Shown: one piece after another, positions 1-64,000 of the stretch | Layout: every line of letters begins with the position of its first letter | Numbering within the stretch: the first letter of the stretch is position 1 | Assembly: GCF_900163565.1 (NCBI RefSeq) | Contig: NZ_FUHU01000035.1 | Span: forward strand, 62,001-126,000 | Reading direction: 5' to 3' | Origin: Agrococcus casei LMG 22410 | GTDB taxonomy: Bacteria; Actinomycetota; Actinomycetes; Actinomycetales; Microbacteriaceae | Length of the DNA: 64,000 bases | Translations under genes and position numbers: made by a program | Notes under the pieces: model-generated | What the model was told of the DNA's origin: nothing | The model's database searches: none | The model's input: the letters and a program-made list of their open reading frames with translations, nothing else

Positions 1-144
1 GCGTTCGAGCCCCACGGCTCGTCGAATCCCGGCGTGACGACGGTCGACGACGAGGTCGAAGAGCTGCCGCACGATCAGAGCAACCCGGCTGAGCACCGTG
101 CCGGCGAGGGCGAGCATGGATCGGCGAACCCGGGACCTCGTTAA
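1..144 (+). CDS. C-terminal end of an unrecognised protein (partial)
   Basis: An open frame enters at the window edge and ends at TAA 142-144, giving the last 47 residues. The tail is hydrophilic and acidic, with runs of Glu and Asp and two related pieces, HGSSNPG near the start and HGSANPG at the end. It has no membrane segment or recognisable motif. It looks like a disordered C-terminal extension, and the function cannot be judged without the upstream sequence. Confidence 0.5.
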   Translation, partial: AFEPHGSSNPGVTTVDDEVEELPHDQSNPAEHRAGEGEHGSANPGPR

Positions 145-203
145 GCCCCGCTGACTGCGGCGCCCACCAGGCTGATTGAAACACCGCGCAGCCTCCCCAC
201 CAC

Positions 204-240
204 GTTGATTGAGGAGCCGCGCAGCGGCGTCTCGAAATCA
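204..240 (+). repeat. Dispersed intergenic repeat C, copy 1
   Basis: The unit begins GTTGATTGAGGAGCCGCG and ends CGGCGTCTCGAAATCA, with a palindromic centre (GCCGCGnAGCGGC). A decayed partial copy lies just upstream at about 171-193. Related copies occur at 4655-4691 in the same orientation and at 10100-10138 and 10155-10193 in the opposite orientation. The gene-free stretch 145-396 consists of this repeat plus repeat D. It resembles a REP/MITE-type element, and no coding potential is visible. Confidence 0.7.
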
Positions 241-250
241 CCATGCTCAC

Positions 251-318
251 AGTAGGAATCTGACCGAGAGTAGGAGCCTAACTCCTACCCTCAGTCATCC
301 AACCCCAGAAACTCCTAC
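251..318. repeat. Dispersed intergenic repeat D, copy 1 (nested palindrome)
   Basis: An inner imperfect hairpin at 262-296 has left arm GACCGAGAGTAGGAG and right arm CTCCTACCCTCAGTC. Outer arms GTAGGAATCT and AGAAACTCCTAC extend it. The same design occurs at 10012-10080, where the inner hairpin is perfect. Here it follows repeat C; in the second copy it precedes inverted repeats C. It may act as a terminator or may be part of a mobile repeat. Confidence 0.65.
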
Positions 319-396
319 CGCCGGCACGCGCTCGTGTCACCGGTCTGCTGCATACTGATGCAAGCACCGCCCCCATCACAGCAAGCAGGCACGTCC

Positions 397-870
397 ATGT
401 CTCAGTACCCGCCCGTCCAGCCCAACGAGTTTCCCGAGCCCGTCGACCCGCGGCAGCAGTTCCAAGGCCAGCAGCTGCAGCCATACTCCGCGCCCGCGCC
501 GTTTGCTCACCACTCGGCGCCGGGCCCGATGCACCAGCCCCCGTACATGCAGCCGGTGTTCATCATGCCGCCGCCGCTGAAAGACTCTGCGGTCGCCTAT
601 CTCCTCGCGATTTTGCTCGGTCAGTTCGGCGCCCACAACTTCTATCTCGGTCGCCCCGGATCAGCTGTCGGCCAGATCGTGCTGTGGTTCGGTTCGTGGG
701 CGACACTGTGGCTGGGAATCGGCTTCGTTGGACTCCTCGCGTTCTTCATCTGGTGGATCGTCGACCTGTGTACGATCCCGGGGGTCATCCGGGCGATCAA
801 TGACCAGCGGATGCGCGAATACAACGCGCGCAACGGCCACTTCCAGCAGCCCGGGTATCGGCCGTACTGA
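397..870 (+). CDS. TM2 domain membrane protein
   Basis: The 157-residue protein has a Pro/Gln-rich cytoplasmic-type N-terminus (about 60 residues) followed by a TM2 domain. That domain is two hydrophobic helices around GQFGAHNFYLGRPGSAVGQ, with a polar turn and the WWIVDLCTIPGVIRA ending typical of the family. TM2 proteins are small membrane proteins of poorly defined function. In-frame upstream starts exist at 334 and 358, but the sequence just before 358 looks like a -10 region, so ATG 397 is preferred. No strong ribosome binding site decides the start. The gene stands alone between repeats. Confidence 0.8.
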   Translation: MSQYPPVQPNEFPEPVDPRQQFQGQQLQPYSAPAPFAHHSAPGPMHQPPYMQPVFIMPPPLKDSAVAYLLAILLGQFGAHNFYLGRPGSAVGQIVLWFGSWATLWLGIGFVGLLAFFIWWIVDLCTIPGVIRAINDQRMREYNARNGHFQQPGYRPY

Positions 871-885
871 CCCCGCGGGGCGTGC

Positions 886-967
886 GCCGAACGTAGTCAT
901 TTCTCGGCAACGCGCCGCACAGAAACTACGCAGCGGAACACTTCCCGAGAATCAACTACGTATCGGC
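886..967. repeat. Inverted repeat downstream of the TM2 gene
   Basis: The left arm (886-907, containing ACGTAGTCATTTCTCGG) pairs imperfectly with the right arm (945-967, containing CCGAGAATCAACTACG). The loop holds another AACTACGCAGCGG piece. It lies between the convergent TM2 and FAH-family genes. A single arm-like copy, GAGAATCAACTACATTCGGC, occurs at 15776-15795 upstream of the aspartate dehydrogenase gene. It is a possible bidirectional terminator or a degenerate repeat family. Confidence 0.4.
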
Positions 968-973
968 ACACGC

Positions 974-1915
974 TCACGGCAGCGGCGGCTGGCTCCACTT
1001 CACGCGTCGAGCTGCGGGCACCTCATGCATCGGCGGGCCGGCGACGATGCGGTTGCTGACGGTTCCGATGCCTTCAACGGTCATCGACACTTCATCGCCC
1101 ACGGTCAGAGGAGTCGGCACCTGCGCACCCGACCATCCCCAGAACTCCGCGAGACATCCGCCACCCGACGTGCCCGACCCCAGGATGTCGCCTCGACGAA
1201 CCCACGTGCCTCGGCTCGCGTACGAGATCAGTTCAGCGAACGACCACGCCATGTTCGCCAGCGAGTCGCCGCCGATCCGGTGACCGTTGATCGAGACTTC
1301 CATGTCGAGGCTGAGGCGATCACCGTCACGCGAAGCCGCAAGCTCATCAGGCGTCACGATCACCGGCCCGATGGTCGTCGCGGTGTCCTTGCCCTTTGCG
1401 GGCCCGAGCCCCACCCGCATCTCACGCTGCTGCAGATCGCGCGCCGACCAGTCATTGAAGATCGTGTAGCCCCCGATGTGCTCCCACGCCTCTTCGACCG
1501 ACAGGTTGTAGCCGTCGCGCCCGATCACGACTGCCACTTCGAGCTCGAAATCAAAGACCTCGCTGCCCGGTGGCATCGGTACGTCCTGGCCTGAGCCGAT
1601 CGCCGCATGCGGATTCGTGAAGTAGAACGCGGGCGCCTCGAACCAGGCTTCCGGCACCTCATCCTTGCCCGTCACCGCACGCAGCGACCCAGCGGTGTGC
1701 TGTTCGAACGTGATGAAGTCGCGCAGCGACGTCACCGGAAGCGGCGGATGCAGTGGCCCGGTCGCTGAGAACGGCACGGGTGCGTCCCACTGCAGGGCGA
1801 CTGTGGCGTCTAGCAGGCTCAGCGGATCCTGCCCCACGGCGAGCGGCACGAAGCTCTCGCCGTCTACGCGGCCAAAGCGGCGTACGCCTTCGACGTCAAT
1901 CGATGCGATTCGCAC
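974..1915 (-). CDS. Fumarylacetoacetate hydrolase family protein
   Basis: The 313-residue protein has the FAH C-terminal domain signature: DFELEVAVVIG with metal-ligand Glu residues, NDWSARDLQQRE, and a C-terminal GSGTSGGGCLAE loop. Family members hydrolyse or decarboxylate acylpyruvate-type intermediates of aromatic or hydroxy-acid breakdown using Mg or Mn. The start is GTG 1913-1915, preceded by GAGGAGG. The preceding cyclase stop shares one base with it (TAGTG), implying translational coupling. It is the last gene of the MFS-cyclase-FAH operon. The exact substrate cannot be told. Confidence 0.88.
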   Translation of the reverse strand: MRIASIDVEGVRRFGRVDGESFVPLAVGQDPLSLLDATVALQWDAPVPFSATGPLHPPLPVTSLRDFITFEQHTAGSLRAVTGKDEVPEAWFEAPAFYFTNPHAAIGSGQDVPMPPGSEVFDFELEVAVVIGRDGYNLSVEEAWEHIGGYTIFNDWSARDLQQREMRVGLGPAKGKDTATTIGPVIVTPDELAASRDGDRLSLDMEVSINGHRIGGDSLANMAWSFAELISYASRGTWVRRGDILGSGTSGGGCLAEFWGWSGAQVPTPLTVGDEVSMTVEGIGTVSNRIVAGPPMHEVPAARRVKWSQPPLP

Positions 1916-2691
1916 TAGTCCTCCTCGAAGATTGCGACGGCGCGGGTCCAGCCAGCGGACGCCTCGTGAATCTTGACCGGGAAGCAGACCACCTTGAAGC
2001 CGTGGCCGGGCAGCGACTCGAGGTTGTGCAGCTTCTCGATGTGGCAGTAGCCGATCTCTCGGCCGGCGCGATGCCCCTCCCAGATGAGGCTGGCGTTGTG
2101 CGACTCCTTGTACTTCTCTGCGGTCCAGACGAACGGCGCATCCCAGCTCCACGCATCCGTTCCCGTCACCCGAACGCCCTGCTTCAGCAGGTGCAGCGTA
2201 GCCTCTCGGCCGATGCCACAGCCTTTCGAGACGTAGTCGTCTTCGCCGTAGCGAGTACCCGCGCTTGTGTTGACGAGCACGATGTCAAGCTCTTCGAGGG
2301 TGTGGCCGATGCGCTCGAGCTCAGCGTCAATGTCGTCAGGAGTCACCACGTAGCCGTCTTCGAAGTGCCTGAAGTCGAGCTTCACGCCGTTCTGAAAGCA
2401 CCAGTCGAGTGGCACTTCGTCGATGGTGATGGCGCGGGCTCCGCCGTCCATGATCGACGAGAAGTGGTACGGGGCATCGAGGTGTGTGCCTGTGTGGGTG
2501 CTAGCGGTGATTCGCTCAATCGCCCAGCCCTCACTGTCAGGCAGGTCTTCGACCTTCGCGCCCGGGAAGAACGCGACGACGTCCTCGGCAGTCTGCTTGT
2601 GATCGAAGTACTCGATCTTCGGTTCGTGGCCAGGAGGATCGGATTTGATTCCAGCCTTGAGCGGAACAGAAATGTCAACGAGCTTACGCAT
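1915..2691 (-). CDS. Cyclase family metal-dependent hydrolase (kynurenine formamidase/isatin hydrolase-like)
   Basis: The 258-residue protein carries the cyclase-family metal motif HTGTHLDAPYHF at residues 66-77, the HxGTHxDxPxH pattern that binds Zn or Mn. Characterised members hydrolyse cyclic or N-formyl amides, such as N-formylkynurenine and isatin. The start ATG 2689-2691 overlaps the end of the MFS gene by 8 bases, and the stop overlaps the FAH-family start by one base. The three genes are therefore one tightly coupled operon. The context suggests uptake of an aromatic or cyclic compound, ring or amide hydrolysis here, and further cleavage by the FAH protein. Confidence 0.85.
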   Translation of the reverse strand: MRKLVDISVPLKAGIKSDPPGHEPKIEYFDHKQTAEDVVAFFPGAKVEDLPDSEGWAIERITASTHTGTHLDAPYHFSSIMDGGARAITIDEVPLDWCFQNGVKLDFRHFEDGYVVTPDDIDAELERIGHTLEELDIVLVNTSAGTRYGEDDYVSKGCGIGREATLHLLKQGVRVTGTDAWSWDAPFVWTAEKYKESHNASLIWEGHRAGREIGYCHIEKLHNLESLPGHGFKVVCFPVKIHEASAGWTRAVAIFEED

Positions 2692-3913
2692 CAGTCTTGA
2701 CTCCCTTCAGGGTTGAGGTTTCGGTGACGGCCTTTACGTCTGACGGCGCCTTCGGCAGGAAGAGCAGGAACACTCCGCCGAGCAAGAACACGAGCCCTGC
2801 AACCACGAGACCCGCTGCGAACGAGGTGGCGGCGGCAACGCCACCCAGAATCATCGGCGCGAAGGCCGAGATTCCTCGGCCGACGTTGAACGTGAAGCCA
2901 GCGCCGGTTGCACGGATCCGCGTGGGGAAGAGTTCGCCTAGGTACGAGCCGAAGAGGCCGGCGAAGGTCATGAAGAATGCGTAGAGCGGGCCGAGCCAGA
3001 GCAGCACCGACTGATCGGTGACGATGCCATAGAGCGGCATCAGCACACCCGAGCCGAACATCGCGATCAGCAGCGCGTTCTTCTTGCCGATCTTGTCGGC
3101 GAGCCAACCGAACACGATGTATCCGGCGAACATGCCGAGGTTGAGCCAGGTCATGAACTGACCGACTGCGTGCGGTTCGAGTCCGCGCTCGGTCTCGAGG
3201 TAGCTCGGCAGCCACGTGCTTGCGCCGTAGTAGGCCACAAACGCGGCGGTGGCGACGAGGCTCGCGAAAATGGTGACGCGTGCAATGCCCGGCTTGAACA
3301 GTTCGTTCAAGTTGGCGTTCTCACCCGGCTCGCGTTTGGCCCGCTCTTCCTGCCAGACCGCCGACTCCTTGAACAGGAAGATCGCGATCAGCAGCGGCAG
3401 CGCCGCCGACAGGCCCGCAATCAAGAACATAAGCCGCCAGTTGGGCATCATGAACGTCGCGAGCTGAGCAGCAGCGACACCGCCGATCGGGAACGAGGCC
3501 AGCACGAATGCGACGGCCTTGCCACGCTGGTGCGGAGGCCACGTCTCAACCACGAATGCCGAGATGATGCTCCACACACCGCCGAGGCCAAGGCCCGCGA
3601 CGAACCGCAGCACGATGAAGACGCCGAAGTTCGGCACCACGTAGATGGCTGCGGTGAGCGCAATGAACACGATGAGGCAGACGATGAGCGCGAACTTGCG
3701 GCCACGGTTGTCGGCGAGCCAGCCCATGATCGGGCCGCTGAAGCCCATGCCGAGCAGGGTCGCTGTTGCGAGCAAGCCCGCCTGTACGGGTTCGAGGCCG
3801 AACTCTTGTGACACCGCAGGCAGCGCGAACGACAGAATCGCGATTTCAAGTGCGTCAAAGAGGTAGATGATGAATGCGCCGAACAGCACAATCCACTTAT
3901 AGGAAGAATGCAT
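2684..3913 (-). CDS. MFS transporter (organic acid/aromatic compound type)
   Basis: The 409-residue major facilitator has twelve predicted helices. The conserved loop 2-3 motif GWLADNRGRKFA and its repeat GWLADKIGKKNA are both present. It most resembles sialate/aromatic acid:H+ symporters by its overall pattern. ATG 3911-3913 follows AGGACTCAAGG. It is the first gene of the operon with the cyclase and FAH-family hydrolase and is preceded by a strong promoter overlapped by a palindromic operator. It probably imports the compound the two hydrolases act on. The substrate is inferred only. Confidence 0.85.
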   Translation of the reverse strand: MHSSYKWIVLFGAFIIYLFDALEIAILSFALPAVSQEFGLEPVQAGLLATATLLGMGFSGPIMGWLADNRGRKFALIVCLIVFIALTAAIYVVPNFGVFIVLRFVAGLGLGGVWSIISAFVVETWPPHQRGKAVAFVLASFPIGGVAAAQLATFMMPNWRLMFLIAGLSAALPLLIAIFLFKESAVWQEERAKREPGENANLNELFKPGIARVTIFASLVATAAFVAYYGASTWLPSYLETERGLEPHAVGQFMTWLNLGMFAGYIVFGWLADKIGKKNALLIAMFGSGVLMPLYGIVTDQSVLLWLGPLYAFFMTFAGLFGSYLGELFPTRIRATGAGFTFNVGRGISAFAPMILGGVAAATSFAAGLVVAGLVFLLGGVFLLFLPKAPSDVKAVTETSTLKGVKTDA

Positions 3914-3942
3914 CCTTGAGTCCTTCCGGGACGGTTTTGACT

Positions 3943-3962
3943 AACTGTACGTGCGTACAGTT
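3943..3962. promoter_or_regulatory. TetR operator upstream of the MFS operon
   Basis: A palindrome with 9-bp arms AACTGTACG and CGTACAGTT and a 2-bp centre overlaps the -10 box of the MFS operon. It lies between the tetR-like gene and the operon, both transcribed leftward. The size and position fit a TetR-type repressor site. Confidence 0.8.
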
Positions 3963-3972
3963 TCGAATGCAA
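3944..3972 (-). promoter_or_regulatory. Sigma-70-type promoter of the MFS-cyclase-FAH operon
   Basis: Reading the minus strand, -35 TTGCAT (3972-3967) and -10 TACAGT (3949-3944) are separated by exactly 17 bases. The -10 box is embedded in the palindromic operator, so a bound repressor would block RNA polymerase directly. Confidence 0.7.
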
Positions 3973-4001
3973 GAGTGCCCTGCGTTTCGGGCCGCAGGCT
4001 G

Positions 4002-4613
4002 TCAGCCGCCGTGACGGATGCCCGCACAGATGAAGCTGTGCAGATACTGCAGCCGGTCGCGCGAGTTAGATGCACCGTCAGCCAGTGCCTCCTCACGCTC
4101 CCCCACGTTCGTTGACGTGTAGGCGCCGACTGCGAAGAGATATGCCCAGCGGTGGAAGCCCTTCGGCTTGCCCGGAATCACAGCTTCGAGGGCTTCGATG
4201 AACTCCCTTGCCATCGGGTCGAAGAGATCTGCGATGATGTTGCGCTCGGGACCGTGCGGATCGCTGGCTTCCCGCAGTACGAGCCGCAGGTAGTTCGCGG
4301 TGCGGGTGTCGGCTTGGTCGTGTCTTCCGACGAGCAGGAAGGCGTCGACAATCTGCTCGAGGGCGTCATCGGATGCGCGATCAACCTCACGAAGGGCCTC
4401 GCGTCGCGCTTCGTTCCAGTACTGGTACCGCTCGAAGATCGAGCGGTAGAGGTTGAGCTTGGTCTCAAAGTGGTAGGTGACCAGCGGCAGGCCCACTTCG
4501 GCTGCATCGGCAATATTGCGCATCGTCGCGCGGTCATACCCCTTGTCGGCGAACACTTGCTCGGCAGCTTCGAGTACGTGATCGCGCTTGCTTGGTCGTG
4601 CCATGCCTTTCAT
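4002..4613 (-). CDS. TetR/AcrR family transcriptional regulator
   Basis: The 203-residue protein has an N-terminal helix-turn-helix (about residues 10-55, with the TYHFETK end of the recognition helix typical of TetR) and a divergent ligand-binding C-terminal half. It lies directly upstream of the MFS operon in the same direction. The likely operator is at 3943-3962, so it probably represses that operon until its substrate is present. Two in-frame ATGs exist, at 4613 and 4604. AAAGG lies too close to the second, so the first is kept. Confidence 0.88.
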   Translation of the reverse strand: MKGMARPSKRDHVLEAAEQVFADKGYDRATMRNIADAAEVGLPLVTYHFETKLNLYRSIFERYQYWNEARREALREVDRASDDALEQIVDAFLLVGRHDQADTRTANYLRLVLREASDPHGPERNIIADLFDPMAREFIEALEAVIPGKPKGFHRWAYLFAVGAYTSTNVGEREEALADGASNSRDRLQYLHSFICAGIRHGG

Positions 4614-4654
4614 TGTCGCGCGTGGTGTGACTTTCGCGGGAATCTACGCCGGCC

Positions 4655-4691
4655 GATGAGTGAGGAGTCGCGAAGCGGTGTCACGAAATCA
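4655..4691 (+). repeat. Dispersed intergenic repeat C, copy 2
   Basis: The sequence GATGAGTGAGGAGTCGCG continues into AAGCGGTGTCACGAAATCA. It is a diverged copy of the unit at 204-240, in the same orientation. It sits at the left edge of the accessory block holding the antitoxin-toxin pair and the helicase-NUDIX pair. Confidence 0.65.
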
Positions 4692-4788
4692 GGTGTGGGA
4701 CCTGACCTGCAGAGCCACGTCAGTGGTGCCTGCCAGTCTCATACAACGACGGGGCCAGCACTACGGAACGAGAATTGCGATGATCGAA

Positions 4789-4818
4789 TTGCGCGAATTA
4801 AGTGAATTGAGCGATAAT
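4789..4818 (+). promoter_or_regulatory. Promoter of the antitoxin-toxin operon, probably leaderless
   Basis: A -35-like TTGCGC (4789-4794), an 18-base spacer and -10 GATAAT (4813-4818) precede ATG 4825 by only six bases, so transcription would begin at or next to the start codon. Three GAATT boxes are spaced about nine bases apart through the spacer. They are candidate sites for autoregulation by the HTH antitoxin. Confidence 0.6.
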
Positions 4819-4824
4819 GGCCAC

Positions 4825-5331
4825 ATGAACGCACGAGTGTCCCCGCCCCGAAAGAAGGCGCATGTCGTTGACCCGCCCAATGACTTCGGTGAGATGTTCA
4901 AACTCGCGCGATACCTCGAGAGCCATTCTGAGCCCGCTGTGCTCGTCGGCCCTGACGGAGAACAGATCCCTCTTCCCTTGGAGGCCTACGAGGTGCTGCA
5001 ACAGGTTGTGCACGCCATGGAACAGGGGGCAGCTGTCAGCGTCGAACCGATCGACCGGCAGATGACCACCCAGCAGGCGGCGAGCCTGCTGGGTATCAGC
5101 CGCAGCACGATTGTTCGGCTGCTCGACGAACACGAGCTCCCGTACGAGAGGCTCGGAGAGTCCCGTCATCGGCGACTGCGACTCCGAGACGTATTGGCAT
5201 ACCGAGACCGCAAGCGAACAGAACGTCGCGACCGCCTGGATGAGATGACGAGGCAGGCCCACGAAGACGGTCTATACGACACGACGCCAAGTGACTACCA
5301 GGCTGCCCTGGCTGAAGCGAGAAAGTCCTAG
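4825..5331 (+). CDS. Excisionase-family HTH protein, probable antitoxin of the PIN toxin
   Basis: The 168-residue protein has an N-terminal segment with VLVGPDGEQIPLPLEAYEVL (residues 39-58), then a MerR/excisionase-type helix-turn-helix at about 80-128 (MTTQQAASLLGISRSTIVRL with downstream RHRRLRLRDVLAYR). A charged helix follows. This two-part arrangement next to a PIN gene is a known antitoxin layout: one part binds DNA and the other neutralises the toxin. ATG 4825 directly follows a good -10 box, and longer in-frame starts would lie upstream of that promoter. The next gene begins at its end. Confidence 0.8.
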   Translation: MNARVSPPRKKAHVVDPPNDFGEMFKLARYLESHSEPAVLVGPDGEQIPLPLEAYEVLQQVVHAMEQGAAVSVEPIDRQMTTQQAASLLGISRSTIVRLLDEHELPYERLGESRHRRLRLRDVLAYRDRKRTERRDRLDEMTRQAHEDGLYDTTPSDYQAALAEARKS

Positions 5332-5335
5332 GGCG

Positions 5336-5929
5336 TTGGCTCGGTTCGCGGCATTTCTCGATGCCTGCACGCTCGTTCCCATGGCACGGACGGACACTCT
5401 TCTCCGCATCGCAGAATCTGGAGTGTTTCGGCCGTTGTGGTCGAGCCGGGTCGTGGACGAGGCGCTCCACGCGCTTCTCCGAGTCCACCCTGACATCGAC
5501 CCAAGTCGGCTGCGCAGCCGGTTTCGGTCGATGAACGAGGCGTTCGACGACGCAATGGTCGATGGCTGGGAGCCGCTCGTCGAAAGCATCGAGCTGCCCG
5601 ACCCCAACGACCGCCATGTTGTCGCCGCGGCGCTCGTGGGCCGCGCAGACATCATTGTGACCGAGAACATCAGAGACTTTCCCAGCTCTGCACTTGCACC
5701 GCTCAGGCTCGAAGCCGTCACGGCCGACGAGTTTCTGCTCGACCAGTTCGATCTGAAACCCGCTTTGGCTCGACGCATCGTCTGCGATCAAGCCGCGGCG
5801 ATGGTTCGGCCTCCGACAACAGAAGAGCAGCTCCTGCAGAGCCTGGCCCGAAGCGGAGCTCCGGGTTTTGCTCGCGCCGTGTCGGAACTGAAGTCAGGGC
5901 AGAAGTCGCCCGACCGTCCCCCGCACTAG
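5336..5929 (+). CDS. PIN domain protein, probable RNase toxin
   Basis: The 197-residue protein has PIN-type acidic positions: Asp in FLDACTLVP near the N-terminus, acidic residues in SRVVDEALHAL, and DPNDRHVVAAALVGRADIIVTEN in the C-terminal half. PIN toxins cut RNA with a metal-binding acidic pocket. The TTG 5336 start puts the PIN fold right at the N-terminus, four bases after the antitoxin stop. A GTG at 5291 would give 15 more residues and a 41-base overlap. An unusual C-terminal extension of about 60 residues follows the core. Confidence 0.78.
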   Translation: MARFAAFLDACTLVPMARTDTLLRIAESGVFRPLWSSRVVDEALHALLRVHPDIDPSRLRSRFRSMNEAFDDAMVDGWEPLVESIELPDPNDRHVVAAALVGRADIIVTENIRDFPSSALAPLRLEAVTADEFLLDQFDLKPALARRIVCDQAAAMVRPPTTEEQLLQSLARSGAPGFARAVSELKSGQKSPDRPPH

Positions 5930-5933
5930 GCGC

Positions 5934-6509
5934 TTGCCTGGCCACACGAGGCGGGCCGCGGCCGCGTACCGCGCCGTGACCTTCAGCATGCAGGCGATTG
6001 AAGACGGCGGCATCGGCGTCCCGCCCGAAGGAGTGTCCGCAGACAACCTGCAGGCATTCACCGAGCTGACGATCGACACGCTCTCCAAACACACAACGGA
6101 TGCGCGCAAGACGTTCATTGCGCACGTCACCGACAAGCAGATCACCAGGTTCGACCCTCTGATGGAGGCGGCTGTCAAGGCTGCGGCGGAGCTCAATGCT
6201 GGCGCTTGGTCGACTCCGATCAGCACGATGCGCGAGGGGGTGCGTGAGGCGTTTCTCGATCAGCTGTTTGCAGTCGCACACAGCACCGCACTCGGCCTGA
6301 ACCTCGGCCTGGGAGCGATGGCGCCGAACGAGATCAGCGAGGCCGGCAAGACCGCACTGCACGAGTGGCTGCAGCAGCTTCCTCATGATCGATCGCGCGA
6401 GCTAGCCAACCACCTTGCAACGAAACACTCCATCACCCGAATGCGCGACAGACGGAGGAACCCGTGGGCAGCCTTCCACGACATTGCCGACGAGGTCGCA
6501 GCCGCATAG
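5934..6509 (+). CDS. Hypothetical protein downstream of the toxin-antitoxin pair
   Basis: The frame of 191 residues begins with TTG four bases after the PIN stop. ATG 5988 (MQAIED) is a plausible alternative start giving 173 residues. The protein appears soluble and helical, with no membrane segment or recognised motif. Codon use is normal for the region and the opposite strand offers nothing better, so it is probably real. It may be a third member of the operon. It ends 11 bases before the stop of the convergent helicase gene. Confidence 0.6.
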   Translation: MPGHTRRAAAAYRAVTFSMQAIEDGGIGVPPEGVSADNLQAFTELTIDTLSKHTTDARKTFIAHVTDKQITRFDPLMEAAVKAAAELNAGAWSTPISTMREGVREAFLDQLFAVAHSTALGLNLGLGAMAPNEISEAGKTALHEWLQQLPHDRSRELANHLATKHSITRMRDRRRNPWAAFHDIADEVAAA

Positions 6510-6520
6510 GATCGCGCGTA

Positions 6521-9439
6521 CTACGTCAGCTCAGGCTGGAAGTAGTCAAATATCGCTGCGCTCAACGGCTTCTCGAACTTCAGTTGCATCTTCACGACAC
6601 TGAGATCGTCGCCCATTGTGGTCTGCTCAGGGCTCACGGCATGGGCCTGCCCAAGGTAGTAAAAGTCAGACCCTTCAGCATCGTCCTTCTTCGCAAAGAC
6701 ATGCAGGTCGACGCTGTTTGATGTAATCGCTCGAACCTCATCGGACTGCAACGTTCGGCGGCTTCTCGTGAACCACAGCATGGTCGACGGATCTAGGAGG
6801 GCGTCTTCATACGCAGTGCTTGCAGAGACATCTTCGGCCTTATGCAGGGTTACGAAGATCGGGCAGGTTTGGGTTGTGCGATGGACCTTGTAGCCATAGA
6901 TCGTCGCCTGAACATTCTTTGGCCAAAGGAGTGACCGGCAGGCGTCCTTGCGGCCATAGAACTTGCCCTCTGTGAACGGACGATCGGTGTCGTACCGCGC
7001 CTCGATGAGCTCGAGGCCCGTGAAGATGAGGTCATCGACGGCAGTTTTAAAAGCGGAGGTTGTGTCGTAGGACCTACGGAACGATTCGTTCAACCGAACG
7101 CTCCCCTCGGGCTCCACGACTGCCACACCCTGCCCGTATTTCTTGAGCTCAGCATCCGTCGAATTGAACCCCAACGCCAAGACATTGATCGCACTCGCGA
7201 CCGACGCCGGCGACGAGTCAATCTCTTGCTCTTCGAACCTCTCGGCAACTTGATCAGATGTCAGCGTCTCACCCGCCAAAAGCAAGCGAAGCAGCACTAG
7301 GTCGTGCAGCCGTTTGGCGGGCAGTACTTCGTTCGACAGGAACTGCAGGTACTTGCTCTCTGCTTCCGAGAACGAAAGGCCAGCTTTGAATACCTTGTTG
7401 AGCAGGTTGGGGTAATGCTCCGCTTTCGTCGCAAGGATGACGGGATCCGCGGAATCAAACCGATAGAAGTCGTAGAGTGCCGGAAGCTTTCCGACTCGAT
7501 TGCGCATCTGTTCCATCGCGGTGCGGATGCGTCGGAGGTCATCCAGCTTGGTGGTTGCGATGGATTTCAGCACTCTGTCGCGCGAAATCTCGTCGAATCG
7601 CACGCTTGATAGCCCAGCGATGACACCAACCTCTTCTGCTGAAATCAGCTTCTGGCGCACTGATTCACGATTGAGACTTGCATCACCAAACAGCGCTACC
7701 GGGATCAAGAAGTTGTTCGTGTAGTTGCCGATGACATCGATCACCACCAGATGCTCTTTGCCGTCGCTCTTGCGCAGCCCACGCCCGAGCTGCTGCACGA
7801 ACACGATCGACGACGCAGTTTGACGCAGCATGACGATCTGGTTCACCGACGGAATGTCAACGCCCTCATTGAAGATGTCGACGGTCAGGATGTAATCAAG
7901 CTCACCGTTCTCAAGACGGGCGACAGCCGATTCGCGCTCTACTAGGGACGAGTCGCCACCAAGTGCAATCGTGCGCAAACGACGCCGATCAACGCTGCGC
8001 TGGTTGAGCGCTTCAGAAAGTTCTGCCGCCTCGGCCAGACCACTGCAGAACATCAGCCCCTTAGGAGCAATGTCGCGGTGACCGTACGTTTCGAGGGCGC
8101 GAATGATGTGGTCAACGCGCTCATCAGAAGCCAGCTTCTGAACCGTTGTGAAGTCGTCAGTCGTCGTTCCATCCGCAAACTCAAGGTCTGTCACACCGTA
8201 GTAATGGAATGGACTCAGCATGTCGGCATCGAGTGCCTCATTCAACCGAATCTCATACGGAACGTTGTAGTCGAAGAGCTCGAATACGTTGAACCCGTCG
8301 GTTCGTTCTGGGGTCGCGGTCATGCCCAACAAAAAGTCGGGCGTGAAATGGTCGAGAACCTTTCGGTAGGAGGACGCACCGGAGCGATGCACCTCATCGA
8401 CAAGCATGTAGTCGAATGCATCCGGGGCGATCCCACGCAGAGTCTCCTCCTTCGACAACGTCTGGATGGAGGCAAACACGTACTTTCGATCAAGTTCGCG
8501 ATGACCACCTACAAGCTTGCCGAAACTCTCGCGCGGCTCCCCGAGTACCTTCATGAACTCGTCAATTGCCTTGTCAATGATCTGCTCTCGGTGCACCACA
8601 AACAGCAACCGCTGCGGCTGCACCGCCCGCACATCCAACGCGGACAAAATTGTCTTGCCCGTTCCGGTCGCCGAAACTACGAGCGAGCGCTTGGCACCCG
8701 AATCACGCAGCTCTGAAATTCTGCGAAGCGCCTCGACCTGCATCCTGTTCGGCTGAATGGTGAATGTCGCATAGGCGGGCGACGCACCAATCGCTGTCTC
8801 TAGCGGAGTCGGTTCGGGGCGAGGAACGGTGCGCGACTGGGGTGCCACGTAGTTCTCGGCATAAGCCGTGATCCATTGCTCACTCAGAAGTCCAGAATCA
8901 GTCACCTGCTCGTCGACCAGTGTGTTCAGCTGATCGGTGAGGTCGCTCTCCCAAGCGGACGTAACGCGGATGTTCCACTCGTGGTTCGTGACGAGAGCGC
9001 GTTCGGTGAGGTTGCTGCTGCCGACAATTGCCGTGGTGAGCTCTCCTTGGCGGAAGATGTATCCCTTCGGGTGGAAGTCGCTCTGCCGATAAATACGCGT
9101 CGGAATCCCCAGCCTCGAGAGCCCAAGAAGCTCGCGGAAGGCACCTGGTGAATTGAACCCTAGGTAGTCGGAGGTGACGATCGTTCCTTTGCCGCCCCGG
9201 GCAGTGAAATCAACGAGCTCCTGTTTGAGCAGCGCGACGGCGCGAGGCGAGACGAACGCGACCGACCACGTGAATTCTGATGCCGTGCTGAGCTCTTCAC
9301 GCAGGGCTCGCAGCATCGACCCTTGGTCGTTGTTCAGAATGAGCTGCGGATTCGCGACCTTTCGCGCACCTACCTGCTTACTCACATAGCCGTGCTGAAT
9401 ATCGAGCGCAAAGTCGGTATCGCTCGAAGTGTCACGCAT
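6521..9439 (-). CDS. PLD-helicase-DUF3427 protein, candidate phage defence
   Basis: The 972-residue protein has three parts. Residues about 30-200 are a phospholipase-D-like nuclease domain with H123 and K125 in HPKGYIF and then VGSSNLTE. Residues about 225-560 are an SF2 helicase: Walker A SATGTGKT (256-263), VDEVH (347-351), MTATP (373-377), EGVDIP and QQLGRGLRK (549-557). The C-terminal 400 residues fit the DUF3427 region found with such helicases. ATG 9437-9439 overlaps the NUDIX stop by eight bases. The family is associated with defence islands. A nuclease plus translocase acting on foreign DNA is inferred, not shown. Confidence 0.85.
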   Translation of the reverse strand: MRDTSSDTDFALDIQHGYVSKQVGARKVANPQLILNNDQGSMLRALREELSTASEFTWSVAFVSPRAVALLKQELVDFTARGGKGTIVTSDYLGFNSPGAFRELLGLSRLGIPTRIYRQSDFHPKGYIFRQGELTTAIVGSSNLTERALVTNHEWNIRVTSAWESDLTDQLNTLVDEQVTDSGLLSEQWITAYAENYVAPQSRTVPRPEPTPLETAIGASPAYATFTIQPNRMQVEALRRISELRDSGAKRSLVVSATGTGKTILSALDVRAVQPQRLLFVVHREQIIDKAIDEFMKVLGEPRESFGKLVGGHRELDRKYVFASIQTLSKEETLRGIAPDAFDYMLVDEVHRSGASSYRKVLDHFTPDFLLGMTATPERTDGFNVFELFDYNVPYEIRLNEALDADMLSPFHYYGVTDLEFADGTTTDDFTTVQKLASDERVDHIIRALETYGHRDIAPKGLMFCSGLAEAAELSEALNQRSVDRRRLRTIALGGDSSLVERESAVARLENGELDYILTVDIFNEGVDIPSVNQIVMLRQTASSIVFVQQLGRGLRKSDGKEHLVVIDVIGNYTNNFLIPVALFGDASLNRESVRQKLISAEEVGVIAGLSSVRFDEISRDRVLKSIATTKLDDLRRIRTAMEQMRNRVGKLPALYDFYRFDSADPVILATKAEHYPNLLNKVFKAGLSFSEAESKYLQFLSNEVLPAKRLHDLVLLRLLLAGETLTSDQVAERFEEQEIDSSPASVASAINVLALGFNSTDAELKKYGQGVAVVEPEGSVRLNESFRRSYDTTSAFKTAVDDLIFTGLELIEARYDTDRPFTEGKFYGRKDACRSLLWPKNVQATIYGYKVHRTTQTCPIFVTLHKAEDVSASTAYEDALLDPSTMLWFTRSRRTLQSDEVRAITSNSVDLHVFAKKDDAEGSDFYYLGQAHAVSPEQTTMGDDLSVVKMQLKFEKPLSAAIFDYFQPELT

Positions 9440-9836
9440 GGACCGCTCTGAAGTCGCTGCGTATCTTGTCAATTGCTGGCACATCGGCGGGCGCCCACTC
9501 GAGCGACGGGAGCTCTTCTACTGCGAGCCATCTCACTGCCACGTGCTCTGTGAGGGTGGGTTCGCCCTCATCAAGCCGGCAGTAGAACGTAGTCAACGTG
9601 ACAACGCCAAAGTCATACTCGTACACGGTCGTGACCACTTTTTTGCCGACCTCTACGTCGATCAGTAGTTCCTCGACAAGCTCACGGCGCAAAGCCTCTT
9701 CGGGAGTCTCGCCAGGCTCAATCTTGCCGCCAGGAAACTCCCACATACCTTCGAGCGCCCCCGGGCCCCGCTGAGCACAAAGAATCGTTTCATCGCGAAC
9801 GATTACGGCACCGACAACGTTGATTTGTTTAGCCAC
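9432..9836 (-). CDS. NUDIX hydrolase (MutT-like (d)NTP pyrophosphatase)
   Basis: The 134-residue protein has a complete NUDIX box at residues 37-58 (GX5EX7REUXEEXGU, seen as GGKIEPGETPEEALRRELVEE). This fold commonly hydrolyses oxidised or other nucleoside triphosphates. The GTG start at 9834-9836 has GAAGGAGA upstream; another GTG at 9857 lacks this. It is the first gene of a two-gene operon overlapping the PLD-helicase by eight bases, so the proteins are probably made together. A role in nucleotide-based signalling or sanitation linked to the helicase is inferred from the coupling. Confidence 0.88.
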   Translation of the reverse strand: MAKQINVVGAVIVRDETILCAQRGPGALEGMWEFPGGKIEPGETPEEALRRELVEELLIDVEVGKKVVTTVYEYDFGVVTLTTFYCRLDEGEPTLTEHVAVRWLAVEELPSLEWAPADVPAIDKIRSDFRAVHA

Positions 9837-10011
9837 GCTGGAGTCTCCTTCGGTCACCAGAAGCCTATCGGCGACGTGTGACGAACTCAGGCAGTAGTCC
9901 CGACTACCGCCAAACGAGCAGACCGCCTGATCTTCACAAGCTCAAGGGCCGAATGCGTCAATGCAGTTGCGACGTGCTCGGCTCTTGTTTCGGGTGGTGG
10001 CGCGTGCCGAG

Positions 10012-10080
10012 GGTAGGAGTTTGACCGAGAGTAGGAGGCTGGCTCCTACTCTCGGTCACCTACACTCGGATTCCCCTACT
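10012..10080. repeat. Dispersed intergenic repeat D, copy 2
   Basis: The inner hairpin is perfect: GACCGAGAGTAGGAG (10023-10037), a 5-base loop, then CTCCTACTCTCGGTC (10043-10057). The flanks GTAGGAGTTT and CCCCTACT match the outer arms of copy 1 at 251-318. Repeat C copies follow in inverted orientation. The stretch 9837-10099 otherwise shows no gene. Confidence 0.7.
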
Positions 10081-10099
10081 GGCGGGCACGCACCCTCGC

Positions 10100-10138
10100 T
10101 GGTTTCGTGACGCCGCTCCGCGGCTCCTCAACCACCGA
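10100..10138 (-). repeat. Dispersed intergenic repeat C, copy 3
   Basis: On the minus strand this reads CGGTGGTTGAGGAGCCGCGG followed by AGCGGCGTCACGAAACC, matching the units at 204 and 4655. It is inverted relative to those copies. Confidence 0.7.
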
Positions 10139-10154
10139 TAAGGATAGGCAGCGC

Positions 10155-10193
10155 GGTTTCGTGACGCCGCGATGCGGCTCCTCAACCACCGAT
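10155..10193 (-). repeat. Dispersed intergenic repeat C, copy 4
   Basis: This is a second tandem copy in the same orientation as copy 3, about 55 bases away. A third partial copy (GCGGCCCCTCAGGCACCGAT region, 10200-10223) runs into the 3' end of the Ldh-family gene, so the repeat may contribute to that gene's stop. Confidence 0.7.
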
Positions 10194-10211
10194 GGGGACC
10201 TGCGCGGCCCC

Positions 10212-11264
10212 TCAGGCACCGATGAGGAACGGCGCACCCGCACGCTCGGCGACACCGCGCACACCCTCGAGCAGCGCATCCGGCACGGGTATGCCCTCTG
10301 CTTCGCGCATCCGCCGAGACGCCTCTTCGGGCTCGCCCGGCACGAGCACCTCGCCTGGGCCACTGCGCACATTGGCAATGAGCTCGGCAACATACGACGG
10401 CACGGTCTCGGCAGAAACTCCAGCAGACACATCGATAGCCATGAAGAAATGGCCGAGATTGTCGCGGTCGTCTTCGTGGCCGGGCTGCCCCGCTCCGGCA
10501 AGGGCCGAGCTCAGAATCTGCACCATCAGACTCAGGCCAAAGCCCTTGTGGCCGCCGTTCTCAGTGCCGGCACCGCCCAGCGCACAGATCGTGGCCTCAC
10601 CCCGACGCAGCAGTTCATATGCCTCAAGCCCGTCGGTCAGCGGCTCTCCGGCCGAGTCGATCACCCAGCCAGAAGGCAACGGCTTGCCGCGCAGGCCATA
10701 CGCGCGCACCTTGTTCAAGGCGACCACACTGGTCGACATGTCGACCACGAGCGGCTCAGCACCGGCCGCAGGAGCGGCAAACGCCAGCGGATTCGTGCCG
10801 AGCACCGGGCTCACGCCTCCGGTGGCAGAGGCGACCTTCGTGCGCGTCGCCGTGGTGACAAAGCCGATGCAGCCCTCTTCGACAGCGAGCCTCGCGTAGT
10901 AGCCGAGTGCGCCGAAGTGGTTCGACCCGCGCACCGCAACTGCTCCGATGCCAGAGCGCTTCGCCTTCGCGGCCGCAGTCTTCATCGCCTCGATCGCGAT
11001 GGGGTGACCGAGCCCCTCGCGCGCATCCAGCACCGCGAATCCGTGTCGGTCTTCGAGCACCTCGGGCTCGGCATCGAGTACGAGCCGGCCAGAGTCGCGC
11101 AGCTCTTCATAGAACTGCAGCATCGCAACACCGTGCGAGTCGATGCCAGAGAGGTCGGTGTCGACCATGACGTCGGCCGCAGCCTCGGCCTTGTGCGCTG
11201 GGGCGCCCCATGCAGCGAGAATGGCGACGATCTGCTCGTGCAGCACCTCGGGTGAGACGAGCAT
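10212..11264 (-). CDS. Ldh family oxidoreductase (malate/L-lactate/ureidoglycolate dehydrogenase type)
   Basis: The 350-residue protein has the features of this NAD(P)-dependent family, which is unrelated to classical LDH: TDLSGIDSHGVAML near the N-terminus, RGSNHFGALGYYA with the catalytic His, GTNPLAFAAP, and ENGGHKGFGLSLMV. Members oxidise 2-hydroxy acids or reduce 2-oxo acids. ATG 11262-11264 shares a base with the LhgO stop (TGATG); GTG 11267 is an alternative. It forms an operon with LhgO under a promoter carrying the ACTATA-type GntR motif. The substrate is unknown. Confidence 0.87.
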   Translation of the reverse strand: MLVSPEVLHEQIVAILAAWGAPAHKAEAAADVMVDTDLSGIDSHGVAMLQFYEELRDSGRLVLDAEPEVLEDRHGFAVLDAREGLGHPIAIEAMKTAAAKAKRSGIGAVAVRGSNHFGALGYYARLAVEEGCIGFVTTATRTKVASATGGVSPVLGTNPLAFAAPAAGAEPLVVDMSTSVVALNKVRAYGLRGKPLPSGWVIDSAGEPLTDGLEAYELLRRGEATICALGGAGTENGGHKGFGLSLMVQILSSALAGAGQPGHEDDRDNLGHFFMAIDVSAGVSAETVPSYVAELIANVRSGPGEVLVPGEPEEASRRMREAEGIPVPDALLEGVRGVAERAGAPFLIGA

Positions 11265-12454
11265 CACTTGGCCATGTCCAGCAGTTCGGTAGCGATGCGC
11301 TTGCCGATCTCGAGGGATGCGGTGGCCGCCGGAGACGGCGCGTTCAGCACGTGAATCTGCCGCTGTCCGCGCTCGAACAGAAAATCATCGACCATCGTTC
11401 CGTCTCGGTTCATCGCCTGCGCTCGGACGCCGTTGTGTGTCGGCACGATCGCTTTGTCTCCCAAAGCAGGCACGAGCTCACGAAGCCCCTCAAGCGCCTT
11501 CTTACGCGAGAACGAGCGGTAGGTCTCGGCGAGGCCGACCTTCCAGAACTTTGCCCCCAGCTTCCAGAGGCCCGGCCATGCTGCGCTCTCGAGCATGTCG
11601 CGGGGGTTGATGTTGAGCCACTTGTAGCCCTCGCGAGCGAAGGCGAAGATCGCGTTCGGGCCCGCGTGCACTGAGCCGTCGATCATCTTCGTGAGGTGCA
11701 CGCCCAGGAACGGAAACTGAGGGTCAGGGACGGGGTAGATGAGGCCTCGCACGAGGTGCTGCTCTTCGGGGATCAGCTCGTAGTACTCGCCCCTGAAGGG
11801 AATGATGCGCACGCTCGGCTTCAGGCCGGCCAGACGCGCGATGCGGTCGCTGTGCAAGCCACCGCAGTTCACGAAGTAGTGGCCCCGCACACTGCCGTTG
11901 CGCGTCTCGACGGTCACACCGAGCGCGTCAGCCTTCACGCCTTTGACTTCGGCACCGAAGCGGATCTCGCCGCCGAGTTCACGGATGAGTCTCGCGAGCG
12001 CCTCGCAGACACCTTTGTAGTCGATGATGCCGGTCGACTCGACGTGCAGCGCACCCACGGTCGACACGTGCGGCTCATACTCGCGAGCCTCTTCGGGGCT
12101 CACCAGCCGAGCCGGCACGCCGTTCTCCTTGCCGCGACGCAGCAGCTCGTTCAGCTGCGGCAGCTGCTTGTCATCGGTCGCGACGACGAGCTTGCCGCAG
12201 ATGTCGACTTTGACGCCGTGCTCAACCGCGAAGTCGCGAATCGACGATGCGCCGTCGACGCTGAGCTTCGCCTTCAGGCTTCCAGGCGTGTAATAGAGAC
12301 CCGAATGGATGACGCCGGAGTTGTTGCCCGTCTGATGCGCGGCAACGTGTTCCTCCTTGTCGAGCACGATGACGCGGTTGCCCGCCTTCGCAAGCGAATA
12401 CGCCGTCGAGAGCCCGACGATTCCGGCCCCCGCGACTATGAGTGTTCTGCTCAC
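11264..12454 (-). CDS. lhgO: L-2-hydroxyglutarate oxidase/dehydrogenase family FAD enzyme
   Basis: The 396-residue protein has an N-terminal FAD-binding GxGxxG motif (GAGIVGLSTAYSLA), the QTGNNSGVIHSGLYY signature of LhgO/L2HGDH proteins, and a C-terminal NAPSPAATASLEIG. The family oxidises L-2-hydroxyglutarate to 2-oxoglutarate at the membrane, passing electrons to oxygen or quinone. It is the first gene of a two-gene operon divergent from the isomerase-racemase fusion. The shared promoter region carries the ACTATACT motif. Relaxed specificity for another 2-hydroxy acid is possible in this context. Confidence 0.88.
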   Translation of the reverse strand: MSRTLIVAGAGIVGLSTAYSLAKAGNRVIVLDKEEHVAAHQTGNNSGVIHSGLYYTPGSLKAKLSVDGASSIRDFAVEHGVKVDICGKLVVATDDKQLPQLNELLRRGKENGVPARLVSPEEAREYEPHVSTVGALHVESTGIIDYKGVCEALARLIRELGGEIRFGAEVKGVKADALGVTVETRNGSVRGHYFVNCGGLHSDRIARLAGLKPSVRIIPFRGEYYELIPEEQHLVRGLIYPVPDPQFPFLGVHLTKMIDGSVHAGPNAIFAFAREGYKWLNINPRDMLESAAWPGLWKLGAKFWKVGLAETYRSFSRKKALEGLRELVPALGDKAIVPTHNGVRAQAMNRDGTMVDDFLFERGQRQIHVLNAPSPAATASLEIGKRIATELLDMAK

Positions 12455-12515
12455 CTCGTTAATCCTCCCCTGGCATCATTGCCACGCCACTGCGTCACTG
12501 ATTCGGCGTCGACAA

Positions 12516-12544
12516 TCGACACCCGACAGTGAACAAACTATACT
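12516..12544 (+). promoter_or_regulatory. Promoter of the isomerase-racemase fusion gene with GntR-type site
   Basis: -35 TCGACA (12516-12521), a 17-base spacer and -10 TATACT (12539-12544) are visible. The box ACTATACT (12537-12544) matches the ACTATAGT motif found at other promoters of this cluster. The opposite strand has TATAGT repeats that could serve the divergent lhgO operon. Confidence 0.6.
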
Positions 12545-12581
12545 ATATTAAACACATCGAACCGCGACGATGGGAGTACCG

Positions 12582-14093
12582 ATGACTGGCCTGCGCTTCA
12601 CCGCAAACCTGCACTGGCTGTTCACAGAAGTCGACTTCGACGACCGGTTCGCCGCCGCATCCGCCGCCGGATTCCGCGGAGTCGAGTTTCCCGACCAGTG
12701 GGTGGGCCGCACACCAGAGATCGCCGCTCTGCTGCGTGCCAGCAATCTCAAGCAGGTGCTGATCAACACCCCCGCCGGGGCCGCGGGCTCCCCCGGCGCA
12801 CTCGGCTGGGCATCCGTTCCCGGGGCTGAAGACGACTTCAAGCGCAGCTTCGAGGCGGCGCTCACCGCGGCAACCACGCTCGCGTCTGACTTCGTACACA
12901 TCCGCGCAGGTGCCCTCGCCCCTCGCCAGAGCCAGCAGGCTGCCCTCGACCTGGCCACAGAGCGCATTGCATGGGCGGCACGGCAGGCAGAAGGAACCGG
13001 CGTGCTGCCCGTGCTCGAGATGCAGAACCGCGGCGACATGCCAGGCTTCGCCTACCGCGGCATCGACGACGCGGTAGACATCGTGCACGAAGTCGGTTCC
13101 GACCGCGTGCAGCTGCTGCTCGATCTCTACCACCTGGAGATCGTCGACGGCAGCGTGCTCGCGCGTCTCGACGAGCTGCTGCCGATCACCGCGCACATTC
13201 AGATCGCTGATCCGCCGTCGCGAGGCGAGCCCGGCACCGGGGTGCTCGACTGGGCGTCAGTGTTCGCGATGCTCGAGCGCACCGGCTACCCCGGATGGAT
13301 CGGCTGCGAGTACCGCCCGAGCACGACGACCGCCGCAACACTCGGATGGGCTGAGCCGTATGGGCTGAACGGTCGCCGGCCCAGCGACAGCCAGAGGAGA
13401 GCCGCAATGCCTGAGCACATGCCCGAATCGCAGACCAGCGAGCCCCTGATCGCCCTGATCAGCGGAACCTCCGCAGCGATCGCGCCCGCCGCATCCGCGT
13501 TGCAGAGCGCAGTGCCCGGCGTCGTGATCTGGAACATCCTCGACGACCGCCTGCTCAAAGAGGCGAGCGCGCGCGGCGGCCTCACGCCCGAGCTCGATCT
13601 GCGCATGCAGCGGCTGATCGACCACGCTGTGCAGGAGGGGGCGGATGCGGTGCTGCTGACGTGCTCGATGTACGGCACGGTCGCGACCGAGTCTGACGCG
13701 AGCATCCCCGTGCTCGCCGCGGACGAGTCGGTGTTCGCCGAGACGTTGGGCGGCCGATTCGCCGATGTGCTCGTCGTCGCAACCCTCGAGGCTTCACGAG
13801 CCGACACCATCGCTCGGCTCGAGCAGCTCGCCGCGGGTGTCGAGAGCGCACCGACCCTGCATTCTGTCGTGCCGGCCGGGTCGTTCGAGGCGACAGGAGA
13901 CGCGGATGCGCTGCTGGCCAGCGTCGTCGCCGGAGTTCGCAACGTGGATGCGAAGTTCGATGCCGTCATGCTCGCGCAGTACTCGCTGGCGCCGATCGCA
14001 GCTGATCTCCAAAGGGAGATCAGTATGCCCGTGCTCGCGGGCCCGCAGGCGGCAGCCGCCGATCTGCTCGCCCGTCTCACGCGTGCGGACTGA
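12582..14093 (+). CDS. Hydroxypyruvate-isomerase-like / Asp-Glu-racemase-like fusion protein
   Basis: The 503-residue protein has two halves. Residues 1 to about 260 are a TIM-barrel sugar isomerase of the hydroxypyruvate/2-oxo-tetronate isomerase group (VLPVLEMQNRGDM, LLLDLYHLEIVDG, AHIQIADPPSRGEPG). Residues about 280-503 are an Asp/Glu/hydantoin racemase-like domain with a Cys in LLTCSMYG. ATG 12582 follows GGGAG. Inside the frame, AGAGGAGAG precedes in-frame ATG 13407 (residue 276) by five bases, so a free racemase domain may also be made. The GntR motif upstream ties it to the catabolic regulon. Confidence 0.82.
   Translation: MTGLRFTANLHWLFTEVDFDDRFAAASAAGFRGVEFPDQWVGRTPEIAALLRASNLKQVLINTPAGAAGSPGALGWASVPGAEDDFKRSFEAALTAATTLASDFVHIRAGALAPRQSQQAALDLATERIAWAARQAEGTGVLPVLEMQNRGDMPGFAYRGIDDAVDIVHEVGSDRVQLLLDLYHLEIVDGSVLARLDELLPITAHIQIADPPSRGEPGTGVLDWASVFAMLERTGYPGWIGCEYRPSTTTAATLGWAEPYGLNGRRPSDSQRRAAMPEHMPESQTSEPLIALISGTSAAIAPAASALQSAVPGVVIWNILDDRLLKEASARGGLTPELDLRMQRLIDHAVQEGADAVLLTCSMYGTVATESDASIPVLAADESVFAETLGGRFADVLVVATLEASRADTIARLEQLAAGVESAPTLHSVVPAGSFEATGDADALLASVVAGVRNVDAKFDAVMLAQYSLAPIAADLQREISMPVLAGPQAAAADLLARLTRAD
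13393..13409 (+). promoter_or_regulatory. Internal ribosome binding site and start within the fusion gene
   Basis: AGAGGAGAG (13393-13401) lies five bases before ATG 13407, in the reading frame of the upstream domain and exactly at the domain boundary. It could produce the racemase-like domain alone, or it could be a relic of two genes that lost the intervening stop. Confidence 0.55.
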
Positions 14094-14121
14094 GCACCCA
14101 GGTCTATAGCAAAACGTGCTG

Positions 14122-14150
14122 TTGTGCATTATCGATAGCAACACTATAGT
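14122..14150 (+). promoter_or_regulatory. Promoter of the Nramp-like gene overlapped by a GntR-type operator
   Basis: -35 TTGTGC (14122-14127), a 17-base spacer and -10 TATAGT (14145-14150) are visible. The palindrome ACTATAGT (14143-14150) covers the -10 box. A partial box TCTATAGC lies at 14103-14110, 40 bases upstream. Confidence 0.7.
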
Positions 14151-14221
14151 TTCGGTAGCCCAATACACCGCCGTATGGATCCCGCTCCAGGGAGCCCGTT
14201 CGAGATCGATGGAGACCACGA

Positions 14222-15640
14222 ATGTCACAGACCGAAGTGCCGAAGAAGCACCACATCACGGAATCGGATCCGTACAAGCTCGACGCCTCCGATGTGCAGA
14301 AGGCGCCGACGCGATTCCGTGAGCGCTTCAAGTACCTTGGCCCCGGCATCATCACCTCCGCCATGATCGTCGGCTCGGGCGAGCTCATCGTCACCACCTC
14401 GCTCGGCGCCCAGGCAGGCTTCGCCCTGCTGTGGATGGTCATCATCGCCTCGACCGTCAAGGTCTGGGTGCAGCTCGAGCTCGCGCAGTGGACGATCATC
14501 ACCGGCAAGCCCGCGCTTGAGGGCTACGCGTCGATCGGCCCGAAAGTCAAGGGCCTCGGCATCATCAACTACGCCTGGATCATCATGGAGCTCTGCAAGG
14601 CGCTCCAACGAGGCGGCATCATCGGAGGAACAGCCGGCGCTTTAAGCATCCTCGCGCCGGTGATCGGAGAACCTCTCAGTGGCCCCTCGCTCGCGTTCTG
14701 GGCGATCGTCACCACCCTCACCGTCATCGCCATGATGATCACCGCCAAATACTCGGTCGTCGAGCGCATCTGCGTCGTCGCCATCGTCGTGCTCACCGCG
14801 ATCACCGTCGGCCTCGCCGCCGTGCTGCCGATGACCGACTACGCGTACTCGGCAGCAGACATCGCCAGCGGCCTCACCTTTGCGATCCCGGCCGGCGCTC
14901 TCGGTTTCGCCGTCGCCATGTTCGGCATCACCGGCGTCGGCGCCGAAGAGATGACCGCCTACACCTACTGGTGCATCGAGAAGGGCTACGCCCGCTGGAC
15001 CGGCCCCAACGACGGCACCAAGGAGTGGCAGCAGCGCGCCAAGGGCTGGATCAACATCATGAGCCTCGACGTGCTCGTGGGCTGGATGATCTCGACCATC
15101 TGCACCATGTCGTTCTTCACTCTCGGCGCATCCATCCTCCACCCGCAGGGCCTCGTGCCGTCGGGCAACGAAATGCTGCTGACCCTCTCGAACATCTACA
15201 CATCAATCCTCGGCGACTGGGCGAGCACGCTCTTCTTGGTCGGCGCGATCTTCGTACTGTTCTCGACCGTCATCGGAGTCGCCGCCTCGGTGCCGCGCCA
15301 GTGGGCCAACACCTTTGGCCTCATGGGCCTGTTCGACTGGAAGGACATGGCCAAGCGCAAGAAGTGGATCCGCGTCCTCACGGTGGTCATCCCGTCGCTG
15401 TGGTGCATCAGCTTCCTGATCGTCAACGAGCCCGTCATCATGGTGCTCATCGGCGGAACGGCAGCCGGCATCTTCTTGCTCGCAGTCGTCGTCGCGGTAT
15501 GGGTGCTGCGCACGCGCGACGAGCCCAAGGTGTTCCGCAAGAACACCGTGCTCAATGTGATCCTCGCGGTCTGCAGCCTGCTGGTCGCAGCCCTCGCCAT
15601 CTACTCGGTGGTGAAGACCTTCGGCATCGAGATCGGCTGA
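14222..15640 (+). CDS. Non-canonical Nramp-family transporter
   Basis: The 472-residue protein has about 11-12 membrane helices and an overall Nramp pattern (YLGPGIITSAM at helix 1). The metal-binding DPGN of helix 1 is replaced by GSGEL, and the MPH motif of helix 6 by FGITGVGAEEM. Canonical Nramp proteins import Mn or Fe with protons; loss of both motifs argues against ordinary metal transport. Its promoter carries the GntR motif shared with hydroxy-acid enzymes, so import of an organic substrate or its metal complex is an inference. A strong terminator follows. Confidence 0.82.
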   Translation: MSQTEVPKKHHITESDPYKLDASDVQKAPTRFRERFKYLGPGIITSAMIVGSGELIVTTSLGAQAGFALLWMVIIASTVKVWVQLELAQWTIITGKPALEGYASIGPKVKGLGIINYAWIIMELCKALQRGGIIGGTAGALSILAPVIGEPLSGPSLAFWAIVTTLTVIAMMITAKYSVVERICVVAIVVLTAITVGLAAVLPMTDYAYSAADIASGLTFAIPAGALGFAVAMFGITGVGAEEMTAYTYWCIEKGYARWTGPNDGTKEWQQRAKGWINIMSLDVLVGWMISTICTMSFFTLGASILHPQGLVPSGNEMLLTLSNIYTSILGDWASTLFLVGAIFVLFSTVIGVAASVPRQWANTFGLMGLFDWKDMAKRKKWIRVLTVVIPSLWCISFLIVNEPVIMVLIGGTAAGIFLLAVVVAVWVLRTRDEPKVFRKNTVLNVILAVCSLLVAALAIYSVVKTFGIEIG

Positions 15641-15655
15641 TTCACACGGTCACCA

Positions 15656-15694
15656 GGGCCGGGCGCGTCGATGCCGTTTCGACGCGCCCGGCCC
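15656..15694 (+). terminator. Hairpin after the Nramp-like gene
   Basis: GC-rich arms GGGCCGGGCGCGTCG and CGACGCGCCCGGCCC surround a short loop containing TGCCGTTT, just after the stop. The downstream stretch to 15833 holds the promoter region of the next gene and one copy of the GAGAATCAACTAC element (15776-15795). Confidence 0.75.
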
Positions 15695-15833
15695 TGCTTC
15701 GTCGTTCGCTGTGTTGCGAACCGAGTCAATTTTGGGCGGATTGCCGTGGTTGGGGTGCATAGAGAGCCATCTGCAGAGAATCAACTACATTCGGCTCACC
15801 TAGGCTGGTGACACCCTGCGATTGGAGTCCCCC

Positions 15834-16694
15834 ATGACCCGAATTCTGCTGCTCGGATTCGGCGCGATCGGCCGTCAGCTGACCGGTCTGCTGCAGCCAG
15901 AGGTGTCGAGTGGGCGCTGGGCGCTGCAGGCCGTCGTGCGCGATGTCGAGGCACACGAGGCACGTGGCTCACTCGGTGTAGAGCTGCACAGTAACGACGG
16001 GTCGCACAGCAACGACGGATGGCGTGAGCTGGTTGACCGGGCCGATCTGGTCGTCGAGTGCGCGGGGGTGTCTGCTGCGCGAGACCTCGGGCCGGGCGTG
16101 GTCGCCGCCGGCCGCGACCTCGTGCTGACCTCTGTCGGCGCGCTCGCCTACCCCGACACGCGGGCGAAGCTGCTGCAGGGACCCGGCCGCCTGCACATCA
16201 CACCAGGGGCCATCGGCGGGTTCGACCTGCTGGGGGCAGCCGCAGAAGCCGATGGACTCGCTGCTGTGCGCATCCGCACTCGAAAACTCGCCGGGTCGCT
16301 CGTGCAGCCGTGGATGTCTGCCGAAGAAGCCGCCGACTTGCGCGCGCTGCGGCCGGGCGACGAGCCGAAGGTCGTCTTCAGCGGTGGGCCGGCGGATGCG
16401 ATCAAGAAGTTTCCGGGCAACGTCAACGTCGCGGTGGCGCTTGCGTGGGCGACTCGCGGCACGGGCGACAGCGCGACCGCGCTCGAGCGGTCGCTGCAGC
16501 GCGTGCAGGTCGAGCTGGTCGCCGACCCGGATGCCGAACTCAGCAGTCACGACATCGAGGCCTCGGGGCCGGCCGGCAGGTTTCGGATGCGCTTCGAGTC
16601 CGCGCCGAGCCCCGAGAACCCGAGAACATCAGGGCTCACCGCCATTTCGCTCGCCCACACTCTTCGACGAGTTGCCAAAAGCGCGCCGGTTTGA
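15834..16694 (+). CDS. Aspartate dehydrogenase-like protein (DUF108 family)
   Basis: The 286-residue protein has a Rossmann start (ILLLGFGAIGRQL), LVVECAG, TSVGALAY, the HITPGAIGGFDLL catalytic region, and FPGNVNVAVALA in the C-terminal domain. The family converts L-aspartate to iminoaspartate/oxaloacetate with NAD(P). ATG 15834 follows GGAG. A local duplication gives HSNDG twice near residue 55. The last seven residues and the stop (ending SAPV) are encoded by palindrome family A, copy 1. No clear ACTATAGT box was found upstream. Confidence 0.82.
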   Translation: MTRILLLGFGAIGRQLTGLLQPEVSSGRWALQAVVRDVEAHEARGSLGVELHSNDGSHSNDGWRELVDRADLVVECAGVSAARDLGPGVVAAGRDLVLTSVGALAYPDTRAKLLQGPGRLHITPGAIGGFDLLGAAAEADGLAAVRIRTRKLAGSLVQPWMSAEEAADLRALRPGDEPKVVFSGGPADAIKKFPGNVNVAVALAWATRGTGDSATALERSLQRVQVELVADPDAELSSHDIEASGPAGRFRMRFESAPSPENPRTSGLTAISLAHTLRRVAKSAPV

Positions 16695-16720
16695 CGGTCA
16701 AACCGGTGCGCTTTCGCAAC
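16671..16720. repeat. Palindrome family A, copy 1
   Basis: The 50-bp inverted repeat starts GTTGCCAAAAGCGCG and ends GTGCGCTTTCGCAAC, with core TTTGACGGTCAAA. It lies between convergent genes and supplies the last codons and stop of the aspartate dehydrogenase gene. It is probably a bidirectional terminator. Confidence 0.85.
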
Positions 16721-16721
16721 T

Positions 16722-17429
16722 TCAGGCGACTTCGAGGCCCGAGCGGCGATATGCGCCCGCAGCCTTCTCGCTGTGCAGATACGAAAGCAGCTTCGCGGCG
16801 TCTGAATCCTCGGCCACTTCGACCCCGAGCACGCCCGAGAACTCGGTGATGTGCTGCACGGCCTCGGGCAGCGAGCCAACGATGTCGACGCCGTCGACGT
16901 AGGCGAGCTCGCTAAGCTGCTGCACCGCCAGGCTTGCGCGGCCATCGACGACGGCCTCGCCCGTGAAGCCCTTCGGCAGCGGCGTGGCCTTCGCCTCGAC
17001 CTCGTCGAAGATGCCGAGCTGCTTCAGCAGCTTCTGTACGTAGATGCCACTCTGGCCAGCCCGGGAGTATGCGAGTGAGCGCGTTGCCTTCAGGGTCGCG
17101 ACCAGCTCGTCGACGGTGCCGATGGGCGGATGCGCATCCCCCTGCTTCACACCGAATCCGATCGCGGTCGTCACAAGGGCAACGGCTGTCTCCTCGTTCA
17201 GGGCACCCGTCGCCTCAGCGATGCCGGGCACGGATCCAGTCGCAGCGATCAGCAGATCGGGTCGCTCCCCCGCTTCCATGCGGCGCTGCAGTTCGGTCGT
17301 CGGGTCATAGTTGCGTTCGACTTGAATGCCGGTCTCGGCGGTGAACGCCTCAAGGATCTCGTCGTCGAGCGCCTTGACCGTGGCCAGTCCGCTGAACAGC
17401 ACGACAGGCTGATGTTCTTGCGAGCTCAC
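16722..17429 (-). CDS. ModA-like substrate-binding protein without signal peptide
   Basis: The 235-residue protein has a type II periplasmic-binding fold resembling molybdate/tungstate-binding ModA (VVLFSGLATVKALDDEIL, YSRAGQSGIYVQKLLKQLG, FSGVLGV). It has no signal peptide, lipobox or adjacent ABC genes, so it is probably cytoplasmic. GTG 17427-17429 follows GAGAGGAGAC. Two perfect GACTATAGTC palindromes lie upstream, so the GntR protein encoded just before it should control it. It may serve as a sensor or enzyme accessory; its ligand is unknown. Confidence 0.75.
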   Translation of the reverse strand: MSSQEHQPVVLFSGLATVKALDDEILEAFTAETGIQVERNYDPTTELQRRMEAGERPDLLIAATGSVPGIAEATGALNEETAVALVTTAIGFGVKQGDAHPPIGTVDELVATLKATRSLAYSRAGQSGIYVQKLLKQLGIFDEVEAKATPLPKGFTGEAVVDGRASLAVQQLSELAYVDGVDIVGSLPEAVQHITEFSGVLGVEVAEDSDAAKLLSYLHSEKAAGAYRRSGLEVA

Positions 17430-17467
17430 AGTGTCTCCTCTCAGCGTGCTTGCGCACGCCGGTTCAT

Positions 17468-17477
17468 GACTATAGTC
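17468..17477. promoter_or_regulatory. GntR operator 1 upstream of the ModA-like gene
   Basis: A perfect 10-bp palindrome GACTATAGTC. Its centre is exactly 20 bp from that of the second copy at 17488-17497, two helical turns, so two dimers could bind on the same face. On the minus strand it contains TATAGT, a possible -10 box. Confidence 0.75.
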
Positions 17478-17487
17478 GTCAGCTCAA

Positions 17488-17497
17488 GACTATAGTC
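17488..17497. promoter_or_regulatory. GntR operator 2 upstream of the ModA-like gene
   Basis: A second perfect GACTATAGTC palindrome between the gntR stop and the ModA-like start. Confidence 0.75.
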
Positions 17498-17527
17498 ACG
17501 AGAGCGCTCGCGCCAGACTGGCGATCG

Positions 17528-18220
17528 CTACTCAGAGTCAGCGCGACGGATCGTCTTGCGATCCTGGAGCGCCCGAGTCCTCGCGCCTTCCAAGTGCTCG
17601 CGCATCCGATCCGCCGCCCCCTGCGCGTCCGATCGCTCGTACGCCTCGTAGATGGCGCGGTGCTCTTCAGCCGCCTTCAGCCCGTCGGTCGACTGCAGCC
17701 GCGCCGAGAGCCTGAACCGCTGCACCTGGCCGCCGATCGACGCGTGCGCATTCTCGAGAAACGGGTTGTCGGTCTGGCGCGCGATGCGAGCGTGAAACTC
17801 TTCGTCATTGCGCCAGAACTCTTTGAACGACTCGGGTGACGCCTGCTTCTCGACCCGCTCAAGCGCCTCGATGGTGTCAAGCAGATCCTCGAGGAACTCG
17901 GGCGTGATCCGCCGACCCGCCTCGAACGCCATGGCTGGCTCGATGATGATGCGCACATCCATCAGCTTGCCCAGCTCGCGCTCGGTGAACAGCGGCGAGA
18001 CGCGGTAGCCCTTAAGCGCCTGTCGCTCGACGAGCCCTGTGTGCTCGAGTCGGGCAAGCGCCTCACGGATGGGGGTCTGGCTGGCCTCGAGATCGCGCGA
18101 GAGTGTGGCGATGTTCAGCACCTCGCCGGGCTCGCGCTCGCCGGCCATGAGCTGGTCTCGTAGACGCTCGTAGATCGCGTCGGCAAGCGGCAGTCGTCGG
18201 GACTCGTTCGGTGCGGTCAT
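17528..18220 (-). CDS. GntR family regulator, FCD (FadR) subfamily
   Basis: The 230-residue protein has an N-terminal winged helix (LADAIYERLRDQLMAGE through SQTPIREALARLEHTGLVE) and an all-helical FCD ligand domain with likely metal-binding positions (Asp in MDVRIIIEP, EFHARIA, EEHRAIYEA). ATG 18220 follows AGAGGAGCCCC. It sits in the middle of the cluster whose promoters share ACTATAGT and is the obvious candidate to bind those sites. FCD regulators are usually repressors released by a small carboxylate, so induction by the catabolised hydroxy acid is inferred. Confidence 0.9.
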   Translation of the reverse strand: MTAPNESRRLPLADAIYERLRDQLMAGEREPGEVLNIATLSRDLEASQTPIREALARLEHTGLVERQALKGYRVSPLFTERELGKLMDVRIIIEPAMAFEAGRRITPEFLEDLLDTIEALERVEKQASPESFKEFWRNDEEFHARIARQTDNPFLENAHASIGGQVQRFRLSARLQSTDGLKAAEEHRAIYEAYERSDAQGAADRMREHLEGARTRALQDRKTIRRADSE

Positions 18221-18325
18221 GGGGCTCCTCTGCGAAGGGCCGACACTGGGGCCGGCGGCAGGTCATTCTGTGAGTGCGGCTCGTTCACAATGGTAATGCC
18301 CTGAAGACTATTGCGCAGGCTTGTG

Positions 18326-18335
18326 AACTATAGAA
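18326..18335. promoter_or_regulatory. GntR-type site upstream of the cupin-ABM gene
   Basis: AACTATAGAA is a near match to the cluster motif ACTATAGT. It overlaps a -10-like TATAGAAT about 55 bases before ATG 18393. A half-site GACTATTG lies at 18304-18311. Confidence 0.55.
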
Positions 18336-18392
18336 TATGGCACGGTCTCGACTAGACTGCCTAGTGCCGCCCGCCCGAGCGAAGGAGCCAGA

Positions 18393-19118
18393 ATGACCGA
18401 CCGCGTCGCCACTTCACCCCAGATCTTCCGACCCGATGAAATGCCCTTCATCGAGCGCGGCAACGGGGCTCGCACGATTCCGCTCACGACGACGGCTGTC
18501 GGTGCGACTTCGTTTCTGAACGGCATCACGACCTTCGAACCTGGCGCCGAGATCGCGCACCACACACACAACTGCATCGAGTCGGTCATGATCATCGAAG
18601 GTGAGGCGATCGTCGACATCGACGGCGCCGAGACCCCGCTGACGACGCACGACACCACGTTCGTGCCCGCGAACATCCCGCACCGATTCAAGAACGCGTC
18701 GAGTGAGAAACGGATGCGCATCCTCTGGACGTACGCATCCGCCGACGCGACGCGCACACTGGTCGCGTCTGGCGAGACCGGGCGCATCGACGCAGAACAG
18801 CAGTCGGCCGAGAGCCTCCAGCCCGTGGTCGAGCACGTCGAGATCGAAGTGCAGCCGGGCAGCGAGGATGCGTTTGTGGCCGCTGCGGCCGAGGCCGCCC
18901 AGCACTTTCAGAAGACGCCGGGCTCGCGCTCGTTCGAGGTGTTCACGTCGCATGAGCAGCCGTCGCGGATGCGCGTGCTGATCGGGTGGGACAGCATTGC
19001 GGCACACGAGCACTTCCGGACGACGCCTGAGTACGTCAAGTGGCGCGAGCTCGTCGGCCCGCACTTTGCCGAGGCGCCTCGGGTCGAGCACCTGCGCTCA
19101 GCGCACAAAGCCTTTTAG
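18393..19118 (+). CDS. Cupin / antibiotic-biosynthesis-monooxygenase (ABM) fusion protein
   Basis: The 241-residue protein has an N-terminal cupin (about 30-120) with HHTHNCIESVMIIEGEA and VPANIPHRFKN, giving the His/Glu metal ligands. The C-terminal ABM ferredoxin-like domain (about 145-235) contains VEIEVQPGSEDAF, PGSRSFEVF and PEYVKW. Each domain alone is often an enzyme or accessory of organic acid or aromatic metabolism; the fusion is uncommon. GAAGGAGCC precedes the ATG. The GntR motif upstream places it in the catabolic regulon. The stop TAG abuts palindrome A copy 2. Confidence 0.82.
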   Translation: MTDRVATSPQIFRPDEMPFIERGNGARTIPLTTTAVGATSFLNGITTFEPGAEIAHHTHNCIESVMIIEGEAIVDIDGAETPLTTHDTTFVPANIPHRFKNASSEKRMRILWTYASADATRTLVASGETGRIDAEQQSAESLQPVVEHVEIEVQPGSEDAFVAAAAEAAQHFQKTPGSRSFEVFTSHEQPSRMRVLIGWDSIAAHEHFRTTPEYVKWRELVGPHFAEAPRVEHLRSAHKAF

Positions 19119-19168
19119 TTGCGAAAAACGCACCGGTTTGACGGTCAAACTGGTGCGTTTTTCGCAAC
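19118..19168. repeat. Palindrome family A, copy 2
   Basis: The 51-bp palindrome starts GTTGCGAAAAACGCACC and ends GTGCGTTTTTCGCAAC, with core TTTGACGGTCAAA. Its 25-base arms pair with one G-U-type exception. It lies between the cupin-ABM stop and the histidine kinase start, and probably terminates the former. Confidence 0.88.
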
Positions 19169-19223
19169 AGAATCCGTCTTGGGACGGAAGCCGCATGTCA
19201 GTGGCCCCGCCTAGGCTTGCTGC

Positions 19224-20534
19224 ATGACCGCCGACCACCCCGTGCCGCCCACGAGGCCGGCACCGCGCATCCGCACACCCGCGCCCCACTCCGCCTGGAA
19301 GGCCGACGGGCTCATGGCCCTCGCACTCGGGGCCGCCTCTGCACTGATGGGCACCCTCGCGCTCATGACCGGTGCATTCGGCCCCGGCCTCAACACCTGG
19401 TCAGTGATCTTCGGCGGCTTCTTGATGGCGGCGCCGCTCGTGTTCCGCCGCCGCTGGCCCTCAGCAATGGTCATCGTTCAGACTCTTGTCTACATGCCGC
19501 TGGTCTGGCTCGGGTGGGAACTCTACATCATCCAGATCATGCTGTTCATGGCGTTCTACTCGGTCGGCGCCTGGGATGCCAACCGTCGCCGCGCGAACAT
19601 CGTCCGCATCGTCGTGCTCCTGATGATGGCCGGTTCGATGGCCGCGACCTACATCGTGTTCTTCGACATCTACCTGCAGCAGGGCGGCGTGATCGGCCTG
19701 CTCTCGACGATCGGCATCCAGGTCGTCGTCAACGCCGGCTACTTCGGCGGCGCCTGGGTCTTCGGCAACCGCAGCTGGGCATCCGCGATCAAGCGCGAAG
19801 AGCTCGAGCAGGCTCACGACGCCATCCGCGCCCAGCAGGCGATCATCGCCGATCATGCCGTCGACCTCGAGCGCGTGCGGATCGCCCGCGAGCTGCACGA
19901 TGTCGTCGCGCACCACGTCTCGGCCATGGGCATCCAGGCCGGAGCCGCCCGACGCGTGATGAGCAAAGACCCCGAGCGCGCCGAGAAGGCGCTGCGGCTC
20001 GTCGAGTCGTCGGCCCGCGACGCCATCGGCGAGCTGCGCACCATGGTCACGACCCTGCGCAGCGACGGCGCCCCGAATGCTCCACTTCCGACGATCGACG
20101 AGCTGGATGCGCTGGTGCAGTCCGCAGTCGACAGCGGTCAGCAGGCGACGCTCGAGCGCATCGGCACGCTCCCCGAGGTGTCGCCCGCCGCCGAGCTGAC
20201 GCTGTATCGCGTCGCACAAGAGGGCCTCACGAACGCCCGCAAACACGCGGGGCACGGCGCGACCGTCGCCGTTCGGCTTCGTGGAGTCGGCGACGGCATC
20301 GAACTTGAGATCAGCGACTCGGGCGGGCCGGCCAGCGGTCGCGCAGAGGGCACCGGACACGGACTGATCGGGATGCGCGAGCGCATTTCCGCAGTCGGAG
20401 GCACCGTGACCACCGGCCCGAAGTCGGCTGGGGGCTGGCTCGTGCGCGCATATGTGCCGCGTTCGCCAGTGCACACGGTCGGGCTCGGCGACGCTGCCGA
20501 CCGCGCCGCAGAAGGTGACAGAATCGTCTCGTGA
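19224..20534 (+). CDS. Sensor histidine kinase, NarL/HisKA_3 type
   Basis: The 436-residue membrane kinase has about five hydrophobic helices in the first 185 residues and no large extracellular sensor. It then has the dimerisation/phosphoacceptor helix RELHDVVAHHVSAMGIQAG with the His of LHD, and a short HATPase_c domain (EGLTNARKHAGH and GHGLIGMRERI). It pairs with the response regulator, whose GTG start overlaps its stop by four bases (GTGA). The few-loop membrane part suggests it senses the membrane or an exported compound. The signal and targets are unknown. Confidence 0.88.
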   Translation: MTADHPVPPTRPAPRIRTPAPHSAWKADGLMALALGAASALMGTLALMTGAFGPGLNTWSVIFGGFLMAAPLVFRRRWPSAMVIVQTLVYMPLVWLGWELYIIQIMLFMAFYSVGAWDANRRRANIVRIVVLLMMAGSMAATYIVFFDIYLQQGGVIGLLSTIGIQVVVNAGYFGGAWVFGNRSWASAIKREELEQAHDAIRAQQAIIADHAVDLERVRIARELHDVVAHHVSAMGIQAGAARRVMSKDPERAEKALRLVESSARDAIGELRTMVTTLRSDGAPNAPLPTIDELDALVQSAVDSGQQATLERIGTLPEVSPAAELTLYRVAQEGLTNARKHAGHGATVAVRLRGVGDGIELEISDSGGPASGRAEGTGHGLIGMRERISAVGGTVTTGPKSAGGWLVRAYVPRSPVHTVGLGDAADRAAEGDRIVS

Positions 20535-21214
20535 CGCGCATCCTGCTTGTAGACGACCAGTCGCTCGTGCGCGCTGGATTCACGACGATCCTCGAGTCTG
20601 AAGACGGCTTCGAAGTGGTTGGCCATGCGGCCGACGGCGTCGAGGCGGTGCGTCTTGCCCAAGAGCTGAACCCCGACGTGATCTGCATGGATGTGCAGAT
20701 GCCGAACATGGACGGCCTCGAGGCCACGCGCCGCATCGTGGCGGGGCCGTCGACCGCTGCCGTGCTGATGCTGACGACCTTTGACCGCGACGACTTTCTG
20801 TTCGAGTCGCTCTCGGCCGGAGCCAGCGGGTTTCTGCTGAAGACTGCCGACCCCGACGAATTGGTCGATGCAGTGCACGTGCTCGATCGCGGCGATGCGC
20901 TGCTGTCACCCCAGGTGACGCGGCGTGTGATCGAGAGGTTCGGCGACGTCGTCACCGACCCCTCTGATACTGGTGCCGCCGTCGTTGCCGACCCTGCATC
21001 CGCGCTGTCAGTGCTGACCGACCGCGAGCGCGCGACACTCATGCTGCTCGCTCGCGGCATGTCGAACGCTGAGATCGCCGGCGAGCTGTTCGTAGGCGAG
21101 GCGACAGTGAAGACGCATGTCTCGAACATCCTGATGAAGCTGGGCATCCGCGACCGCATTCACGCTGTGATCTGGGCGTACGAGCAGGGTGTTATCGCGC
21201 CTTCGGCTTCGTAG
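20531..21214 (+). CDS. Response regulator, NarL/LuxR type
   Basis: The 227-residue protein has a receiver domain (LLVDDQSLVRAGF, phospho-acceptor Asp in DVICMDVQMPNMDG, switch TTFDRDDF, Lys in FLLKTADP). A LuxR helix-turn-helix follows at the C-terminus (LTDRERATLMLLARGMSNAE and VKTHVSNILMKLGIRDR). The GTG start overlaps the kinase stop. Linker residues about 145-165 are acidic and Ala-rich. It probably activates genes for envelope or export functions, but none of the neighbouring genes is an obvious target. Confidence 0.9.
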   Translation: MTRILLVDDQSLVRAGFTTILESEDGFEVVGHAADGVEAVRLAQELNPDVICMDVQMPNMDGLEATRRIVAGPSTAAVLMLTTFDRDDFLFESLSAGASGFLLKTADPDELVDAVHVLDRGDALLSPQVTRRVIERFGDVVTDPSDTGAAVVADPASALSVLTDRERATLMLLARGMSNAEIAGELFVGEATVKTHVSNILMKLGIRDRIHAVIWAYEQGVIAPSAS

Positions 21215-21367
21215 GCGCGGGCGCTGCGCCGCCACAAGCAACGCGCATGCCGGGCGTCGAATCGACATCCGGGTCGGCCGGCCTGAGCCCCGTGAGTTGT
21301 GGCTCATTCGACTGCCTGCGAAGCCAGCATCTCGACAGGTGAGACGCACTCGTCTAGGTTGAGGATC

Positions 21368-21733
21368 ATGAACCGCACCCTGGCACCCCTCGCCCTCGTC
21401 ACCGCAGCCGTGGCACTCGCGGGATGCGCATCCGCTGTTCCCGAGACCGTCGAACTCCGGGCCAGCTCGACGGGAGGTGTCGCCGATCTCGAACTCAGCA
21501 TCGGCGGCGTCGTGACGACCGAGGAGCTCGGGGGCGATTGGACGATCACACTCACCGCCGAAGAGGTTGCGGACGCGAAGCTGACGGTCACGGCGCGCGA
21601 AGACGGACTCGACCAGATCATCTCCTGCGAGATGATCGCCGATGGCGAGCAGACCGGGTACGTGGAGAACCACAGCGGGGGCTCGGTCGAGTGCTCGATC
21701 GACTACTCCCGTCAGATTGATGTGCGCCCCTAG
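21368..21733 (+). CDS. Small secreted lipoprotein
   Basis: The 121-residue protein has a signal peptide ending in lipobox LAGC (cleavage before Cys19), so it should be lipid-anchored outside the membrane. The mature part is about 100 residues, acidic and rich in beta-type segments, with two further Cys (ISCEMIAD and VECSIDY) that could form a disulfide. It matches no family I recognise. ATG 21368 follows TTGAGGATC. It stands alone after the two-component genes. Confidence 0.75.
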   Translation: MNRTLAPLALVTAAVALAGCASAVPETVELRASSTGGVADLELSIGGVVTTEELGGDWTITLTAEEVADAKLTVTAREDGLDQIISCEMIADGEQTGYVENHSGGSVECSIDYSRQIDVRP

Positions 21734-21960
21734 CCGATCGCCACTCCGAGGTTGATCGCGACCGCGGCTTCGCGGGTGGGAGATTCGTCCACTGCTCGGA
21801 GCTCTGTCACCACAACTCACGTCGCTGAGGCGTGCCGATGGATGTACATCGATGGCCGGCCTCTGTGGCGTAAGTCGAAGCTCAGAGCACGGCATGTACG
21901 ACGGTTGGGTCGAAGCCTTCGAAGAGCACGCTGCGGTCTGCAGCGCAAAACAATCCAGCT

Positions 21961-22001
21961 GAGCGGGCTCTCGCGTGGATTATCCACGTGAGAGCCCGCT
22001 C
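21961..22001. repeat. Palindrome family B, copy 1
   Basis: The 41-bp inverted repeat has 19-base arms beginning GAGCGGGCTCTCGCGTGGA and ending CACGTGAGAGCCCGCTC, with a 3-base centre. Outer A/T-rich flanks (CGCAAAA and TTTTTGCG) could extend the stem. It lies just past the SRPBCC pseudogene 3' end. The rest of 21734-22024 shows no convincing gene. Confidence 0.75.
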
Positions 22002-22024
22002 CGCCCTGAATTTTTGCGTAGCTA

Positions 22025-23011
22025 CTAGAGAACCGCGCTCTCAAGTCGCGAGTAGCCGTCTTCCATGCCAGCGACCATGCCGGTCTGCAACACCATCTCG
22101 CGCACTTCGGCGCTCGGGTACGTGATGATGTAGACGACGAGCGTGCCGCCAGAGACGGCTGTCAGCGTCAACTCGTTCGTGGCCTCCGGGCTGTCGGCAC
22201 CCTCAGTGTCAGCCGGCGAGATCATGCGTTCGGTCGTGACAAGTCGCGTCGGAGGCTACGACTCGAGCACCGTTCCGACGAAGCCGAACTGCTCGCCCGA
22301 AGCGTCATCGCGCCACTCGGTGCGCAGCGCCGAGCCGACCTCGGCACTGTACTCGCACACGGGCATGCTCCAGCCGTCAGGGCCGAGCTGCCAGCGGCGC
22401 AGCAGGTCAGGGTCCGTGTGCGCCTGCCACACCTGCTCGACCGATCCACGTACTACGCGCGAGACGCGCACCTGCGTGTCTCCGACCAGCTGGGATGCGG
22501 TCGGCAACTCGTGCGCGAACGTCGCGAGGTCTTCGAGCACCGCGTCGATCTGGCTCATGGCGGCCTTCGTGCCCTCGACCATTCCCATGGATATGAGCTC
22601 TTCAAGCTGCTCGAGCGAGTCGAACGATGTCGTCGTCGTGAGGCGCGATCCGAGTGCGGTCTCAGTGAACTCAAACACCATGCTCATGCTGGGCATCTCG
22701 GTGTTCGGCTCGCCGTCCTCGCCCGCGAATCCGTCTCGCACCTCGAATGAGCGCTGCGGGTCGACGGCCGTCCACTGCCAGTACCCGGCAGACGACGAGC
22801 CGTCGGGCCCAGTCATGCGGTACTTCGATAGGCCGCCGACGAACGCATCGTGCCGAGTGAACGTCGCGGGCCACTCGGGCGGCCCCCAGAACCGTTCGAT
22901 CTGGCGAGGATCGGTGTAGGCGTCCCAGAGTCTCGCGACCGGAACGGTGAAGTCAGCGACGATCTGCAGCGTCAGTGCTGCAGGGTCGATGTTGGTCTCG
23001 GTGATGGGCAT
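22025..23011 (-). pseudogene. Tandem SRPBCC (AHSA1-like) gene interrupted by an in-frame TAG
   Basis: From ATG 23009-23011 (preceded by AGAGAGG) the frame encodes two tandem START/AHSA1-like domains, residues about 10-150 and 155-320. Codon 252 is TAG (22258-22256), inside the second domain. The same frame continues past it with PPTRLVTTERMI, PEATNELTLTAVSGGTL and YPSAEVREMVLQTGM, all typical of the family, to TAG 22027-22025. One base change (for example GAG to TAG) explains it. The gene is paired with ArsR just upstream, as is common. It may be truncated, read through, or a sequencing error. Confidence 0.8.
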
Positions 23012-23048
23012 GATGTGCACCTCTCTTGTTGCCCCTCGGGGCTTGCGG

Positions 23049-23390
23049 TCAGGAGTCTTCGGCGAACAGGGCGTCGAGCCTGTCGACGCGACCTCGCCAG
23101 ATCTGCTCGAAGTGGCCGAGCAGCTCCATCGCTCGCCGAATCGTCTCGGGGTTGCCGCGCACGATGCGCTCCCTCCCCCGCGGCGTGCGGGCGACCAGGT
23201 CAGCGGCCTCGAGCACTCCCACGTGCTTGCGAACCGCGGCGAATGACATGTCGTAGTCGGCTGCCAGCTCAGAGATCGACGCTTCGGCATGCAGTGTGCG
23301 CCGCACGATGTCACGCCTCGTGGCATCGGCGAGCGCCCGGAAGACCCGGTCGACCCGCTGCTGCTCGCTGATTTCTGATTGTGTAACCAT
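23049..23390 (-). CDS. ArsR/SmtB family transcriptional regulator
   Basis: The 113-residue winged-helix protein contains RVFRALADATRRDIVRRTL, ISELAADYDMSFAAVRKHVGVLEAADLV and TPRGRERI. Metal-binding Cys residues are absent, as in the ArsR proteins that pair with SRPBCC genes. It lies 37 bases upstream of the SRPBCC reading frame, probably in one operon. ISL3-type transposon sequence begins about 45 bases upstream of its start and may have displaced its promoter. Confidence 0.88.
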   Translation of the reverse strand: MVTQSEISEQQRVDRVFRALADATRRDIVRRTLHAEASISELAADYDMSFAAVRKHVGVLEAADLVARTPRGRERIVRGNPETIRRAMELLGHFEQIWRGRVDRLDALFAEDS

Positions 23391-23447
23391 TTGGTTTCAT
23401 GTTAGGGCCGTTTGCGATCAACGTCAACGATTTCCGGCTCATCCCAA

Positions 23448-24740
23448 TCAGGGGTGTAGGAGTTGGGGTCTGAAGCCGCCGGTCTCGAGCAGGCTTCGGG
23501 CGATGTAGTTGGTCAGGTTGCGGAACCCGAGTGCGGAGCCGCGCAGGTGTTCGAGCCGTCCGTTGAGTGCCTCGGTCGGCCCGTTGCTGGTGCCGGGTCG
23601 TTCGAAGTAGGCGAGCACGTCGGCGGCTCGCTTCTTCAGGGTCCGGCCCAGGGTGGTGAGCTCGGTGAGCACGGTGATCAGCTTCTCCATGAGCTCGCGG
23701 CCGCGTTGCCGGTCCTCGTGGCGATAGGCGGCGATCATCCGCTGGTAGACACCCCAGGTCGCCTCGACCTCGACGTGAGCGTCATCAACGAACAGCGCGC
23801 GTAGCCTGTCGCTCTGCTTGTCGGTGAGCAGGTCCGAACCGGTGTGCAGCGTGCGCCGCGACTTGTAGAGCGGATCGTCCCTGAACCCACGGTGCCCGTG
23901 GATCGCGAGTTGGACCCGGCGCCGGCACCTGTCGAGGGCGTCACCGGCCAGGCGCACAACGTGGAAGGGATCCATCACCGTGACCGCGTCCGGGATCTCC
24001 TCCGCAGCGGCGGTCTTGAACCCGGTGAAGCCGTCCATCGCGACCACCTCGACCGCGTCACGGAAGGCGTCGTCGCGGTCGGCGAGCCAGGTCTTGAACG
24101 CCGCCTTCGACCGGCCCTCGACCATGTCCAGCAGCCTTGCTGGGCCGGCGCCATCGCGGACCGGGGTGAGGTCGATGATCACGGTGACGTACTTGTCGCC
24201 ACGCCTGGTGTGGCGCCAGACGTGCTCATCGACGCCAATCACCTTCACGCCCTCGAACCGCGTGGGGTCGTTGAACAGCAGCCGCTTGCCTTCGGCCAGA
24301 ACCGCGTTGTTGGCGGTGTCCCACGCGACCCCGAGTCCCTCGGCGACACGGGCGACGGTGAGGTGTGCGACCACGATCCCTTCCAGCGCCCACCGCAGCC
24401 CGGTGCGCGAGAGCTTCGCGCGTGGCTCCGCCGCGGCGCTGGTGTCTTGGTGCCACACGTGTCCGCAGTCTGCACAGCGGTAGCGACGCACTACAACTTC
24501 CAGCACGGTCGGTCGCCAGCCCAGCGGCTCGTGGGCCAACCGCCGGATCACGGTGTCACGAGCGGCGCCTTCGCTGCCGCACCTTCGGCACCACTGATCT
24601 GGTTCCACCACGCGGCACGCGAGGACCGCACGATCCGGTTCAAGTCGTTGCCCGATCACGCTCAGACCGAGGCCGTCGAGTCGAGAGAAGGCGGTCAGGT
24701 CAGGGCGGCCGAAGCCAGGCGGCGGGGTAGCGTCGGGCAC
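23448..24740 (-). CDS. ISL3 family transposase
   Basis: The 430-residue protein has the family layout: an N-terminal zinc-binding part (CRRCGSEG and YRCADCGHVWHQD), then a DDE-type catalytic domain (VIGVDEHVWRH, VVAMDGFTGFK, VMDPFHVVRLAGDALDRCRR) and the C-terminal GTSNGPTEALNGRLEHLRGSALGFRN with the last acidic residue. It appears intact, from ATG/GTG 24740 to TGA 23448. The stop codon overlaps the proposed terminal repeat. Confidence 0.93.
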   Translation of the reverse strand: MPDATPPPGFGRPDLTAFSRLDGLGLSVIGQRLEPDRAVLACRVVEPDQWCRRCGSEGAARDTVIRRLAHEPLGWRPTVLEVVVRRYRCADCGHVWHQDTSAAAEPRAKLSRTGLRWALEGIVVAHLTVARVAEGLGVAWDTANNAVLAEGKRLLFNDPTRFEGVKVIGVDEHVWRHTRRGDKYVTVIIDLTPVRDGAGPARLLDMVEGRSKAAFKTWLADRDDAFRDAVEVVAMDGFTGFKTAAAEEIPDAVTVMDPFHVVRLAGDALDRCRRRVQLAIHGHRGFRDDPLYKSRRTLHTGSDLLTDKQSDRLRALFVDDAHVEVEATWGVYQRMIAAYRHEDRQRGRELMEKLITVLTELTTLGRTLKKRAADVLAYFERPGTSNGPTEALNGRLEHLRGSALGFRNLTNYIARSLLETGGFRPQLLHP

Positions 24741-24813
24741 GTCGAGGTCTTTCCGATGGATGGCGTAGGAACCTCCATCGTCGGGAGACCTCGACGTCTA
24801 TCTGCGGACCGAC
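24687..24813. repeat. 127-bp direct repeat, transposase 5' end (copy 1)
   Basis: This segment covers the first codons of the ISL3 transposase and its upstream end. It contains an inverted pair ACGTCGAGGTCT / AGACCTCGACGT. It is nearly identical to 26438-26564, and the two copies flank the passenger genes in the same orientation. Confidence 0.85.
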
Positions 24814-24847
24814 TCGGCGGGGCGCGATCGTCTCGTGCGTTGCCGGA

Positions 24848-25159
24848 CTACGGGAGCTTGGACGCGAGAACGTCGGCCGCCAGGATCTCGGGTGCTGCGC
24901 CGAGGAGGTGCTGGTTGGCCATCAGGGCTGCGACGATGGCGCCGTTGGCGTGGGCGTCGCGAGCGGCCTCGTCGGGGAATGCATCGAAGATCCAGAAGGT
25001 GTCGGCGTGGGTCCTAGCCGCGAACCAGACAATCGTTCCTACTTCTTCGTTGGCGAGGGCGACAGCGCCGGCGAGCAGATCGGCGAGCGCGTCGTGCTGT
25101 CCATCGGCCGCGACGATCTTGGCGACGAAGGCATACGGAAGTGATGCGGGTGTTGACAT
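24848..25159 (-). CDS. ABM-family (quinol) monooxygenase, transposon passenger
   Basis: The 103-residue single-domain ferredoxin-like protein has FVAKIVAADGQHDALADLL, NEEVGTIVWFAART, FWIFDAFPDEAARDAHANG and a C-terminal strand. Such proteins oxidise small quinols or aldehydes, or protect against reactive compounds. ATG 25157-25159 follows AAGGAG. It is divergent from the AraC regulator, with about 106 bases between them, so the regulator probably controls it. It is unrelated in sequence to the ABM half of the cupin fusion at 18.4-19.1 kb. Confidence 0.82.
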   Translation of the reverse strand: MSTPASLPYAFVAKIVAADGQHDALADLLAGAVALANEEVGTIVWFAARTHADTFWIFDAFPDEAARDAHANGAIVAALMANQHLLGAAPEILAADVLASKLP

Positions 25160-25265
25160 GAGGGACTCTCCTTGCAGTCGGGTTCTTAGTGGGACGAGTT
25201 CAGCGTATGACGAACGAGGGCCGGTGGGTAGTGGCGTATACGGCAGTATTGCTATTGTTTACGTC

Positions 25266-26207
25266 ATGCGTATCGGACTGATCGCGATCGACGGCTGCTT
25301 CGGTTCGGCTATCGCGTCGATCATCGACATCTTGCGGGTGGCCGACGGAGCCCGCGGCGATGTCGACCCGCGGATCGACCCGATCGAACTCGCCATCCTC
25401 GGACCGAAACGGCGAGTGACCACGACGGCATCGATGACCCTGTCGGTGGACCACCCGCTGTCGGAGTCCGGAGAGTTCGACGTGGTCGTCGTCCCTGCGC
25501 TTGGAACCCTCACGGCCGCCGCGACCCACGACGTCCTCCAGAGCCGAGATGCTCGTTCGGTCATCGCCTCACTCGGGCGCCTCGACGACGCGACCACCCG
25601 GATCGCCGCGGCGTGCACCGGCGTGTTCGCCGTCGCCGAGACCGGACGGATGCATCATCGGCGGGCGACGACCAGCTGGTTCCTGGGGCCGGAGTTCCGG
25701 AAGCGCTATCCGACCGTCGCCCTCGATCTCGACACCATGGTCGTGGTCGACGGGAACCTCGTCACCGCCGGCGCCGCCTTCGCCCACATCGACCTCGCGC
25801 TCTCACTCGTGCGATCGATCAGCCCCGACCTGGCCCAACATGTCGCCAAGCTCCTCATTATCGACGAGCGCCCGTCGCAGGCGGCCTTCGTCGCCTACGA
25901 ACATCTCCGGCACGAGGACCCGATCGTCGTCGAGTTCGAACGCTTCGTGCGCGCCAGCCTGGACGAACCGTTCAACGTCGCCTTCGTCGCGCAGTCGCTC
26001 GGCACAAGCCGGCGCACCCTCGAACGACGAGTCCGTGCGGCGCTCAACCTCACTCCGCTCGGCTTCGTCCAACGGCTTCGCACCGAACGAGCTCGACACC
26101 TCTCAGCAACCACGGACCTCACCTCCGCCGAGATCGCGCTACGGGTCGGCTACGCAAACGCCGAGACTCTGCGCTCCCTCCTGCGCAGGGAGCGACGCCG
26201 TTCCTGA
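25266..26207 (+). CDS. GlxA family AraC-type transcriptional regulator, transposon passenger
   Basis: The 313-residue protein has an N-terminal DJ-1/PfpI-like domain (MRIGLIAIDGCFGSAI, FDVVVVPALGTL, and RIAAACTGVFAVAETG with the nucleophile-position Cys). Two C-terminal AraC helix-turn-helix motifs follow (FNVAFVAQSLGTSRRTLERR and SAEIALRVGYANAETLRSLL). It lies divergent from the ABM gene inside the ISL3-bounded unit. The pair looks like a mobile stress- or detoxification-response cassette in which the regulator senses a reactive compound and induces the monooxygenase. Confidence 0.88.
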   Translation: MRIGLIAIDGCFGSAIASIIDILRVADGARGDVDPRIDPIELAILGPKRRVTTTASMTLSVDHPLSESGEFDVVVVPALGTLTAAATHDVLQSRDARSVIASLGRLDDATTRIAAACTGVFAVAETGRMHHRRATTSWFLGPEFRKRYPTVALDLDTMVVVDGNLVTAGAAFAHIDLALSLVRSISPDLAQHVAKLLIIDERPSQAAFVAYEHLRHEDPIVVEFERFVRASLDEPFNVAFVAQSLGTSRRTLERRVRAALNLTPLGFVQRLRTERARHLSATTDLTSAEIALRVGYANAETLRSLLRRERRRS

Positions 26208-26437
26208 CCTATCGCCATGCCTGTAGCTTGTGTCCTAGCGCTCGGTTGGAACCACCTCTCAGCACGTCGCGTCGACGCTCCTGCGTCGCCCCTGGACTAC
26301 CCACTCGACACGCCCGCAGCACAGCCGATGTGACGTGCCCCGGCTTCCCGGACGGTCGGGGTTGGGTGGCTGTGATGTCGCTGCGTTCTCGTCGAGAGGG
26401 TCAGCAGACCCGATCAGAGCCGATTGGGATGAGCCGC

Positions 26438-26564
26438 GAAGGCGGTTAGGTCAGGGCGGCCGAAGCCGGCCGGCGGGGTAGCGACGGGCACGTCGAGGTC
26501 TTTCGGATGGATGGCGTAGGAACCTCCATCGTCGGGAGACCTCGACGTCTATCTGCGGACCGAC
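26438..26564. repeat. 127-bp direct repeat, truncated ISL3 end (copy 2)
   Basis: A remnant of an ISL3 element encoding only the first transposase residues (MPVATPPAGFGRPDLTAF on the minus strand) before the frame is broken at the GATTGGGATGAGCC terminus. It matches 24687-24813 over the same 127 bases. The gene-free stretch 26208-26636 otherwise shows nothing. Confidence 0.85.
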
Positions 26565-26636
26565 GCGCCCGGCCGACCTACACCTTCATCTGGGAAGAGC
26601 CCGATTTCCTCGGCGAACCACAGCTACTCTGGTGCC

Positions 26637-27050
26637 ATGAAGCGCCGCGCATCAGCTCTCCTGCTCACAATCGCCGCAACCGGTATGCTCGCCGCCTGCG
26701 AATCGACCGACGACACCTTCGGCGACGCCCCGATCGACAATCCCGAAGCCTCGGGCGAGGATGCAAGCTCACCTCTGGCGGCCGCACTCGACGCGATCGA
26801 CTGCGAGGGCCGCACCTCCGCGAGCGCCGACGAGCCGGGCATGCTGCAGGCAGGCGAGTGCGTGCCGTTCGCCGGCGTCGAGCCGGTCGAGTACTACGAG
26901 TTCGAGTCCGACGGCGACGCCGAGCTCTGGGCTGCCGATGCCCAGGTCGCCGCGGTCGACGGCATCTACCGCGACGGCCCGGTCATCATCATCGACCGCA
27001 ACAACGACTACCTGCTGCAGCTCGCGGCGCAGTTCGAGCCCGCGATCTGA
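26637..27050 (+). CDS. Putative lipoprotein
   Basis: The 137-residue protein has a signal peptide (KRR, then a hydrophobic stretch) ending in lipobox LAAC at about residue 20. An acidic, Ser/Asp-rich linker follows, then a small domain with two Cys (DCEGRTS and GECVPF). It is probably lipid-anchored on the outer face of the membrane. No family is recognised. It starts about 70 bases past the truncated IS end, so its promoter region is IS-derived or immediately adjacent to it. Confidence 0.75.
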   Translation: MKRRASALLLTIAATGMLAACESTDDTFGDAPIDNPEASGEDASSPLAAALDAIDCEGRTSASADEPGMLQAGECVPFAGVEPVEYYEFESDGDAELWAADAQVAAVDGIYRDGPVIIIDRNNDYLLQLAAQFEPAI

Positions 27051-27057
27051 GCCGGCG

Positions 27058-27975
27058 CTATCGCAGCGTCAGGTCGATGCGCGCCTCGGTAGGCTCCCAT
27101 CCAGCAGCGGCGAAGGCGCGGCGCATCGGCACATTGACATCGTCGGTGTCGGCGATGAGCGTGTGAGCCCCGCCGTCAAGCAGGGCGGCCGTCGCTTCTG
27201 CGACCATGGCCCGCGCGAGTCCGCGGCCGCGCGCATCCGGGTCGACTCCGACGAACGCGACGACGCCGAATCCGTTGGCGAGCAGGTTCCAGACGACGAC
27301 GCCTGCGTCTCGGCCGTCGATCACAGCGAAGCGCACTGCCTCGATCGGATCAGCCTCGACCAGCTCATCTGCCAGCACCTGGCCGGCGCGCGAGCCGTGC
27401 TTCGCGAGCGATTCGCGGTCGCGCACATCGAGCGAGTCGGCGACGATGCGCTGCAGCAGCGCTGCGAGCCTGGGCTCGTCGTCGGGCTCGGCCCGCTGCA
27501 GTGAAGCGGCGAGCGGATGCGGTCGCACAGACATCTGCGCCGCATCGATCTCGTAGTGCTGGCGGGTGACGAGCAGCTGCCATCCGAGCTGCTCGAGCTC
27601 GCGCACGAGGTCTGCGGCAGGCGTCTGCTCGAGTGGTCCGACGGGTGCCCCGAATGAGGCCTCACGCTCGTCGCTGCCTCGTGCCCAGTCGGTCGCGCGC
27701 TGCAACAGGGCCCGCGCATCCGCTGGCCGGGAGACCGCGAAGATGTCGACCAGACGAAAGCCGCCGGGCATCGATCGGCCCGAGACCAGCCCTGCCACCC
27801 GGTCGCCGTCGATATGGGCCCAGGTCGACTCCGGGCTGCGCTGGCCGCTGGTCAGTGTTCGTTCGATCGACTCCGGGCCTAGCCTTGTGCGATTCGCCGC
27901 GGTGTCGATGGTGGATGTGCTGGCTTGCAGCCAGCCGGTTGCCTCGTCGATTGAGGCTGGGGAGCGAAGCTCCAT
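27058..27975 (-). CDS. GNAT family N-acetyltransferase
   Basis: The 305-residue protein has a C-terminal GNAT domain with the acetyl-CoA loop VGVDPDARGRGLARAMVAEA and flanking strands (DAGVVVWNLLANGFGVVAFV). The N-terminal half resembles a second, degenerate GNAT domain (THIDGDRVAGLVSG, FRLVDIFAVSR), so it is probably a tandem GNAT. ATG 27975 has GGAG seven bases upstream; ATG 27981 lies too close to it. It is convergent with the lipoprotein gene, seven bases apart. The acceptor substrate is unknown. Confidence 0.8.
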   Translation of the reverse strand: MELRSPASIDEATGWLQASTSTIDTAANRTRLGPESIERTLTSGQRSPESTWAHIDGDRVAGLVSGRSMPGGFRLVDIFAVSRPADARALLQRATDWARGSDEREASFGAPVGPLEQTPAADLVRELEQLGWQLLVTRQHYEIDAAQMSVRPHPLAASLQRAEPDDEPRLAALLQRIVADSLDVRDRESLAKHGSRAGQVLADELVEADPIEAVRFAVIDGRDAGVVVWNLLANGFGVVAFVGVDPDARGRGLARAMVAEATAALLDGGAHTLIADTDDVNVPMRRAFAAAGWEPTEARIDLTLR

Positions 27976-28202
27976 GGTCATGCTCCAGTCTGCGGCGTCT
28001 GCCGCAACGGGTCAGCCGACCTCAGGATCGAGGGCGGCGCGGTTGATGGTCACGACTGCCTCCTCTCGATCCGGCCCCAGAAACGGGGTGCCACCAACGT
28101 AGCGCGACCTCGCTCACAGCAACACCCCTCCCCCTCACGGCGTCACCGAAATCAGCCATGAGGGGGAAGAGCCGCCCCGACCCGCACCCATACGCTCGAA
28201 GC

Positions 28203-29087
28203 ATGATCCACGTAGAGCACGTCAGCAAGACGTTCGGCACCCATCAGGTGCTGGGCAACGTCGACTTCACCATCAAGCCGGGGCTCATGACCGGCTTTGT
28301 CGGAGGCAACGGTGCCGGCAAGACCACGACCATGCGCATTCTGCTGGGGGTTCTCGACCCCAGCGAGGGCCGCGTCACCGTCGACGGCAGCCCCATCACT
28401 CCGGCCTACCGCGCCGGCATCGGGTACATGCCCGAGGAGCGCGGTCTCTACCCGAAGATGCCGGTGCTCGAGCAGATTGTCTACCTCGCGCGCCTGCACG
28501 GCGTGAGCAAGCCGGCGGCGACGGCGAAGGCCGAAGAGCTGCTCGAGCGGCTCGGTCTCGGCGAGCGCATGAAGGATCCGCTCGAGTCGCTCTCGCTCGG
28601 CAACCAGCAGCGCGCCCAGATCGTCGCCGCGCTCACGCACAATCCGCACGCACTCGTGCTTGACGAGCCGTTCAGCGGCCTCGACCCGATGGCGGTCGAG
28701 AACACCCTCGAAGTGCTGCGCGATGTCGCCGACACCGGCGCCCCCGTGCTCTTCTCGTCGCACCAGCTCGATGTCGTCGAGCGTCTCTGCGACGAGCTCG
28801 TGATCATCGCCGACGGTGAGATCCGCGCAGCCGGAAGCCGTCAGGACATTCGCGACGCCAACACGGTTCCGGCCTGGGACTTGCACGCGGATGCCGACAC
28901 CGGCTGGGTGCGCGGGCTCACCGGCATCGAGGTCACCGAGTTCGACGGCGGTTTCGTTCGTTTCCGTGCCGACAGCCCTCAGGCTGCCGACACCGTGCTG
29001 CGCCAGGCCATCGAGCGCGGCACCGTGCACTCCTTCACACCCGTCAGACCGCACCTGACCGAGATCTTTCAGGAGGTCATTCGATGA
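28203..29087 (+). CDS. ABC transporter ATP-binding protein (NatA-like)
   Basis: The 294-residue protein has Walker A GGNGAGKTTT, a signature SLGNQQRAQIVAAL (LSLGN rather than LSGGQ, as usual in NatA-type exporters), Walker B ALVLDEPFSGLDP and a switch His in SSHQLDVV. It overlaps the permease start by four bases (ATGA). NatAB-type exporters move sodium, drugs or peptides out of the cell. ATG 28203 is chosen because an upstream GTG-type extension would lack homology. The 28.0-28.2 kb gap upstream shows no other gene. Confidence 0.9.
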   Translation: MIHVEHVSKTFGTHQVLGNVDFTIKPGLMTGFVGGNGAGKTTTMRILLGVLDPSEGRVTVDGSPITPAYRAGIGYMPEERGLYPKMPVLEQIVYLARLHGVSKPAATAKAEELLERLGLGERMKDPLESLSLGNQQRAQIVAALTHNPHALVLDEPFSGLDPMAVENTLEVLRDVADTGAPVLFSSHQLDVVERLCDELVIIADGEIRAAGSRQDIRDANTVPAWDLHADADTGWVRGLTGIEVTEFDGGFVRFRADSPQAADTVLRQAIERGTVHSFTPVRPHLTEIFQEVIR

Positions 29088-30223
29088 GCACCACACCTGC
29101 CCCCGCATCCGCCGATCGCCAGGTCGACTACCAGACCGGCCGTGTCGGGTTCTGGAAGGCCGCAAGCATCGTCGCCGGCCGTGAGATCTCGGTGAAACTT
29201 CGCTCGAAGGCGTTCGTGATCGCCACGGTGATCATGCTGGCGTTCGTAATCGCTGCGATCATCCTGGCGCCCCGCCTCGGCGGACTCTTCGATCAGGGCG
29301 GCACCGTCGCCACCACAGGTGACCTCAGCTCTGTCGTCTCAGAGGTGACCGACGACGAGATCATGGAGGTGGCGGATGCGCAGGCGGCTCGCGACGCGAT
29401 CGCTGCAGGAGACGCCGACTCGGCAGTCGTCGCAAGCGAAGACGGCGACGGCTTCCTCGTGATTGCCGAGCGCGAGATGCCGCAGTCGCTCGTCGAAGCA
29501 CTGTCGGTGGCACCCGAGGTCGAGCTGCTCGACCCGAATGCGCCGAATCCCTTCCTGGCGATGTTCATCGCACTCGGCTTCGGCGTCGTGTGGTTCTCGT
29601 CGGCGCTGACGTTCGGCAACCAGACCGCCAACAGCGTGGTCGAAGAGAAGCAGACGCGCATCGTCGAGATGCTGCTCGCGTCGGTGTCGGCCAAGGCGCT
29701 GTTGACCGGCAAGGTCATGGGCTCGTCGATCATCGCGATCGCGCAGGTGACCTTGATCGGCATCGCTGCCGTCATCGGCGGCGTCGCCTCGGGCAACCAG
29801 ATCGTACTCGACGGGCTGGCAGAGCCGATCCTGTGGTTCATTCCACTCTTCGCGGTCGGCTTTGTGATGATCTCGGCACTCTACGCGGCCGGCGCATCGC
29901 TCGTCTCGCGCACCGAAGACATCCCGTCGACGACGCAGCCGATCACGTGGCTGCTCACGCTGCCGTACATGGCGATCGTGTTGTTCTTCAGCAACCAGAC
30001 CGCGCTGCAGGTGATGTCGTACATTCCATTCTCGGCTCCGGTGGCGGTTCCTGTGCGACTGTTCTATGGCACGACCGAGTGGTGGGAGCCGGTGCTCTCG
30101 CTCGCGATCATGATCGTGACAACCGGGCTGCTGATCCTGTTCTCGGCGAAGGTCTATGAGCGCGCGCTGCTGCGCACCGGCAAGGCGCTCAAGTGGAAGG
30201 AAGCGCTCAGCTCCAAGAGCTGA
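29084..30223 (+). CDS. ABC transporter permease (NatB-like)
   Basis: The 379-residue protein has one N-terminal membrane helix (FVIATVIMLAFVIAAIILAP), a large outside domain of about 120 residues, then five helices, the NatB/ABC-2 layout. EEKQTRIVEMLLASVSAKALLTGK marks the coupling region facing the ATPase. The ATG overlaps the ATPase stop. The transcript probably ends at palindrome A copy 3, three bases after the stop. An exporter is certain; its substrate is not. Confidence 0.88.
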   Translation: MSTTPAPASADRQVDYQTGRVGFWKAASIVAGREISVKLRSKAFVIATVIMLAFVIAAIILAPRLGGLFDQGGTVATTGDLSSVVSEVTDDEIMEVADAQAARDAIAAGDADSAVVASEDGDGFLVIAEREMPQSLVEALSVAPEVELLDPNAPNPFLAMFIALGFGVVWFSSALTFGNQTANSVVEEKQTRIVEMLLASVSAKALLTGKVMGSSIIAIAQVTLIGIAAVIGGVASGNQIVLDGLAEPILWFIPLFAVGFVMISALYAAGASLVSRTEDIPSTTQPITWLLTLPYMAIVLFFSNQTALQVMSYIPFSAPVAVPVRLFYGTTEWWEPVLSLAIMIVTTGLLILFSAKVYERALLRTGKALKWKEALSSKS

Positions 30224-30225
30224 AC

Positions 30226-30276
30226 GTTACGAAAAACGCACCTGTTTGACTGTCAAACAGGTGCGTTTTTCGCAAC
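30226..30276. repeat. Palindrome family A, copy 3
   Basis: The 51-bp palindrome starts GTTACGAAAAACGCACC and ends GTGCGTTTTTCGCAAC, with core TTTGACTGTCAAA and one unpaired position in the arms. It lies between the convergent exporter and siderophore operons, so it can terminate both. Confidence 0.88.
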
Positions 30277-30278
30277 AG

Positions 30279-31298
30279 CTAGAGGGCTGCGGCGAGAGCG
30301 TCGACGTAGGCGTCGAGGCCCCACGGCAGTGACAGTGCGGTCGGCGGCGACATCGAAGCGACGCTCTCGACACCGACGATCTGCGCAATGCCCCCAGTCT
30401 CGTGCTGCGGCAGCAACTTGCCCTGCTCCGACTCGAGGAAGGCGTCCATCGCTTCCTGCGTATCGGCATAGAGCACGATCACATCGGCCTCGAGCTGGTC
30501 AACGTTCTCGGGGCTGACGGTCGTGTAGAAGGTGGCCTCGTCAGTGTCGAGGGCATCGAGTGCCGGTGACAGCTCGAACCCGATGCCAGTCGTGAACTCC
30601 GACCGCGCATCCGCCTCCTTGGATGCGAACAGCGTCCCCTGCGAGTCGAGCGCGTGAATCACAGTCTTGCCCTCGAACTCAGGGTGCTCAGCTGCTTTCG
30701 CCTGAATCTGCTCGTTGATGCCCGCAAGCAGCTCATCACCGGCATCCGACATGCCCAGCACGTCGGCGACCGTCGCGATCACATCGCGCCACGGCGTCGT
30801 CCATGCTTCACCCTGGTAGGCGATGACCTGCAGCCCCATGCCCGTGAGCTGGTCATACTCGTCCTGCGTCAGACCCGAGTACGGCGCGAGGAACACGTCG
30901 GCGTCGACCGCAGCGACCTGCTCGATCGGCACCTCGCCGGTCGTCGTCTCGAGCACGGTCGGCGTCTCAGCACCCAGCTCGCTGATCTTCTCGGCCGCCC
31001 ATGGCAGCACGCCTTCTTCGTTGCCGCCATAGGCCTGCTGCTGCATCGCGGCGGGCACGACGTCGAGCGCGAGCATCGCGTCGGCTGATCCCCAGCCCCA
31101 TGCGATGACGCCTTCGGGCGCCTGCTCGAGGGTGGTCTCGCCATACGCGTGCTCGATCGTGATGGGGAACGCGCCCTCTTCTGCCGGGCCCGTCTGCTGC
31201 TCGTCGCCGTCGCCGCCGCTGCTCGCGCATCCGCTCAACACGAGCGCGCTCGCTGCGAATGCGGCAACGAGTGCGCCGATCCTCTTGGATTTCAGCAT
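30279..31298 (-). CDS. Siderophore ABC transporter substrate-binding lipoprotein (FecB/FepB-like)
   Basis: The 339-residue protein has a lipobox (LVLSGCASSG) and the bilobal type III binding fold for iron-siderophores (APEGVIAWGWGSADAMLAL, VFLAPYSGLTQDEYDQL, DVIVLYADTQEAMDAF). ATG 31298 follows GAAAGGTAG. It is the last gene of the five-gene operon beginning with the siderophore-interacting protein. The lipoprotein captures ferric siderophore outside and delivers it to the two permeases. Confidence 0.9.
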   Translation of the reverse strand: MLKSKRIGALVAAFAASALVLSGCASSGGDGDEQQTGPAEEGAFPITIEHAYGETTLEQAPEGVIAWGWGSADAMLALDVVPAAMQQQAYGGNEEGVLPWAAEKISELGAETPTVLETTTGEVPIEQVAAVDADVFLAPYSGLTQDEYDQLTGMGLQVIAYQGEAWTTPWRDVIATVADVLGMSDAGDELLAGINEQIQAKAAEHPEFEGKTVIHALDSQGTLFASKEADARSEFTTGIGFELSPALDALDTDEATFYTTVSPENVDQLEADVIVLYADTQEAMDAFLESEQGKLLPQHETGGIAQIVGVESVASMSPPTALSLPWGLDAYVDALAAAL

Positions 31299-31304
31299 CT
31301 GGTT

Positions 31305-32246
31305 CTACCTTTCGTGGTGGGCCGCGGGGCCCATGGTCTGCTGCGACTGTCGGAGCGCGTCAGCGGTGTCGGGGTCTGTGGTGCCAGCGTCCTGCGAAGC
31401 ACCGGCGTCGGCGTCGGTGCTGGCCGGTTCAGGTTCTGGAGAGACGGATGCGCGCACAGCGCCCGGCCGCGGCACCACAAGCGGGGTGCCCGTCAGTGGG
31501 TCGTCGATGACGATCGCATCCAGCCCGAAGGCCTCGTGCAGAATCTCGGGCGTCAGCACTTCGACCGGCGTGCCCTCTGCGACCAGCTCGCCCTCGTTCA
31601 TGACGACGACGGTGTCGGCGAAGCGCGCCGCGAGCGTGAGGTCGTGCAGCACCGTGACGACCGTGGTGCCGCTCTCGAGCTGGCTCGCGCGAAGCAGCTC
31701 GAGCACTTCGAGCTGGTGCGTGAGGTCGAGAAAGCTCGTGGGCTCGTCGAGCATCAGGATGCGCGGCTGCTGCGCGAGCGCCATGGCGATCCAAACGCGC
31801 TGCCGCTGCCCGCCCGACAGCTCGCCGATCGGCTCGTCGGCCATCTCGGTCATGCCGGTGACTGCCAGAGCCTCGTCGACGGCCGCGGCATCGTCGGCCC
31901 CGAATCCGCCGAACAGCCCTCGGTGCGGGTAGCGGCCGCGGGCTGCGAGCTCGGCGACGGTGATGCCTTCAGGCGCCGACGGATGCTGCGGCAGCATGCC
32001 GACAGTGCGCGCGAATGCCTTGCGGTTCATGCGGTGCACGTCGACGTCGTCGAGCAGCACGCGCCCGCCGTGCGCCGGCAGAATCCGCGCGAGCGTCGAC
32101 AGCAGCGTTGACTTGCCGCTGCCGTTGGCGCCGACGAGCGCCGTGAACGAGCCGGGCCGAATCTCAAGATTGAGGCCATCTGAGATGCGCACGCCCGGGT
32201 AACCGGTCGAAAGCCTTTCGGCCCGCAGCACTGGTGCGTCGGTCAT
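31305..32246 (-). CDS. Siderophore ABC transporter ATP-binding protein (FecE-like)
   Basis: The 313-residue protein has Walker A GANGSGKSTL, signature LSGGQRQRVWIAMAL, Walker B ILMLDEPTSFLD and a switch His in TVLHDLTLAARF. The ATPase core of about 250 residues is followed by a tail of about 65 residues rich in Pro, Glu, Asp, Thr and Gln that looks disordered and is unusual in this family. ATG 32246 follows AAAGGACG and overlaps the permease stop (ATGA). Confidence 0.92.
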   Translation of the reverse strand: MTDAPVLRAERLSTGYPGVRISDGLNLEIRPGSFTALVGANGSGKSTLLSTLARILPAHGGRVLLDDVDVHRMNRKAFARTVGMLPQHPSAPEGITVAELAARGRYPHRGLFGGFGADDAAAVDEALAVTGMTEMADEPIGELSGGQRQRVWIAMALAQQPRILMLDEPTSFLDLTHQLEVLELLRASQLESGTTVVTVLHDLTLAARFADTVVVMNEGELVAEGTPVEVLTPEILHEAFGLDAIVIDDPLTGTPLVVPRPGAVRASVSPEPEPASTDADAGASQDAGTTDPDTADALRQSQQTMGPAAHHER

Positions 32247-33274
32247 GTTCGGCGTCCTTTCGCTCGTGCGAGCAGCCACAGAAGGTAGAGGGCGCCGACC
32301 ATTCCGGTGACGACGCCGACCGGGACCGCACGGGCCAGCGCATGCTGCGCGACGATGTCTGACACGGCAAGCAGTGCGCCGCCGAGCAGAGCGGATGCGG
32401 TGATGGCTGTCGAGGCGCGACCGACAAGTCCGCGGGCGATCGCCGGTGCCGACAGCGCGACGAAGGCGATCGGGCCGACGAATGCGGTAACGGTTGCGGC
32501 CATGAGCACCGCGATGACGAGAAGCCCAGTGCGAGATCGCTGCACCGAGACCCCGAGAGCCCCTGCCTGGGCGTCGCCGAGCTCGAGCGGCTGCAGGCTC
32601 GCGCCCGCGATCGCTGCGAGCGGCAGCGCGAGGAGCAGCACTGCGCCCAGCACGAGCACGTCACGCCATGCGGTGGCGTCGATGCTGCCGGTGATCCAGC
32701 GAAGCGCCATCTGCGCCTCGTTCAGCTGCGCGCGCTTCATGAGGTATCCGACGACCGAGACGCACACGAACGCGATCCCGACTCCGGCGAGCACGATGCA
32801 GTACGAGCTCGAACCCTCGCGAGCGGCTGCGACGAGCAGCACCGCGGCGATGACGAGACCGCCTGCGAACGCCAGGCCGACGAGCGCGAGGCCTCCGAGG
32901 CCGAACATCAGGGTGCCTGCGACAGCGGCGACGGATGCGCCCCCGGTGATGCCGAGTAGCTCGGGGCTTGCGAGGGGGTTGCGCAGCAGCGCTTGCATGA
33001 TCGCACCTGAGGCGCCGAGGCCGACGCCGCAGAGCACAGCCATGAGCAGGCGTGGCAGCCGAACTTCGAAGATGATGTACTGATCACGCTGCGAGCCGCC
33101 GCCGAATAGCGTTTGGATCGTCTCTGCGAGCGACAGCGGGTAATCGCCGACCGTCATTGTGACGAGGCTGACCGCCACCAGAAGCGCAGCCGAGGCCGTG
33201 CCGACGATGACGGCTCTGCGGTGCGTGCGGCCCATCGCGGCGCGCGTCGGCGAAGGTGTCATGAGCGCGCTCAC
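32243..33274 (-). CDS. Siderophore ABC transporter permease (FecCD family, second)
   Basis: The 343-residue protein has about nine to ten helices and the FecCD signatures RLPRLLMAVLCGVGLGASG, MQALLRNPLASPELLGITGG and GLGPIAFVAL-like GPIAFVALSAPAIAR. The GTG start (33272-33274) overlaps the preceding permease stop by four bases (GTGA), which identifies the start. It forms the transmembrane channel with its neighbour. Confidence 0.9.
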   Translation of the reverse strand: MSALMTPSPTRAAMGRTHRRAVIVGTASAALLVAVSLVTMTVGDYPLSLAETIQTLFGGGSQRDQYIIFEVRLPRLLMAVLCGVGLGASGAIMQALLRNPLASPELLGITGGASVAAVAGTLMFGLGGLALVGLAFAGGLVIAAVLLVAAAREGSSSYCIVLAGVGIAFVCVSVVGYLMKRAQLNEAQMALRWITGSIDATAWRDVLVLGAVLLLALPLAAIAGASLQPLELGDAQAGALGVSVQRSRTGLLVIAVLMAATVTAFVGPIAFVALSAPAIARGLVGRASTAITASALLGGALLAVSDIVAQHALARAVPVGVVTGMVGALYLLWLLARAKGRRT

Positions 33275-34275
33275 AGCTTGACCATTCTGCGCTTGAGCAC
33301 GAGGCCGACGAGCACCGGCGCCCCAATGAACGCGACAACGAGACCCGCTTCGACTTCGCTCGGGGCGAGCATCCGACCGACGACGTCGGCTGCCACGAGC
33401 AAGGCTGCTCCTGCCGGAATCGAGATCGCGACGATCGTTCGGTAGTCGACGCCGACGAGTGCTCGCAGCAGGTGCGGCACGACGAGGCCGGCGAAGACGA
33501 TGGGACCGGCGATCGCGGTCGCTGAACCGCACAGCACCACAATGAGCACGGCCGTGGTGATCTGCGTGGTGCGCACGGAGTGCCCGAGGCTGCGTGCCGA
33601 GGCCTCGCCCATCGCGAGCAGGTTGAGTCCGCCGCCGATGAACAGCGAGCCCACGAGCGCGATGCCGATGAGCGGTGCGACCCACACGACCGACTCGATG
33701 TCGCGACCGGTGAGCGATCCGACCGACCAGAACCTGAACGCGTCGAGCGCAGTCTGCTCGGTGTTCAGCAAATACATCGTGAGCGACGTGAGCCCAGCGG
33801 TCACTGCCGCGCCGGTCAGCGCAAGCTTGACGGGCCCTGCTTCACCGCCGCCTCCGCGCGACCCGATCGCCATCACGACAGCGGCCGCGAGCGCCGCGCC
33901 AACGAGCGCAAAAACCGTGAAGCCGCCCGGGTGTGTGATGCCGAACGCCAGCACCCCGACAAGCACGGCTACGGATGCGCCCGCATTCACACCGAGCAGG
34001 CCCGGGTCGGCGAGGGGGTTTCGTGTGAGCCCCTGCATGAGGGTTCCCGCAACACCGAGGGCCGCACCCGCGAGCATGCCGATGACCATTCGCGGCACCC
34101 TCTGGAACAGTACGACTTTCGCGTCGTTGCTCTGCGCATCCGCGCCCGTCAGTGCCTGCCATACGACTTCAGGCTCTATCGAACGGCTGCCGATCGCGAG
34201 GCTCGCGACTGCGACGAGTGCCAGGAGGGCGACCGCGGCGATCCCCGTGAGGACCGCCCGCGATGTCCGATTCAC
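33271..34275 (-). CDS. Siderophore ABC transporter permease (FecCD family, first)
   Basis: The 334-residue protein has FecCD motifs (RVPRMVIGMLAGAALGVAG, MQGLTRNPLADPGLLGVNAG, GPIVFAGLVVPHLLRALVG). GTG 34275 overlaps the siderophore-interacting protein stop by four bases (GTGA). About ten membrane helices are predicted. Together with the second permease it makes the heterodimeric ferric-siderophore channel. Confidence 0.9.
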   Translation of the reverse strand: MNRTSRAVLTGIAAVALLALVAVASLAIGSRSIEPEVVWQALTGADAQSNDAKVVLFQRVPRMVIGMLAGAALGVAGTLMQGLTRNPLADPGLLGVNAGASVAVLVGVLAFGITHPGGFTVFALVGAALAAAVVMAIGSRGGGGEAGPVKLALTGAAVTAGLTSLTMYLLNTEQTALDAFRFWSVGSLTGRDIESVVWVAPLIGIALVGSLFIGGGLNLLAMGEASARSLGHSVRTTQITTAVLIVVLCGSATAIAGPIVFAGLVVPHLLRALVGVDYRTIVAISIPAGAALLVAADVVGRMLAPSEVEAGLVVAFIGAPVLVGLVLKRRMVKL

Positions 34276-35207
34276 CCCTGTCGCTCCGACTTTCCGAGCC
34301 GCCAGTAGCCCATGAATGCAACACGTTTGCGGTCGACGCCGTGCTCGGTGACGAGTGTGCGACGGATGGTCTTGACTGCGGCTGATTCGCCGGCGACCCA
34401 GGCGTAGAAGTCTCCGTCACTGTCGGCCGGGCTCTCCCAGAGCAGGTCGGTGTCGACGTCGATGACCGCGAGCTCTTGCGTGCGCGGGGCTGCTGCCTGC
34501 TCGAGCAGCGGGCGGTTGTCGTCGGCCCATGCGCGCACGGCTCCGACAAGCTTCTCGCCGTGCGCGAGGTCTCCGCGCACGAGGTAGTTCAGGGTGACGT
34601 CGGCGTCGGTCGTGATGTCGAGGCGGTCGTCGGCGTGCGCGACTTCGATGAAGGCGGTGACGCTGTAGCGCGAGTCGAGCTTCTCAAGGATTCCTGCGAT
34701 GCCGGGGGCCGCGGTCTCGTCGCCGGCGAGCAGGATGTGCTGGGCGGTTCCCGGGTGCCAGTCACTGCCGATCGACGGGTCAGCAGTTCGGGCGTCGGGT
34801 GCGATCACGACGATCTCCTGGCCGGTCTGGGCCTGCAGCGCCCAAGCGCCTGCGGGGCCGGGCTCGTGGTGCACGACGAAGTCGACGTCGATCGTGCGGG
34901 CGGCAGGATCGGGGTTGCGGATCGTGTAGGTGCGCATGAAGCCGCGCTCGTCTTCGGGCAGCTCACGCCACTGGGCATACCAGTCGGCGTGCGTTTCGGT
35001 GTCGTGCTGACCGAAGTCGCCGACGGTGCCCGAGGCGCCGGGGATGACCAGCTTGACGCGCTGATCGCGTGCGTGCAGACCGATGTTCTCGAAGTCGATG
35101 CTGCCAAGTGTGACGCGGACGAAGCTCGAGCTGAGGCGCTGTGTGCCGAGCACGGTCGTGGCGAACGGACGGTACGCGGGCACGGTCTGGGTCTGCTGAA
35201 TGGTCAC
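34272..35207 (-). CDS. Siderophore-interacting protein (FAD-dependent ferric-siderophore reductase)
   Basis: The 311-residue protein has the SIP/ViuB layout: an FAD-binding barrel with RTYTIRNPD (the RxYTxR motif), HHEPGPAGAWALQAQTGQ, then a NAD(P)-binding domain with LLAGDETAAPGI and C-terminal GYWRLGKS. It reduces or releases iron from imported siderophores in the cytoplasm. The start is GTG 35205-35207, only five bases from an iron box, so the mRNA is probably leaderless. It is the first gene of the operon with the ABC importer. Confidence 0.92.
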   Translation of the reverse strand: MTIQQTQTVPAYRPFATTVLGTQRLSSSFVRVTLGSIDFENIGLHARDQRVKLVIPGASGTVGDFGQHDTETHADWYAQWRELPEDERGFMRTYTIRNPDPAARTIDVDFVVHHEPGPAGAWALQAQTGQEIVVIAPDARTADPSIGSDWHPGTAQHILLAGDETAAPGIAGILEKLDSRYSVTAFIEVAHADDRLDITTDADVTLNYLVRGDLAHGEKLVGAVRAWADDNRPLLEQAAAPRTQELAVIDVDTDLLWESPADSDGDFYAWVAGESAAVKTIRRTLVTEHGVDRKRVAFMGYWRLGKSERQG

Positions 35208-35211
35208 GACA

Positions 35212-35230
35212 CAAGGTTAGGCTAACCTAA
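35212..35230. promoter_or_regulatory. IdeR/DtxR iron box of the siderophore operon
   Basis: CAAGGTTAGGCTAACCTAA matches the DtxR/IdeR consensus TTAGGTTAGSCTAACCTAA at 17 of 19 positions. It sits directly before the first gene, so iron-loaded IdeR should shut off siderophore uptake. Confidence 0.9.
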
Positions 35231-35256
35231 CCCTCCTTGTCGACCCCGTCTTGTTT

Positions 35257-35307
35257 GTGTCGAATAACTCTGGTGTTTGACCGTCAAACACCAGAGTTAT
35301 TCGACAC
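35257..35307. repeat. Palindrome family A, copy 4 (arms fully replaced)
   Basis: A perfect 51-bp palindrome with 25-base arms and a single central base. The core TTTGACCGTCAAA is the same as in other copies, but the arms start GTGTCGAATAACTCTGG and end CCAGAGTTATTCGACAC. It lies between the divergent siderophore operon and threonine-aldolase-like gene, so it cannot be a simple 3'-end terminator for either. Confidence 0.88.
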
Positions 35308-35327
35308 TGAATCGGGGCTGAGGCTGG

Positions 35328-36386
35328 TTGAATGGGCAGGTGCAGATACACAACGTGAACACACGCGGATTCGCCAGCGACAACTACTCCGGCGTGCATC
35401 CCGAGATTCTCCAGGCCATCGTCGACGCCAACGAAGGCCACCAGTCGGCCTACGGCAGCGACGCCTACACCGAACGCCTGCAGGAGGTCGTGCGCGAGCA
35501 CTTCGGCCCGCGCGCCGAGGCCTTCCCCGTCTTCAACGGCACGGGCGCCAATGTCATTGCCCTGCAGTCCACCCTCCCCCGCTGGGGCGCGGTGATCGCG
35601 GCCTCGACTGCGCACATCCACGTCGACGAAGCCGGGGCACCCGAGCGCGTCGGCGGCATGAAGCTGCTCGTCGTCGACACTCCCGACGGCAAGCTCACCC
35701 CCGAACTCGTCGACCGCGAAGCCTGGGGCTGGGGCGACGAGCACCGCGCTCAGCCGCTCACCGTCTCGATCACGCAGTCGACCGAGCTCGGCACGCTCTA
35801 CACACCCGACGAGATCCGTGCGCTCGCCGATCACGCCCACGAGCGCGGCATGCTGCTGCACCTCGATGGAGCTCGCCTGCCGAACGCGGCGGTTGCCCTC
35901 GGCGTTCCGTTTGCGGAGTTCACGACGGATGCGGGGGTCGACATCCTCTCGCTCGGCGGCACCAAGAACGGTGCGATGGGCGCTGAGGCTGTGGTCGTGC
36001 TATCAGACCGCGTGCCTGACGGCATGAAGTACCTGCGCAAGCTCAACATGCAGCTCGCCTCGAAGATGCGATTCATCTCGGCACAGCTGATCGCGCTGTA
36101 CGGAACCGACCTGTGGCAGCGCAACGCCACCCACTCGAACGCGATGGCTGCTCGACTTCGTGCTGCCCTGGCCGATGTTCCCGGCGTCGAGTTCACGCAG
36201 GAGCCCCGAGCAAACGGCGTCTTCGCGGTGCTGCCTGAGGGCGTTGCCGACCGCGTGCGCGAGCACTTCTTCTTCTACGACTGGGACGAGGCGATTCGCG
36301 AGGTTCGCTGGATGTGCTCGTTCGACACGACCGAAGAAGACATCGACTCGTTTGCGAAGCTCGTGCGCGACGCCGCCACCGCCTAA
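35328..36386 (+). CDS. Threonine-aldolase family PLP enzyme (beta-eliminating lyase)
   Basis: The protein is up to 352 residues with the fold-type I PLP family marks: GFASDNYSGVHPEI at the start, FPVFNGTGANVIAL, LLHLDGARLPNAA with the PLP Asp, and the Schiff-base Lys in SLGGTKNGAMG. Family members split L-threonine or related beta-hydroxy amino acids into glycine and an aldehyde. Starts at TTG 35328, GTG 35340 and GTG 35355 are all possible; none has a strong ribosome site. It is a single gene ending at palindrome A copy 5. Confidence 0.87.
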   Translation: MNGQVQIHNVNTRGFASDNYSGVHPEILQAIVDANEGHQSAYGSDAYTERLQEVVREHFGPRAEAFPVFNGTGANVIALQSTLPRWGAVIAASTAHIHVDEAGAPERVGGMKLLVVDTPDGKLTPELVDREAWGWGDEHRAQPLTVSITQSTELGTLYTPDEIRALADHAHERGMLLHLDGARLPNAAVALGVPFAEFTTDAGVDILSLGGTKNGAMGAEAVVVLSDRVPDGMKYLRKLNMQLASKMRFISAQLIALYGTDLWQRNATHSNAMAARLRAALADVPGVEFTQEPRANGVFAVLPEGVADRVREHFFFYDWDEAIREVRWMCSFDTTEEDIDSFAKLVRDAATA

Positions 36387-36389
36387 TCT

Positions 36390-36440
36390 GTTGCGAAAAA
36401 CGCACCTGTTTGACCGTCAAACAGGTGCGTTTTTCGCAAC
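36390..36440. repeat. Palindrome family A, copy 5
   Basis: A perfect 51-bp palindrome: GTTGCGAAAAACGCACC start, GGTGCGTTTTTCGCAAC end, core TTTGACCGTCAAA. It lies between convergent genes, three bases after one stop and two bases from the other, so it can terminate both. Confidence 0.9.
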
Positions 36441-36442
36441 TT

Positions 36443-37009
36443 CTAGTTGCGGCTTTCCTTCTCGCGAATGAGGTCGAGCGCGAGCATGCCGCCGAGCAGC
36501 GCCACCTTCGCGACCGGCGGCGTCTCTACCGTGAAGCCGAGCACGTAGCGACTGTGCCCCAGGAACCCTGCCGAGAATCCGCCCCACTTGCGACTCGCCT
36601 CAGCAACCACCTCGCCGTTCACCTGAAACTGGATGTCGTAGTCCATCAGGCGACCGTGCAGCTCGATGGTGGGGCCGTCGACGACATCGATGTCGATGCG
36701 CTTGTGAATCAGCGTGAACCGCTTCAGCACATTCGCGAGCACCTGCCCGTTCGCGTCGAAGATCGTCATGCGCTCGCGGCCGATCGAGAACTGATCCTTC
36801 AGTTGCGCGAGCACCGTGCCGTCGAGCTCGGTGATCGTGAGCTCACGGCTGCCCAAGAACATGCGCCCGAGCGTGCTTCCGCCCGTCTCGACCTTGCCGA
36901 TCGGGTTGCCCTGCTGGTCGAGGATCTCGAAGTTGTTCGAGTTGAAGTTCGTGCGCTGCTGCATCACGAACGTGTTGTGCGAGAGAAGTCCGCCTTGGTG
37001 CTGTTCCAT
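36443..37009 (-). CDS. LURP-one-related family protein
   Basis: The 188-residue protein has the Tubby/LURP-one-like barrel of this family: NFEILDQQGNPIGKVE, LTITELDGTVLAQLKDQ, MTIFDANGQVLANVLKRF and a C-terminal hydrophobic helix (VAKVALLGGMLALDLI). Related bacterial proteins are annotated as phospholipid scramblase-like, but the function is not established. ATG 37009 lacks a strong ribosome site. It is probably monocistronic. Confidence 0.82.
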   Translation of the reverse strand: MEQHQGGLLSHNTFVMQQRTNFNSNNFEILDQQGNPIGKVETGGSTLGRMFLGSRELTITELDGTVLAQLKDQFSIGRERMTIFDANGQVLANVLKRFTLIHKRIDIDVVDGPTIELHGRLMDYDIQFQVNGEVVAEASRKWGGFSAGFLGHSRYVLGFTVETPPVAKVALLGGMLALDLIREKESRN

Positions 37010-37081
37010 GCGTCAAGCATGCACCTGCAGCGGAGCTCAAGCCTGGCAGCACGCTGTGTCTCTGCCGACTCACCAGCCCAG

Positions 37082-37852
37082 CTACCGCGCCGTGTACCCG
37101 CCGTCGACCGCAATCGATGTGCCGGTGACGTACTCGGCTTCCGGTGAGGCAAGGTACGCCACCGCACCTGCCACATCGCCAGGCGTCGCGAGTCGGCTGA
37201 GCGGAATGTCGGCCAGCGTCTCTGCCAGGGCCGCGTCAGGATCATCCTGCTCGGCGAGCCAGTCTTCGATCAGCGGAGTGAGCGCCATGCCAGGCGCGAC
37301 AGCATTCACGCGGATGCGGTGCTCTGCGAGTTCGACAGCGGCGCCCTTCGTGTAGGCGGCAAGGGCGCCCTTTGTCGCCGTGTACGTGGTCAGGGTCGGC
37401 ACGCCGGAGGTCGCCAGACGCGACAGCATGTTGATGATCGCGCCTCCGCTCCCCTGCCGGATCATCGCGCGCGCAGCAGCCGCTGTCATCGCCATCGGCG
37501 CGACCGCGTTGAGTGCGAACACCTCGTGCAGCTCTGACACAGGGTTGTCGACGATGAGCCCAGCATGCCGGCGACCCGCGTTGTTGACGAGCACGTCGAG
37601 GCGTCCGAGCCGCTCGGTCACCTCCTGCACGATGCGCTCCGGCTCTTCCGGCTCGGTGACGTCGCCCGCCACGAACAGGGCATCGCCCAGCGCAGCCACG
37701 ACCTCTGCAGACGGAGCATTGCGCCCGACGACCGCGACGCGCATCCCGTCTGCCTGCAGCCGTTTGGCGATCTCGACCCCGAACCCAGAGGTTCCGCCTG
37801 TGACGAGCGCGACGCGAGCCGCCGCGGCGTTCGGTGCTTGTGACTCAGCCAA
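37082..37852 (-). CDS. SDR family oxidoreductase
   Basis: The 256-residue classical short-chain dehydrogenase has cofactor loop TGGTSGFG, NNAG, catalytic Ser in NMLSRLATSG and YTATK (YxxxK), then PGMALTPLIEDW and C-terminal GTSIAVDGGYTAR. The NRxxPSAEV region after strand 2 suggests NADP preference. TTG 37850-37852 overlaps the amidohydrolase stop by eight bases, so the two are co-translated. It probably oxidises or reduces a product of the amidohydrolase route. Confidence 0.88.
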   Translation of the reverse strand: MAESQAPNAAAARVALVTGGTSGFGVEIAKRLQADGMRVAVVGRNAPSAEVVAALGDALFVAGDVTEPEEPERIVQEVTERLGRLDVLVNNAGRRHAGLIVDNPVSELHEVFALNAVAPMAMTAAAARAMIRQGSGGAIINMLSRLATSGVPTLTTYTATKGALAAYTKGAAVELAEHRIRVNAVAPGMALTPLIEDWLAEQDDPDAALAETLADIPLSRLATPGDVAGAVAYLASPEAEYVTGTSIAVDGGYTAR

Positions 37853-39482
37853 GGTCGGCCTCCCTGTGGGTGAATGCGCCTCCGGCGATCGTAGCGCGCA
37901 CCGGAATCGCGCTGATCTCGCCAGCGTCGACGTCGCGAGGATGCGCTCCGAGCACCACGAGATCGGCGAGCTGACCAGGTGCCAGCCGGCCCTTTGCGTG
38001 CTGCTGCCCCGTCACCTCGGCAGAGCCGACGGTCGCGGCGTGAACAGCTTCGTCGACCGAGATCCGCTCGTGCTCGCCATAGACCTGCCCCTCTTCGGTG
38101 AGTCGCTGCACGAACGACTGGATGCCCAGCAGCGGCGCCCCTGCTGCAACCGGGCGATCCGATGAGAACGCCAGCGGCATGCCGGCATCGAGCTGGCTGC
38201 GGGCCCGAATCGAGATCCGGCCGCGGGCCGCTCCGACCGGCGCTCGAATGCCCTCGCCGAAGCTCGGGATGAAGCTCGGCTGCACGACGCACGCAATCTC
38301 AAGCGCAGCGAGGCGGTCGAGCTGCTCGGGCCGCACCACCATGCCGTGCTCGACCCGGTTGGGCACGCGAGGCCTGCCGTGCTGCTGCACCGCGGCCTCG
38401 ATGGCATCGAGCGCGAAGTCGAGCGCCGCGTCGCCGACTGCGTGCAGTGCGAGCGACCAGCCCGCAGCGGCCGCGTCCATGATGCGAGCACGCATGGCAT
38501 CCGGATCGTCCTGCAGATAGCCGTGATACCCGGGGCAGCCCTCATACTCTTCGCGCATCTGCGCGGTGCGCCCCAGAATCGAGCCGTCCGTGAACACCTT
38601 GACCGGACCGAGCTGCAGCCACTCGTCGCCCCAGCCGGTTCGCATGCCCGCCCCGAAGCCGCGGCGCGAAGGCTCGTCATCGTGACCGTCGATCGGGCCG
38701 AGTGCGTCCATGACGGGCATGACCTGCATGCGGGTGCTGAGCAGCCCCTTGTCCCGAGCTGACTGGTACGCGGCGAGCTCTGCGGGTGCGTGACCGATCC
38801 ACCCTCCTGCGACGCCCGCATCCGTCACACTCGTCAGACCCTCGCGTGCATACTGCTCGGTTGCGAGCTGCAGGGCGCGTTCGAGACTCGCGAGCGGATA
38901 GGGCAGCAGGATGCGCTGCACGAGTTCCATGGCGCGCTCTTCGAGAACGCCGGTCGGGCGGCCGGTTTCATCAATGCGGATCACGCCGCCTTCGACCTCG
39001 GGCACGGCGCGAAGGTCAACGCCGGCAAGTTCGAGCGCTCGGTTGCTCGCCTGGCCGGAGTGGCCCGAGGCGTGCTTGATCCACACCGGACGCCCACCGC
39101 TCGCCGTATCAAGCCGATCGGGGTCGGGGTGCGTGCTGCCGAGCAGCACCGGATTGTAGCCAGCGGCGACAACCCATTCGCCGGGTGCCGTCTGCTGCGC
39201 CTGCCGTTCGATGGCGGCATAGATGTCGTCGTGCGAGGCCACTGCAGACAGATCGGCCTCGATCAGAGTCGTGCCGAACCAGACGCTGTGGGCGTGCACG
39301 TCGTTGAAGCCGGCCAGCACCGGCAGCCCGCCCAGGTCGAGTGTCTCGCGAGCCTGCAGACCGTCGACGTCGGCATCGATCGCGACTATCCTTCCGTGCA
39401 GGATCGCCAGCGAACTGGCTTTCGGATGCGCTGCATCTCGAGTGTCGATGCGTGCGTTTCGAACGATCAGGTCGACTTTCAT
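37845..39482 (-). CDS. Amidohydrolase (N-substituted formamide deformylase-like)
   Basis: The 545-residue protein is of the Amidohydro_3 type: metal ligands in FNDVHAHSVWFG, the central EERAMELVQRIL region, FTDGSILGRTAQM, LHAVGDAALDFAL, RVEHGMVV and SSDRPVAAG. It hydrolyses C-N bonds of amides or cyclic compounds. ATG 39482 follows AAGGAG; an in-frame GTG 39512 is less likely. It is divergent from an MHS transporter and co-translated with the SDR. Together with the GntR regulator beyond, this suggests a small catabolic unit. Confidence 0.87.
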   Translation of the reverse strand: MKVDLIVRNARIDTRDAAHPKASSLAILHGRIVAIDADVDGLQARETLDLGGLPVLAGFNDVHAHSVWFGTTLIEADLSAVASHDDIYAAIERQAQQTAPGEWVVAAGYNPVLLGSTHPDPDRLDTASGGRPVWIKHASGHSGQASNRALELAGVDLRAVPEVEGGVIRIDETGRPTGVLEERAMELVQRILLPYPLASLERALQLATEQYAREGLTSVTDAGVAGGWIGHAPAELAAYQSARDKGLLSTRMQVMPVMDALGPIDGHDDEPSRRGFGAGMRTGWGDEWLQLGPVKVFTDGSILGRTAQMREEYEGCPGYHGYLQDDPDAMRARIMDAAAAGWSLALHAVGDAALDFALDAIEAAVQQHGRPRVPNRVEHGMVVRPEQLDRLAALEIACVVQPSFIPSFGEGIRAPVGAARGRISIRARSQLDAGMPLAFSSDRPVAAGAPLLGIQSFVQRLTEEGQVYGEHERISVDEAVHAATVGSAEVTGQQHAKGRLAPGQLADLVVLGAHPRDVDAGEISAIPVRATIAGGAFTHREADLG

Positions 39483-39607
39483 CGTCGGACTCCTTCCGCC
39501 ACCGTGCTCCATCGAGCGGTTGCGTGGCCAAACATAACATGTATCATCTTGTGCAGGCGAAGGAGACGCCCGGAGCTCCCGCCGTTCCCCTTCCCGGACG
39601 GAGCATC

Positions 39608-40969
39608 ATGGCAGCGACGCCAGCATCACCAGCCGATTCCTCGACCAGCGAGGCCAGAAGCAAGGCCGACCTGAAGCGCTTGCGCAGAGTCGCGAGCACA
39701 TCATTCATGGGCACCGCGATGGAGTGGTACGACTACTTCATCTACGGTCTGCTCGCTGCACTCGTCTTCGACGAGCTCTTCTTCCCGAGCTTCGACCCTG
39801 AGGTCGGCACGGTGCTGGCCCTGCTGAGCTTCGGCATCGGCTTCATCGCGCGCCCGGTCGGCGCGATCCTCTTCGGCCACCTGGGCGACCGCATCGGCCG
39901 CAAGAACACGCTGATCGTCACACTCCTCGTCATCGGCCTCTCGACAGGCATCATCGGCCTGCTGCCGACGTTCGACACGATCGGATTCGCCGCACCCATC
40001 CTGCTCACGACGCTCCGGTTCATCCAGGGCCTCTCGCTGGGCGGCGAATGGAGCGGCGCTGTGCTGCTGGCCGTCGAGCACGCGCCGGCGAAGAAGCGCG
40101 CCTTCTACGGCGCCATGCCCCAGTACGGCTCGCCCGCCGGCACGCTCGTCTCTTCGGCAGTCGTCACCCTGGTGACGCTGATGCCAGAAGACCAGCTCAT
40201 GTCGTGGGGATGGCGCATCCCGTTCCTGCTCTCGTTCGTGTTCCTTGCCGTCGCCCTTTACATGCGACTGCGCGTCGAGGAGTCACCCGTGTTCACCGAC
40301 GTCGTGCAGACGCAGGTGGCCGAGAAAGCGGCGAAGACCAACCGCAAGCCGCTGCCGGTCATCGAGGTGTTCCGCCACGCTTGGAGGAGCGTGCTGATCG
40401 TTGTCATCACCGTGCTGTTCGCCTCGGGAGGCTTCTTCCTGATGACCACCTACGCGGTGAACTTCGGCACTGCAGAGCTCGGCATGGAGCCATGGAAGCT
40501 GCTGGTCGCGACCATGGTCGGAGCAGTGCTCGAAGCCATCGGCATCTACATCGGCGCTCGCATGGGCGACCGCTGGGGCGCCGCGAAGACCGTCATCTTC
40601 GGTGGTGTCGTAGCACTCGTGCTGGTCATTCCCATCGCGCTCATGCTCGGATCCGGTGTCGAAGTGCTCGTCATCGCAGCGGTCGCTCTCGGAATCGGAG
40701 TGCTGGGCATCCCGTACGGACCCCTCGGCACCATGCTCTCTGAGCTGTTCAGCGCACGCTACCGCTACTCGGGCGTTGCCGTCTCGTACAACATCGGCGG
40801 ACTCATCGGAGGCTTCGTGCCCTCGATCGCAGCCGCGCTCGCCATCGCCCTCAACGGCTCGGTGATCGTGATCCCGCTGCTGCTCGGAGCCATCATGCTG
40901 CTCTGCGTGGTCGGCGGACTGCTCGCGGCCCGCGTGCTCGCGAATCAGAAGGAGACGATCGCGGCGTGA
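39608..40969 (+). CDS. MHS family MFS transporter (metabolite:H+ symporter)
   Basis: The 453-residue protein has twelve helices and MHS/ShiA-ProP hallmarks: GTAMEWYDYFIYG, ARPVGAILFGHLGDRIGRKN, RFIQGLSLGGEWSGAVLLAVEH, RLRVEESPVF. It imports organic acids, betaines or shikimate-type compounds with protons. ATG 39608 follows GGACGGAG. The intergenic stretch 39483-39607 holds an ACATGT-centred element (near 39534-39547), a candidate operator for the GntR gene downstream. It probably feeds the divergent amidohydrolase/SDR pair. Confidence 0.88.
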   Translation: MAATPASPADSSTSEARSKADLKRLRRVASTSFMGTAMEWYDYFIYGLLAALVFDELFFPSFDPEVGTVLALLSFGIGFIARPVGAILFGHLGDRIGRKNTLIVTLLVIGLSTGIIGLLPTFDTIGFAAPILLTTLRFIQGLSLGGEWSGAVLLAVEHAPAKKRAFYGAMPQYGSPAGTLVSSAVVTLVTLMPEDQLMSWGWRIPFLLSFVFLAVALYMRLRVEESPVFTDVVQTQVAEKAAKTNRKPLPVIEVFRHAWRSVLIVVITVLFASGGFFLMTTYAVNFGTAELGMEPWKLLVATMVGAVLEAIGIYIGARMGDRWGAAKTVIFGGVVALVLVIPIALMLGSGVEVLVIAAVALGIGVLGIPYGPLGTMLSELFSARYRYSGVAVSYNIGGLIGGFVPSIAAALAIALNGSVIVIPLLLGAIMLLCVVGGLLAARVLANQKETIAA

Positions 40970-40975
40970 CGCCCA

Positions 40976-41016
40976 GCTCCGCCGCGCTGCCGCTCGCTGT
41001 GGCAGCGCGGCGGAGC
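40976..41016 (+). terminator. Hairpin after the MHS transporter
   Basis: Arms GCTCCGCCGCGCTGCC and GGCAGCGCGGCGGAGC form a perfect 16-base stem with a 9-base loop. No clear T-run follows. It separates the transporter from the GntR gene and may only attenuate read-through. Confidence 0.7.
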
Positions 41017-41067
41017 CGTCTCACCAGACCACAGGTACGATCGAGCACGATGATTGAGGAGCAAGCC

Positions 41068-41841
41068 ATGGCAGTGAGTGCAGCAGTGCTCGGCGACTGG
41101 TCGGGGATCTCCTCCGAAGTCGGCGGCCTCAAGAGCGACCGGGTGCGAGCGGTGCTCGAGAAGCAGATCCTCAACGGAGAGCTCCCGCCGGGAACCCTCC
41201 TGCCGCGCGAACCCGTGCTCTGCGAGGCGCTCGGCGTCAGTCGCACCGTGCTGCGAGACGCTGTGCGCGCACTCGTCGCGCGCGGCCTGCTGACCGTGCG
41301 ACAGGGCAGCGGCACCATCGTGGCCGAACCGAGCGATGAGGCGTTCGCCACCGCCACAGTCGCACTGCTTGCCCGCTCGGGGCTGACAGTCGGTGATGTC
41401 ATGGACGCCCGCGTCACCCTCGAGACGATGTTCGTGCGCCTTGCAGCCGTGCACGGCGACGAAGACGACTGGGATGCGCTCTCCAGCTCAGAACGGGCGC
41501 TCATCGATGCGATCGGCAAGGGGGACGACGACGCAGCCCACGCTGCGCACGGCGCTTTTCACGCTGCGATTCTTCATGCAACGCACCAGCCCGCGCTCGA
41601 TCTCATGCTCAAGCCGATGGGCCAGATCGCGCTGCTCACGGGAAGCACCTCGGTGCGACGTGGCTCGATGGAGGACTGGGATCTCGAGGCCCACCGCGCC
41701 ATTCTCGACGCGCTGCGGTCAGGTGATCCGGACGCTTCGGAGCAGGCGATGCGCAAGCACTTCGACGACCTGGGCGGCAAAGCCGTGTACCGCGAGCTGC
41801 TCGACCGGCGATTCGCCGAGGCGTACTTCGACGTTCGGTGA
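41068..41841 (+). CDS. GntR family regulator, FCD (FadR) subfamily
   Basis: The 257-residue protein has a winged helix at about 25-95 (RVRAVLEKQILNGELPPGTLLP, LGVSRTVLRDAVRALVARGLL, RQGSGTIV) and an FCD domain (VMDARVTLETMFV, AFHAAILHATHQP, DLEAHRAILDALRSGD). ATG 41068 follows TTGAGGAG. It lies just downstream of the MHS transporter and probably controls the divergent transporter and amidohydrolase-SDR units in response to their substrate. Confidence 0.88.
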   Translation: MAVSAAVLGDWSGISSEVGGLKSDRVRAVLEKQILNGELPPGTLLPREPVLCEALGVSRTVLRDAVRALVARGLLTVRQGSGTIVAEPSDEAFATATVALLARSGLTVGDVMDARVTLETMFVRLAAVHGDEDDWDALSSSERALIDAIGKGDDDAAHAAHGAFHAAILHATHQPALDLMLKPMGQIALLTGSTSVRRGSMEDWDLEAHRAILDALRSGDPDASEQAMRKHFDDLGGKAVYRELLDRRFAEAYFDVR

Positions 41842-41859
41842 ACCCCAAGAGCCCCACGC

Positions 41860-41900
41860 AGAAGGCCCGCAGCCAGCGACGTGCTGACTGCGGGCCTTCT
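41860..41900. terminator. Bidirectional hairpin between gntR and the DEAD-box helicase
   Basis: Arms AGAAGGCCCGCAG (41860-41872) and CTGCGGGCCTTCT (41888-41900) pair perfectly. It lies between convergent genes and can terminate both. Confidence 0.8.
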
Positions 41901-41940
41901 GGCTCACGGGCGAAGCGCCCGAGCGATCATGAGGGTGCGA

Positions 41941-43392
41941 CTACCGCTGACCCGCGCGCTCGCGGCCGCGTCCGCCACGACGTGACCCGGCATCCGCGCG
42001 TCCTGCGCCTCCGCGTGACTGACCGTCACGGCCTCCGCGACCTTCGCCACGGCCCGACTCGCCACGACCTGCGCCGCCGCGTGCGCGACCGCCCTGGCCT
42101 GCGCCGCCGCCGTCACGAGCTGCGCGCTTGCGACGCGCGTTGGCGCCCTGCGAACGGCCCTGACCCTGCGGCTGCTTGATCTCATTGCCCGATCCGGGGC
42201 CGCCGGGAACCGGCTTCACGTACGGCGCCTCAGCACCGACGAGCGACTCGATCGCGGCCGACTCAGCGGTCACGGTCTGCGGCTGCACGTTGATCTGCGC
42301 CTTGCGCAGCAGCGCGAGGGTGTCGCGGCGCTGCGTCGGCAGCATCACGGTTGCAACGTCGCCGGCCGAGCCAGCGCGCGCCGTGCGGCCCGAGCGGTGC
42401 AGGTATGCCTTGTGCTCCATGGGCGGGTCGACGTGCACGACCAGCTCGACGTTGTCGACGTGCACTCCGCGAGCGGCGACGTCGGTTGCGACGAGCACAC
42501 GTGCCGAGCCGTCCGAGAACGCAGCGAGGTTGCGGTCGCGGGCGTTCTGCGACAGGTTTCCGTGCAGGTCGACTGCAGGGATTCCGGATGCGGTGAGCTG
42601 CTTCGCGAGCTTCTTCGCCTGGTGCTTGGTGCGAGTGAAGAGGATGCGGCGGCCGACACCCGAGGCGAGGCGGCGGATGAGCTGCGCCTTGCTGTCGGCG
42701 TCGACCTCGAAGAGGTGGTGGGTCATCGCGGCCACGGGCGAGTTGACCTCGTCGACCGAGTGCTTGACCTCGTTCTGCAGGAATCGCCGGACCAGCTTGT
42801 CAACCCCGTTGTCGAGGGTCGCCGAGAACAGCAGGCGCTGTCCGCCGGTGGGCGTCTTGTTCAGGATGCTCGTCACGACGGGCAGGAAGCCCAGGTCGGC
42901 CATGTGGTCGGCCTCGTCGATGACGGTGACCTCGATGGCCTTGAGGTCGGCGACGCCCTGACGCATGAGGTCGTCGAGGCGGCCGGGGCAGGCGACGATG
43001 ATGTCGACGCCCTCACGGAACGCGGTCTCCTGCGGTCGCTGCGAGACGCCGCCGAAGATCGTCGTGACCTTGAGGCCGGCTGCGTCTGCGAGGGGCTTGA
43101 TGGTCGCGGTGATCTGCGTTGCGAGCTCACGGGTCGGTGCGAGCACGAGGCCGCCGGGGAGGCGTCCGCCGCGAGCGCCGTCGCTGAGGCGCTGCACGAG
43201 CGGGATCGCGAACGCGAGCGTCTTGCCCGAGCCCGTCTTTCCGCGGCCGAGCACGTCGCGGCCTGCGAGCGTGTCAGGAAGGGTGTCTTCCTGAATCGGG
43301 AAGGGGTTCTCGCGGTCCATCTCCTTGAGGGCCGTGAGCAGGTTGGAAGCGACGCCGAGATCGGCGAATGACTTGGGTGCAGTGTTCTGCAT
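41941..43392 (-). CDS. DEAD-box RNA helicase with RGG-rich tail
   Basis: The 483-residue protein has ordered motifs: PIQEDTLPDTLAGRD (Q motif), GKTGSGKT (51-58), PTRELA, VIDEADHM, FSAT, TDVAARGVHVD and HRSGRTARAG. The C-terminal about 85 residues are Arg/Gly-rich, typical of RNA-binding tails of cold-shock or ribosome-assembly helicases. ATG 43392 lacks a strong ribosome site. The 225-bp stretch upstream (43393-43618) contains no gene but a GCGAGCA/TGCTCGC hairpin at 43569-43587. It may be a long regulatory leader, common for cold-inducible helicases. Confidence 0.92.
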   Translation of the reverse strand: MQNTAPKSFADLGVASNLLTALKEMDRENPFPIQEDTLPDTLAGRDVLGRGKTGSGKTLAFAIPLVQRLSDGARGGRLPGGLVLAPTRELATQITATIKPLADAAGLKVTTIFGGVSQRPQETAFREGVDIIVACPGRLDDLMRQGVADLKAIEVTVIDEADHMADLGFLPVVTSILNKTPTGGQRLLFSATLDNGVDKLVRRFLQNEVKHSVDEVNSPVAAMTHHLFEVDADSKAQLIRRLASGVGRRILFTRTKHQAKKLAKQLTASGIPAVDLHGNLSQNARDRNLAAFSDGSARVLVATDVAARGVHVDNVELVVHVDPPMEHKAYLHRSGRTARAGSAGDVATVMLPTQRRDTLALLRKAQINVQPQTVTAESAAIESLVGAEAPYVKPVPGGPGSGNEIKQPQGQGRSQGANARRKRAARDGGGAGQGGRARGGAGRGESGRGEGRGGRDGQSRGGAGRADAGSRRGGRGRERAGQR

Positions 43393-43618
43393 AGGTGTGT
43401 GCTTTCTTAGGTGGGCGCACGCGGGCATGGCCTTTTCAGCACGACGCGTTGGTGGTCGTGGTGAGGCAGCGGTGCGCGATTCGACGAGCGCGGCGGGTGC
43501 CGCGGACGTTCGCCGCAAAAAGATCTTCGACGCCCTGAGGCGGAGAGGGGATGCGTTCTACGACGCAGGCGAGCAGCAATTGCTCGCACAGACTTCCAAC
43601 ACTACCACCCTTTCGCTT

Positions 43619-43669
43619 GTTGCGAGCAACGCACGGGGTTGACGGTCAAACCGGTGCGTTGCTCGCAAC
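43619..43669. repeat. Palindrome family A, copy 6
   Basis: The 51-bp palindrome starts GTTGCGAGCAACGCAC and ends GTGCGTTGCTCGCAAC. Here AAA/TTT of other copies is replaced by paired AGC/GCT, a compensated change. It encodes the last residues (ending NAPV) and the stop of the pyroglutamyl peptidase gene on the minus strand. Confidence 0.88.
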
Positions 43670-44278
43670 GAAAGCAACTGCGGCGGCGAGACCATCCGCG
43701 AGCTGCTCGATCGTGAGCGATGTGCCCCCGCCGACCCGCGCATCCGTCTCTGCTCCGACTGTCGCGACACCCTCTGACCGCACCGCCGGAACATGCACGA
43801 ACGCCGCCGGCACCTCGAGCCCATACGCCAGGTACGCCACGTAGTTGCAGACGAACCGCCCAGCGTCGTCGCTCACGGCAGCCGGCACTCCCGCAGCTTC
43901 GATGGCTCCGGCGATCCCCTCGACATCGAGGGTCGCTGCACGCTCGCGAGCGCCGTGCTCGAAGATCGGCTCGCCCGCAGGCTGCAGGCCGGCGTTGTCG
44001 GGAATCCGCGCATCCATCTCGTTGACTCCGATGCGCTCAGGAGTCACAGATGCGCGCCCGCCCGCCTCGCCGACGGCCAGCACCGCATCGGGCCGGTAGC
44101 GGGCCACAAGCTCGAGCAGCACCGTGCCCGCAGCACCGAAGGCGACCGGCAGCTCACCGGTCACGAGCTGCACTTCGCCGCCCGCCTGCCATCGCTCATC
44201 GAGCAGATCGACGGCGCGGATGCTCGCATTCTCGGAGTCGTCGCCGAACGCTTCAAAGCCGGTCACCAGAATTCGCAT
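43646..44278 (-). CDS. pcp: Pyroglutamyl-peptidase I
   Basis: The 210-residue C15 cysteine peptidase removes N-terminal pyroglutamate from peptides in the cytoplasm. The triad is visible: Glu81 in VTPERIG, Cys144 in GRFVCNYVAY and His162 in FVHVPA, with the start MRILVTGFEAFG. Its last seven residues and stop lie within palindrome A copy 6, as in the aspartate dehydrogenase gene, so the C-terminus appears to have been remodelled by the repeat. GGAG lies close to ATG 44278. Confidence 0.88.
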   Translation of the reverse strand: MRILVTGFEAFGDDSENASIRAVDLLDERWQAGGEVQLVTGELPVAFGAAGTVLLELVARYRPDAVLAVGEAGGRASVTPERIGVNEMDARIPDNAGLQPAGEPIFEHGARERAATLDVEGIAGAIEAAGVPAAVSDDAGRFVCNYVAYLAYGLEVPAAFVHVPAVRSEGVATVGAETDARVGGGTSLTIEQLADGLAAAVAFVASNAPV

Positions 44279-44327
44279 GGCTCCATTGTCGCAAGGGGCC
44301 ACGCAGCCCCGCGCACATAATGGCGTG

Positions 44328-44370
44328 TGAGCGGGGGCTCGAGTGGATAGTCCACTCGAGCCCCCGCTCA
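44328..44370. repeat. Palindrome family B, copy 2
   Basis: The 43-bp perfect inverted repeat has 20-base arms starting TGAGCGGGGGCTCGAG and ending CTCGAGCCCCCGCTCA, and core GTGGATAGTCCAC. Outer CGCACA/TGTGCG flanks could lengthen the stem. Compared with copy 1 (21961-22001), length and core are kept while the arms differ and still pair. It ends 16 bases before the stop of the ABC membrane protein gene. Confidence 0.85.
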
Positions 44371-44386
44371 GGCCGCATATTGTGCG

Positions 44387-45109
44387 TCAGCGAACCTCAG
44401 CCTTGCTGCCCAGCAGCCAGAACGCCACGGCGCCGATCAGCATCACTCCCGCCAGGAGGCCCATCCACGAGATCCATGCGAGGTTGCCGAACCACGAGAA
44501 CACCCCCATCACCTGATCGGCAGGAAGCAGGATTCCGATGCCGAACGCCACGACGCCGAGTGCGATCGCGATCGCGGCGAGCCACATGAGACCGGTCTTT
44601 CCCCACCGATTCCAGATGCCCGAGATCGTTGCGGTGAGTGTCATGGCGGCCATCACCATGAGGAACACCTGCAGCAGCGTCTGCCACCACGAAGCTGGCC
44701 CCGTGTGCACGGTGTCGAACAGGCGAACGCTGAGTCCGAAGCCGGTTGTCGCCTGCTCGATCAGCTTCAGGACCATGACGATCACTGCTGTGCCGGCCGC
44801 TACTAGAACGAACATGACGGATGATCCCGCGAGCCATTCGCGCCGCGTGATGCCGAGGCCGAGCGCGAACGACAGGTACTGGGTCATCGTCATGGCTCCG
44901 ATGCCGAAGCCCATGCCGAGCAGGGCCCAGACGGCGCCGTTCCACTTCATGCCCTCGTAGAGGTCGGCTTCATTGGCGCCCGCGACACGGGCGATGATGC
45001 CGATTGCGATGACGATGGCGACCATCGCGGCCAGGATGTAGATCGGAACAAGGAAGGTTCCCTTGCGGTCCACGAAGTGCACATTCAGCACATTCTTGAT
45101 GCGTTGCAT
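44387..45109 (-). CDS. ABC-type membrane protein of a YtrA-like operon
   Basis: The 240-residue protein has six membrane helices (for example FLVPIYILAAMVAIVIAIG and the LLAGVMLIGAVAFWLLG end) and no soluble domain. It is the third gene of a GntR-ATPase-membrane protein operon. ATG 45109 follows AAGGAGGAGAG. In related operons the membrane part exports or senses cell-wall-active peptides; that role is inferred here. Confidence 0.8.
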   Translation of the reverse strand: MQRIKNVLNVHFVDRKGTFLVPIYILAAMVAIVIAIGIIARVAGANEADLYEGMKWNGAVWALLGMGFGIGAMTMTQYLSFALGLGITRREWLAGSSVMFVLVAAGTAVIVMVLKLIEQATTGFGLSVRLFDTVHTGPASWWQTLLQVFLMVMAAMTLTATISGIWNRWGKTGLMWLAAIAIALGVVAFGIGILLPADQVMGVFSWFGNLAWISWMGLLAGVMLIGAVAFWLLGSKAEVR

Positions 45110-45119
45110 GCTCTCCTCC

Positions 45120-46010
45120 TTAGGCTTTCTGGCGCGCCTTGCGCGCGGATTCGGTGACTGCGACGAACAGATCCTGCAGCGACGCCCGTGACTTGTCGAG
45201 CCGCAGGTCGCTGGCCAACCGGGCGGCGTCCTGCGTGATGGGGCCGCGAACGACGACGGTCGAGAGTCCGCCGATGTCGGTGCGCTCGAGCACCTGCACG
45301 CTTCCCGTGAACTGGTCGACTGCCGCACGGGTTCCTGCGAAGGCGAACGCCGCATCCGCCAACTCGTCGACGTCGTGCTGCATCAGCAGCTCGCCGTTGT
45401 CGATGACCGTGACGGTCTCGAGCAGCGGAGCGACCTCGTCGATGTGGTGCGAAGAGATCAGGATGGTTCGCGGATGCGCGGCATAGTCAGCCAGCAGGGC
45501 GTCGTAGAAGTTCTTGCGAGCGACGGCGTCGAGGCCGAGATAAGGCTCGTCGAAGAACGTCAGGTCGGCCCTGGATGCGATGCCGACGATGATGCCGATG
45601 GCACTGAGCTGACCGCGCGAGAGCTTCTTGATCTTGCGCTTCATGGGAAGCTCGAACATCTCGACGAGCTCGTCTGCTCGCTGCTGATCCCACTTCTCGT
45701 GCATGCCGGCGGCGATGCTGATCACGTGGCGCGGCTCGAATCCGTCGGGGTATGTCTGCCCCTCCTGGATGAAGCAGGTGCGCTGCATGACTGTCGTGTT
45801 CTCGAGCGGGCTCTCGCCGAACACCCGGATGTCTCCGGATGTCGCGAAGAGCTGGCCCGTGAGCAGCTGCATGAGGGTGGTCTTGCCGGCGCCGTTGCGG
45901 CCGAGAAGTCCGTGGATGCGGTTCTCGTCGAACGAGACCGTGAGGTCGTTGACTGCCTTGACAGCCTTGTAGTGCTTCGACAGTGCACTGGTTTCGATGA
46001 CTTGAGTCAT
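45120..46010 (-). CDS. ABC transporter ATP-binding protein (YtrB-like)
   Basis: The 296-residue protein has Walker A GRNGAGKTTL, signature-region LSRGQLSAIGIIVG (LSRGQ in place of LSGGQ), Walker B DLTFFDEPYLGLD and SSHHIDEV. ATG 46010 overlaps the GntR stop by four bases and follows AAGGAG. A C-terminal domain of about 80 residues follows the core. It forms a transporter with the membrane protein encoded nine bases downstream. Confidence 0.88.
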   Translation of the reverse strand: MTQVIETSALSKHYKAVKAVNDLTVSFDENRIHGLLGRNGAGKTTLMQLLTGQLFATSGDIRVFGESPLENTTVMQRTCFIQEGQTYPDGFEPRHVISIAAGMHEKWDQQRADELVEMFELPMKRKIKKLSRGQLSAIGIIVGIASRADLTFFDEPYLGLDAVARKNFYDALLADYAAHPRTILISSHHIDEVAPLLETVTVIDNGELLMQHDVDELADAAFAFAGTRAAVDQFTGSVQVLERTDIGGLSTVVVRGPITQDAARLASDLRLDKSRASLQDLFVAVTESARKARQKA

Positions 46011-46363
46011 GAGAGCTCCTTGTCGATGATGGCGTGCAGTTGGTCTGGGGTGAGTCCGAGCTGCGAGGCTGCTCGCAGCATCGGCTCGACGTATTCGGTG
46101 GCGAACGATGCGGTTCGCTCGTGAGCGAGCTGGGCTCGTGCTCCTATTGCGACAAACATTCCGATTCCTCGTCGTTTCACGAGCACTCCCTGTTCGACGA
46201 GTCTGGTGAGCCCCTTGCCGGCTGTTGCCGGGTTGATGCGCAGGTGCTGCGCGAGCTCGTTCGTCGACGGGACTGCCGTGTCTTCGGGGTAGGTGCCGTC
46301 CAGGATGCCGTCGGCGATCTGGTCAGCGATCTGGATGAACAGCGGCCGACTGTCGTCGATCAT
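46007..46363 (-). CDS. GntR family regulator, YtrA subfamily (operon 1)
   Basis: The 118-residue protein is a winged helix (PLFIQIADQIADGILDGTYP, VPSTNELAQHLRINPATAGKGLTRLVEQGVL, KRRGIGMFV) with a short C-terminal dimerisation helix pair, the YtrA size. ATG 46363 follows GGGAGG. It is the first gene of its ABC operon and probably represses its own promoter through the palindrome at 46453-46490. Confidence 0.9.
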   Translation of the reverse strand: MIDDSRPLFIQIADQIADGILDGTYPEDTAVPSTNELAQHLRINPATAGKGLTRLVEQGVLVKRRGIGMFVAIGARAQLAHERTASFATEYVEPMLRAASQLGLTPDQLHAIIDKELS

Positions 46364-46452
46364 GAGGCCTCCCGTGGTCTTGCTGTGGTCTGGGCGGTGA
46401 TGCGCTGTCTCCGCCGGTTGCCTGCTCAGCGGGGTGCGCATCCGCAATGCAG

Positions 46453-46490
46453 GTTGTGGGGTTCGTTACTCAACTAATGAACCACACAAC
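46453..46490. promoter_or_regulatory. Candidate YtrA-type operator, operon 1
   Basis: An imperfect inverted repeat runs from GTTGTGGGGTTCGTTA to TAATGAACCACACAAC around CTCAAC-type centre bases. The inner piece TTACTCAACTAAT (46466-46478) is nearly the same as the inner piece of the operator of operon 2. Confidence 0.75.
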
Positions 46491-46510
46491 CGACCCCAGT
46501 GTCAACTGCT

Positions 46511-46561
46511 GTTGCGAAAAACGCACCGGTTTGACGGTCAAACTGGTGCGTTTTTCGCAAC
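46511..46561. repeat. Palindrome family A, copy 7
   Basis: A 51-bp palindrome GTTGCGAAAAACGCACC...GGTGCGTTTTTCGCAAC with core TTTGACGGTCAAA and one G-U-type pair. It lies between divergent genes (GntR operon 1 and the small membrane protein), not at a gene end. Confidence 0.88.
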
Positions 46562-46648
46562 AGCGCCCCCTTCTCCCCCTTGAGGCGGAAGCACAAGTTC
46601 AGCCGTCAGGGTGATCCGGCGGCGGATGCGCGGGCGCAGAATTGAGAC

Positions 46649-46819
46649 ATGTCCGAACAGCAGATCTTCATCCTGGCAATCACACTCATCCTCTGCGTCA
46701 CCGTCGCAATCACGACATCGACGTCGTCGAAGAAGACGAACGAGCTCTACCGCGTCCGCATGGCGCGCCGTGCAGCACGCAAGCGCATTGCAGAGCGCAA
46801 GCGCGCATCCACTGCATGA
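46649..46819 (+). CDS. Small membrane protein (56 residues)
   Basis: ATG 46649 to TGA 46819 encodes MSEQQ, then one hydrophobic helix (IFILAITLILCVTVAIT), then a strongly basic tail with many Arg and Lys (YRVRMARRAARKRIAERKR). It is a single-pass, probably N-out or tail-inside protein. The codon pattern fits coding DNA and it is framed by palindrome A copies 7 and 8, as if a self-contained transcription unit. No clear ribosome site is visible beyond TTGAG. The function is unknown. Confidence 0.6.
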   Translation: MSEQQIFILAITLILCVTVAITTSTSSKKTNELYRVRMARRAARKRIAERKRASTA

Positions 46820-46836
46820 CCCCACAGGCCCCGCCT

Positions 46837-46886
46837 GTAGCCAAAGCGCACCTGCTTGACGGTCAAGCAGGAGCGCTTTTCGCAAC
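46837..46886. repeat. Palindrome family A, copy 8
   Basis: A 50-bp palindrome starting GTAGCCAAAGCGCACC and ending GGAGCGCTTTTCGCAAC. The core is CTTGACGGTCAAG, where T-A pairs are changed to C-G on both sides, a compensated substitution. It lies after the small membrane protein gene. Confidence 0.82.
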
Positions 46887-46915
46887 TTCTTGACACGCGC
46901 ATCCGTCATGTGTCA

Positions 46916-46937
46916 CTGTATTACTCATCTAATACAG
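46916..46937. promoter_or_regulatory. Candidate YtrA-type operator, operon 2
   Basis: A perfect inverted repeat: CTGTATTA (46916-46923), 6-base spacer CTCATC, TAATACAG (46930-46937). The inner TTACTCATCTAAT matches operon 1's TTACTCAACTAAT at 12 of 13 positions. It lies 18 bases before the gntR start and probably covers the promoter. Confidence 0.8.
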
Positions 46938-46955
46938 CATGACAAGGAGGCCTCG

Positions 46956-47354
46956 ATGGAGTTCGACAGTTCAGCTCCGATCTGGCGGCAGCTCAAAGAC
47001 GAGTTCACTCGTCGCATCGCCGTGGGCACATGGGCTCCCGGCGCAAAGCTCCCCGGAGTCCGCGAGCTCGCCGCAGACCTCGGCGTCAACCCCAACACCG
47101 CCCAGCGCGCGCTCTCAGAGCTCGAACGCGACGGCCTGTGCAAGTCAGAGCGCACGACCGGCCGCTTCGTCACCGACGACAGCCACGCAATCGACACCGC
47201 CCGGGGCGAACTCGCCCAGGCAGCCGCAGACGTATTCATTGCTCGTGCGACCGGTGTCGGCATGCAGCAGTCCCGAGCCATCGCGCTCATCGAACAGAGA
47301 TGGATGCACCATGACCACGACCCAGAAACTCCGACCCCAACCGTGGAGACCTGA
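46956..47354 (+). CDS. GntR family regulator, YtrA subfamily (operon 2)
   Basis: The 132-residue winged-helix protein (PIWRQLKDEFTRRIAVGTW, LPGVRELAADLGVNPNTAQRALSELERDGL, RTTGRFV) ends in a helical tail. ATG 46956 follows AAGGAGG. It heads an operon with the ATPase (one base gap) and membrane protein. Its recognition helix (NPNTAQRALSELE) resembles that of operon 1's regulator (NPATAGKGLTRLV), in line with the similar operators. Confidence 0.88.
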   Translation: MEFDSSAPIWRQLKDEFTRRIAVGTWAPGAKLPGVRELAADLGVNPNTAQRALSELERDGLCKSERTTGRFVTDDSHAIDTARGELAQAAADVFIARATGVGMQQSRAIALIEQRWMHHDHDPETPTPTVET

Positions 47355-47355
47355 C

Positions 47356-48069
47356 ATGAACACTCCCAGCGACCAGACGCCGCCCATTCAGCTCAGCGGC
47401 CTCACGCACCGCTACGGCTCGCGCACCGCGATCGACAGCCTCGACCTCGAGCTGCGCCCCGGCCAGATCGTCGGCCTGCTCGGCGAGAACGGCTGCGGCA
47501 AGACCACGATGCTCAAGATCATGGCCGGCGTGCTCAGCGGCTACGAGGGCACCGTGAGGATCGGCGGCCACTCCCCCGGACCCGCCTCGAAGGCGATCGT
47601 CTCGTTTCTGCCTGATGCGAGCTTCCTGCCCGACGGCGCCCGCGTCAGCTACTGCCTCGATCTCTACGACGACTTCTTCGCAGACTTCGATCGCAAGAAG
47701 GCGGCAGACCTGATCAGCTTCTTCGGGCTGCAGCAGAAGATGCGGTTGAAGGCGATGTCGAAGGGGATGCGCGAGAAAGTGCAGATCGCACTGGCAATGT
47801 CGCGAGACGCGAAGGTGTACCTGCTCGACGAGCCCATCTCGGGCGTCGACCCGTCGGCCAGGCAGACGATTCTCGACGGCATCCTGCGCAATCTCTCCGA
47901 GGACTCGCTGCTGCTCGTGGCGACCCACCTCATCCACGACCTCGAACCCATTCTCGACAGCGTCGTCATGATGCGACACGGCCGAGTCATCCTCCAGGGG
48001 CAGGCCGACGACCTGCGCGAGACGCACTCGACCAGCCTCGACCAGATCTTCAGGGAGACGTACCGATGA
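47356..48069 (+). CDS. ABC transporter ATP-binding protein (operon 2)
   Basis: The 237-residue protein has Walker A GENGCGKTTML, a divergent signature region MSKGMREKVQIALAM (MSKGM), Walker B VYLLDEPISGVDP and ATHLIHDL for the switch His. ATG 47356 begins one base after the GntR stop, and the stop overlaps the permease start (ATGA). Its core is close to the YtrB/BcrA exporter group. Confidence 0.9.
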   Translation: MNTPSDQTPPIQLSGLTHRYGSRTAIDSLDLELRPGQIVGLLGENGCGKTTMLKIMAGVLSGYEGTVRIGGHSPGPASKAIVSFLPDASFLPDGARVSYCLDLYDDFFADFDRKKAADLISFFGLQQKMRLKAMSKGMREKVQIALAMSRDAKVYLLDEPISGVDPSARQTILDGILRNLSEDSLLLVATHLIHDLEPILDSVVMMRHGRVILQGQADDLRETHSTSLDQIFRETYR

Positions 48070-48890
48070 TCACCACACTCCTCAAACACGAATGGATGCG
48101 CACCCGCGGTCTCGTGGGCGCAGTCGCCGCAGCCGCCACTCTGGCAGTTGCTGTCGGCACCGGACTCGCATTCACAGAGCTGCCGGTGCTCTCGCAGCTC
48201 GGCTCAGCGCTCGCGATCGTCGTGCTGGTTGCGCTGCTGCCACTCGCCCAGATCGCGCTCGCCTTCGACTTCTGGCGCTCAAGCTTCAGACGCACGGGCT
48301 ACTTCACGCACTCGCTGCCCATTCGGGGCGGCACGATCTTCTGGACGAAGCTGCTCTGGGGCGCGATCGTCACCGTCGGACTGCTGGTGCTCAACGTGCT
48401 GCTGGTCGCCCTGTTCTGGGCCGCGTTCGGGCCCGTGCTGGATCTGTCACGCAACTTCTTCGCCGACATCTCGACGGTCTTCGAGCTCATGCCTGCGAGC
48501 TTCACGACTGCGATGATTCTGATGGTTGTGCTCTCCGGCTTCGGCTGGCTGGCGCAGCTGTACTTTGCGGCGACGCTTGGCAGCGGGCGGGCACTCGGCC
48601 GCTTCGGCATCGGCGGACCGGTGATCGTCTACGTCGCGATGTACATGATCGTGCAGGCCGTGATGTTCGCGGGAATCCTGCTGTTCCCCTTCGGGCTCGA
48701 GTTTGTTCCCGGCAACGGCGGCACGATGCTTGACTACAACCTGGTCAACTACAACGTGCTGAACGACATGCTGTCGCCGGAAGCTTCGCAGACCATGCCG
48801 CTCGGCTTCCTGCCGGTGCTGCTGGTGGTGCTGCTGGTCAGCGTGATCTGGTCGACGCGAATCTGGAACCGCAAGGTCGCCCTGGCCTAG
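48066..48890 (+). CDS. ABC transporter permease (operon 2)
   Basis: The 274-residue protein has six predicted helices (LVGAVAAAATLAVAVGTGLA, LAIVVLVALLPLAQIALAF, and others) and no signal peptide. The segment FDFWRSSFRRTGYFTHSLPI between helices 2 and 3 is the usual ATPase contact. ATG 48066 overlaps the ATPase stop. With its partner it forms a small regulated exporter, perhaps for bacitracin- or lantibiotic-like peptides, judging from YtrA-type systems. Confidence 0.85.
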   Translation: MITTLLKHEWMRTRGLVGAVAAAATLAVAVGTGLAFTELPVLSQLGSALAIVVLVALLPLAQIALAFDFWRSSFRRTGYFTHSLPIRGGTIFWTKLLWGAIVTVGLLVLNVLLVALFWAAFGPVLDLSRNFFADISTVFELMPASFTTAMILMVVLSGFGWLAQLYFAATLGSGRALGRFGIGGPVIVYVAMYMIVQAVMFAGILLFPFGLEFVPGNGGTMLDYNLVNYNVLNDMLSPEASQTMPLGFLPVLLVVLLVSVIWSTRIWNRKVALA

Positions 48891-48896
48891 AACGCA

Positions 48897-48940
48897 GAAG
48901 AGGCGGATGCACACCCACTCGGGTGCGCATCCGCCTCTTC
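48897..48940. terminator. Hairpin between ABC operon 2 and the clpB operon end
   Basis: Arms GAAGAGGCGGATGC and GCATCCGCCTCTTC form a perfect 14-base stem with a loop of 16 bases, between convergent genes. Confidence 0.8.
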
Positions 48941-48950
48941 GTGCGCAGGG

Positions 48951-49148
48951 TCAGTTGTCGGTGTCGGCCCTCTCAGCGGGTTTGCCGTCAACGATCTGCG
49001 GTGACCGGCTCGGCGCCGTGAGCGCGGCGCCTGAGACGACCGGCGCATCCGGATACTCGTACGGTGACGGCTCGCCAGCCTTCAGATGCAGCCGGTGCAC
49101 CGCCTGCTCGAGCTTGGCCACACGTCGTTCGAAGTCCTGCTCGTTCAT
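48951..49148 (-). CDS. Small hypothetical protein downstream of clpB
   Basis: The 65-residue protein has an N-terminal heptad-like helix (EQDFERRVAKLEQAVHRLHLKAG) suited to a coiled coil, then a Pro-rich, probably disordered tail. ATG 49148 follows CAGGAGC. It lies 26 bases after the clpB stop and is probably cotranscribed with it. It resembles no family I recognise; an accessory or adaptor role for the chaperone is only a guess from position. Confidence 0.7.
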   Translation of the reverse strand: MNEQDFERRVAKLEQAVHRLHLKAGEPSPYEYPDAPVVSGAALTAPSRSPQIVDGKPAERADTDN

Positions 49149-49174
49149 GAGTGCTCCTGTCTCTGTCGCAATGC

Positions 49175-51331
49175 TCAGGCCGCAGTGACGGTCAACGCGT
49201 CTCCGTCGGCAGCAACATCGACCATCACGGTGTCGCCATCGCGGATCTCGCCGCCGAGCAGCGCACGCGCCAGTCGGTCGTCGATCTCACGCTGCATGAG
49301 CCGGCGTAGCGGTCGCGCACCGTAGAGAGGGTCGTAGCCCCGATCGGCAAGCCACGCCTGCGCCTCGTCGCTGACCTCGACGTGCAGGCGTCGCTCGGCG
49401 AGCCGCGCATCCAGCCCCTGCAGCTGCACGCCCACAATCGAGCCGAGCTCCTCCTGCGACAGCGCATCGAACACCACGATGTCGTCGAGTCGGTTCACGA
49501 ACTCGGGCTTGAACGCCTGCCGCACCGCCGCCAGCACACGCTCGTGCGCGTCGTCTTGCGACATGAGCGGGTCGACCAGAAACTGCGACCCCAGGTTCGA
49601 GGTCAGAATCAGGATCGTGTTGCGGAAGTCGACCGTGCGACCTTGCCCATCGGTCAGGCGGCCGTCGTCGAGCACCTGCAGCAGCAGGTCGAACACCTCA
49701 GGGTGCGCCTTCTCGACCTCGTCGAGCAGAATCACCGAGTACGGGCGGCGTCGAACAGCCTCGGTCAGCTGACCGCCCTGCTCGTAGCCGACGTATCCGG
49801 GAGGGGCACCGACAAGTCTCGACACCGAGTGCTTCTCGCCATACTCCGACATGTCGATGCGCACGATCGCCTTCTCGTCGTCGAACAGCAGCTCGGCGAG
49901 CGACTTGGCGAGCTCGGTCTTGCCCACGCCGGTGGGGCCGAGGAACAGAAACGACCCCGTCGGCTTGTTCGGGTCGGCAACGCCCGCACGCGACCTGCGC
50001 ACCGCATCCGACACCGCTTCGACCGCCCGAGTCTGGCCGATCAAGCGCTTGCCGAGCTCAGCCTCGAGTGCGAGCAGCTTCTCGGTCTCGCCCTGCATCA
50101 GCCGCCCGACCGGAATCCCCGTCCAGGCCGCAACAACCCCTGCGATGTCGTCGGCAGTCACCTGGTCGCCGACCATGCGCTCATCACCGCCGGCCTCTGA
50201 CTCTGCCTCTTTCAGCAGCTTCTCGATGCGCGGTATGTCGCCGTAGAGCACGCGCGACGCCTTCTCGAGGTCGCCGTCGCGCTGAGCTCGGTCGGCGCGG
50301 ATGCGGTGTTCGTCGAGCTCCTCACGCAGTGAGCCGATCTTGTTGAGGGATGCGCGCTCGCTCTCCCAGCGCTGGTTCAGCTCGCTGAGGCGGGCCTCCT
50401 GTTCGCTGAGGCGCTCGTCGAGTGCCGCCAGCCGTTCGATCGACGCCTCGTCCTTCTCGCGGGCGAGCGCAAGCCGCTCGAGCTTGAGCCGGTCAACGCT
50501 GCGGCGCAGCTCATCGATCTCGAGCGGAGCCGAGTCGATCTCCATGCGCAGACGACTCGCAGCCTCGTCGATCAGGTCGATCGCTTTGTCGGGCAGCTGC
50601 CGGGCAGGAATGTACCGGTGCGACAGAGACGCGGATGCGACAAGCGCCGAGTCAGCGATCGTCACCTTGTGATGCGCCTCGTAGCGCTCTTTGAGCCCGC
50701 GCAGAATGGCCACGGTGTCTTCGACCGACGGCTCGCCGACATAGACCTGCTGGAAGCGTCGCTCCATCGCAGCGTCTTTCTCGATGAACTCGCGGTACTC
50801 GTCGAGCGTCGTGGCACCGATGAGCCGCAGCTCACCGCGCGCGAGCATCGGCTTGAGCATGTTCGAAGCGCCCTGGCTGCCCTCTGCGGCGCCGGCGCCC
50901 ATGATCATGTGCAGCTCGTCAATGAAGGTGATGATCTCGCCCTCGGCGTCTTTGATCTCGGCCAGCACGTTCTTGATGCGCTCTTCGAAGTCGCCGCGGA
51001 ACTTGCTGCCCGCAACCATCGCGTTGATGTCGAGCTGCACGATGCGCTTGCCCTTGAGGCTCTCGGGCACATCGCCGGCGACCACGCGCTGCGCGAGGCC
51101 CTCGATCACTGCGGTCTTGCCGACGCCGGGCTCACCGATCAGCACCGGGTTGTTCTTGGTGCGACGCGAGAGCACCTGGCTGATGCGCCGGATCTCGCTG
51201 TCGCGACCGATGACCGGGTCGAGCCGGCCCGATCGTGCAATCTCAGTCAGGTCGGTGCCGAACTGCTCGAGCGCCGACTGCTGCTCTTCTTCTTGATGCC
51301 CCTGCTGAGGCATTCCTCCCATGCGTGCCAT
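49175..51331 (-). CDS. ClpB-type AAA+ disaggregase lacking the N-terminal Clp repeat domain
   Basis: The 718-residue protein has two AAA+ modules: Walker A GEPGVGKT and GPTGVGKT, Walker B FIDELHM and LLDEVEKAH, and [17 protein letters not shown]. Between them is the coiled-coil M-domain ([15 protein letters not shown]... region) that defines ClpB. The usual about 145-residue N-domain is replaced by about 20 Gly/Gln/Glu-rich residues before [17 protein letters not shown] 51331 follows AGGGGG. The role is ATP-driven rescue of aggregated proteins after heat. A HAIR repeat lies upstream. Confidence 0.92.
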
Positions 51332-51390
51332 ATGCAATCCCCCTTGCTTCTCGGCGGTGGCGCAGTCCCCACTGCAATCCACTCATGAAA

Positions 51391-51411
51391 CTTGATTCGA
51401 TCTGACTCAAG
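51391..51411. promoter_or_regulatory. HspR-associated inverted repeat (HAIR) of clpB
   Basis: CTTGATT, seven bases, ACTCAAG: 13 of 14 arm positions match the HAIR consensus CTTGAGT-N7-ACTCAAG with the exact spacing. It lies 60 bases upstream of the clpB start. HspR should repress clpB until heat stress. The divergent CsbD-family gene may share the control. Confidence 0.88.
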
Positions 51412-51568
51412 TTTACTACCGCTTTGCGCGTTTCGCCAGCACTGGGGCAAAGAATCTGTCGGAATCGCGGATGTGCGGATTCAGACAAGGCGGTACCGCT
51501 CTGCACCTGAGGCGAGTAATGTGCGTGTCACCGATCGCATTCTGCGGTCGCAACGAAAGGGGAAGCCC

Positions 51569-51745
51569 ATGGGAATCGGAGACAAGGCAGAGGCAGGGTT
51601 CGACAAGGTCGCCGGCAAAGCCAAGGAGACTACCGGAAAGCTGACCGACAATGAGCGACTGGAGGCCGAAGGCAAGGCTGATCAGCTGAAGGGCTCGGCC
51701 AAGGAAGGCATCGAGCGCGTCAAGGACTCCTTCAAGAAGGACTGA
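51569..51745 (+). CDS. CsbD family stress protein
   Basis: The 58-residue hydrophilic protein has the CsbD pattern (GIGDKAEAGFDKVAGKAKETTGKL, then ADQLKGSAKEGIERVKDSF). Family members are small general-stress proteins of unknown mechanism. ATG 51569 follows GAAAGGGG. It is divergent from clpB with the HAIR element between them, so heat control of both is possible. A strong terminator follows. Confidence 0.9.
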   Translation: MGIGDKAEAGFDKVAGKAKETTGKLTDNERLEAEGKADQLKGSAKEGIERVKDSFKKD

Positions 51746-51772
51746 CGCTGACACCTCGCCTCAGGCGATGCA

Positions 51773-51806
51773 GAAGGGGGACGAACTTGCGAGTTCGTCC
51801 CCCTTC
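51773..51806. terminator. Hairpin between csbD-like and the membrane-anchored protein gene
   Basis: GAAGGGGGACGAACT and AGTTCGTCCCCCTTC form a perfect 15-base stem with a 4-base loop, followed by TTCGG. It lies between convergent genes. Confidence 0.85.
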
Positions 51807-51823
51807 TTCGGTGTCTGCAGACT

Positions 51824-52261
51824 TCAGCCGCCACTGGCGAAGATGTGCCCAGTGGGCGAGACTTTCATGTTCTTGTCTTTCAGCAGCAGGTCTTTCACTT
51901 CATCAACGGTCATGTTGTTGCGATCTGCCACGATCTGGATGTCATCGCCAAGGGCGTCGATGGCCTCTTGGCCGCCCAGGGGCTTGTCAAGAACTGTGTT
52001 CGTGCCCGATGGGGAATTGCTTGTCTCCACGTCGTCACCCTCCGTTTCAGTCTCTGTCGGCTCAGGAGCGGACGGAGATTCCGACTGCTCACTTGTCGAC
52101 TCGGTAGGCTCGCCGGCCGAGTCGTCGCCGCTGTTCATCTGGAACAGACTGAACACGATGACCGCGACCACTGCGACCGCCAGCACGGCGAACAGGATGC
52201 GCATCGTCCAGTTCGTTCGCTTCTCAGTGACGGCGCTTTCGCCGTCTGATGGATGGGTCAC
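51824..52261 (-). CDS. Membrane-anchored hypothetical protein
   Basis: The 145-residue protein has a short N-terminal cytoplasmic part, one helix (ILFAVLAVAVVAVIVFSLF), then a Ser/Glu/Thr/Pro-rich outside linker (about residues 43-85) and a small C-terminal domain (AIDALGDDIQIVADRNNMTVDEVKDLLLKD), possibly LysM- or UBA-like in size but not clearly recognised. GTG 52259-52261 follows GGGGAG. It is a likely cell-envelope protein. Confidence 0.75.
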   Translation of the reverse strand: MTHPSDGESAVTEKRTNWTMRILFAVLAVAVVAVIVFSLFQMNSGDDSAGEPTESTSEQSESPSAPEPTETETEGDDVETSNSPSGTNTVLDKPLGGQEAIDALGDDIQIVADRNNMTVDEVKDLLLKDKNMKVSPTGHIFASGG

Positions 52262-52304
52262 GGTGACTCCCCTCGCTGTCGCCTCCCGGTGGCTTCATGG
52301 TACA

Positions 52305-52348
52305 GAAATGGGCTGGGAAATCGCCTTGACGATCTCCCAGCCCATTTC
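52305..52348 (-). terminator. Hairpin after the secreted metalloprotease gene
   Basis: GAAATGGGCTGGGAAATCG and CGATCTCCCAGCCCATTTC pair at 18 of 19 positions around a 6-base loop. It lies 40 bases past the protease stop on the minus strand. Confidence 0.8.
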
Positions 52349-52388
52349 ATTCAGGCCGTTTGCACGACCCTACTTGGGGTTATCTGAT

Positions 52389-54695
52389 TCAGCTCTCGGT
52401 CGTGAAACGACGGTTGAGAACCAGTGCGCCGCCACCGAGGAGCAGCAGTGCCATCAGGCCGAAGCCTGCGAAGCCCAGGTCGAAGCCGGTGTCAGGCAGC
52501 GTGTCTTCGCCGTCGTCTTCACCGTCATCTTCGCCCGTGCCCTCATCAGTGATGACAACGGTCTCCACGTCGCTGCCCTCAGACGTGACGCCGTTGACCG
52601 ACTGCTTTGCCGAGACAACGTACTCGCCCTCTTCGAGCTTCTGAACGGTGACCGACCAGGTGCCGTCAGCGCCGACCGTGGTCTCGAGGGTGTAGGTCTC
52701 GCCCGCGGGGGTCAGGACTGTGACAGTCACGGTCGCTCCGGGGACGCCGGTGCCGGTGACAACGAACTCGCCGTCAGCAACGTCGCTGTCCTTCGGGTCG
52801 TTCACAACGGGAGCCTCAACGACTGCGGTCGAGGTGACCGTGACGCTTGCCTCTGAGTCGTCGATCGCCTGCGTAGCAGTGATCGTGGTGTCGCCGTACT
52901 GGTTGCCAGCAACCGTGGTTGCCCACGTGCCGTCTTCACCAACGGTGACCGAGACAGTCTCGTCACCAACGGTGACCTCGACGACCTCGCCGATGGTGCC
53001 GGTTCCGGTCACGTCGATGTCGCCACCGTCGAACTCAGAACCGTCAGCAGGTGCCGTGATGGTCACAGGGACGATCTGGGGCTCGACTGCGGTGCCGGTC
53101 AGTGCGTAGTGGCCGAGGCTGCCGTAGTCGGAGAATCCGCCTGCGTCAGTCGCGGTCGCCTGGCTCGGGTCGCCGAAGCCAACACCGTCAACGGTGAGGT
53201 AGTAGACGCCTGCAGTCAGGTCGGTTGCCGTGATCTCAGCGCCCAGACCCGAAGCGGCAGCTGCCGAGTCGCGGGTGGGGTTGCCCTCGTCTTCAGCGAT
53301 GACATTGCCGTCAGCGTCGGTGAGGAGGATCGAAGCGTTGAGGTTTGCGCCAACCTCGGCGACATCAAGCTTCGCGGTGAACTCACCGTCAGCAACGTTG
53401 AGCTCGTAGACATCGACATCGTCACGCTCGATGATGACACCGTCGGCGTCAAAGACGTCGCCGGCCAGGCTCAGCGCCGTTGCGCTGTCGGTGTTGTTGC
53501 CGACCTGGTCGCTGGCGAAGTCTGCGCGGTCTTTGTAGTGGAAGACCAGCACAAGCTGCTCGTCGGTGCACTCGGTGCCAGCCTCGTTGACTGCGAAGAA
53601 CTCATCGCCCGGCTGCGGGTTCTGAGGGTCGGGGCCGTTCGCTGACTGGTCGTAGCAGATCGAGGTGCTGGTGTAGATCGTGCCGTCCTGGTATTCGAAC
53701 CAGAGGAACTCAGACGCAGCAGCCGAACCGTCAGCGATGATCGACAGGTCGTCCTCGGTGGTGGTGGCACCGGCGTAGTCACCGTTTGACCACTGGCTCA
53801 CCGGCACACCGTACGGTGCGCCCATGATCGGGCCCCAGAGACCCTCAGAGGGGTAGTAGTAGCCGCTGTCGTCATCGGCGTGACCGTCGTGGTCAAGACC
53901 GAAGTTGTGGCCTGCCTCGTGTGACGAGGTGAAGGCGATGCTGTCGGCGATGACGTCAGCAGGCGTTGACAGGTCGAAACCCATGCCTTCGGTGAAGACG
54001 AGTGCACCCGAGAGGTAGGATGAGCCGGTGCCGCCGATGAAGGCGAGGCCCGATGTACCTGCGGCCTCGGAGAGCACGTCGTCGTACGAGTCAGTGATGA
54101 CCACGTGCACGCCGTACTCGTTGTCGTCAGCCGAAGTCTTGTAGAGAGCGTCTGCGCCGGGGTCGGTCGTCGTGACGTTGACGTTGAACGGGGCGTAGTC
54201 CTCAACGACAGCTGCCCAGACATCGGCAGCAGCGCTGGAGTACGAGCTGGAAGCGAACGTCAGCGGGCTCTCGGCCTGGACTTCGTTCCATCCCTGGTTC
54301 TCGAAGGTCGCGCCATCGAAGTCAAGGAAGATCGTGAGAGGAGCACCGGGGTTCGAACCGCCCTCGGGCGAGCCGGGGACTGAAGCAGCAGCGGTCGGGG
54401 CGCTGAACGTCGAGAAGCTGGCGCGTTCGCTGTCAAATGCCGGGTCGACCTCGACCACGTGGCCGGTCTCGGCAACGAGAATGTCGCCAGTCTCCTCAAG
54501 CTGCTTGAGCGTTGCTTCGCTCTTGCCGGTGAGCGACGCTGCGGTCTCGTACTTGTTGCTCTCCGCAGTAGGTGCGGGTGCGATGTCAGAGGACTCGTCG
54601 GCCTGTGCCGGAAGAGCCACTCCACCGACAGTCAGCGCGCCAACGCCAACTGTCGTCGCGATGGCCTTCAGCCAACGTCGGTTACGTGAATTCAA
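52389..54695 (-). CDS. LPXTG-anchored secreted zinc metalloprotease
   Basis: The 768-residue protein has a signal peptide (RNRRWLK, hydrophobic core, cut after PAQA), a propeptide-like region and a catalytic domain with HEAGHNFGLDHDG (zinc motif, His259, Glu260, His263, His269). Next are a pre-peptidase C-terminal-like domain (DDVDVYELNVADGEF onward), two Ig-like repeats each ending in DGTW..TV, and an acidic linker. The sortase signal is LPDTG plus a hydrophobic helix and RR tail. TTG 54695 gives a normal signal peptide; TTG 54725 would add ten residues. It probably digests host or environmental protein at the cell wall. Confidence 0.87.
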   Translation of the reverse strand: MNSRNRRWLKAIATTVGVGALTVGGVALPAQADESSDIAPAPTAESNKYETAASLTGKSEATLKQLEETGDILVAETGHVVEVDPAFDSERASFSTFSAPTAAASVPGSPEGGSNPGAPLTIFLDFDGATFENQGWNEVQAESPLTFASSSYSSAAADVWAAVVEDYAPFNVNVTTTDPGADALYKTSADDNEYGVHVVITDSYDDVLSEAAGTSGLAFIGGTGSSYLSGALVFTEGMGFDLSTPADVIADSIAFTSSHEAGHNFGLDHDGHADDDSGYYYPSEGLWGPIMGAPYGVPVSQWSNGDYAGATTTEDDLSIIADGSAAASEFLWFEYQDGTIYTSTSICYDQSANGPDPQNPQPGDEFFAVNEAGTECTDEQLVLVFHYKDRADFASDQVGNNTDSATALSLAGDVFDADGVIIERDDVDVYELNVADGEFTAKLDVAEVGANLNASILLTDADGNVIAEDEGNPTRDSAAAASGLGAEITATDLTAGVYYLTVDGVGFGDPSQATATDAGGFSDYGSLGHYALTGTAVEPQIVPVTITAPADGSEFDGGDIDVTGTGTIGEVVEVTVGDETVSVTVGEDGTWATTVAGNQYGDTTITATQAIDDSEASVTVTSTAVVEAPVVNDPKDSDVADGEFVVTGTGVPGATVTVTVLTPAGETYTLETTVGADGTWSVTVQKLEEGEYVVSAKQSVNGVTSEGSDVETVVITDEGTGEDDGEDDGEDTLPDTGFDLGFAGFGLMALLLLGGGALVLNRRFTTES

Positions 54696-54899
54696 CTTGT
54701 TTCCATTCTGGTTATGAATGTGCAATGCATTGTTTCTGGTTGCTACGGCTTGTCTGCCGCCTGAAATGACGGATCACAGCGCGCTAGCCCCATGACACAC
54801 GCGTGACAGTCTATGCAAACACCTTGAATGCATGCAACGAAGAGTTTGCTGGGAACTCCCTGACCGAGGCTGTGGAACTCCACAAGAAACTCACCTTCT

Positions 54900-55550
54900 T
54901 CACGCCTGCAGCCAGCCCTTGTCTCCAGCGATCCGAGCTGCCTGTGCTCGATTCTCGGCACCCGTCTTGCCGATTGCCGACGACAGGTGGTTGCGCACGG
55001 TGCCCGGCGAGAGGAACACCGCCGCCGCAATCGCAGCCACGGGCCTGCCGTCTGCCGACAGGCTCAGCACTTGCTGTTCACGTTCTGTCAACGGATTCGT
55101 TCCCTCGAACAGCGTCGCCTCGGCCAATGCTGGGTCGACCACGCGCATCCCTGCGTGCACTCGACGCACCGCGTCGACGAGCTGCGCCGGCGGGGCATCC
55201 TTCACCACGAAGCCGCTCGCGCCCGCGGCAAGCGCCGCCTTCAGGTAGCCGGGACGCGCGAACGTCGTCACGATGAGCACTCGCGTCTGCGGACTCGCAG
55301 CGATGATCTGCTCGGTCGCCTCGATGCCGTCGATGCCGGGCATCTGGATGTCGACGAGGCACACGTCGGGCCGAAGCTCGCCGACTGCCTCGACGGCCGC
55401 GGCTCCGTCGCCAGCCTCGCCCACGACTTGCAGATCGTCTTCGAGATCGAGCAGGGCGCCGAGCGCCCCGCGGATCATCGCCTGGTCGTCGGCGAGCACG
55501 AGGCGGATGGGCTGAGTCGCCCCAGCCGCGTCAGAGCGTTCGTTCACCAT
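54900..55550 (-). CDS. Response regulator, NarL/DesR type
   Basis: The 216-residue protein has a receiver domain (LVLADDQAMIRGAL, phospho-Asp in DVCLVDIQMPGIDG, TTFARPGYL, Lys in FVVKDAPP) and a C-terminal LuxR helix-turn-helix (LTEREQQVLSLSADGRPVAAIA, VRNHLSSAIGKTG). The start overlaps the kinase stop by seven bases. It is the last gene of an ABC-exporter/kinase/regulator operon and probably activates that operon in response to membrane change. The stretch 54726-54899 holds no gene. Confidence 0.9.
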   Translation of the reverse strand: MVNERSDAAGATQPIRLVLADDQAMIRGALGALLDLEDDLQVVGEAGDGAAAVEAVGELRPDVCLVDIQMPGIDGIEATEQIIAASPQTRVLIVTTFARPGYLKAALAAGASGFVVKDAPPAQLVDAVRRVHAGMRVVDPALAEATLFEGTNPLTEREQQVLSLSADGRPVAAIAAAVFLSPGTVRNHLSSAIGKTGAENRAQAARIAGDKGWLQA

Positions 55551-56680
55551 TGCAACTGCACCCGTGTTCCTCCGTGTGGCGCTTCGCCGACCGTCAGCGT
55601 GGCTCCGGCGGCGGATGCGCGCTCGACCATGCCGCGCATCCCGTTCGAAGAAGGGCTCGGCGGTCGGTCGCCGATGCCCACTCCGTCGTCGTCGATCACC
55701 ACGGTGCCAGGTGCGAATGCGACCTGCGCCTTCGACGCCTGCGCATGCCGCAGGATGTTCGTGGTCGCCTCGCGCAGAATCCAGCTCGCGGTCAGCGACT
55801 GTGCGGGCGACATGGCGTCGACAGCGCCTTCGACCTCGAACTCGAGCCCTGCCATCTCGACGGCAGCCTTCGATGCCGCGAGCTGTTCGGCGAGGCCGGA
55901 GGCGCGAAGCCCTGTGACGGTGCTGCGCACACCCGTGATCGCCTCGCCCGTGAGCTCAGCGATCTCGGCGAGCTCTCGCTTCGCGCGCTCGGGGTCACGG
56001 TCGACGAGCTTGGCCGCGAGCTCGGCCTTGAGCTTCACGACGGTGAGCGAATGCCCGATCAGGTCGTGCACATCGCGCGAGATCGTCTCTCGCTCATGGC
56101 TTGTCGCCAGATCGACCCGCAGCTGCTCGGAGCGGATCGAGCGGCTGATCAGCCAGACATTGATGGTGTTGACAACGGCCAGGATGATCACGATCACGAA
56201 GATCGGAAGCACGGCCGGGTGGCCGCCAAAGCCGATCAGCACCGCCGTGACGATCACGACCGAGGCGATGCTGGTCGCCCAGTGCCACCATCCGCGCATG
56301 CCGTACGACGCGTACGACATGACGAACGGCAGGAACCCGAGCGCCGACCAGCCGATCGCCGGGCTCGTGGCCGCAGCGAACAGGATCAGCAGCGGAAAGA
56401 TCACCGCCACCGGCCGCGCAACGCGACCCCAGCCCGATCGCATGCCCAGCACGAAGCCCGTTATATATGCGAGGGCGAATGCTGCGAGCGCCGCCCACGC
56501 GACCACGCGCCATGCCAGCGGCGCAGTCGATGCGACGAGCGCGATGATCGGGTAGATCAGGAAGATCATCCAGATGACCGCCATGAGCCAGCCGAAGCGC
56601 TCCCATGGCCCGCGCGCATCGGGCTCGGGCGATTCGACCGGCGAACCGGCCGAAGTCGCGTCTGCGTCTGTCGTGCTCAT
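55544..56680 (-). CDS. Sensor histidine kinase, DesK type
   Basis: The 378-residue protein has five to six N-terminal membrane helices and no outside domain. The phospho-helix ISRDVHDLIGHSLTVVKLKAEL carries the phospho-His in VHD, and a short ATPase domain follows (REATTNILRHAQ, VIDDDGVGIGDR, NGMRGMVERA). This architecture matches DesK, which measures membrane fluidity or thickness. ATG 56680 is preferred over GTG 56710, although neither has a strong ribosome site. It is encoded between the exporter and its response regulator. Confidence 0.88.
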   Translation of the reverse strand: MSTTDADATSAGSPVESPEPDARGPWERFGWLMAVIWMIFLIYPIIALVASTAPLAWRVVAWAALAAFALAYITGFVLGMRSGWGRVARPVAVIFPLLILFAAATSPAIGWSALGFLPFVMSYASYGMRGWWHWATSIASVVIVTAVLIGFGGHPAVLPIFVIVIILAVVNTINVWLISRSIRSEQLRVDLATSHERETISRDVHDLIGHSLTVVKLKAELAAKLVDRDPERAKRELAEIAELTGEAITGVRSTVTGLRASGLAEQLAASKAAVEMAGLEFEVEGAVDAMSPAQSLTASWILREATTNILRHAQASKAQVAFAPGTVVIDDDGVGIGDRPPSPSSNGMRGMVERASAAGATLTVGEAPHGGTRVQLQW

Positions 56681-56711
56681 CGATTCGAGCCTACTTCGCA
56701 CCGCTGACACG

Positions 56712-57497
56712 TCACGCGCGACGCCGCGAGCGCACGACCCCTGCCAGCGCCAGCGCGAGGAAGATCGCTGCCCACACCACGATGTTCAGCAGAACCGCCC
56801 ACATCGGGTCGGTCTGGCCGGTGATCAGCTGGCCGTCGGTGATGGGCCAGCGCGCGAGCGAGACATACCCATATAGAGGAGTGAATCGCGCGACATCGAG
56901 CATCGCCCCGTCGAGCGGCATGAACACGTTGCCGATGAAGCCGAACACCGTGATCGCGATCGACGCGAGCGCCGCAGCCGAGTCGGGGTTCAGCAGCATG
57001 CCGACGCCCATGCCCCAGAGCCCGAACAGTGTGCCGCCCACGAGGATCACGGCGGCCGACACGATCCAGCGCCAGGCATCGTCTGCCTGCGCACCCGTGA
57101 GGATGCCCGCGACGAACACGCCGGCGACCGAAAGCGACGAGAACGCCAGGGCAGCCGTGATCTTGGTCGCCGCATAGCCGCCGATCGGCAGCGGTGTCAT
57201 GGCGATCTGGCGCCCCCAGCCCTGTCGCACCTCGCTGGCCGCGAGCGAACAGAGCGAGCTCATTGCGGTTGCTGTTCCGAAGGCGCCCATCGACACCATC
57301 ACCTGGAACTTCGTGTTGCCGTGGGCCATCGGGGCATCTCCCCACTCGGCGAACCCGCCGAATATGAGGTACATCCCGATCGGCATCGCAAGCGTGAACA
57401 CGAGCGTGAAGGGGTTGCGCAGCTGGCGCAGCACCTCGATGCGAAAGAGCGAGGGGGCGAACACCGCGCGACGCGGGCGAATAGCTGTTGCAGTCAT
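56712..57497 (-). CDS. ABC transporter permease (DesKR-linked exporter)
   Basis: The 261-residue ABC-2 type permease has six helices and the N-terminal segment FRIEVLRQLRNPFTLVFTLAMP, with the RQGWGRQIAMTPLP coupling region. It starts three bases after the ATPase stop. Such permease-ATPase pairs next to DesKR-type systems export lipids, drugs or antimicrobial peptides. Confidence 0.88.
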   Translation of the reverse strand: MTATAIRPRRAVFAPSLFRIEVLRQLRNPFTLVFTLAMPIGMYLIFGGFAEWGDAPMAHGNTKFQVMVSMGAFGTATAMSSLCSLAASEVRQGWGRQIAMTPLPIGGYAATKITAALAFSSLSVAGVFVAGILTGAQADDAWRWIVSAAVILVGGTLFGLWGMGVGMLLNPDSAAALASIAITVFGFIGNVFMPLDGAMLDVARFTPLYGYVSLARWPITDGQLITGQTDPMWAVLLNIVVWAAIFLALALAGVVRSRRRA

Positions 57498-57500
57498 GGC

Positions 57501-58445
57501 TCAGTCCTCCGTGAGGTCGGTGAAGGCGGATTCAAGGGTGGGCGCGGTGATCTCGAGGTCGGTGGCGCCGGCGGCGAGCAGCTGCGCTGCGAGTTCGTCG
57601 GATGCGGTGGTGCGGGCGGTGAGACGGGTTCCGTCTACGCGCACCTCGTCAGCGCCTGCACGCCGCAGCTCGTCTGCGATGGTGCTTCGCGCATCCGTGT
57701 CTGGCACTGTCGCCGACACCGTGCGCCCGCCGAGCGCGGCTCGCAGGTGCGCGGTCTCGCCGTCGGCGACGATGCGGCCACGATCCATGACGACCGTGCG
57801 GCGTGCGAACTGCTCGGCCTCTTCGAGATAGTGCGTCGCGAACACGACCGTGCGGCCCGCATCCGCGCTCTCTCGCATGGTGTTCCAGAACCGGCGACGG
57901 GCTTTGACGTCCATGCCGGCGGTGGGCTCGTCGAGCACGAGCACGTCGGGGTCGGGCAGCAGGGCGAGCGCGAACTTGACGCGCTGCTGCTCGCCGCCCG
58001 AGCACTTGCCGACGCGGCGGCGGGCGATGTCGGTGAGGCCCGCGAGCTGCATCACATCGTCGATGCGGGGCTTGGCGCCGTGCAGGCCGGCGATGACCTG
58101 CACGGTCTCGGCGACGGTGAGGTCGGGCAGCAGGCCGCCCGTCTGCAGCACTGCGGCGATGCGACCGGATGCGACGGCGCGGCGGGCAGGGGATCCGAGC
58201 ACCTGCACCTGGCCGGTGTCGGGTGTGCTGAGGCCGAGCAGCATGTCGAGGGTGGTCGTCTTGCCGGCGCCGTTCGGACCAAGCAGCGCGACGATCTCGC
58301 CGCGGCCAATCGTGAGGTCGATGCCATCGACCGCGCGCACGAGCTTGCTGCCGGTGCCGAAGTGTCGCGTGATGCCTGCGAGTTCGATCGCGGGGCCGGT
58401 CGTAGTCGCGGCGCGAGGCGGTGCGGGGGCTGGTGTTGTCGTCAT
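57501..58445 (-). CDS. ABC transporter ATP-binding protein (DesKR-linked exporter)
   Basis: The 314-residue protein has Walker A GPNGAGKTTT, signature CSGGEQQRVKFALAL, Walker B VLVLDEPTAGMD and switch His in ATHYLEEAE. A C-terminal domain of about 80 residues follows, common to drug-export (DrrA-like) ATPases. It is the first gene of the operon exporter-kinase-regulator, whose start lies 75 bases past palindrome A copy 9. Confidence 0.92.
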   Translation of the reverse strand: MTTTPAPAPPRAATTTGPAIELAGITRHFGTGSKLVRAVDGIDLTIGRGEIVALLGPNGAGKTTTLDMLLGLSTPDTGQVQVLGSPARRAVASGRIAAVLQTGGLLPDLTVAETVQVIAGLHGAKPRIDDVMQLAGLTDIARRRVGKCSGGEQQRVKFALALLPDPDVLVLDEPTAGMDVKARRRFWNTMRESADAGRTVVFATHYLEEAEQFARRTVVMDRGRIVADGETAHLRAALGGRTVSATVPDTDARSTIADELRRAGADEVRVDGTRLTARTTASDELAAQLLAAGATDLEITAPTLESAFTDLTED

Positions 58446-58520
58446 GCTTCCATGCTGTCGCTGCGAGGGTGGCTGGCGCCGGATGCCGGTGTCATGACCT
58501 AGACGTGACACTTGTCATCT

Positions 58521-58570
58521 GTTGCGAAAAATGCACCGATTCGACCATCAAACCGGTGCGTTGTCGCAAC
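58521..58570. repeat. Palindrome family A, copy 9 (degenerate)
   Basis: The 50-bp element starts GTTGCGAAAAATGCACC and ends GGTGCGTTGTCGCAAC, with a decayed core TTCGACCATCAAA. It sits two bases after the methyltransferase stop and so likely terminates the peptide importer operon. Confidence 0.78.
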
Positions 58571-58572
58571 AT

Positions 58573-59295
58573 TCAGGAGCGGACGGCCTCGAACACCATG
58601 ATCTTCGAGTCTGCTTCGAACGGCTCGCTGCGCCATCCGCCGTATACCGCCCGCATTTCGAACCCAGCGCTCTGCAGCTCTCGCTCAATAGCCTCCCGCG
58701 ATCGGAATGTGAGCACCATGCGCTCCACGAACCGATCACCGGTCTCAACGAACTCGTTGTGCGCCAGCATCTCCACGACACCCGGCTCGATCTCGGTGAT
58801 CTCTTCGCGCTCACGAAGCTCGCCATGCATCGTCTGGCGAGAGCTCGCGACTTCAGTCGCCCACTGCTCCCACGCCCGCACATCCGGGTTTCTGCTCTCG
58901 AATGCCAGCACTGCACCCGGACGCAGGACGGATGCGAGGTCGGCCAGGGTGCGCTGCCATGCACCGTCGGGGATGTGCTGGGCGACGTTTCCGGTCATCA
59001 CGGCCAGATCGTGCGGACCTGCAGGAACAGCCGAAGAGTCGCCGTGCACCCACTCGACGTGCTCTGCACCCGATCTGTTTCGGGCATAAGCGATCATCGC
59101 TGCCGAAGGATCCGCGCCGATAACCCTGCAACCCCTGCGAGCGAACGTGACCGTGAGAAGGCCGGTTCCGCAGCCGAGGTCGACGATCGACAGGGCGTTC
59201 GTGGCGTCTGCCAAAGCTCGGTAGTAGTCGTGATCTGGTCCGTCGGGATTGTCGACGTCGTAGAGATCGACAATCCTGGGGTCGTAGTCGGTCAT
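58573..59295 (-). CDS. Class I SAM-dependent methyltransferase
   Basis: The 240-residue protein has motif I VDLGCGTGLLTVTFA, the acidic post-I end of strand 2 (VIGADPSAAMI), and GNVAQHIPDG near motif IV. C-terminal strands include VYGGWRSEPFE. The acceptor is unknown. ATG 59295 lies seven bases after the preceding hydrolase stop, so it is probably the last gene of the peptide importer operon. Confidence 0.85.
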   Translation of the reverse strand: MTDYDPRIVDLYDVDNPDGPDHDYYRALADATNALSIVDLGCGTGLLTVTFARRGCRVIGADPSAAMIAYARNRSGAEHVEWVHGDSSAVPAGPHDLAVMTGNVAQHIPDGAWQRTLADLASVLRPGAVLAFESRNPDVRAWEQWATEVASSRQTMHGELREREEITEIEPGVVEMLAHNEFVETGDRFVERMVLTFRSREAIERELQSAGFEMRAVYGGWRSEPFEADSKIMVFEAVRS

Positions 59296-59302
59296 CCGCC
59301 CA

Positions 59303-60103
59303 CTACAGCGACTGTTTGATGAGTGTGCCGATGTCGGCCATCGCGGCCAGCACCTCATCGCGAGGATCAGCCCCGCGATTCCACTGTGCAGTCACCGCAT
59401 ACGCGATGCGCCGCTCAGGACTCATGTACATGCCCACGTCAGACCGCACCGACAGCAGCGTGCCCGTCTTGTTCCACAGCCACGCGCCCCGGTCGAAGAA
59501 GAAGTGATCCGGCGGATCGAAGTTGAACGGCTGCGCAACCATCGAGGTGTCAGACCCCGTGCCGAGCCACCGCAGAAACACGTCGCGACTCTCGCTCGAG
59601 AGCCCCACGCCGTCGGCCAGCTCACGCACGAACCGCACCAGCTCGGTCGCGTTGCCCTGCGACAGCCGCTCGGGGTACCCAGGCGGAATCGGCCAGCGCA
59701 CCTTGTCATTCAGCGCCGTGTGCTCGTAGCCGAGCGCCCGCGAGTGCTCGCGCACCCGCTCGATGCCCACGACGCGGCACAGCGTGTTCGTCGCCGCGTT
59801 GTCGCTCACGGCGCCGACCAGCAGACCGAGGTCGTAGACCGACAGCGACTCGGCCTGCATCAGCTTCCAGAGGCCAGAGGCGCCGACCATCTCGTCGGGC
59901 CTGCGCGTCACGACCTCGTCGAGCGAGCGCAGCCCCTCGTCGACGTCGACCAGCAGCCGGTGCAGCAGAAACAGCTTGCCGATGCTCGCGGTCGAGAGCA
60001 CGAGGTCGGGCTGCTCGCTCAGCAGCACCTCGCCGGTGTCGGCATCCTGCACCAGTGCAGACCAGCGGATGCCGTCGACAGTCGGAAATACAACATCAGT
60101 CAT
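59303..60103 (-). CDS. Class A beta-lactamase-fold serine hydrolase 2 (cytoplasmic)
   Basis: The 266-residue protein has SxxK (STASIGK), SDN (VSDNAATN) and KTG (WNKTGTLLSV) motifs in the correct order and spacing. It has no signal peptide, so it acts in the cytoplasm. ATG 60103 overlaps the related hydrolase 1 stop by four bases. The two are paralogues from a tandem duplication. In this operon it more likely acts on imported peptides or D-amino-acid peptides than on antibiotics. The Glu166-type omega-loop position was not clearly identified. Confidence 0.85.
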   Translation of the reverse strand: MTDVVFPTVDGIRWSALVQDADTGEVLLSEQPDLVLSTASIGKLFLLHRLLVDVDEGLRSLDEVVTRRPDEMVGASGLWKLMQAESLSVYDLGLLVGAVSDNAATNTLCRVVGIERVREHSRALGYEHTALNDKVRWPIPPGYPERLSQGNATELVRFVRELADGVGLSSESRDVFLRWLGTGSDTSMVAQPFNFDPPDHFFFDRGAWLWNKTGTLLSVRSDVGMYMSPERRIAYAVTAQWNRGADPRDEVLAAMADIGTLIKQSL

Positions 60104-60933
60104 GAGAGGCTCCAGTCGTCTCGTTCGCGGCCGGTCACGCGTGCGCGGATCTGCTCGCCGATCGCCCGCATGGCGTCGATGACCGGCACGCGCAGGTCTT
60201 CTGTGCGACCCTTCCAGTTGGCGGCCACCGCATACGCGACCGACCCGGCAGGCCCGCTCACGATGCCGATGTCGGCGCGCGTGACCGATGTGCTGCCGGT
60301 CTTGTGACGCAGCAGGATGTCTTGGTATTCGGGCTCGAGGTGCGCGAGCGGGTCGAGTGAGAACGCATCGGCCAGCATCGAGGTGTCGGCGCCAGCGGCA
60401 AGCCAGTCGAGCACGCGATCAGACACGGCCTCAGAGACAAGCTCGCGGTCGCCGAGCCTGCGCATGAAGTCAGACAGCTCGCGCGCGGTGCCGAACGACG
60501 GCGTCCAGGGCAGGCCCGGGCCGCGCCCGTCGCGAATGTAGTCGTGCAGCTCGGTGTTCTCGTAGCCGAGCTCGCCGGCCACGGCACGCACCGACTCGAG
60601 CCCGCACAGCGAGATCAGCGCATTGGTCGCGAGGTTGTCGCTGACAGCCCCGACGAGCAGCGCCGCATCGCGCACGGGCAGATCCTGGCTGCCCATCAGA
60701 TACAGGAGGCCCGAGTCGGCAACCCGATGCTCCTCGGGGATCTCGACCCGCGCATCCGCCGACAATTCCCCCGACTCGAGCCGACGCGCGACCTCGATCA
60801 GCAAAAAGACCTTGCCGATGCTGGCCGTCTCGCAGACGACGTCGGCGCCGTGCGAGAGCAGCTCTTCGCCGGTTGCGGCATCGACGACGTGCACCGTCCA
60901 CTTCGCGCGCGAATCCAGCTCGGGCAGGTTCAC
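60100..60933 (-). CDS. Class A beta-lactamase-fold serine hydrolase 1 (cytoplasmic)
   Basis: The 277-residue protein has SxxK (ETASIGK), SDN (VSDNLATN) and KTG (RHKTGSTSVTRA) motifs and no signal peptide. GTG 60931-60933 overlaps the LD-carboxypeptidase stop by four bases, which fixes the start. It is a paralogue of the next gene. Its position between an LD-carboxypeptidase and a peptide importer suggests a D-Ala-type or amide hydrolase for imported wall peptides. Specificity is inferred only. Confidence 0.86.
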   Translation of the reverse strand: MNLPELDSRAKWTVHVVDAATGEELLSHGADVVCETASIGKVFLLIEVARRLESGELSADARVEIPEEHRVADSGLLYLMGSQDLPVRDAALLVGAVSDNLATNALISLCGLESVRAVAGELGYENTELHDYIRDGRGPGLPWTPSFGTARELSDFMRRLGDRELVSEAVSDRVLDWLAAGADTSMLADAFSLDPLAHLEPEYQDILLRHKTGSTSVTRADIGIVSGPAGSVAYAVAANWKGRTEDLRVPVIDAMRAIGEQIRARVTGRERDDWSLS

Positions 60934-61883
60934 GAGGCGGCTCCGGTCACGGTCAGCACTGGAGCAGAGCCGGATGCGTCGAGCAGGCCGTCGACGTTCA
61001 GCGGGACCGAGAGCGCGTGGGGGTCGTGGCCGAAGCCCTGCTCCCACAGCACCGGCACGCCGCGGTCGGCGAAGAACTCGTCCATGAGCAGGCGGAGGTC
61101 GTCCATGCGGCCCGAGCTGTTCCACGAGCCCAGCACGATGCCGGTCACGTAGTCGAAGCGGCCAGCGCGATCCATCTGCGTCAGGAAGTTGTCGAGGCGG
61201 TAGGGCGACTCCCCCACGTCTTCGAGAAAGAGGATGCCGTCGGGCTTCTCGGCTGCCTCGGGCGCACCGATCGCGCTCGTGAGCAGGCTGACGTTGCCGC
61301 CCGTGAACCGGCCGTGCGTCTTGCCGGGGGCGAGGATCTCGGTGTCGGGGCCGATCAGCTCGCGACCGCCCCACGGCTCGAGCAACCAGCGGCGCACGTC
61401 GAGCCTGATGATCTCTGACTCGGCGAACACGCCGTTCGTCGCCATCGGGCAGAAGAGCGTCGGCACGTCGAGGTGCACGCGAAACGCCTCGTGCAGCGCG
61501 GTGATGTCAGACGACCCGGTGAGCAGCTTCGGACTCCCGTCGCGCCTGCGACCGCCTTCGCGCATCCGGTTCCAGTCGATGCCGTCGAGTAGCCGCAGCG
61601 CGCCGTATCCGCCGCGGGTGCAGACGACTGCGTCGACATCCGGATCCATCCACGCATTGACGAGGTCGTTGCGACGGTCGTCGTCTTCGCCTGCCAGGTA
61701 GCGCGCACGCGAGTGCCGCTTGAGCACGGCGTCGCCGACCTGAACCTCGAGGCCCCACTCGCGGTAGTAGCCGACGCCCTTCTTGAGCGATGCCTCGTCG
61801 CCGGGACCAGCCGGCGAGACGAACGCGACCGTGTCGCCGGCTGCGAGCGGTGCTCTGTCTATATAGGCGTGGCGGTCGGTCAT
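60930..61883 (-). CDS. LD-carboxypeptidase/MccF-like S66 peptidase
   Basis: The 317-residue protein has the S66 layout: VAFVSPAGPGD at the start, CTRGGYGALRLL, the nucleophile Ser in TGSSDITALH, GGNVSLLTSAIGAP, FLEDVGESPYRLDN and C-terminal GFGHDPHALSVPL with the catalytic His. LdcA members trim D-Ala from cytoplasmic muropeptides; MccF members cleave processed microcin C. ATG 61883 overlaps the ABC ATPase stop by four bases. Confidence 0.9.
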   Translation of the reverse strand: MTDRHAYIDRAPLAAGDTVAFVSPAGPGDEASLKKGVGYYREWGLEVQVGDAVLKRHSRARYLAGEDDDRRNDLVNAWMDPDVDAVVCTRGGYGALRLLDGIDWNRMREGGRRRDGSPKLLTGSSDITALHEAFRVHLDVPTLFCPMATNGVFAESEIIRLDVRRWLLEPWGGRELIGPDTEILAPGKTHGRFTGGNVSLLTSAIGAPEAAEKPDGILFLEDVGESPYRLDNFLTQMDRAGRFDYVTGIVLGSWNSSGRMDDLRLLMDEFFADRGVPVLWEQGFGHDPHALSVPLNVDGLLDASGSAPVLTVTGAAS

Positions 61884-63544
61884 GCGGCTCCTGCTCTGAT
61901 GCTCGGGGCTGAATCCAGCAGCTGCTGGGTGTATTCGTGCTGCGGGTTCATCAGCACCTCTTCTGTCGGGCCCTGCTCGACGATCTCGCCGCGAAACATC
62001 ACGGCGACCGAGTCGGCGATGTTCCATGCGAGGCCAAGGTCGTGCGTGATGACGAGGGCTCCGAGGCCGAGCTTCTTGCGCAGCTTGAGCAGCAGACCGA
62101 GGATCTCTCCTCGGACGGATGCGTCGAGCGAGGCGACAGGCTCGTCGGCAATCAGCAGCTCAGGGCCGAGTGCAAGGGCACCGGCGATCACAACGCGCTG
62201 CCGCTGTCCGCCCGAGAGCTCCTGCGGAATCGCGCCGAAGTAGCGCTCCGGAGGCGTCAGCTCGGCGTCGGTCAGCGCCTGCGCGACTGCTTCTGCCTCA
62301 TCGCCCTGGTAGCGGTGGATGCGCAGCCCCTCTGCGATCGACTCGTACACGCTCAGCTTGGGGTTGAGCGCTGCAGACGGATCCTGGAAGACCAGCTGCG
62401 CCTTCTTGCGGAACGCCTTCAGCTCACGGCCGCCAGCAGGCAGCTTCTCGCCCGCAAAGCGCACCTCGCCGCCGTCGGTGTCCTGCAGCGCAAGCAGGGC
62501 CCGGGCGAGCGTCGACTTGCCTGAGCCGGACTGGCCGACCAGTGCGATGATCTCGCCGCGGTGCAGCGTGAGGTCGACGTCTTTGACGGCCCGAACCTTG
62601 AAGCCGCTCGAGGTGTAGGTGACGTTGAGCTTGTCGGCTTCGAGCAGCACCTCGCGCTTGGGTCCGTCGTCAGCGAAGTCGATCTTCGCCTCTGCGTCTT
62701 CAGGTTGGTCGCCGTGACGGGTGACCGGCCGCATCCGCGACTCGGTGTCGCCGATGACGGGGAACGCCGCCGCGAGCTTCTGGCTGTACTCCTCTTTGGG
62801 GTTCAGGCAGACTTCGCGGGCGTCGCCGACCTCGATGACCTCGCCGTAGCGCATGATCGCGATCTGGTCGCAGGCCGTCGCCAGCACCGACAGGTCGTGG
62901 CTGATCATCAGCATCGAGATGCCGCGCTCTGAGACGAGCTTGGCGATCATGTCGAGAATCTGCTTCTGCACGATCACGTCGAGGGCCGTGGTCGGCTCGT
63001 CGGCGATGATGATGTCGGGCTCGCAGGCGAGCGCCATCGCGATCATGACGCGCTGCTTCTGCCCGCCCGAGAGCTCGTGCGGGTACGAGGCAGTCTTGTC
63101 AGCCGGCATGTCGACGAGCGTCAGCAGCTCTTTCACGCGATCCTGGCGCAGCTGCGCCGTCTTCCACTTGTCGGTCACGTGCAGCGCGAGCGCCTCGGTG
63201 ATCTGGGCGCCCACTGTCTGCACGGGGTTCAGCGAGTGCATCGCGCCCTGGAAGATGATGGACGCCTCGGCCCAGCGCAGTGCGCGCATCTGGCCGAACG
63301 ACAGGTCGCTGATGTCGGTGTCGCCGACGGCGACGCGACCGGTGATCTTCGCGTTCTTCGGCAGCAGTCGCAGCACGCTCATCGCGAGCGTCGACTTGCC
63401 AGAGCCCGACTCGCCCGCGATGCCGAGGGTGCCGCCCTCAGGCAGCGTCAGCGAGACGTTCTTGACAGCGTGCACCTCGCCTCGGTCGTTGCGACCCGAG
63501 GTCGAGTAGGTGATCGATACGTCTTCGAATGTGAGGCCAGGCAT
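61880..63544 (-). CDS. Peptide ABC transporter ATPase, fused two-domain DppD-DppF type
   Basis: The 554-residue protein carries two complete nucleotide-binding domains: first Walker A GESGSGKSTL with LSGGQKQRVMIAMAL, second GQSGSGKSTL with LSGGQRQRVVIAGAL. Each has the oligopeptide-type Walker B (IIADEPTTALD, LIADEPVASLD). DppD and DppF are fused here into one chain joined by an acidic linker. ATG 63542-63544 shares one base with the permease stop (TGATG). It powers peptide import. Confidence 0.92.
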   Translation of the reverse strand: MPGLTFEDVSITYSTSGRNDRGEVHAVKNVSLTLPEGGTLGIAGESGSGKSTLAMSVLRLLPKNAKITGRVAVGDTDISDLSFGQMRALRWAEASIIFQGAMHSLNPVQTVGAQITEALALHVTDKWKTAQLRQDRVKELLTLVDMPADKTASYPHELSGGQKQRVMIAMALACEPDIIIADEPTTALDVIVQKQILDMIAKLVSERGISMLMISHDLSVLATACDQIAIMRYGEVIEVGDAREVCLNPKEEYSQKLAAAFPVIGDTESRMRPVTRHGDQPEDAEAKIDFADDGPKREVLLEADKLNVTYTSSGFKVRAVKDVDLTLHRGEIIALVGQSGSGKSTLARALLALQDTDGGEVRFAGEKLPAGGRELKAFRKKAQLVFQDPSAALNPKLSVYESIAEGLRIHRYQGDEAEAVAQALTDAELTPPERYFGAIPQELSGGQRQRVVIAGALALGPELLIADEPVASLDASVRGEILGLLLKLRKKLGLGALVITHDLGLAWNIADSVAVMFRGEIVEQGPTEEVLMNPQHEYTQQLLDSAPSIRAGAA

Positions 63545-64000
63545 CAGCGGCTCCTCAGCGTCGGGTTCAGAATGCTCTCGACCGCGCGGCCCATGAGCGT
63601 GAAGGCAAGCACCACGAGCACGATCGCGAGGCCGGGGATCACGACGTACCACCAGTAGCCGCTGGTGGCAGCCGAGATGTCCATCGCGTTCTTCAGGATG
63701 GTGCCCCAAGACTGCTGCGTCGCGTCGCCGAGGCCGAGGAACGACAGCGTCGACTCGGCGATGATCGCGGCACCGACCGTGAGGGTCGTGTTGGCGAGCA
63801 CCAGCGGCATGACGCCGGGCAGCAGGTGCTTGATGATGATGTGCCAGTGGCCGGCGCCGAGGGCGCGAGCACGGGCGATGTAGTCACGCGACTCGACCGT
63901 GAGGGTCTGCGAGCGCACGACACGCGCCGTGCCGGCCCACGAGGTGACGCCGATGGCGATGATGATCGTCAGCACACCGCGGCTCAGCACTGCCGAGAGC
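63544..64000 (-). CDS. Peptide ABC transporter permease (DppC type, partial)
   Basis: The frame runs off the right edge of the window, giving the last about 152 residues of a binding-protein-dependent permease. It contains ESRDYIARARALGAGHWHIIIKHLLPG, the EAA loop typical of DppC/OppC, then FLGLGDATQQSWGTIL and a final helix ending NPTLRSR. It belongs to the same operon as the fused ATPase and LD-carboxypeptidase. Confidence 0.9.
   Translation of the reverse strand, partial: LSAVLSRGVLTIIIAIGVTSWAGTARVVRSQTLTVESRDYIARARALGAGHWHIIIKHLLPGVMPLVLANTTLTVGAAIIAESTLSFLGLGDATQQSWGTILKNAMDISAATSGYWWYVVIPGLAIVLVVLAFTLMGRAVESILNPTLRSR

Follow-up and report, generated by a model that had tools for sequence, protein, structure and literature searches.

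A putative mobile family of REP-like palindromic repeats close to gene ends in Agrococcus

Nine palindromes in the window

The window analysed here is a stretch of 64,000 nucleotides from Agrococcus casei LMG 22410 (contig NZ_FUHU01000035.1, positions 62,001 to 126,000). A preliminary description had placed nine copies of a palindrome in it, and all nine were found there as odd palindromes of 50–51 bp, hereafter family A (subfamilies A1 and A2 are described below; no strand is assigned).

Copy 1, 16671..16720: A1, 50 nt; the gene on its left (15834-16694) enters the element and has its stop codon within it
Copy 2, 19118..19168: A1; its first base is the last base of the stop codon of gene 18393-19118
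Copy 3, 30226..30276: A1; occupies the gap between convergent genes 29084-30223 (+) and 30279-31298 (-), with 2 nt to spare on each side
Copy 4, 35257..35307: A2 (GTGTCGAATAACTCTGGTGTTTGAC-N-reverse complement); divergent genes on its sides
Copy 5, 36390..36440: A1, perfect; convergent genes end at 36386 (+) and 36443 (-)
Copy 6, 43619..43669: A1, with a paired AAA to AGC change interrupting the A/T tract; 226 nt upstream of gene 41941-43392 (-)
Copy 7, 46511..46561: A1
Copy 8, 46837..46886: diverged A1 with CTTGAC/GTCAAG, 50 nt
Copy 9, 58521..58570: the most decayed copy, 50 nt

The length of exactly 51 bp reported for nearly all copies holds for copies 2–7, whereas copies 1, 8 and 9 are 50-nt model matches. 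In an ungapped 25-1-25 register the nine copies have, in order, 19, 24, 24, 25, 25, 23, 24, 18 and 14 of 25 bases paired. The core TTGAC-N-GTCAA, described as fixed, is exact in eight of the nine copies, with no further occurrence in the window, and sister species keep TGAC-N-GTCA; copy 9, however, reads TCGAC-C-ATCAA. Nine odd centres in the window have at least 20 of 25 pairs (copies 2–7 and three other palindromes), and the six with at least 22 pairs all belong to family A. No such palindromes were seen in 20 dinucleotide shuffles of the window. A known Rfam family was set aside as the identity of the element, as there were no matches above gathering score in the window.

Subfamilies, a sister family and paired arm changes

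A covariance model search of the window's genome (G000) found 35 copies in 2.79 Mb, so the nine are no local coincidence. The 51-bp unit is sharply bounded, with flanks that are unrelated between copies, and consists of an outer box CGAA.AAC, a 9-nt spacer, an inner box TGAC and one free base, followed by the mirror image. Subfamily A2 (10/35 copies) differs from A1 at positions 3-4, 9, 13 and 15-18, while CGAA.AAC and GTTTGAC are common to both. The outer arm of copy 4 had been called wholly swapped; this copy does differ, being a member of A2, but it retains both shared motifs and the swap was overstated.

Two Agrococcus MAGs carry a sister family, B, of equal length and with the boxes GCGAAAAAC and TGAC-N-GTCA; its spacer differs from that of family A yet is self-complementary. 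B copies in the related genomes G318 and G003 gave counterparts for several of the window copies. That of copy 6 lies 204 nt upstream of the G318 ortholog of gene 41941-43392, and that of copy 8 (L095 3974 in G318) adjoins the orthologous gene; in both cases the other flank is not alike. Copy 9 and the corresponding G318 and G003 copies lie at matching distance and are probably orthologous; about 720 bp that align poorly separate the element from the aligned flank. At the place of copy 7, the aligned G318 contig (C148) has no palindrome.

The paired changes reported in the arms are real: copy 6 has AGC/GCT in place of AAA/TTT, and copy 8 has CTTGAC in place of TTTGAC. Across 30 of the 34 copies then known, 97.3% of cells pair, a percentage raised by the omission of four indel-bearing copies (three from the window), and 14 of the 25 pairs show two-sided changes; none of 500 shuffles equalled the observed pairing. 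Counting arm changes as single or paired gave 43:21 for A1, 8:6 for A2 and 59:10 for B, where the single counts are inflated by indel-bearing copies, copy 8 is left out of the family A counts as it did not pass the arm threshold, and 5 of the 21 paired A1 changes stem from one variant (C48:130613). Mismatches in one-sided copies, in which a strand-specific RNA signal was sought, were 19 G-U, 12 A-C and 34 other.

The further claim, that preserved pairing proves selection on the fold, is not established by these counts, in which unpaired changes outnumber paired ones. Template switching at quasi-palindromes can both create and restore perfect stems (PMC8794818), and pairing does not prove selection because this process can yield compensated changes without it. 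Compensated changes in DNA palindromes are thus not in themselves proof of a selected RNA fold, and arm complementarity may be kept by template-switch correction, by selection on the hairpin, or by both. Families A and B together separate the sequence constraint, on the two boxes, from the pairing constraint, on the spacer, which makes selection and template-switch upkeep of hairpins directly testable against each other.

Gene ends, terminators and clustering

Most family A copies lie at gene ends. A called stop codon lies at -1 to +4 nt in 25 of the 35, a called gene 3' end is no more than 30 nt away in 30, and 13 have gene ends that close on each side. Convergent genes flank 16/34 copies, as against 54/287 neighboring gene pairs (15/35 copies by a second gene calling), and divergent genes flank 5/34 (4/35 by the second calling). 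Among the B copies, 0/29 fall within -1 to +4 nt of stops and 10/29 within 30 nt. Toward the element, the flanks of both families are C-rich and G-poor relative to controls. Outer flanks from one copy show no better pairing than outer flanks taken from different copies (P 0.38-0.93), by which the loop of a single matching hairpin was rejected as insertion target, leaving only the C-rich/G-rich bias.

The A:T tracts had been said to suit a bidirectional terminator, although the stem is longer than one requires. On either strand, the consensus of family A reads as a GC-rich hairpin followed by a T tract, placed at gene 3' ends, and RNA folding gave z values of -5.7 to -10.7 for six segments (four window copies, one of them on both strands, and one B copy). 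However, a simple terminator scan of positions 30000-48000 called one of six copies, with a total of six calls that is not above shuffles (mean 7.0), and many copies have a broken T tract, with A at position 9 in 44/68 arms. The position at gene ends suits a two-way 3' hairpin; canonical terminator identity is weakly supported.

We consider it unlikely that the copies are plain bidirectional terminators, selected in place as RNA hairpins and without mobility of their own. Such an origin would account for their position at stops and between convergent genes, for the very stable hairpin, for the A/T tract beside the inner stem in A and B, and for the compensated arm changes of family A, as Bacillus cereus terminators also show compensatory switches (PMC5381666). 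It would also fit a hairpin in G032 (L036), from another family of the order, that has the same A-tract/stem/T-tract layout in other sequence (GGAAAAAC...GTTTTTCC). Ordinary terminators, however, are not 35 repeats of one 51-bp sequence, and families A and B were found in three species of one clade only, with one copy present in one genome and absent from a close relative. The stem moreover extends beyond the T tract, and copy 6 lacks the tract yet is still paired.

The copies are clustered on few contigs, and one contig of 130 kb holds 16 of the 35 where 1.7 are expected. This clustering, together with the two boxes common to A and B across diverged species, would be consistent with sites for a sequence-specific DNA protein that recognises TTGACNGTCAA and GCGAAAAAC and organises the chromosome, acts as a regulator or forms a replication barrier. 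We regard such a function as improbable: 25 paired bases with a changing yet complementary spacer are needless for binding, most A copies lie at stops and not promoters, and parts of the clustered region map to different coordinates in two complete relatives (G002 and G012). Candidate proteins were sought among the neighboring genes only.

Mobility, distribution and comparison with known repeats

Repeats of this kind were present in three of 24 genomes of the genus, with 24, 9 and 21 frame matches in G000, G003 and G318 and none in the remaining 21. Across 84,980 GTDB species, a set from which the window's own genome is possibly absent, the frame pattern matched 17 contigs, all from the two MAGs with family B. 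In 297 genomes of the order, three weak model hits from outside the genus (G032, G214, G293) are hairpins without the A/B core. A phage, plasmid or viral origin was rejected, as IMG/VR contigs matched neither the A1 pattern nor the frame pattern, and plasmids and phages gave no match to one A1 copy. Searches of the literature on Agrococcus, Microbacteriaceae and other Actinobacteria, and on REPs at convergent genes, concerted REP change and template switching, showed no description of such a family within a coverage that excluded most subscription papers.

A single clean empty site was found, for family B and between species. Contig C60 of G318 carries an insert of 58 bp, made up of 51 bp and a further 7 nt, that is absent from C162 of G003, with 86% identical flanks; the switch from C-rich to G-rich sequence is already there in the empty site, and no target-site duplication is obvious. 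That the insert was gained and not lost is judged from G000, which has no insert at this place either.

Our favored reading, which we hold to be somewhat likelier than all others together, takes family A for a REP-like, mobile palindromic repeat that is short and non-autonomous, belongs to a clade of three Agrococcus species and has a hairpin that probably serves as a two-way 3'-end element. Copies would arise through insertion, favoring C-rich to G-rich switch points close to gene ends; we propose this step because of the one filled/empty pair, the base composition and the restriction to one lineage. Since the hairpin is symmetric, and would take an identical form in RNA from either strand, a two-way role at convergent gene ends is probable, and from position and anatomy it may be that of a terminator or 3'-end stabiliser. 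The spacer differs in concert between whole lineages, which may reflect bursts of lineage-specific master copies or gene conversion.

REP elements are short, mostly intergenic, multi-copy palindromes, often at gene 3' ends or between convergent genes (PMC3733652; PMC3116915). Family A resembles the REP, BIME and REPIN elements of the GTAG class, mobilised by RAYTs, in being palindromic, extragenic, multi-copy and near gene ends, and differs from them in its near-perfect 51-bp symmetry, one central base and 35 copies. The REP-associated RAYT transposase suggested in the preliminary description was not borne out: Y1_Tnp (PF01797) was found in 0/24 genus genomes by a search that was positive in 5/14 control genomes, and the GTAG tag was found in 0/35 A and 5/29 B copies. 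CGTC-tagged palindromic repeats are described without a linked transposase (PMC3733652) and are alike in this respect; families A and B are longer and symmetric, and CGTC abuts 0/64 of their copies. Stem-loop repeats of Yersinia, Bordetella and Enterococcus likewise lie close to gene 3' ends, but belong to other phyla, and the accessible text on them does not mention lineage-wide spacer replacement (PMC1590033).

That no Y1/RAYT was found in the 24 genomes, no solo A1 arm in the window's genome and no consistent GTAG or CGTC tag argues that family A is not a standard REP. In the half-arm search, which allowed the A1 arm up to 3 mismatches in 20, all 43 matches in the window's genome lay inside known copies. 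That result also makes it very hard to believe that the element is a MITE in which two terminal repeats of a resident insertion sequence abut: its 51 bp equal two 25-bp inverted repeats plus one base, but no solo A1 arm stands beside a transposase. Nor was a transposase seen among the neighboring genes, in the 25 most-matched of 95 Pfam families (62/63 neighbor genes).

Nine neighboring copies lie no more than 1.5 kb apart, where 0.64 are expected, and palindrome-flanked single genes might move as cassettes between recombination sites, in the manner of integrons or dif modules. A restriction-nuclease-like gene (MTES_1575 type, below the Pfam cutoff) has A2 copies on both sides in G000 (C48), and in G318 the gene for a 62% identical protein has B copies on both sides. 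Its location there is not orthologous: it is found between the counterparts of copies 8 and 6, a stretch that other genes occupy in G000. We nevertheless give cassettes only a slim chance. The genes are in both orientations, no recombinase was identified, no copy lies within 10 kb of a 39% identical nuclease paralog (C48 119451-120362), and insertions near variable genes could give the same pattern. To our knowledge, attC and dif are also unlike perfect palindromes with one central base.

A bolder extension of the mobile-repeat reading, and a long shot, is a mobile class without Y1/RAYT in which the boxes are fixed, the paired spacer is a lineage 'barcode' rewritten genome-wide in concert, and pairs of palindromes move single genes as cassettes, the one with the nuclease-like gene providing a possible mobilising enzyme. 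If REP-like palindromes do spread and renew in a lineage that yielded no RAYT, some other mobilising activity must exist. A general link with DUF559 nucleases (PF04480) was rejected, as the sole G000 hit (C25) has no copy nearer than about 32 kb; hits in G318 and G003 are on contigs without a listed B copy. Between G318 and G003, gene presence or absence coincides with two B sites, a pattern that would also suit cassettes.

Palindromes of the window and the A. casei genome

All nine palindromes that the preliminary description had listed in the window were found at the positions it gave. Its statement that nearly all are exactly 51 bp holds for copies 2–7, which are exact 51-mers with 23–25 of 25 arm positions paired, but not for copies 1, 8 and 9, which are 50 nt long and more decayed. 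The window contains nine odd palindromes with at least 20 pairs, six of them members of this family (family A), and no such palindrome was seen in shuffled windows (n = 20). The core TTGACNGTCAA occurs eight times in the window, each time inside a family A copy.

The genome-wide covariance model search that had been proposed returned 35 loci (70 matches, both strands) in the Agrococcus casei genome (2.79 Mb in 48 contigs); the model was trained on 30 of the 34 copies known at that point, with indel-bearing copies excluded. Family A is clustered by contig, with 16 copies on the contig of the window (C41, of which the window is bases 62001–126000), nine on C48, three on C21 and seven together on five others, and nine neighbouring pairs lie at most 1.5 kb apart, against 0.64 expected under random placement.

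Forms of family A and its sister family B
Subfamily A1: GTTGCGAAAAACGCACCGGTTTGAC-N-mirror
Subfamily A2: GTGTCGAATAACTCTGGTGTTTGAC-N-mirror
One-copy variant beside A1 and A2: C48:130613
Family B, in the Agrococcus MAGs G003 and G318: GGTGCGAAAAACTTCGAAACATGAC-N-mirror

Compensated arm changes were far more frequent than in shuffles. Unpaired against paired changes numbered 43:21 in A1 (five of the 21 from one variant copy), 8:6 in A2 and 59:10 in B, a tally from which one A copy was dropped and whose unpaired side is inflated by indel-bearing copies. As unpaired changes outnumber paired ones, pairing is often restored rather than strictly kept. A single template-switching event can both create and repair such stems (PMC8794818, in excerpt), and terminators are known to undergo compensatory switches when under selection (PMC5381666, in excerpt); either process may uphold arm pairing here.

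Family B and the turnover of sites

Among 24 genomes of the genus, covariance model matches were confined to A. casei, G003 and G318. A pattern with the outer (CGAA.AAC) and inner (TGAC) boxes fixed and the spacer free had 24, 9 and 21 matches in these three, respectively, and none in the other 21; spacers in the pattern list were unmixed, A-type in A. casei and TTCG-type in both MAGs. The sequences conserved over A and B are CGAA.AAC, with position 9 variable, and TGAC. Across 84,980 GTDB species the same pattern matched 17 contigs, all 'uncultured Agrococcus sp.' or 'Candidatus Agrococcus pullicola', and the A1 inner pattern matched none, the window's own genome possibly lying outside the set searched in both scans. 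Weak model matches in 3 of 297 genomes of the order, outside the genus, lacked the A/B core when read. One of the three, in G032 from a different family of the order, is a hairpin whose arms read GGAAAAAC...GTTTTTCC (stretch L036, about 1500–1550) and which has the same A-tract/T-tract layout as families A and B.

Twenty B sites (16 in G318, 4 in G003) were queried against the other genomes by their joined flanks. One gave a clean empty site: G318 C60 is filled (palindrome plus 7 nt, 58 bp), G003 C162 is uninterrupted, the flanks are 86% identical, and A. casei likewise has no palindrome there. At two sites (L085/C250, L099/C7) the G003 contig breaks off within the palindrome at the corresponding place. 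At six (L088, L092, L093, L094, L110, L111) the partner has no palindrome and also differs in content, by a whole gene in two; the other 11 lie at a contig end or have no usable partner. Three further B sites, already known and outside this query, are filled in both MAGs.

Four B sites have an A-site match in A. casei: C25 116481 and C41 105644, 108861 and 120546, the last three being window copies 6, 8 and 9. Copies 6 and 8 share a single flank with their B sites, and copy 9 was matched by distance alone. Searching the whole A. casei genome gave some match for 10 of the 20 B sites, with an A copy at two of those 10; the other two A/B matches are biased, as they come from stretches fetched for holding A copies. 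A different palindrome family stands at C34 80882 of A. casei, where a B site matches. Where a shared site has a species-specific spacer, either an old insertion may have been rewritten in situ or a favoured spot may have received a second insertion.

Towards the element, the flanks of A and B copies alike are rich in C and poor in G: C 0.51 and G 0.17 for B (0.35 and 0.30 for sequence following stop codons of the same stretches), and C 0.44 and G 0.25 at 36 gene ends for A (0.32 and 0.35 in 302 other genes). The C-to-G switch was present beforehand in the empty G003 site. Flanks of a copy paired no better with each other than with those of other copies, and we therefore make no claim that copies insert into a specific matching hairpin.

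Several contigs of the MAGs break off within or beside B palindromes (G003 C7, C250, C443, C335, C199; G318 C121, C49), and B copy numbers are therefore probably underestimates. B palindromes stand in tandem, 63 bp apart, in G318 (L093 10279/10342, L100 9567/9630). The left flank of one B copy (L087) includes an 80-bp stretch that recurs many times in G318, including C111, C14, C120, C143, C104 and C50, and occurs on G003 C351.

Gene-end placement and class of the palindromes

With genes predicted by a purpose-made codon-usage caller, a gene 3' end lies within 30 nt of 30 of the 35 A copies (on both sides in 13), and 25 have a stop codon at -1 to +4 nt. Four copies are entered by a reading frame that ends at a TGA within the element. 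Convergent genes surround 16/34 A copies, against 54/287 gene pairs of the same stretches, and 15/35 under a second gene calling; divergent pairs surround 5/34 and 4/35 in the two callings. A Pfam scan of 62 of the 63 neighbour genes matched 95 families; the 25 with the most matches were mostly transport, metabolic and regulatory and included no transposase.

The palindrome may have a bidirectional 3'-end function. From the anatomy of family A we speculate that a ribosome halted at a stop that lies 0–4 nt from the element would mask roughly its first 11–12 nt (outer arm and A tract), and the inner stem and following T tract, left unmasked, would act as a terminator; once the ribosome was released, the 3' end could be protected by the stem in its full 25-bp length. 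This ribosome-masking model is inapplicable to family B, because none of 29 B copies lies at -1 to +4 from a stop codon.

The comparisons showed presence/absence at one site, lineage restriction, the gene-end placement of family A, fixed boxes and a paired spacer. The palindromes may spread by some enzyme or by replication-based copying. By behaviour the closest system is REPs, which share the gene-end preference, favouring convergent and unidirectional gene ends (PMC3733652, in excerpt). We class the palindromes as REP-like mobile palindromes of a new variant, not as REPs proper. GTAG REPs and CGTC repeats were ruled out by tag, and linkage to a Y1 transposase was rejected, none being found in the 24 genus genomes searched; a MITE derived from a resident A. 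casei IS carrying A1 ends and an Rfam family were also rejected.

Other palindromes and a flanked nuclease gene

A second odd palindrome family of A. casei, AAGATGGAAAAGTCCCG..GAGATG-N-CATCTC..mirror, has an A-tract layout similar to family A; its C34 80882 place is held in G003 by a B copy, after the orthologous gene. Twice, a third palindrome, GGAGATTCRCGCAGGTGAAGCGC-A-mirror, lies 50–75 bp from the second, a pairing like the mosaic arrangement of BIMEs. A further repeated, terminator-like palindrome has a GAGCGGG/CCCGCTC stem and, on either side of the centre, a similar tip of GTGGAT/GTCCAC. A restriction-nuclease-like gene (MTES_1575 type, below the Pfam cutoff) is palindrome-flanked in two species at non-orthologous loci.

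Positions of these features
Second family: C41 20840; C48 41319, 43094; C34 80882, 81383 (L017, L024, L031)
Third and second palindrome pairs: C48 43041/43094; C34 81309/81383
Terminator-like palindrome: window 21958–22004, window 44312–44386, C48 99573
Restriction-nuclease-like gene: C48 18093–19034 (L023); L095 4003–4938
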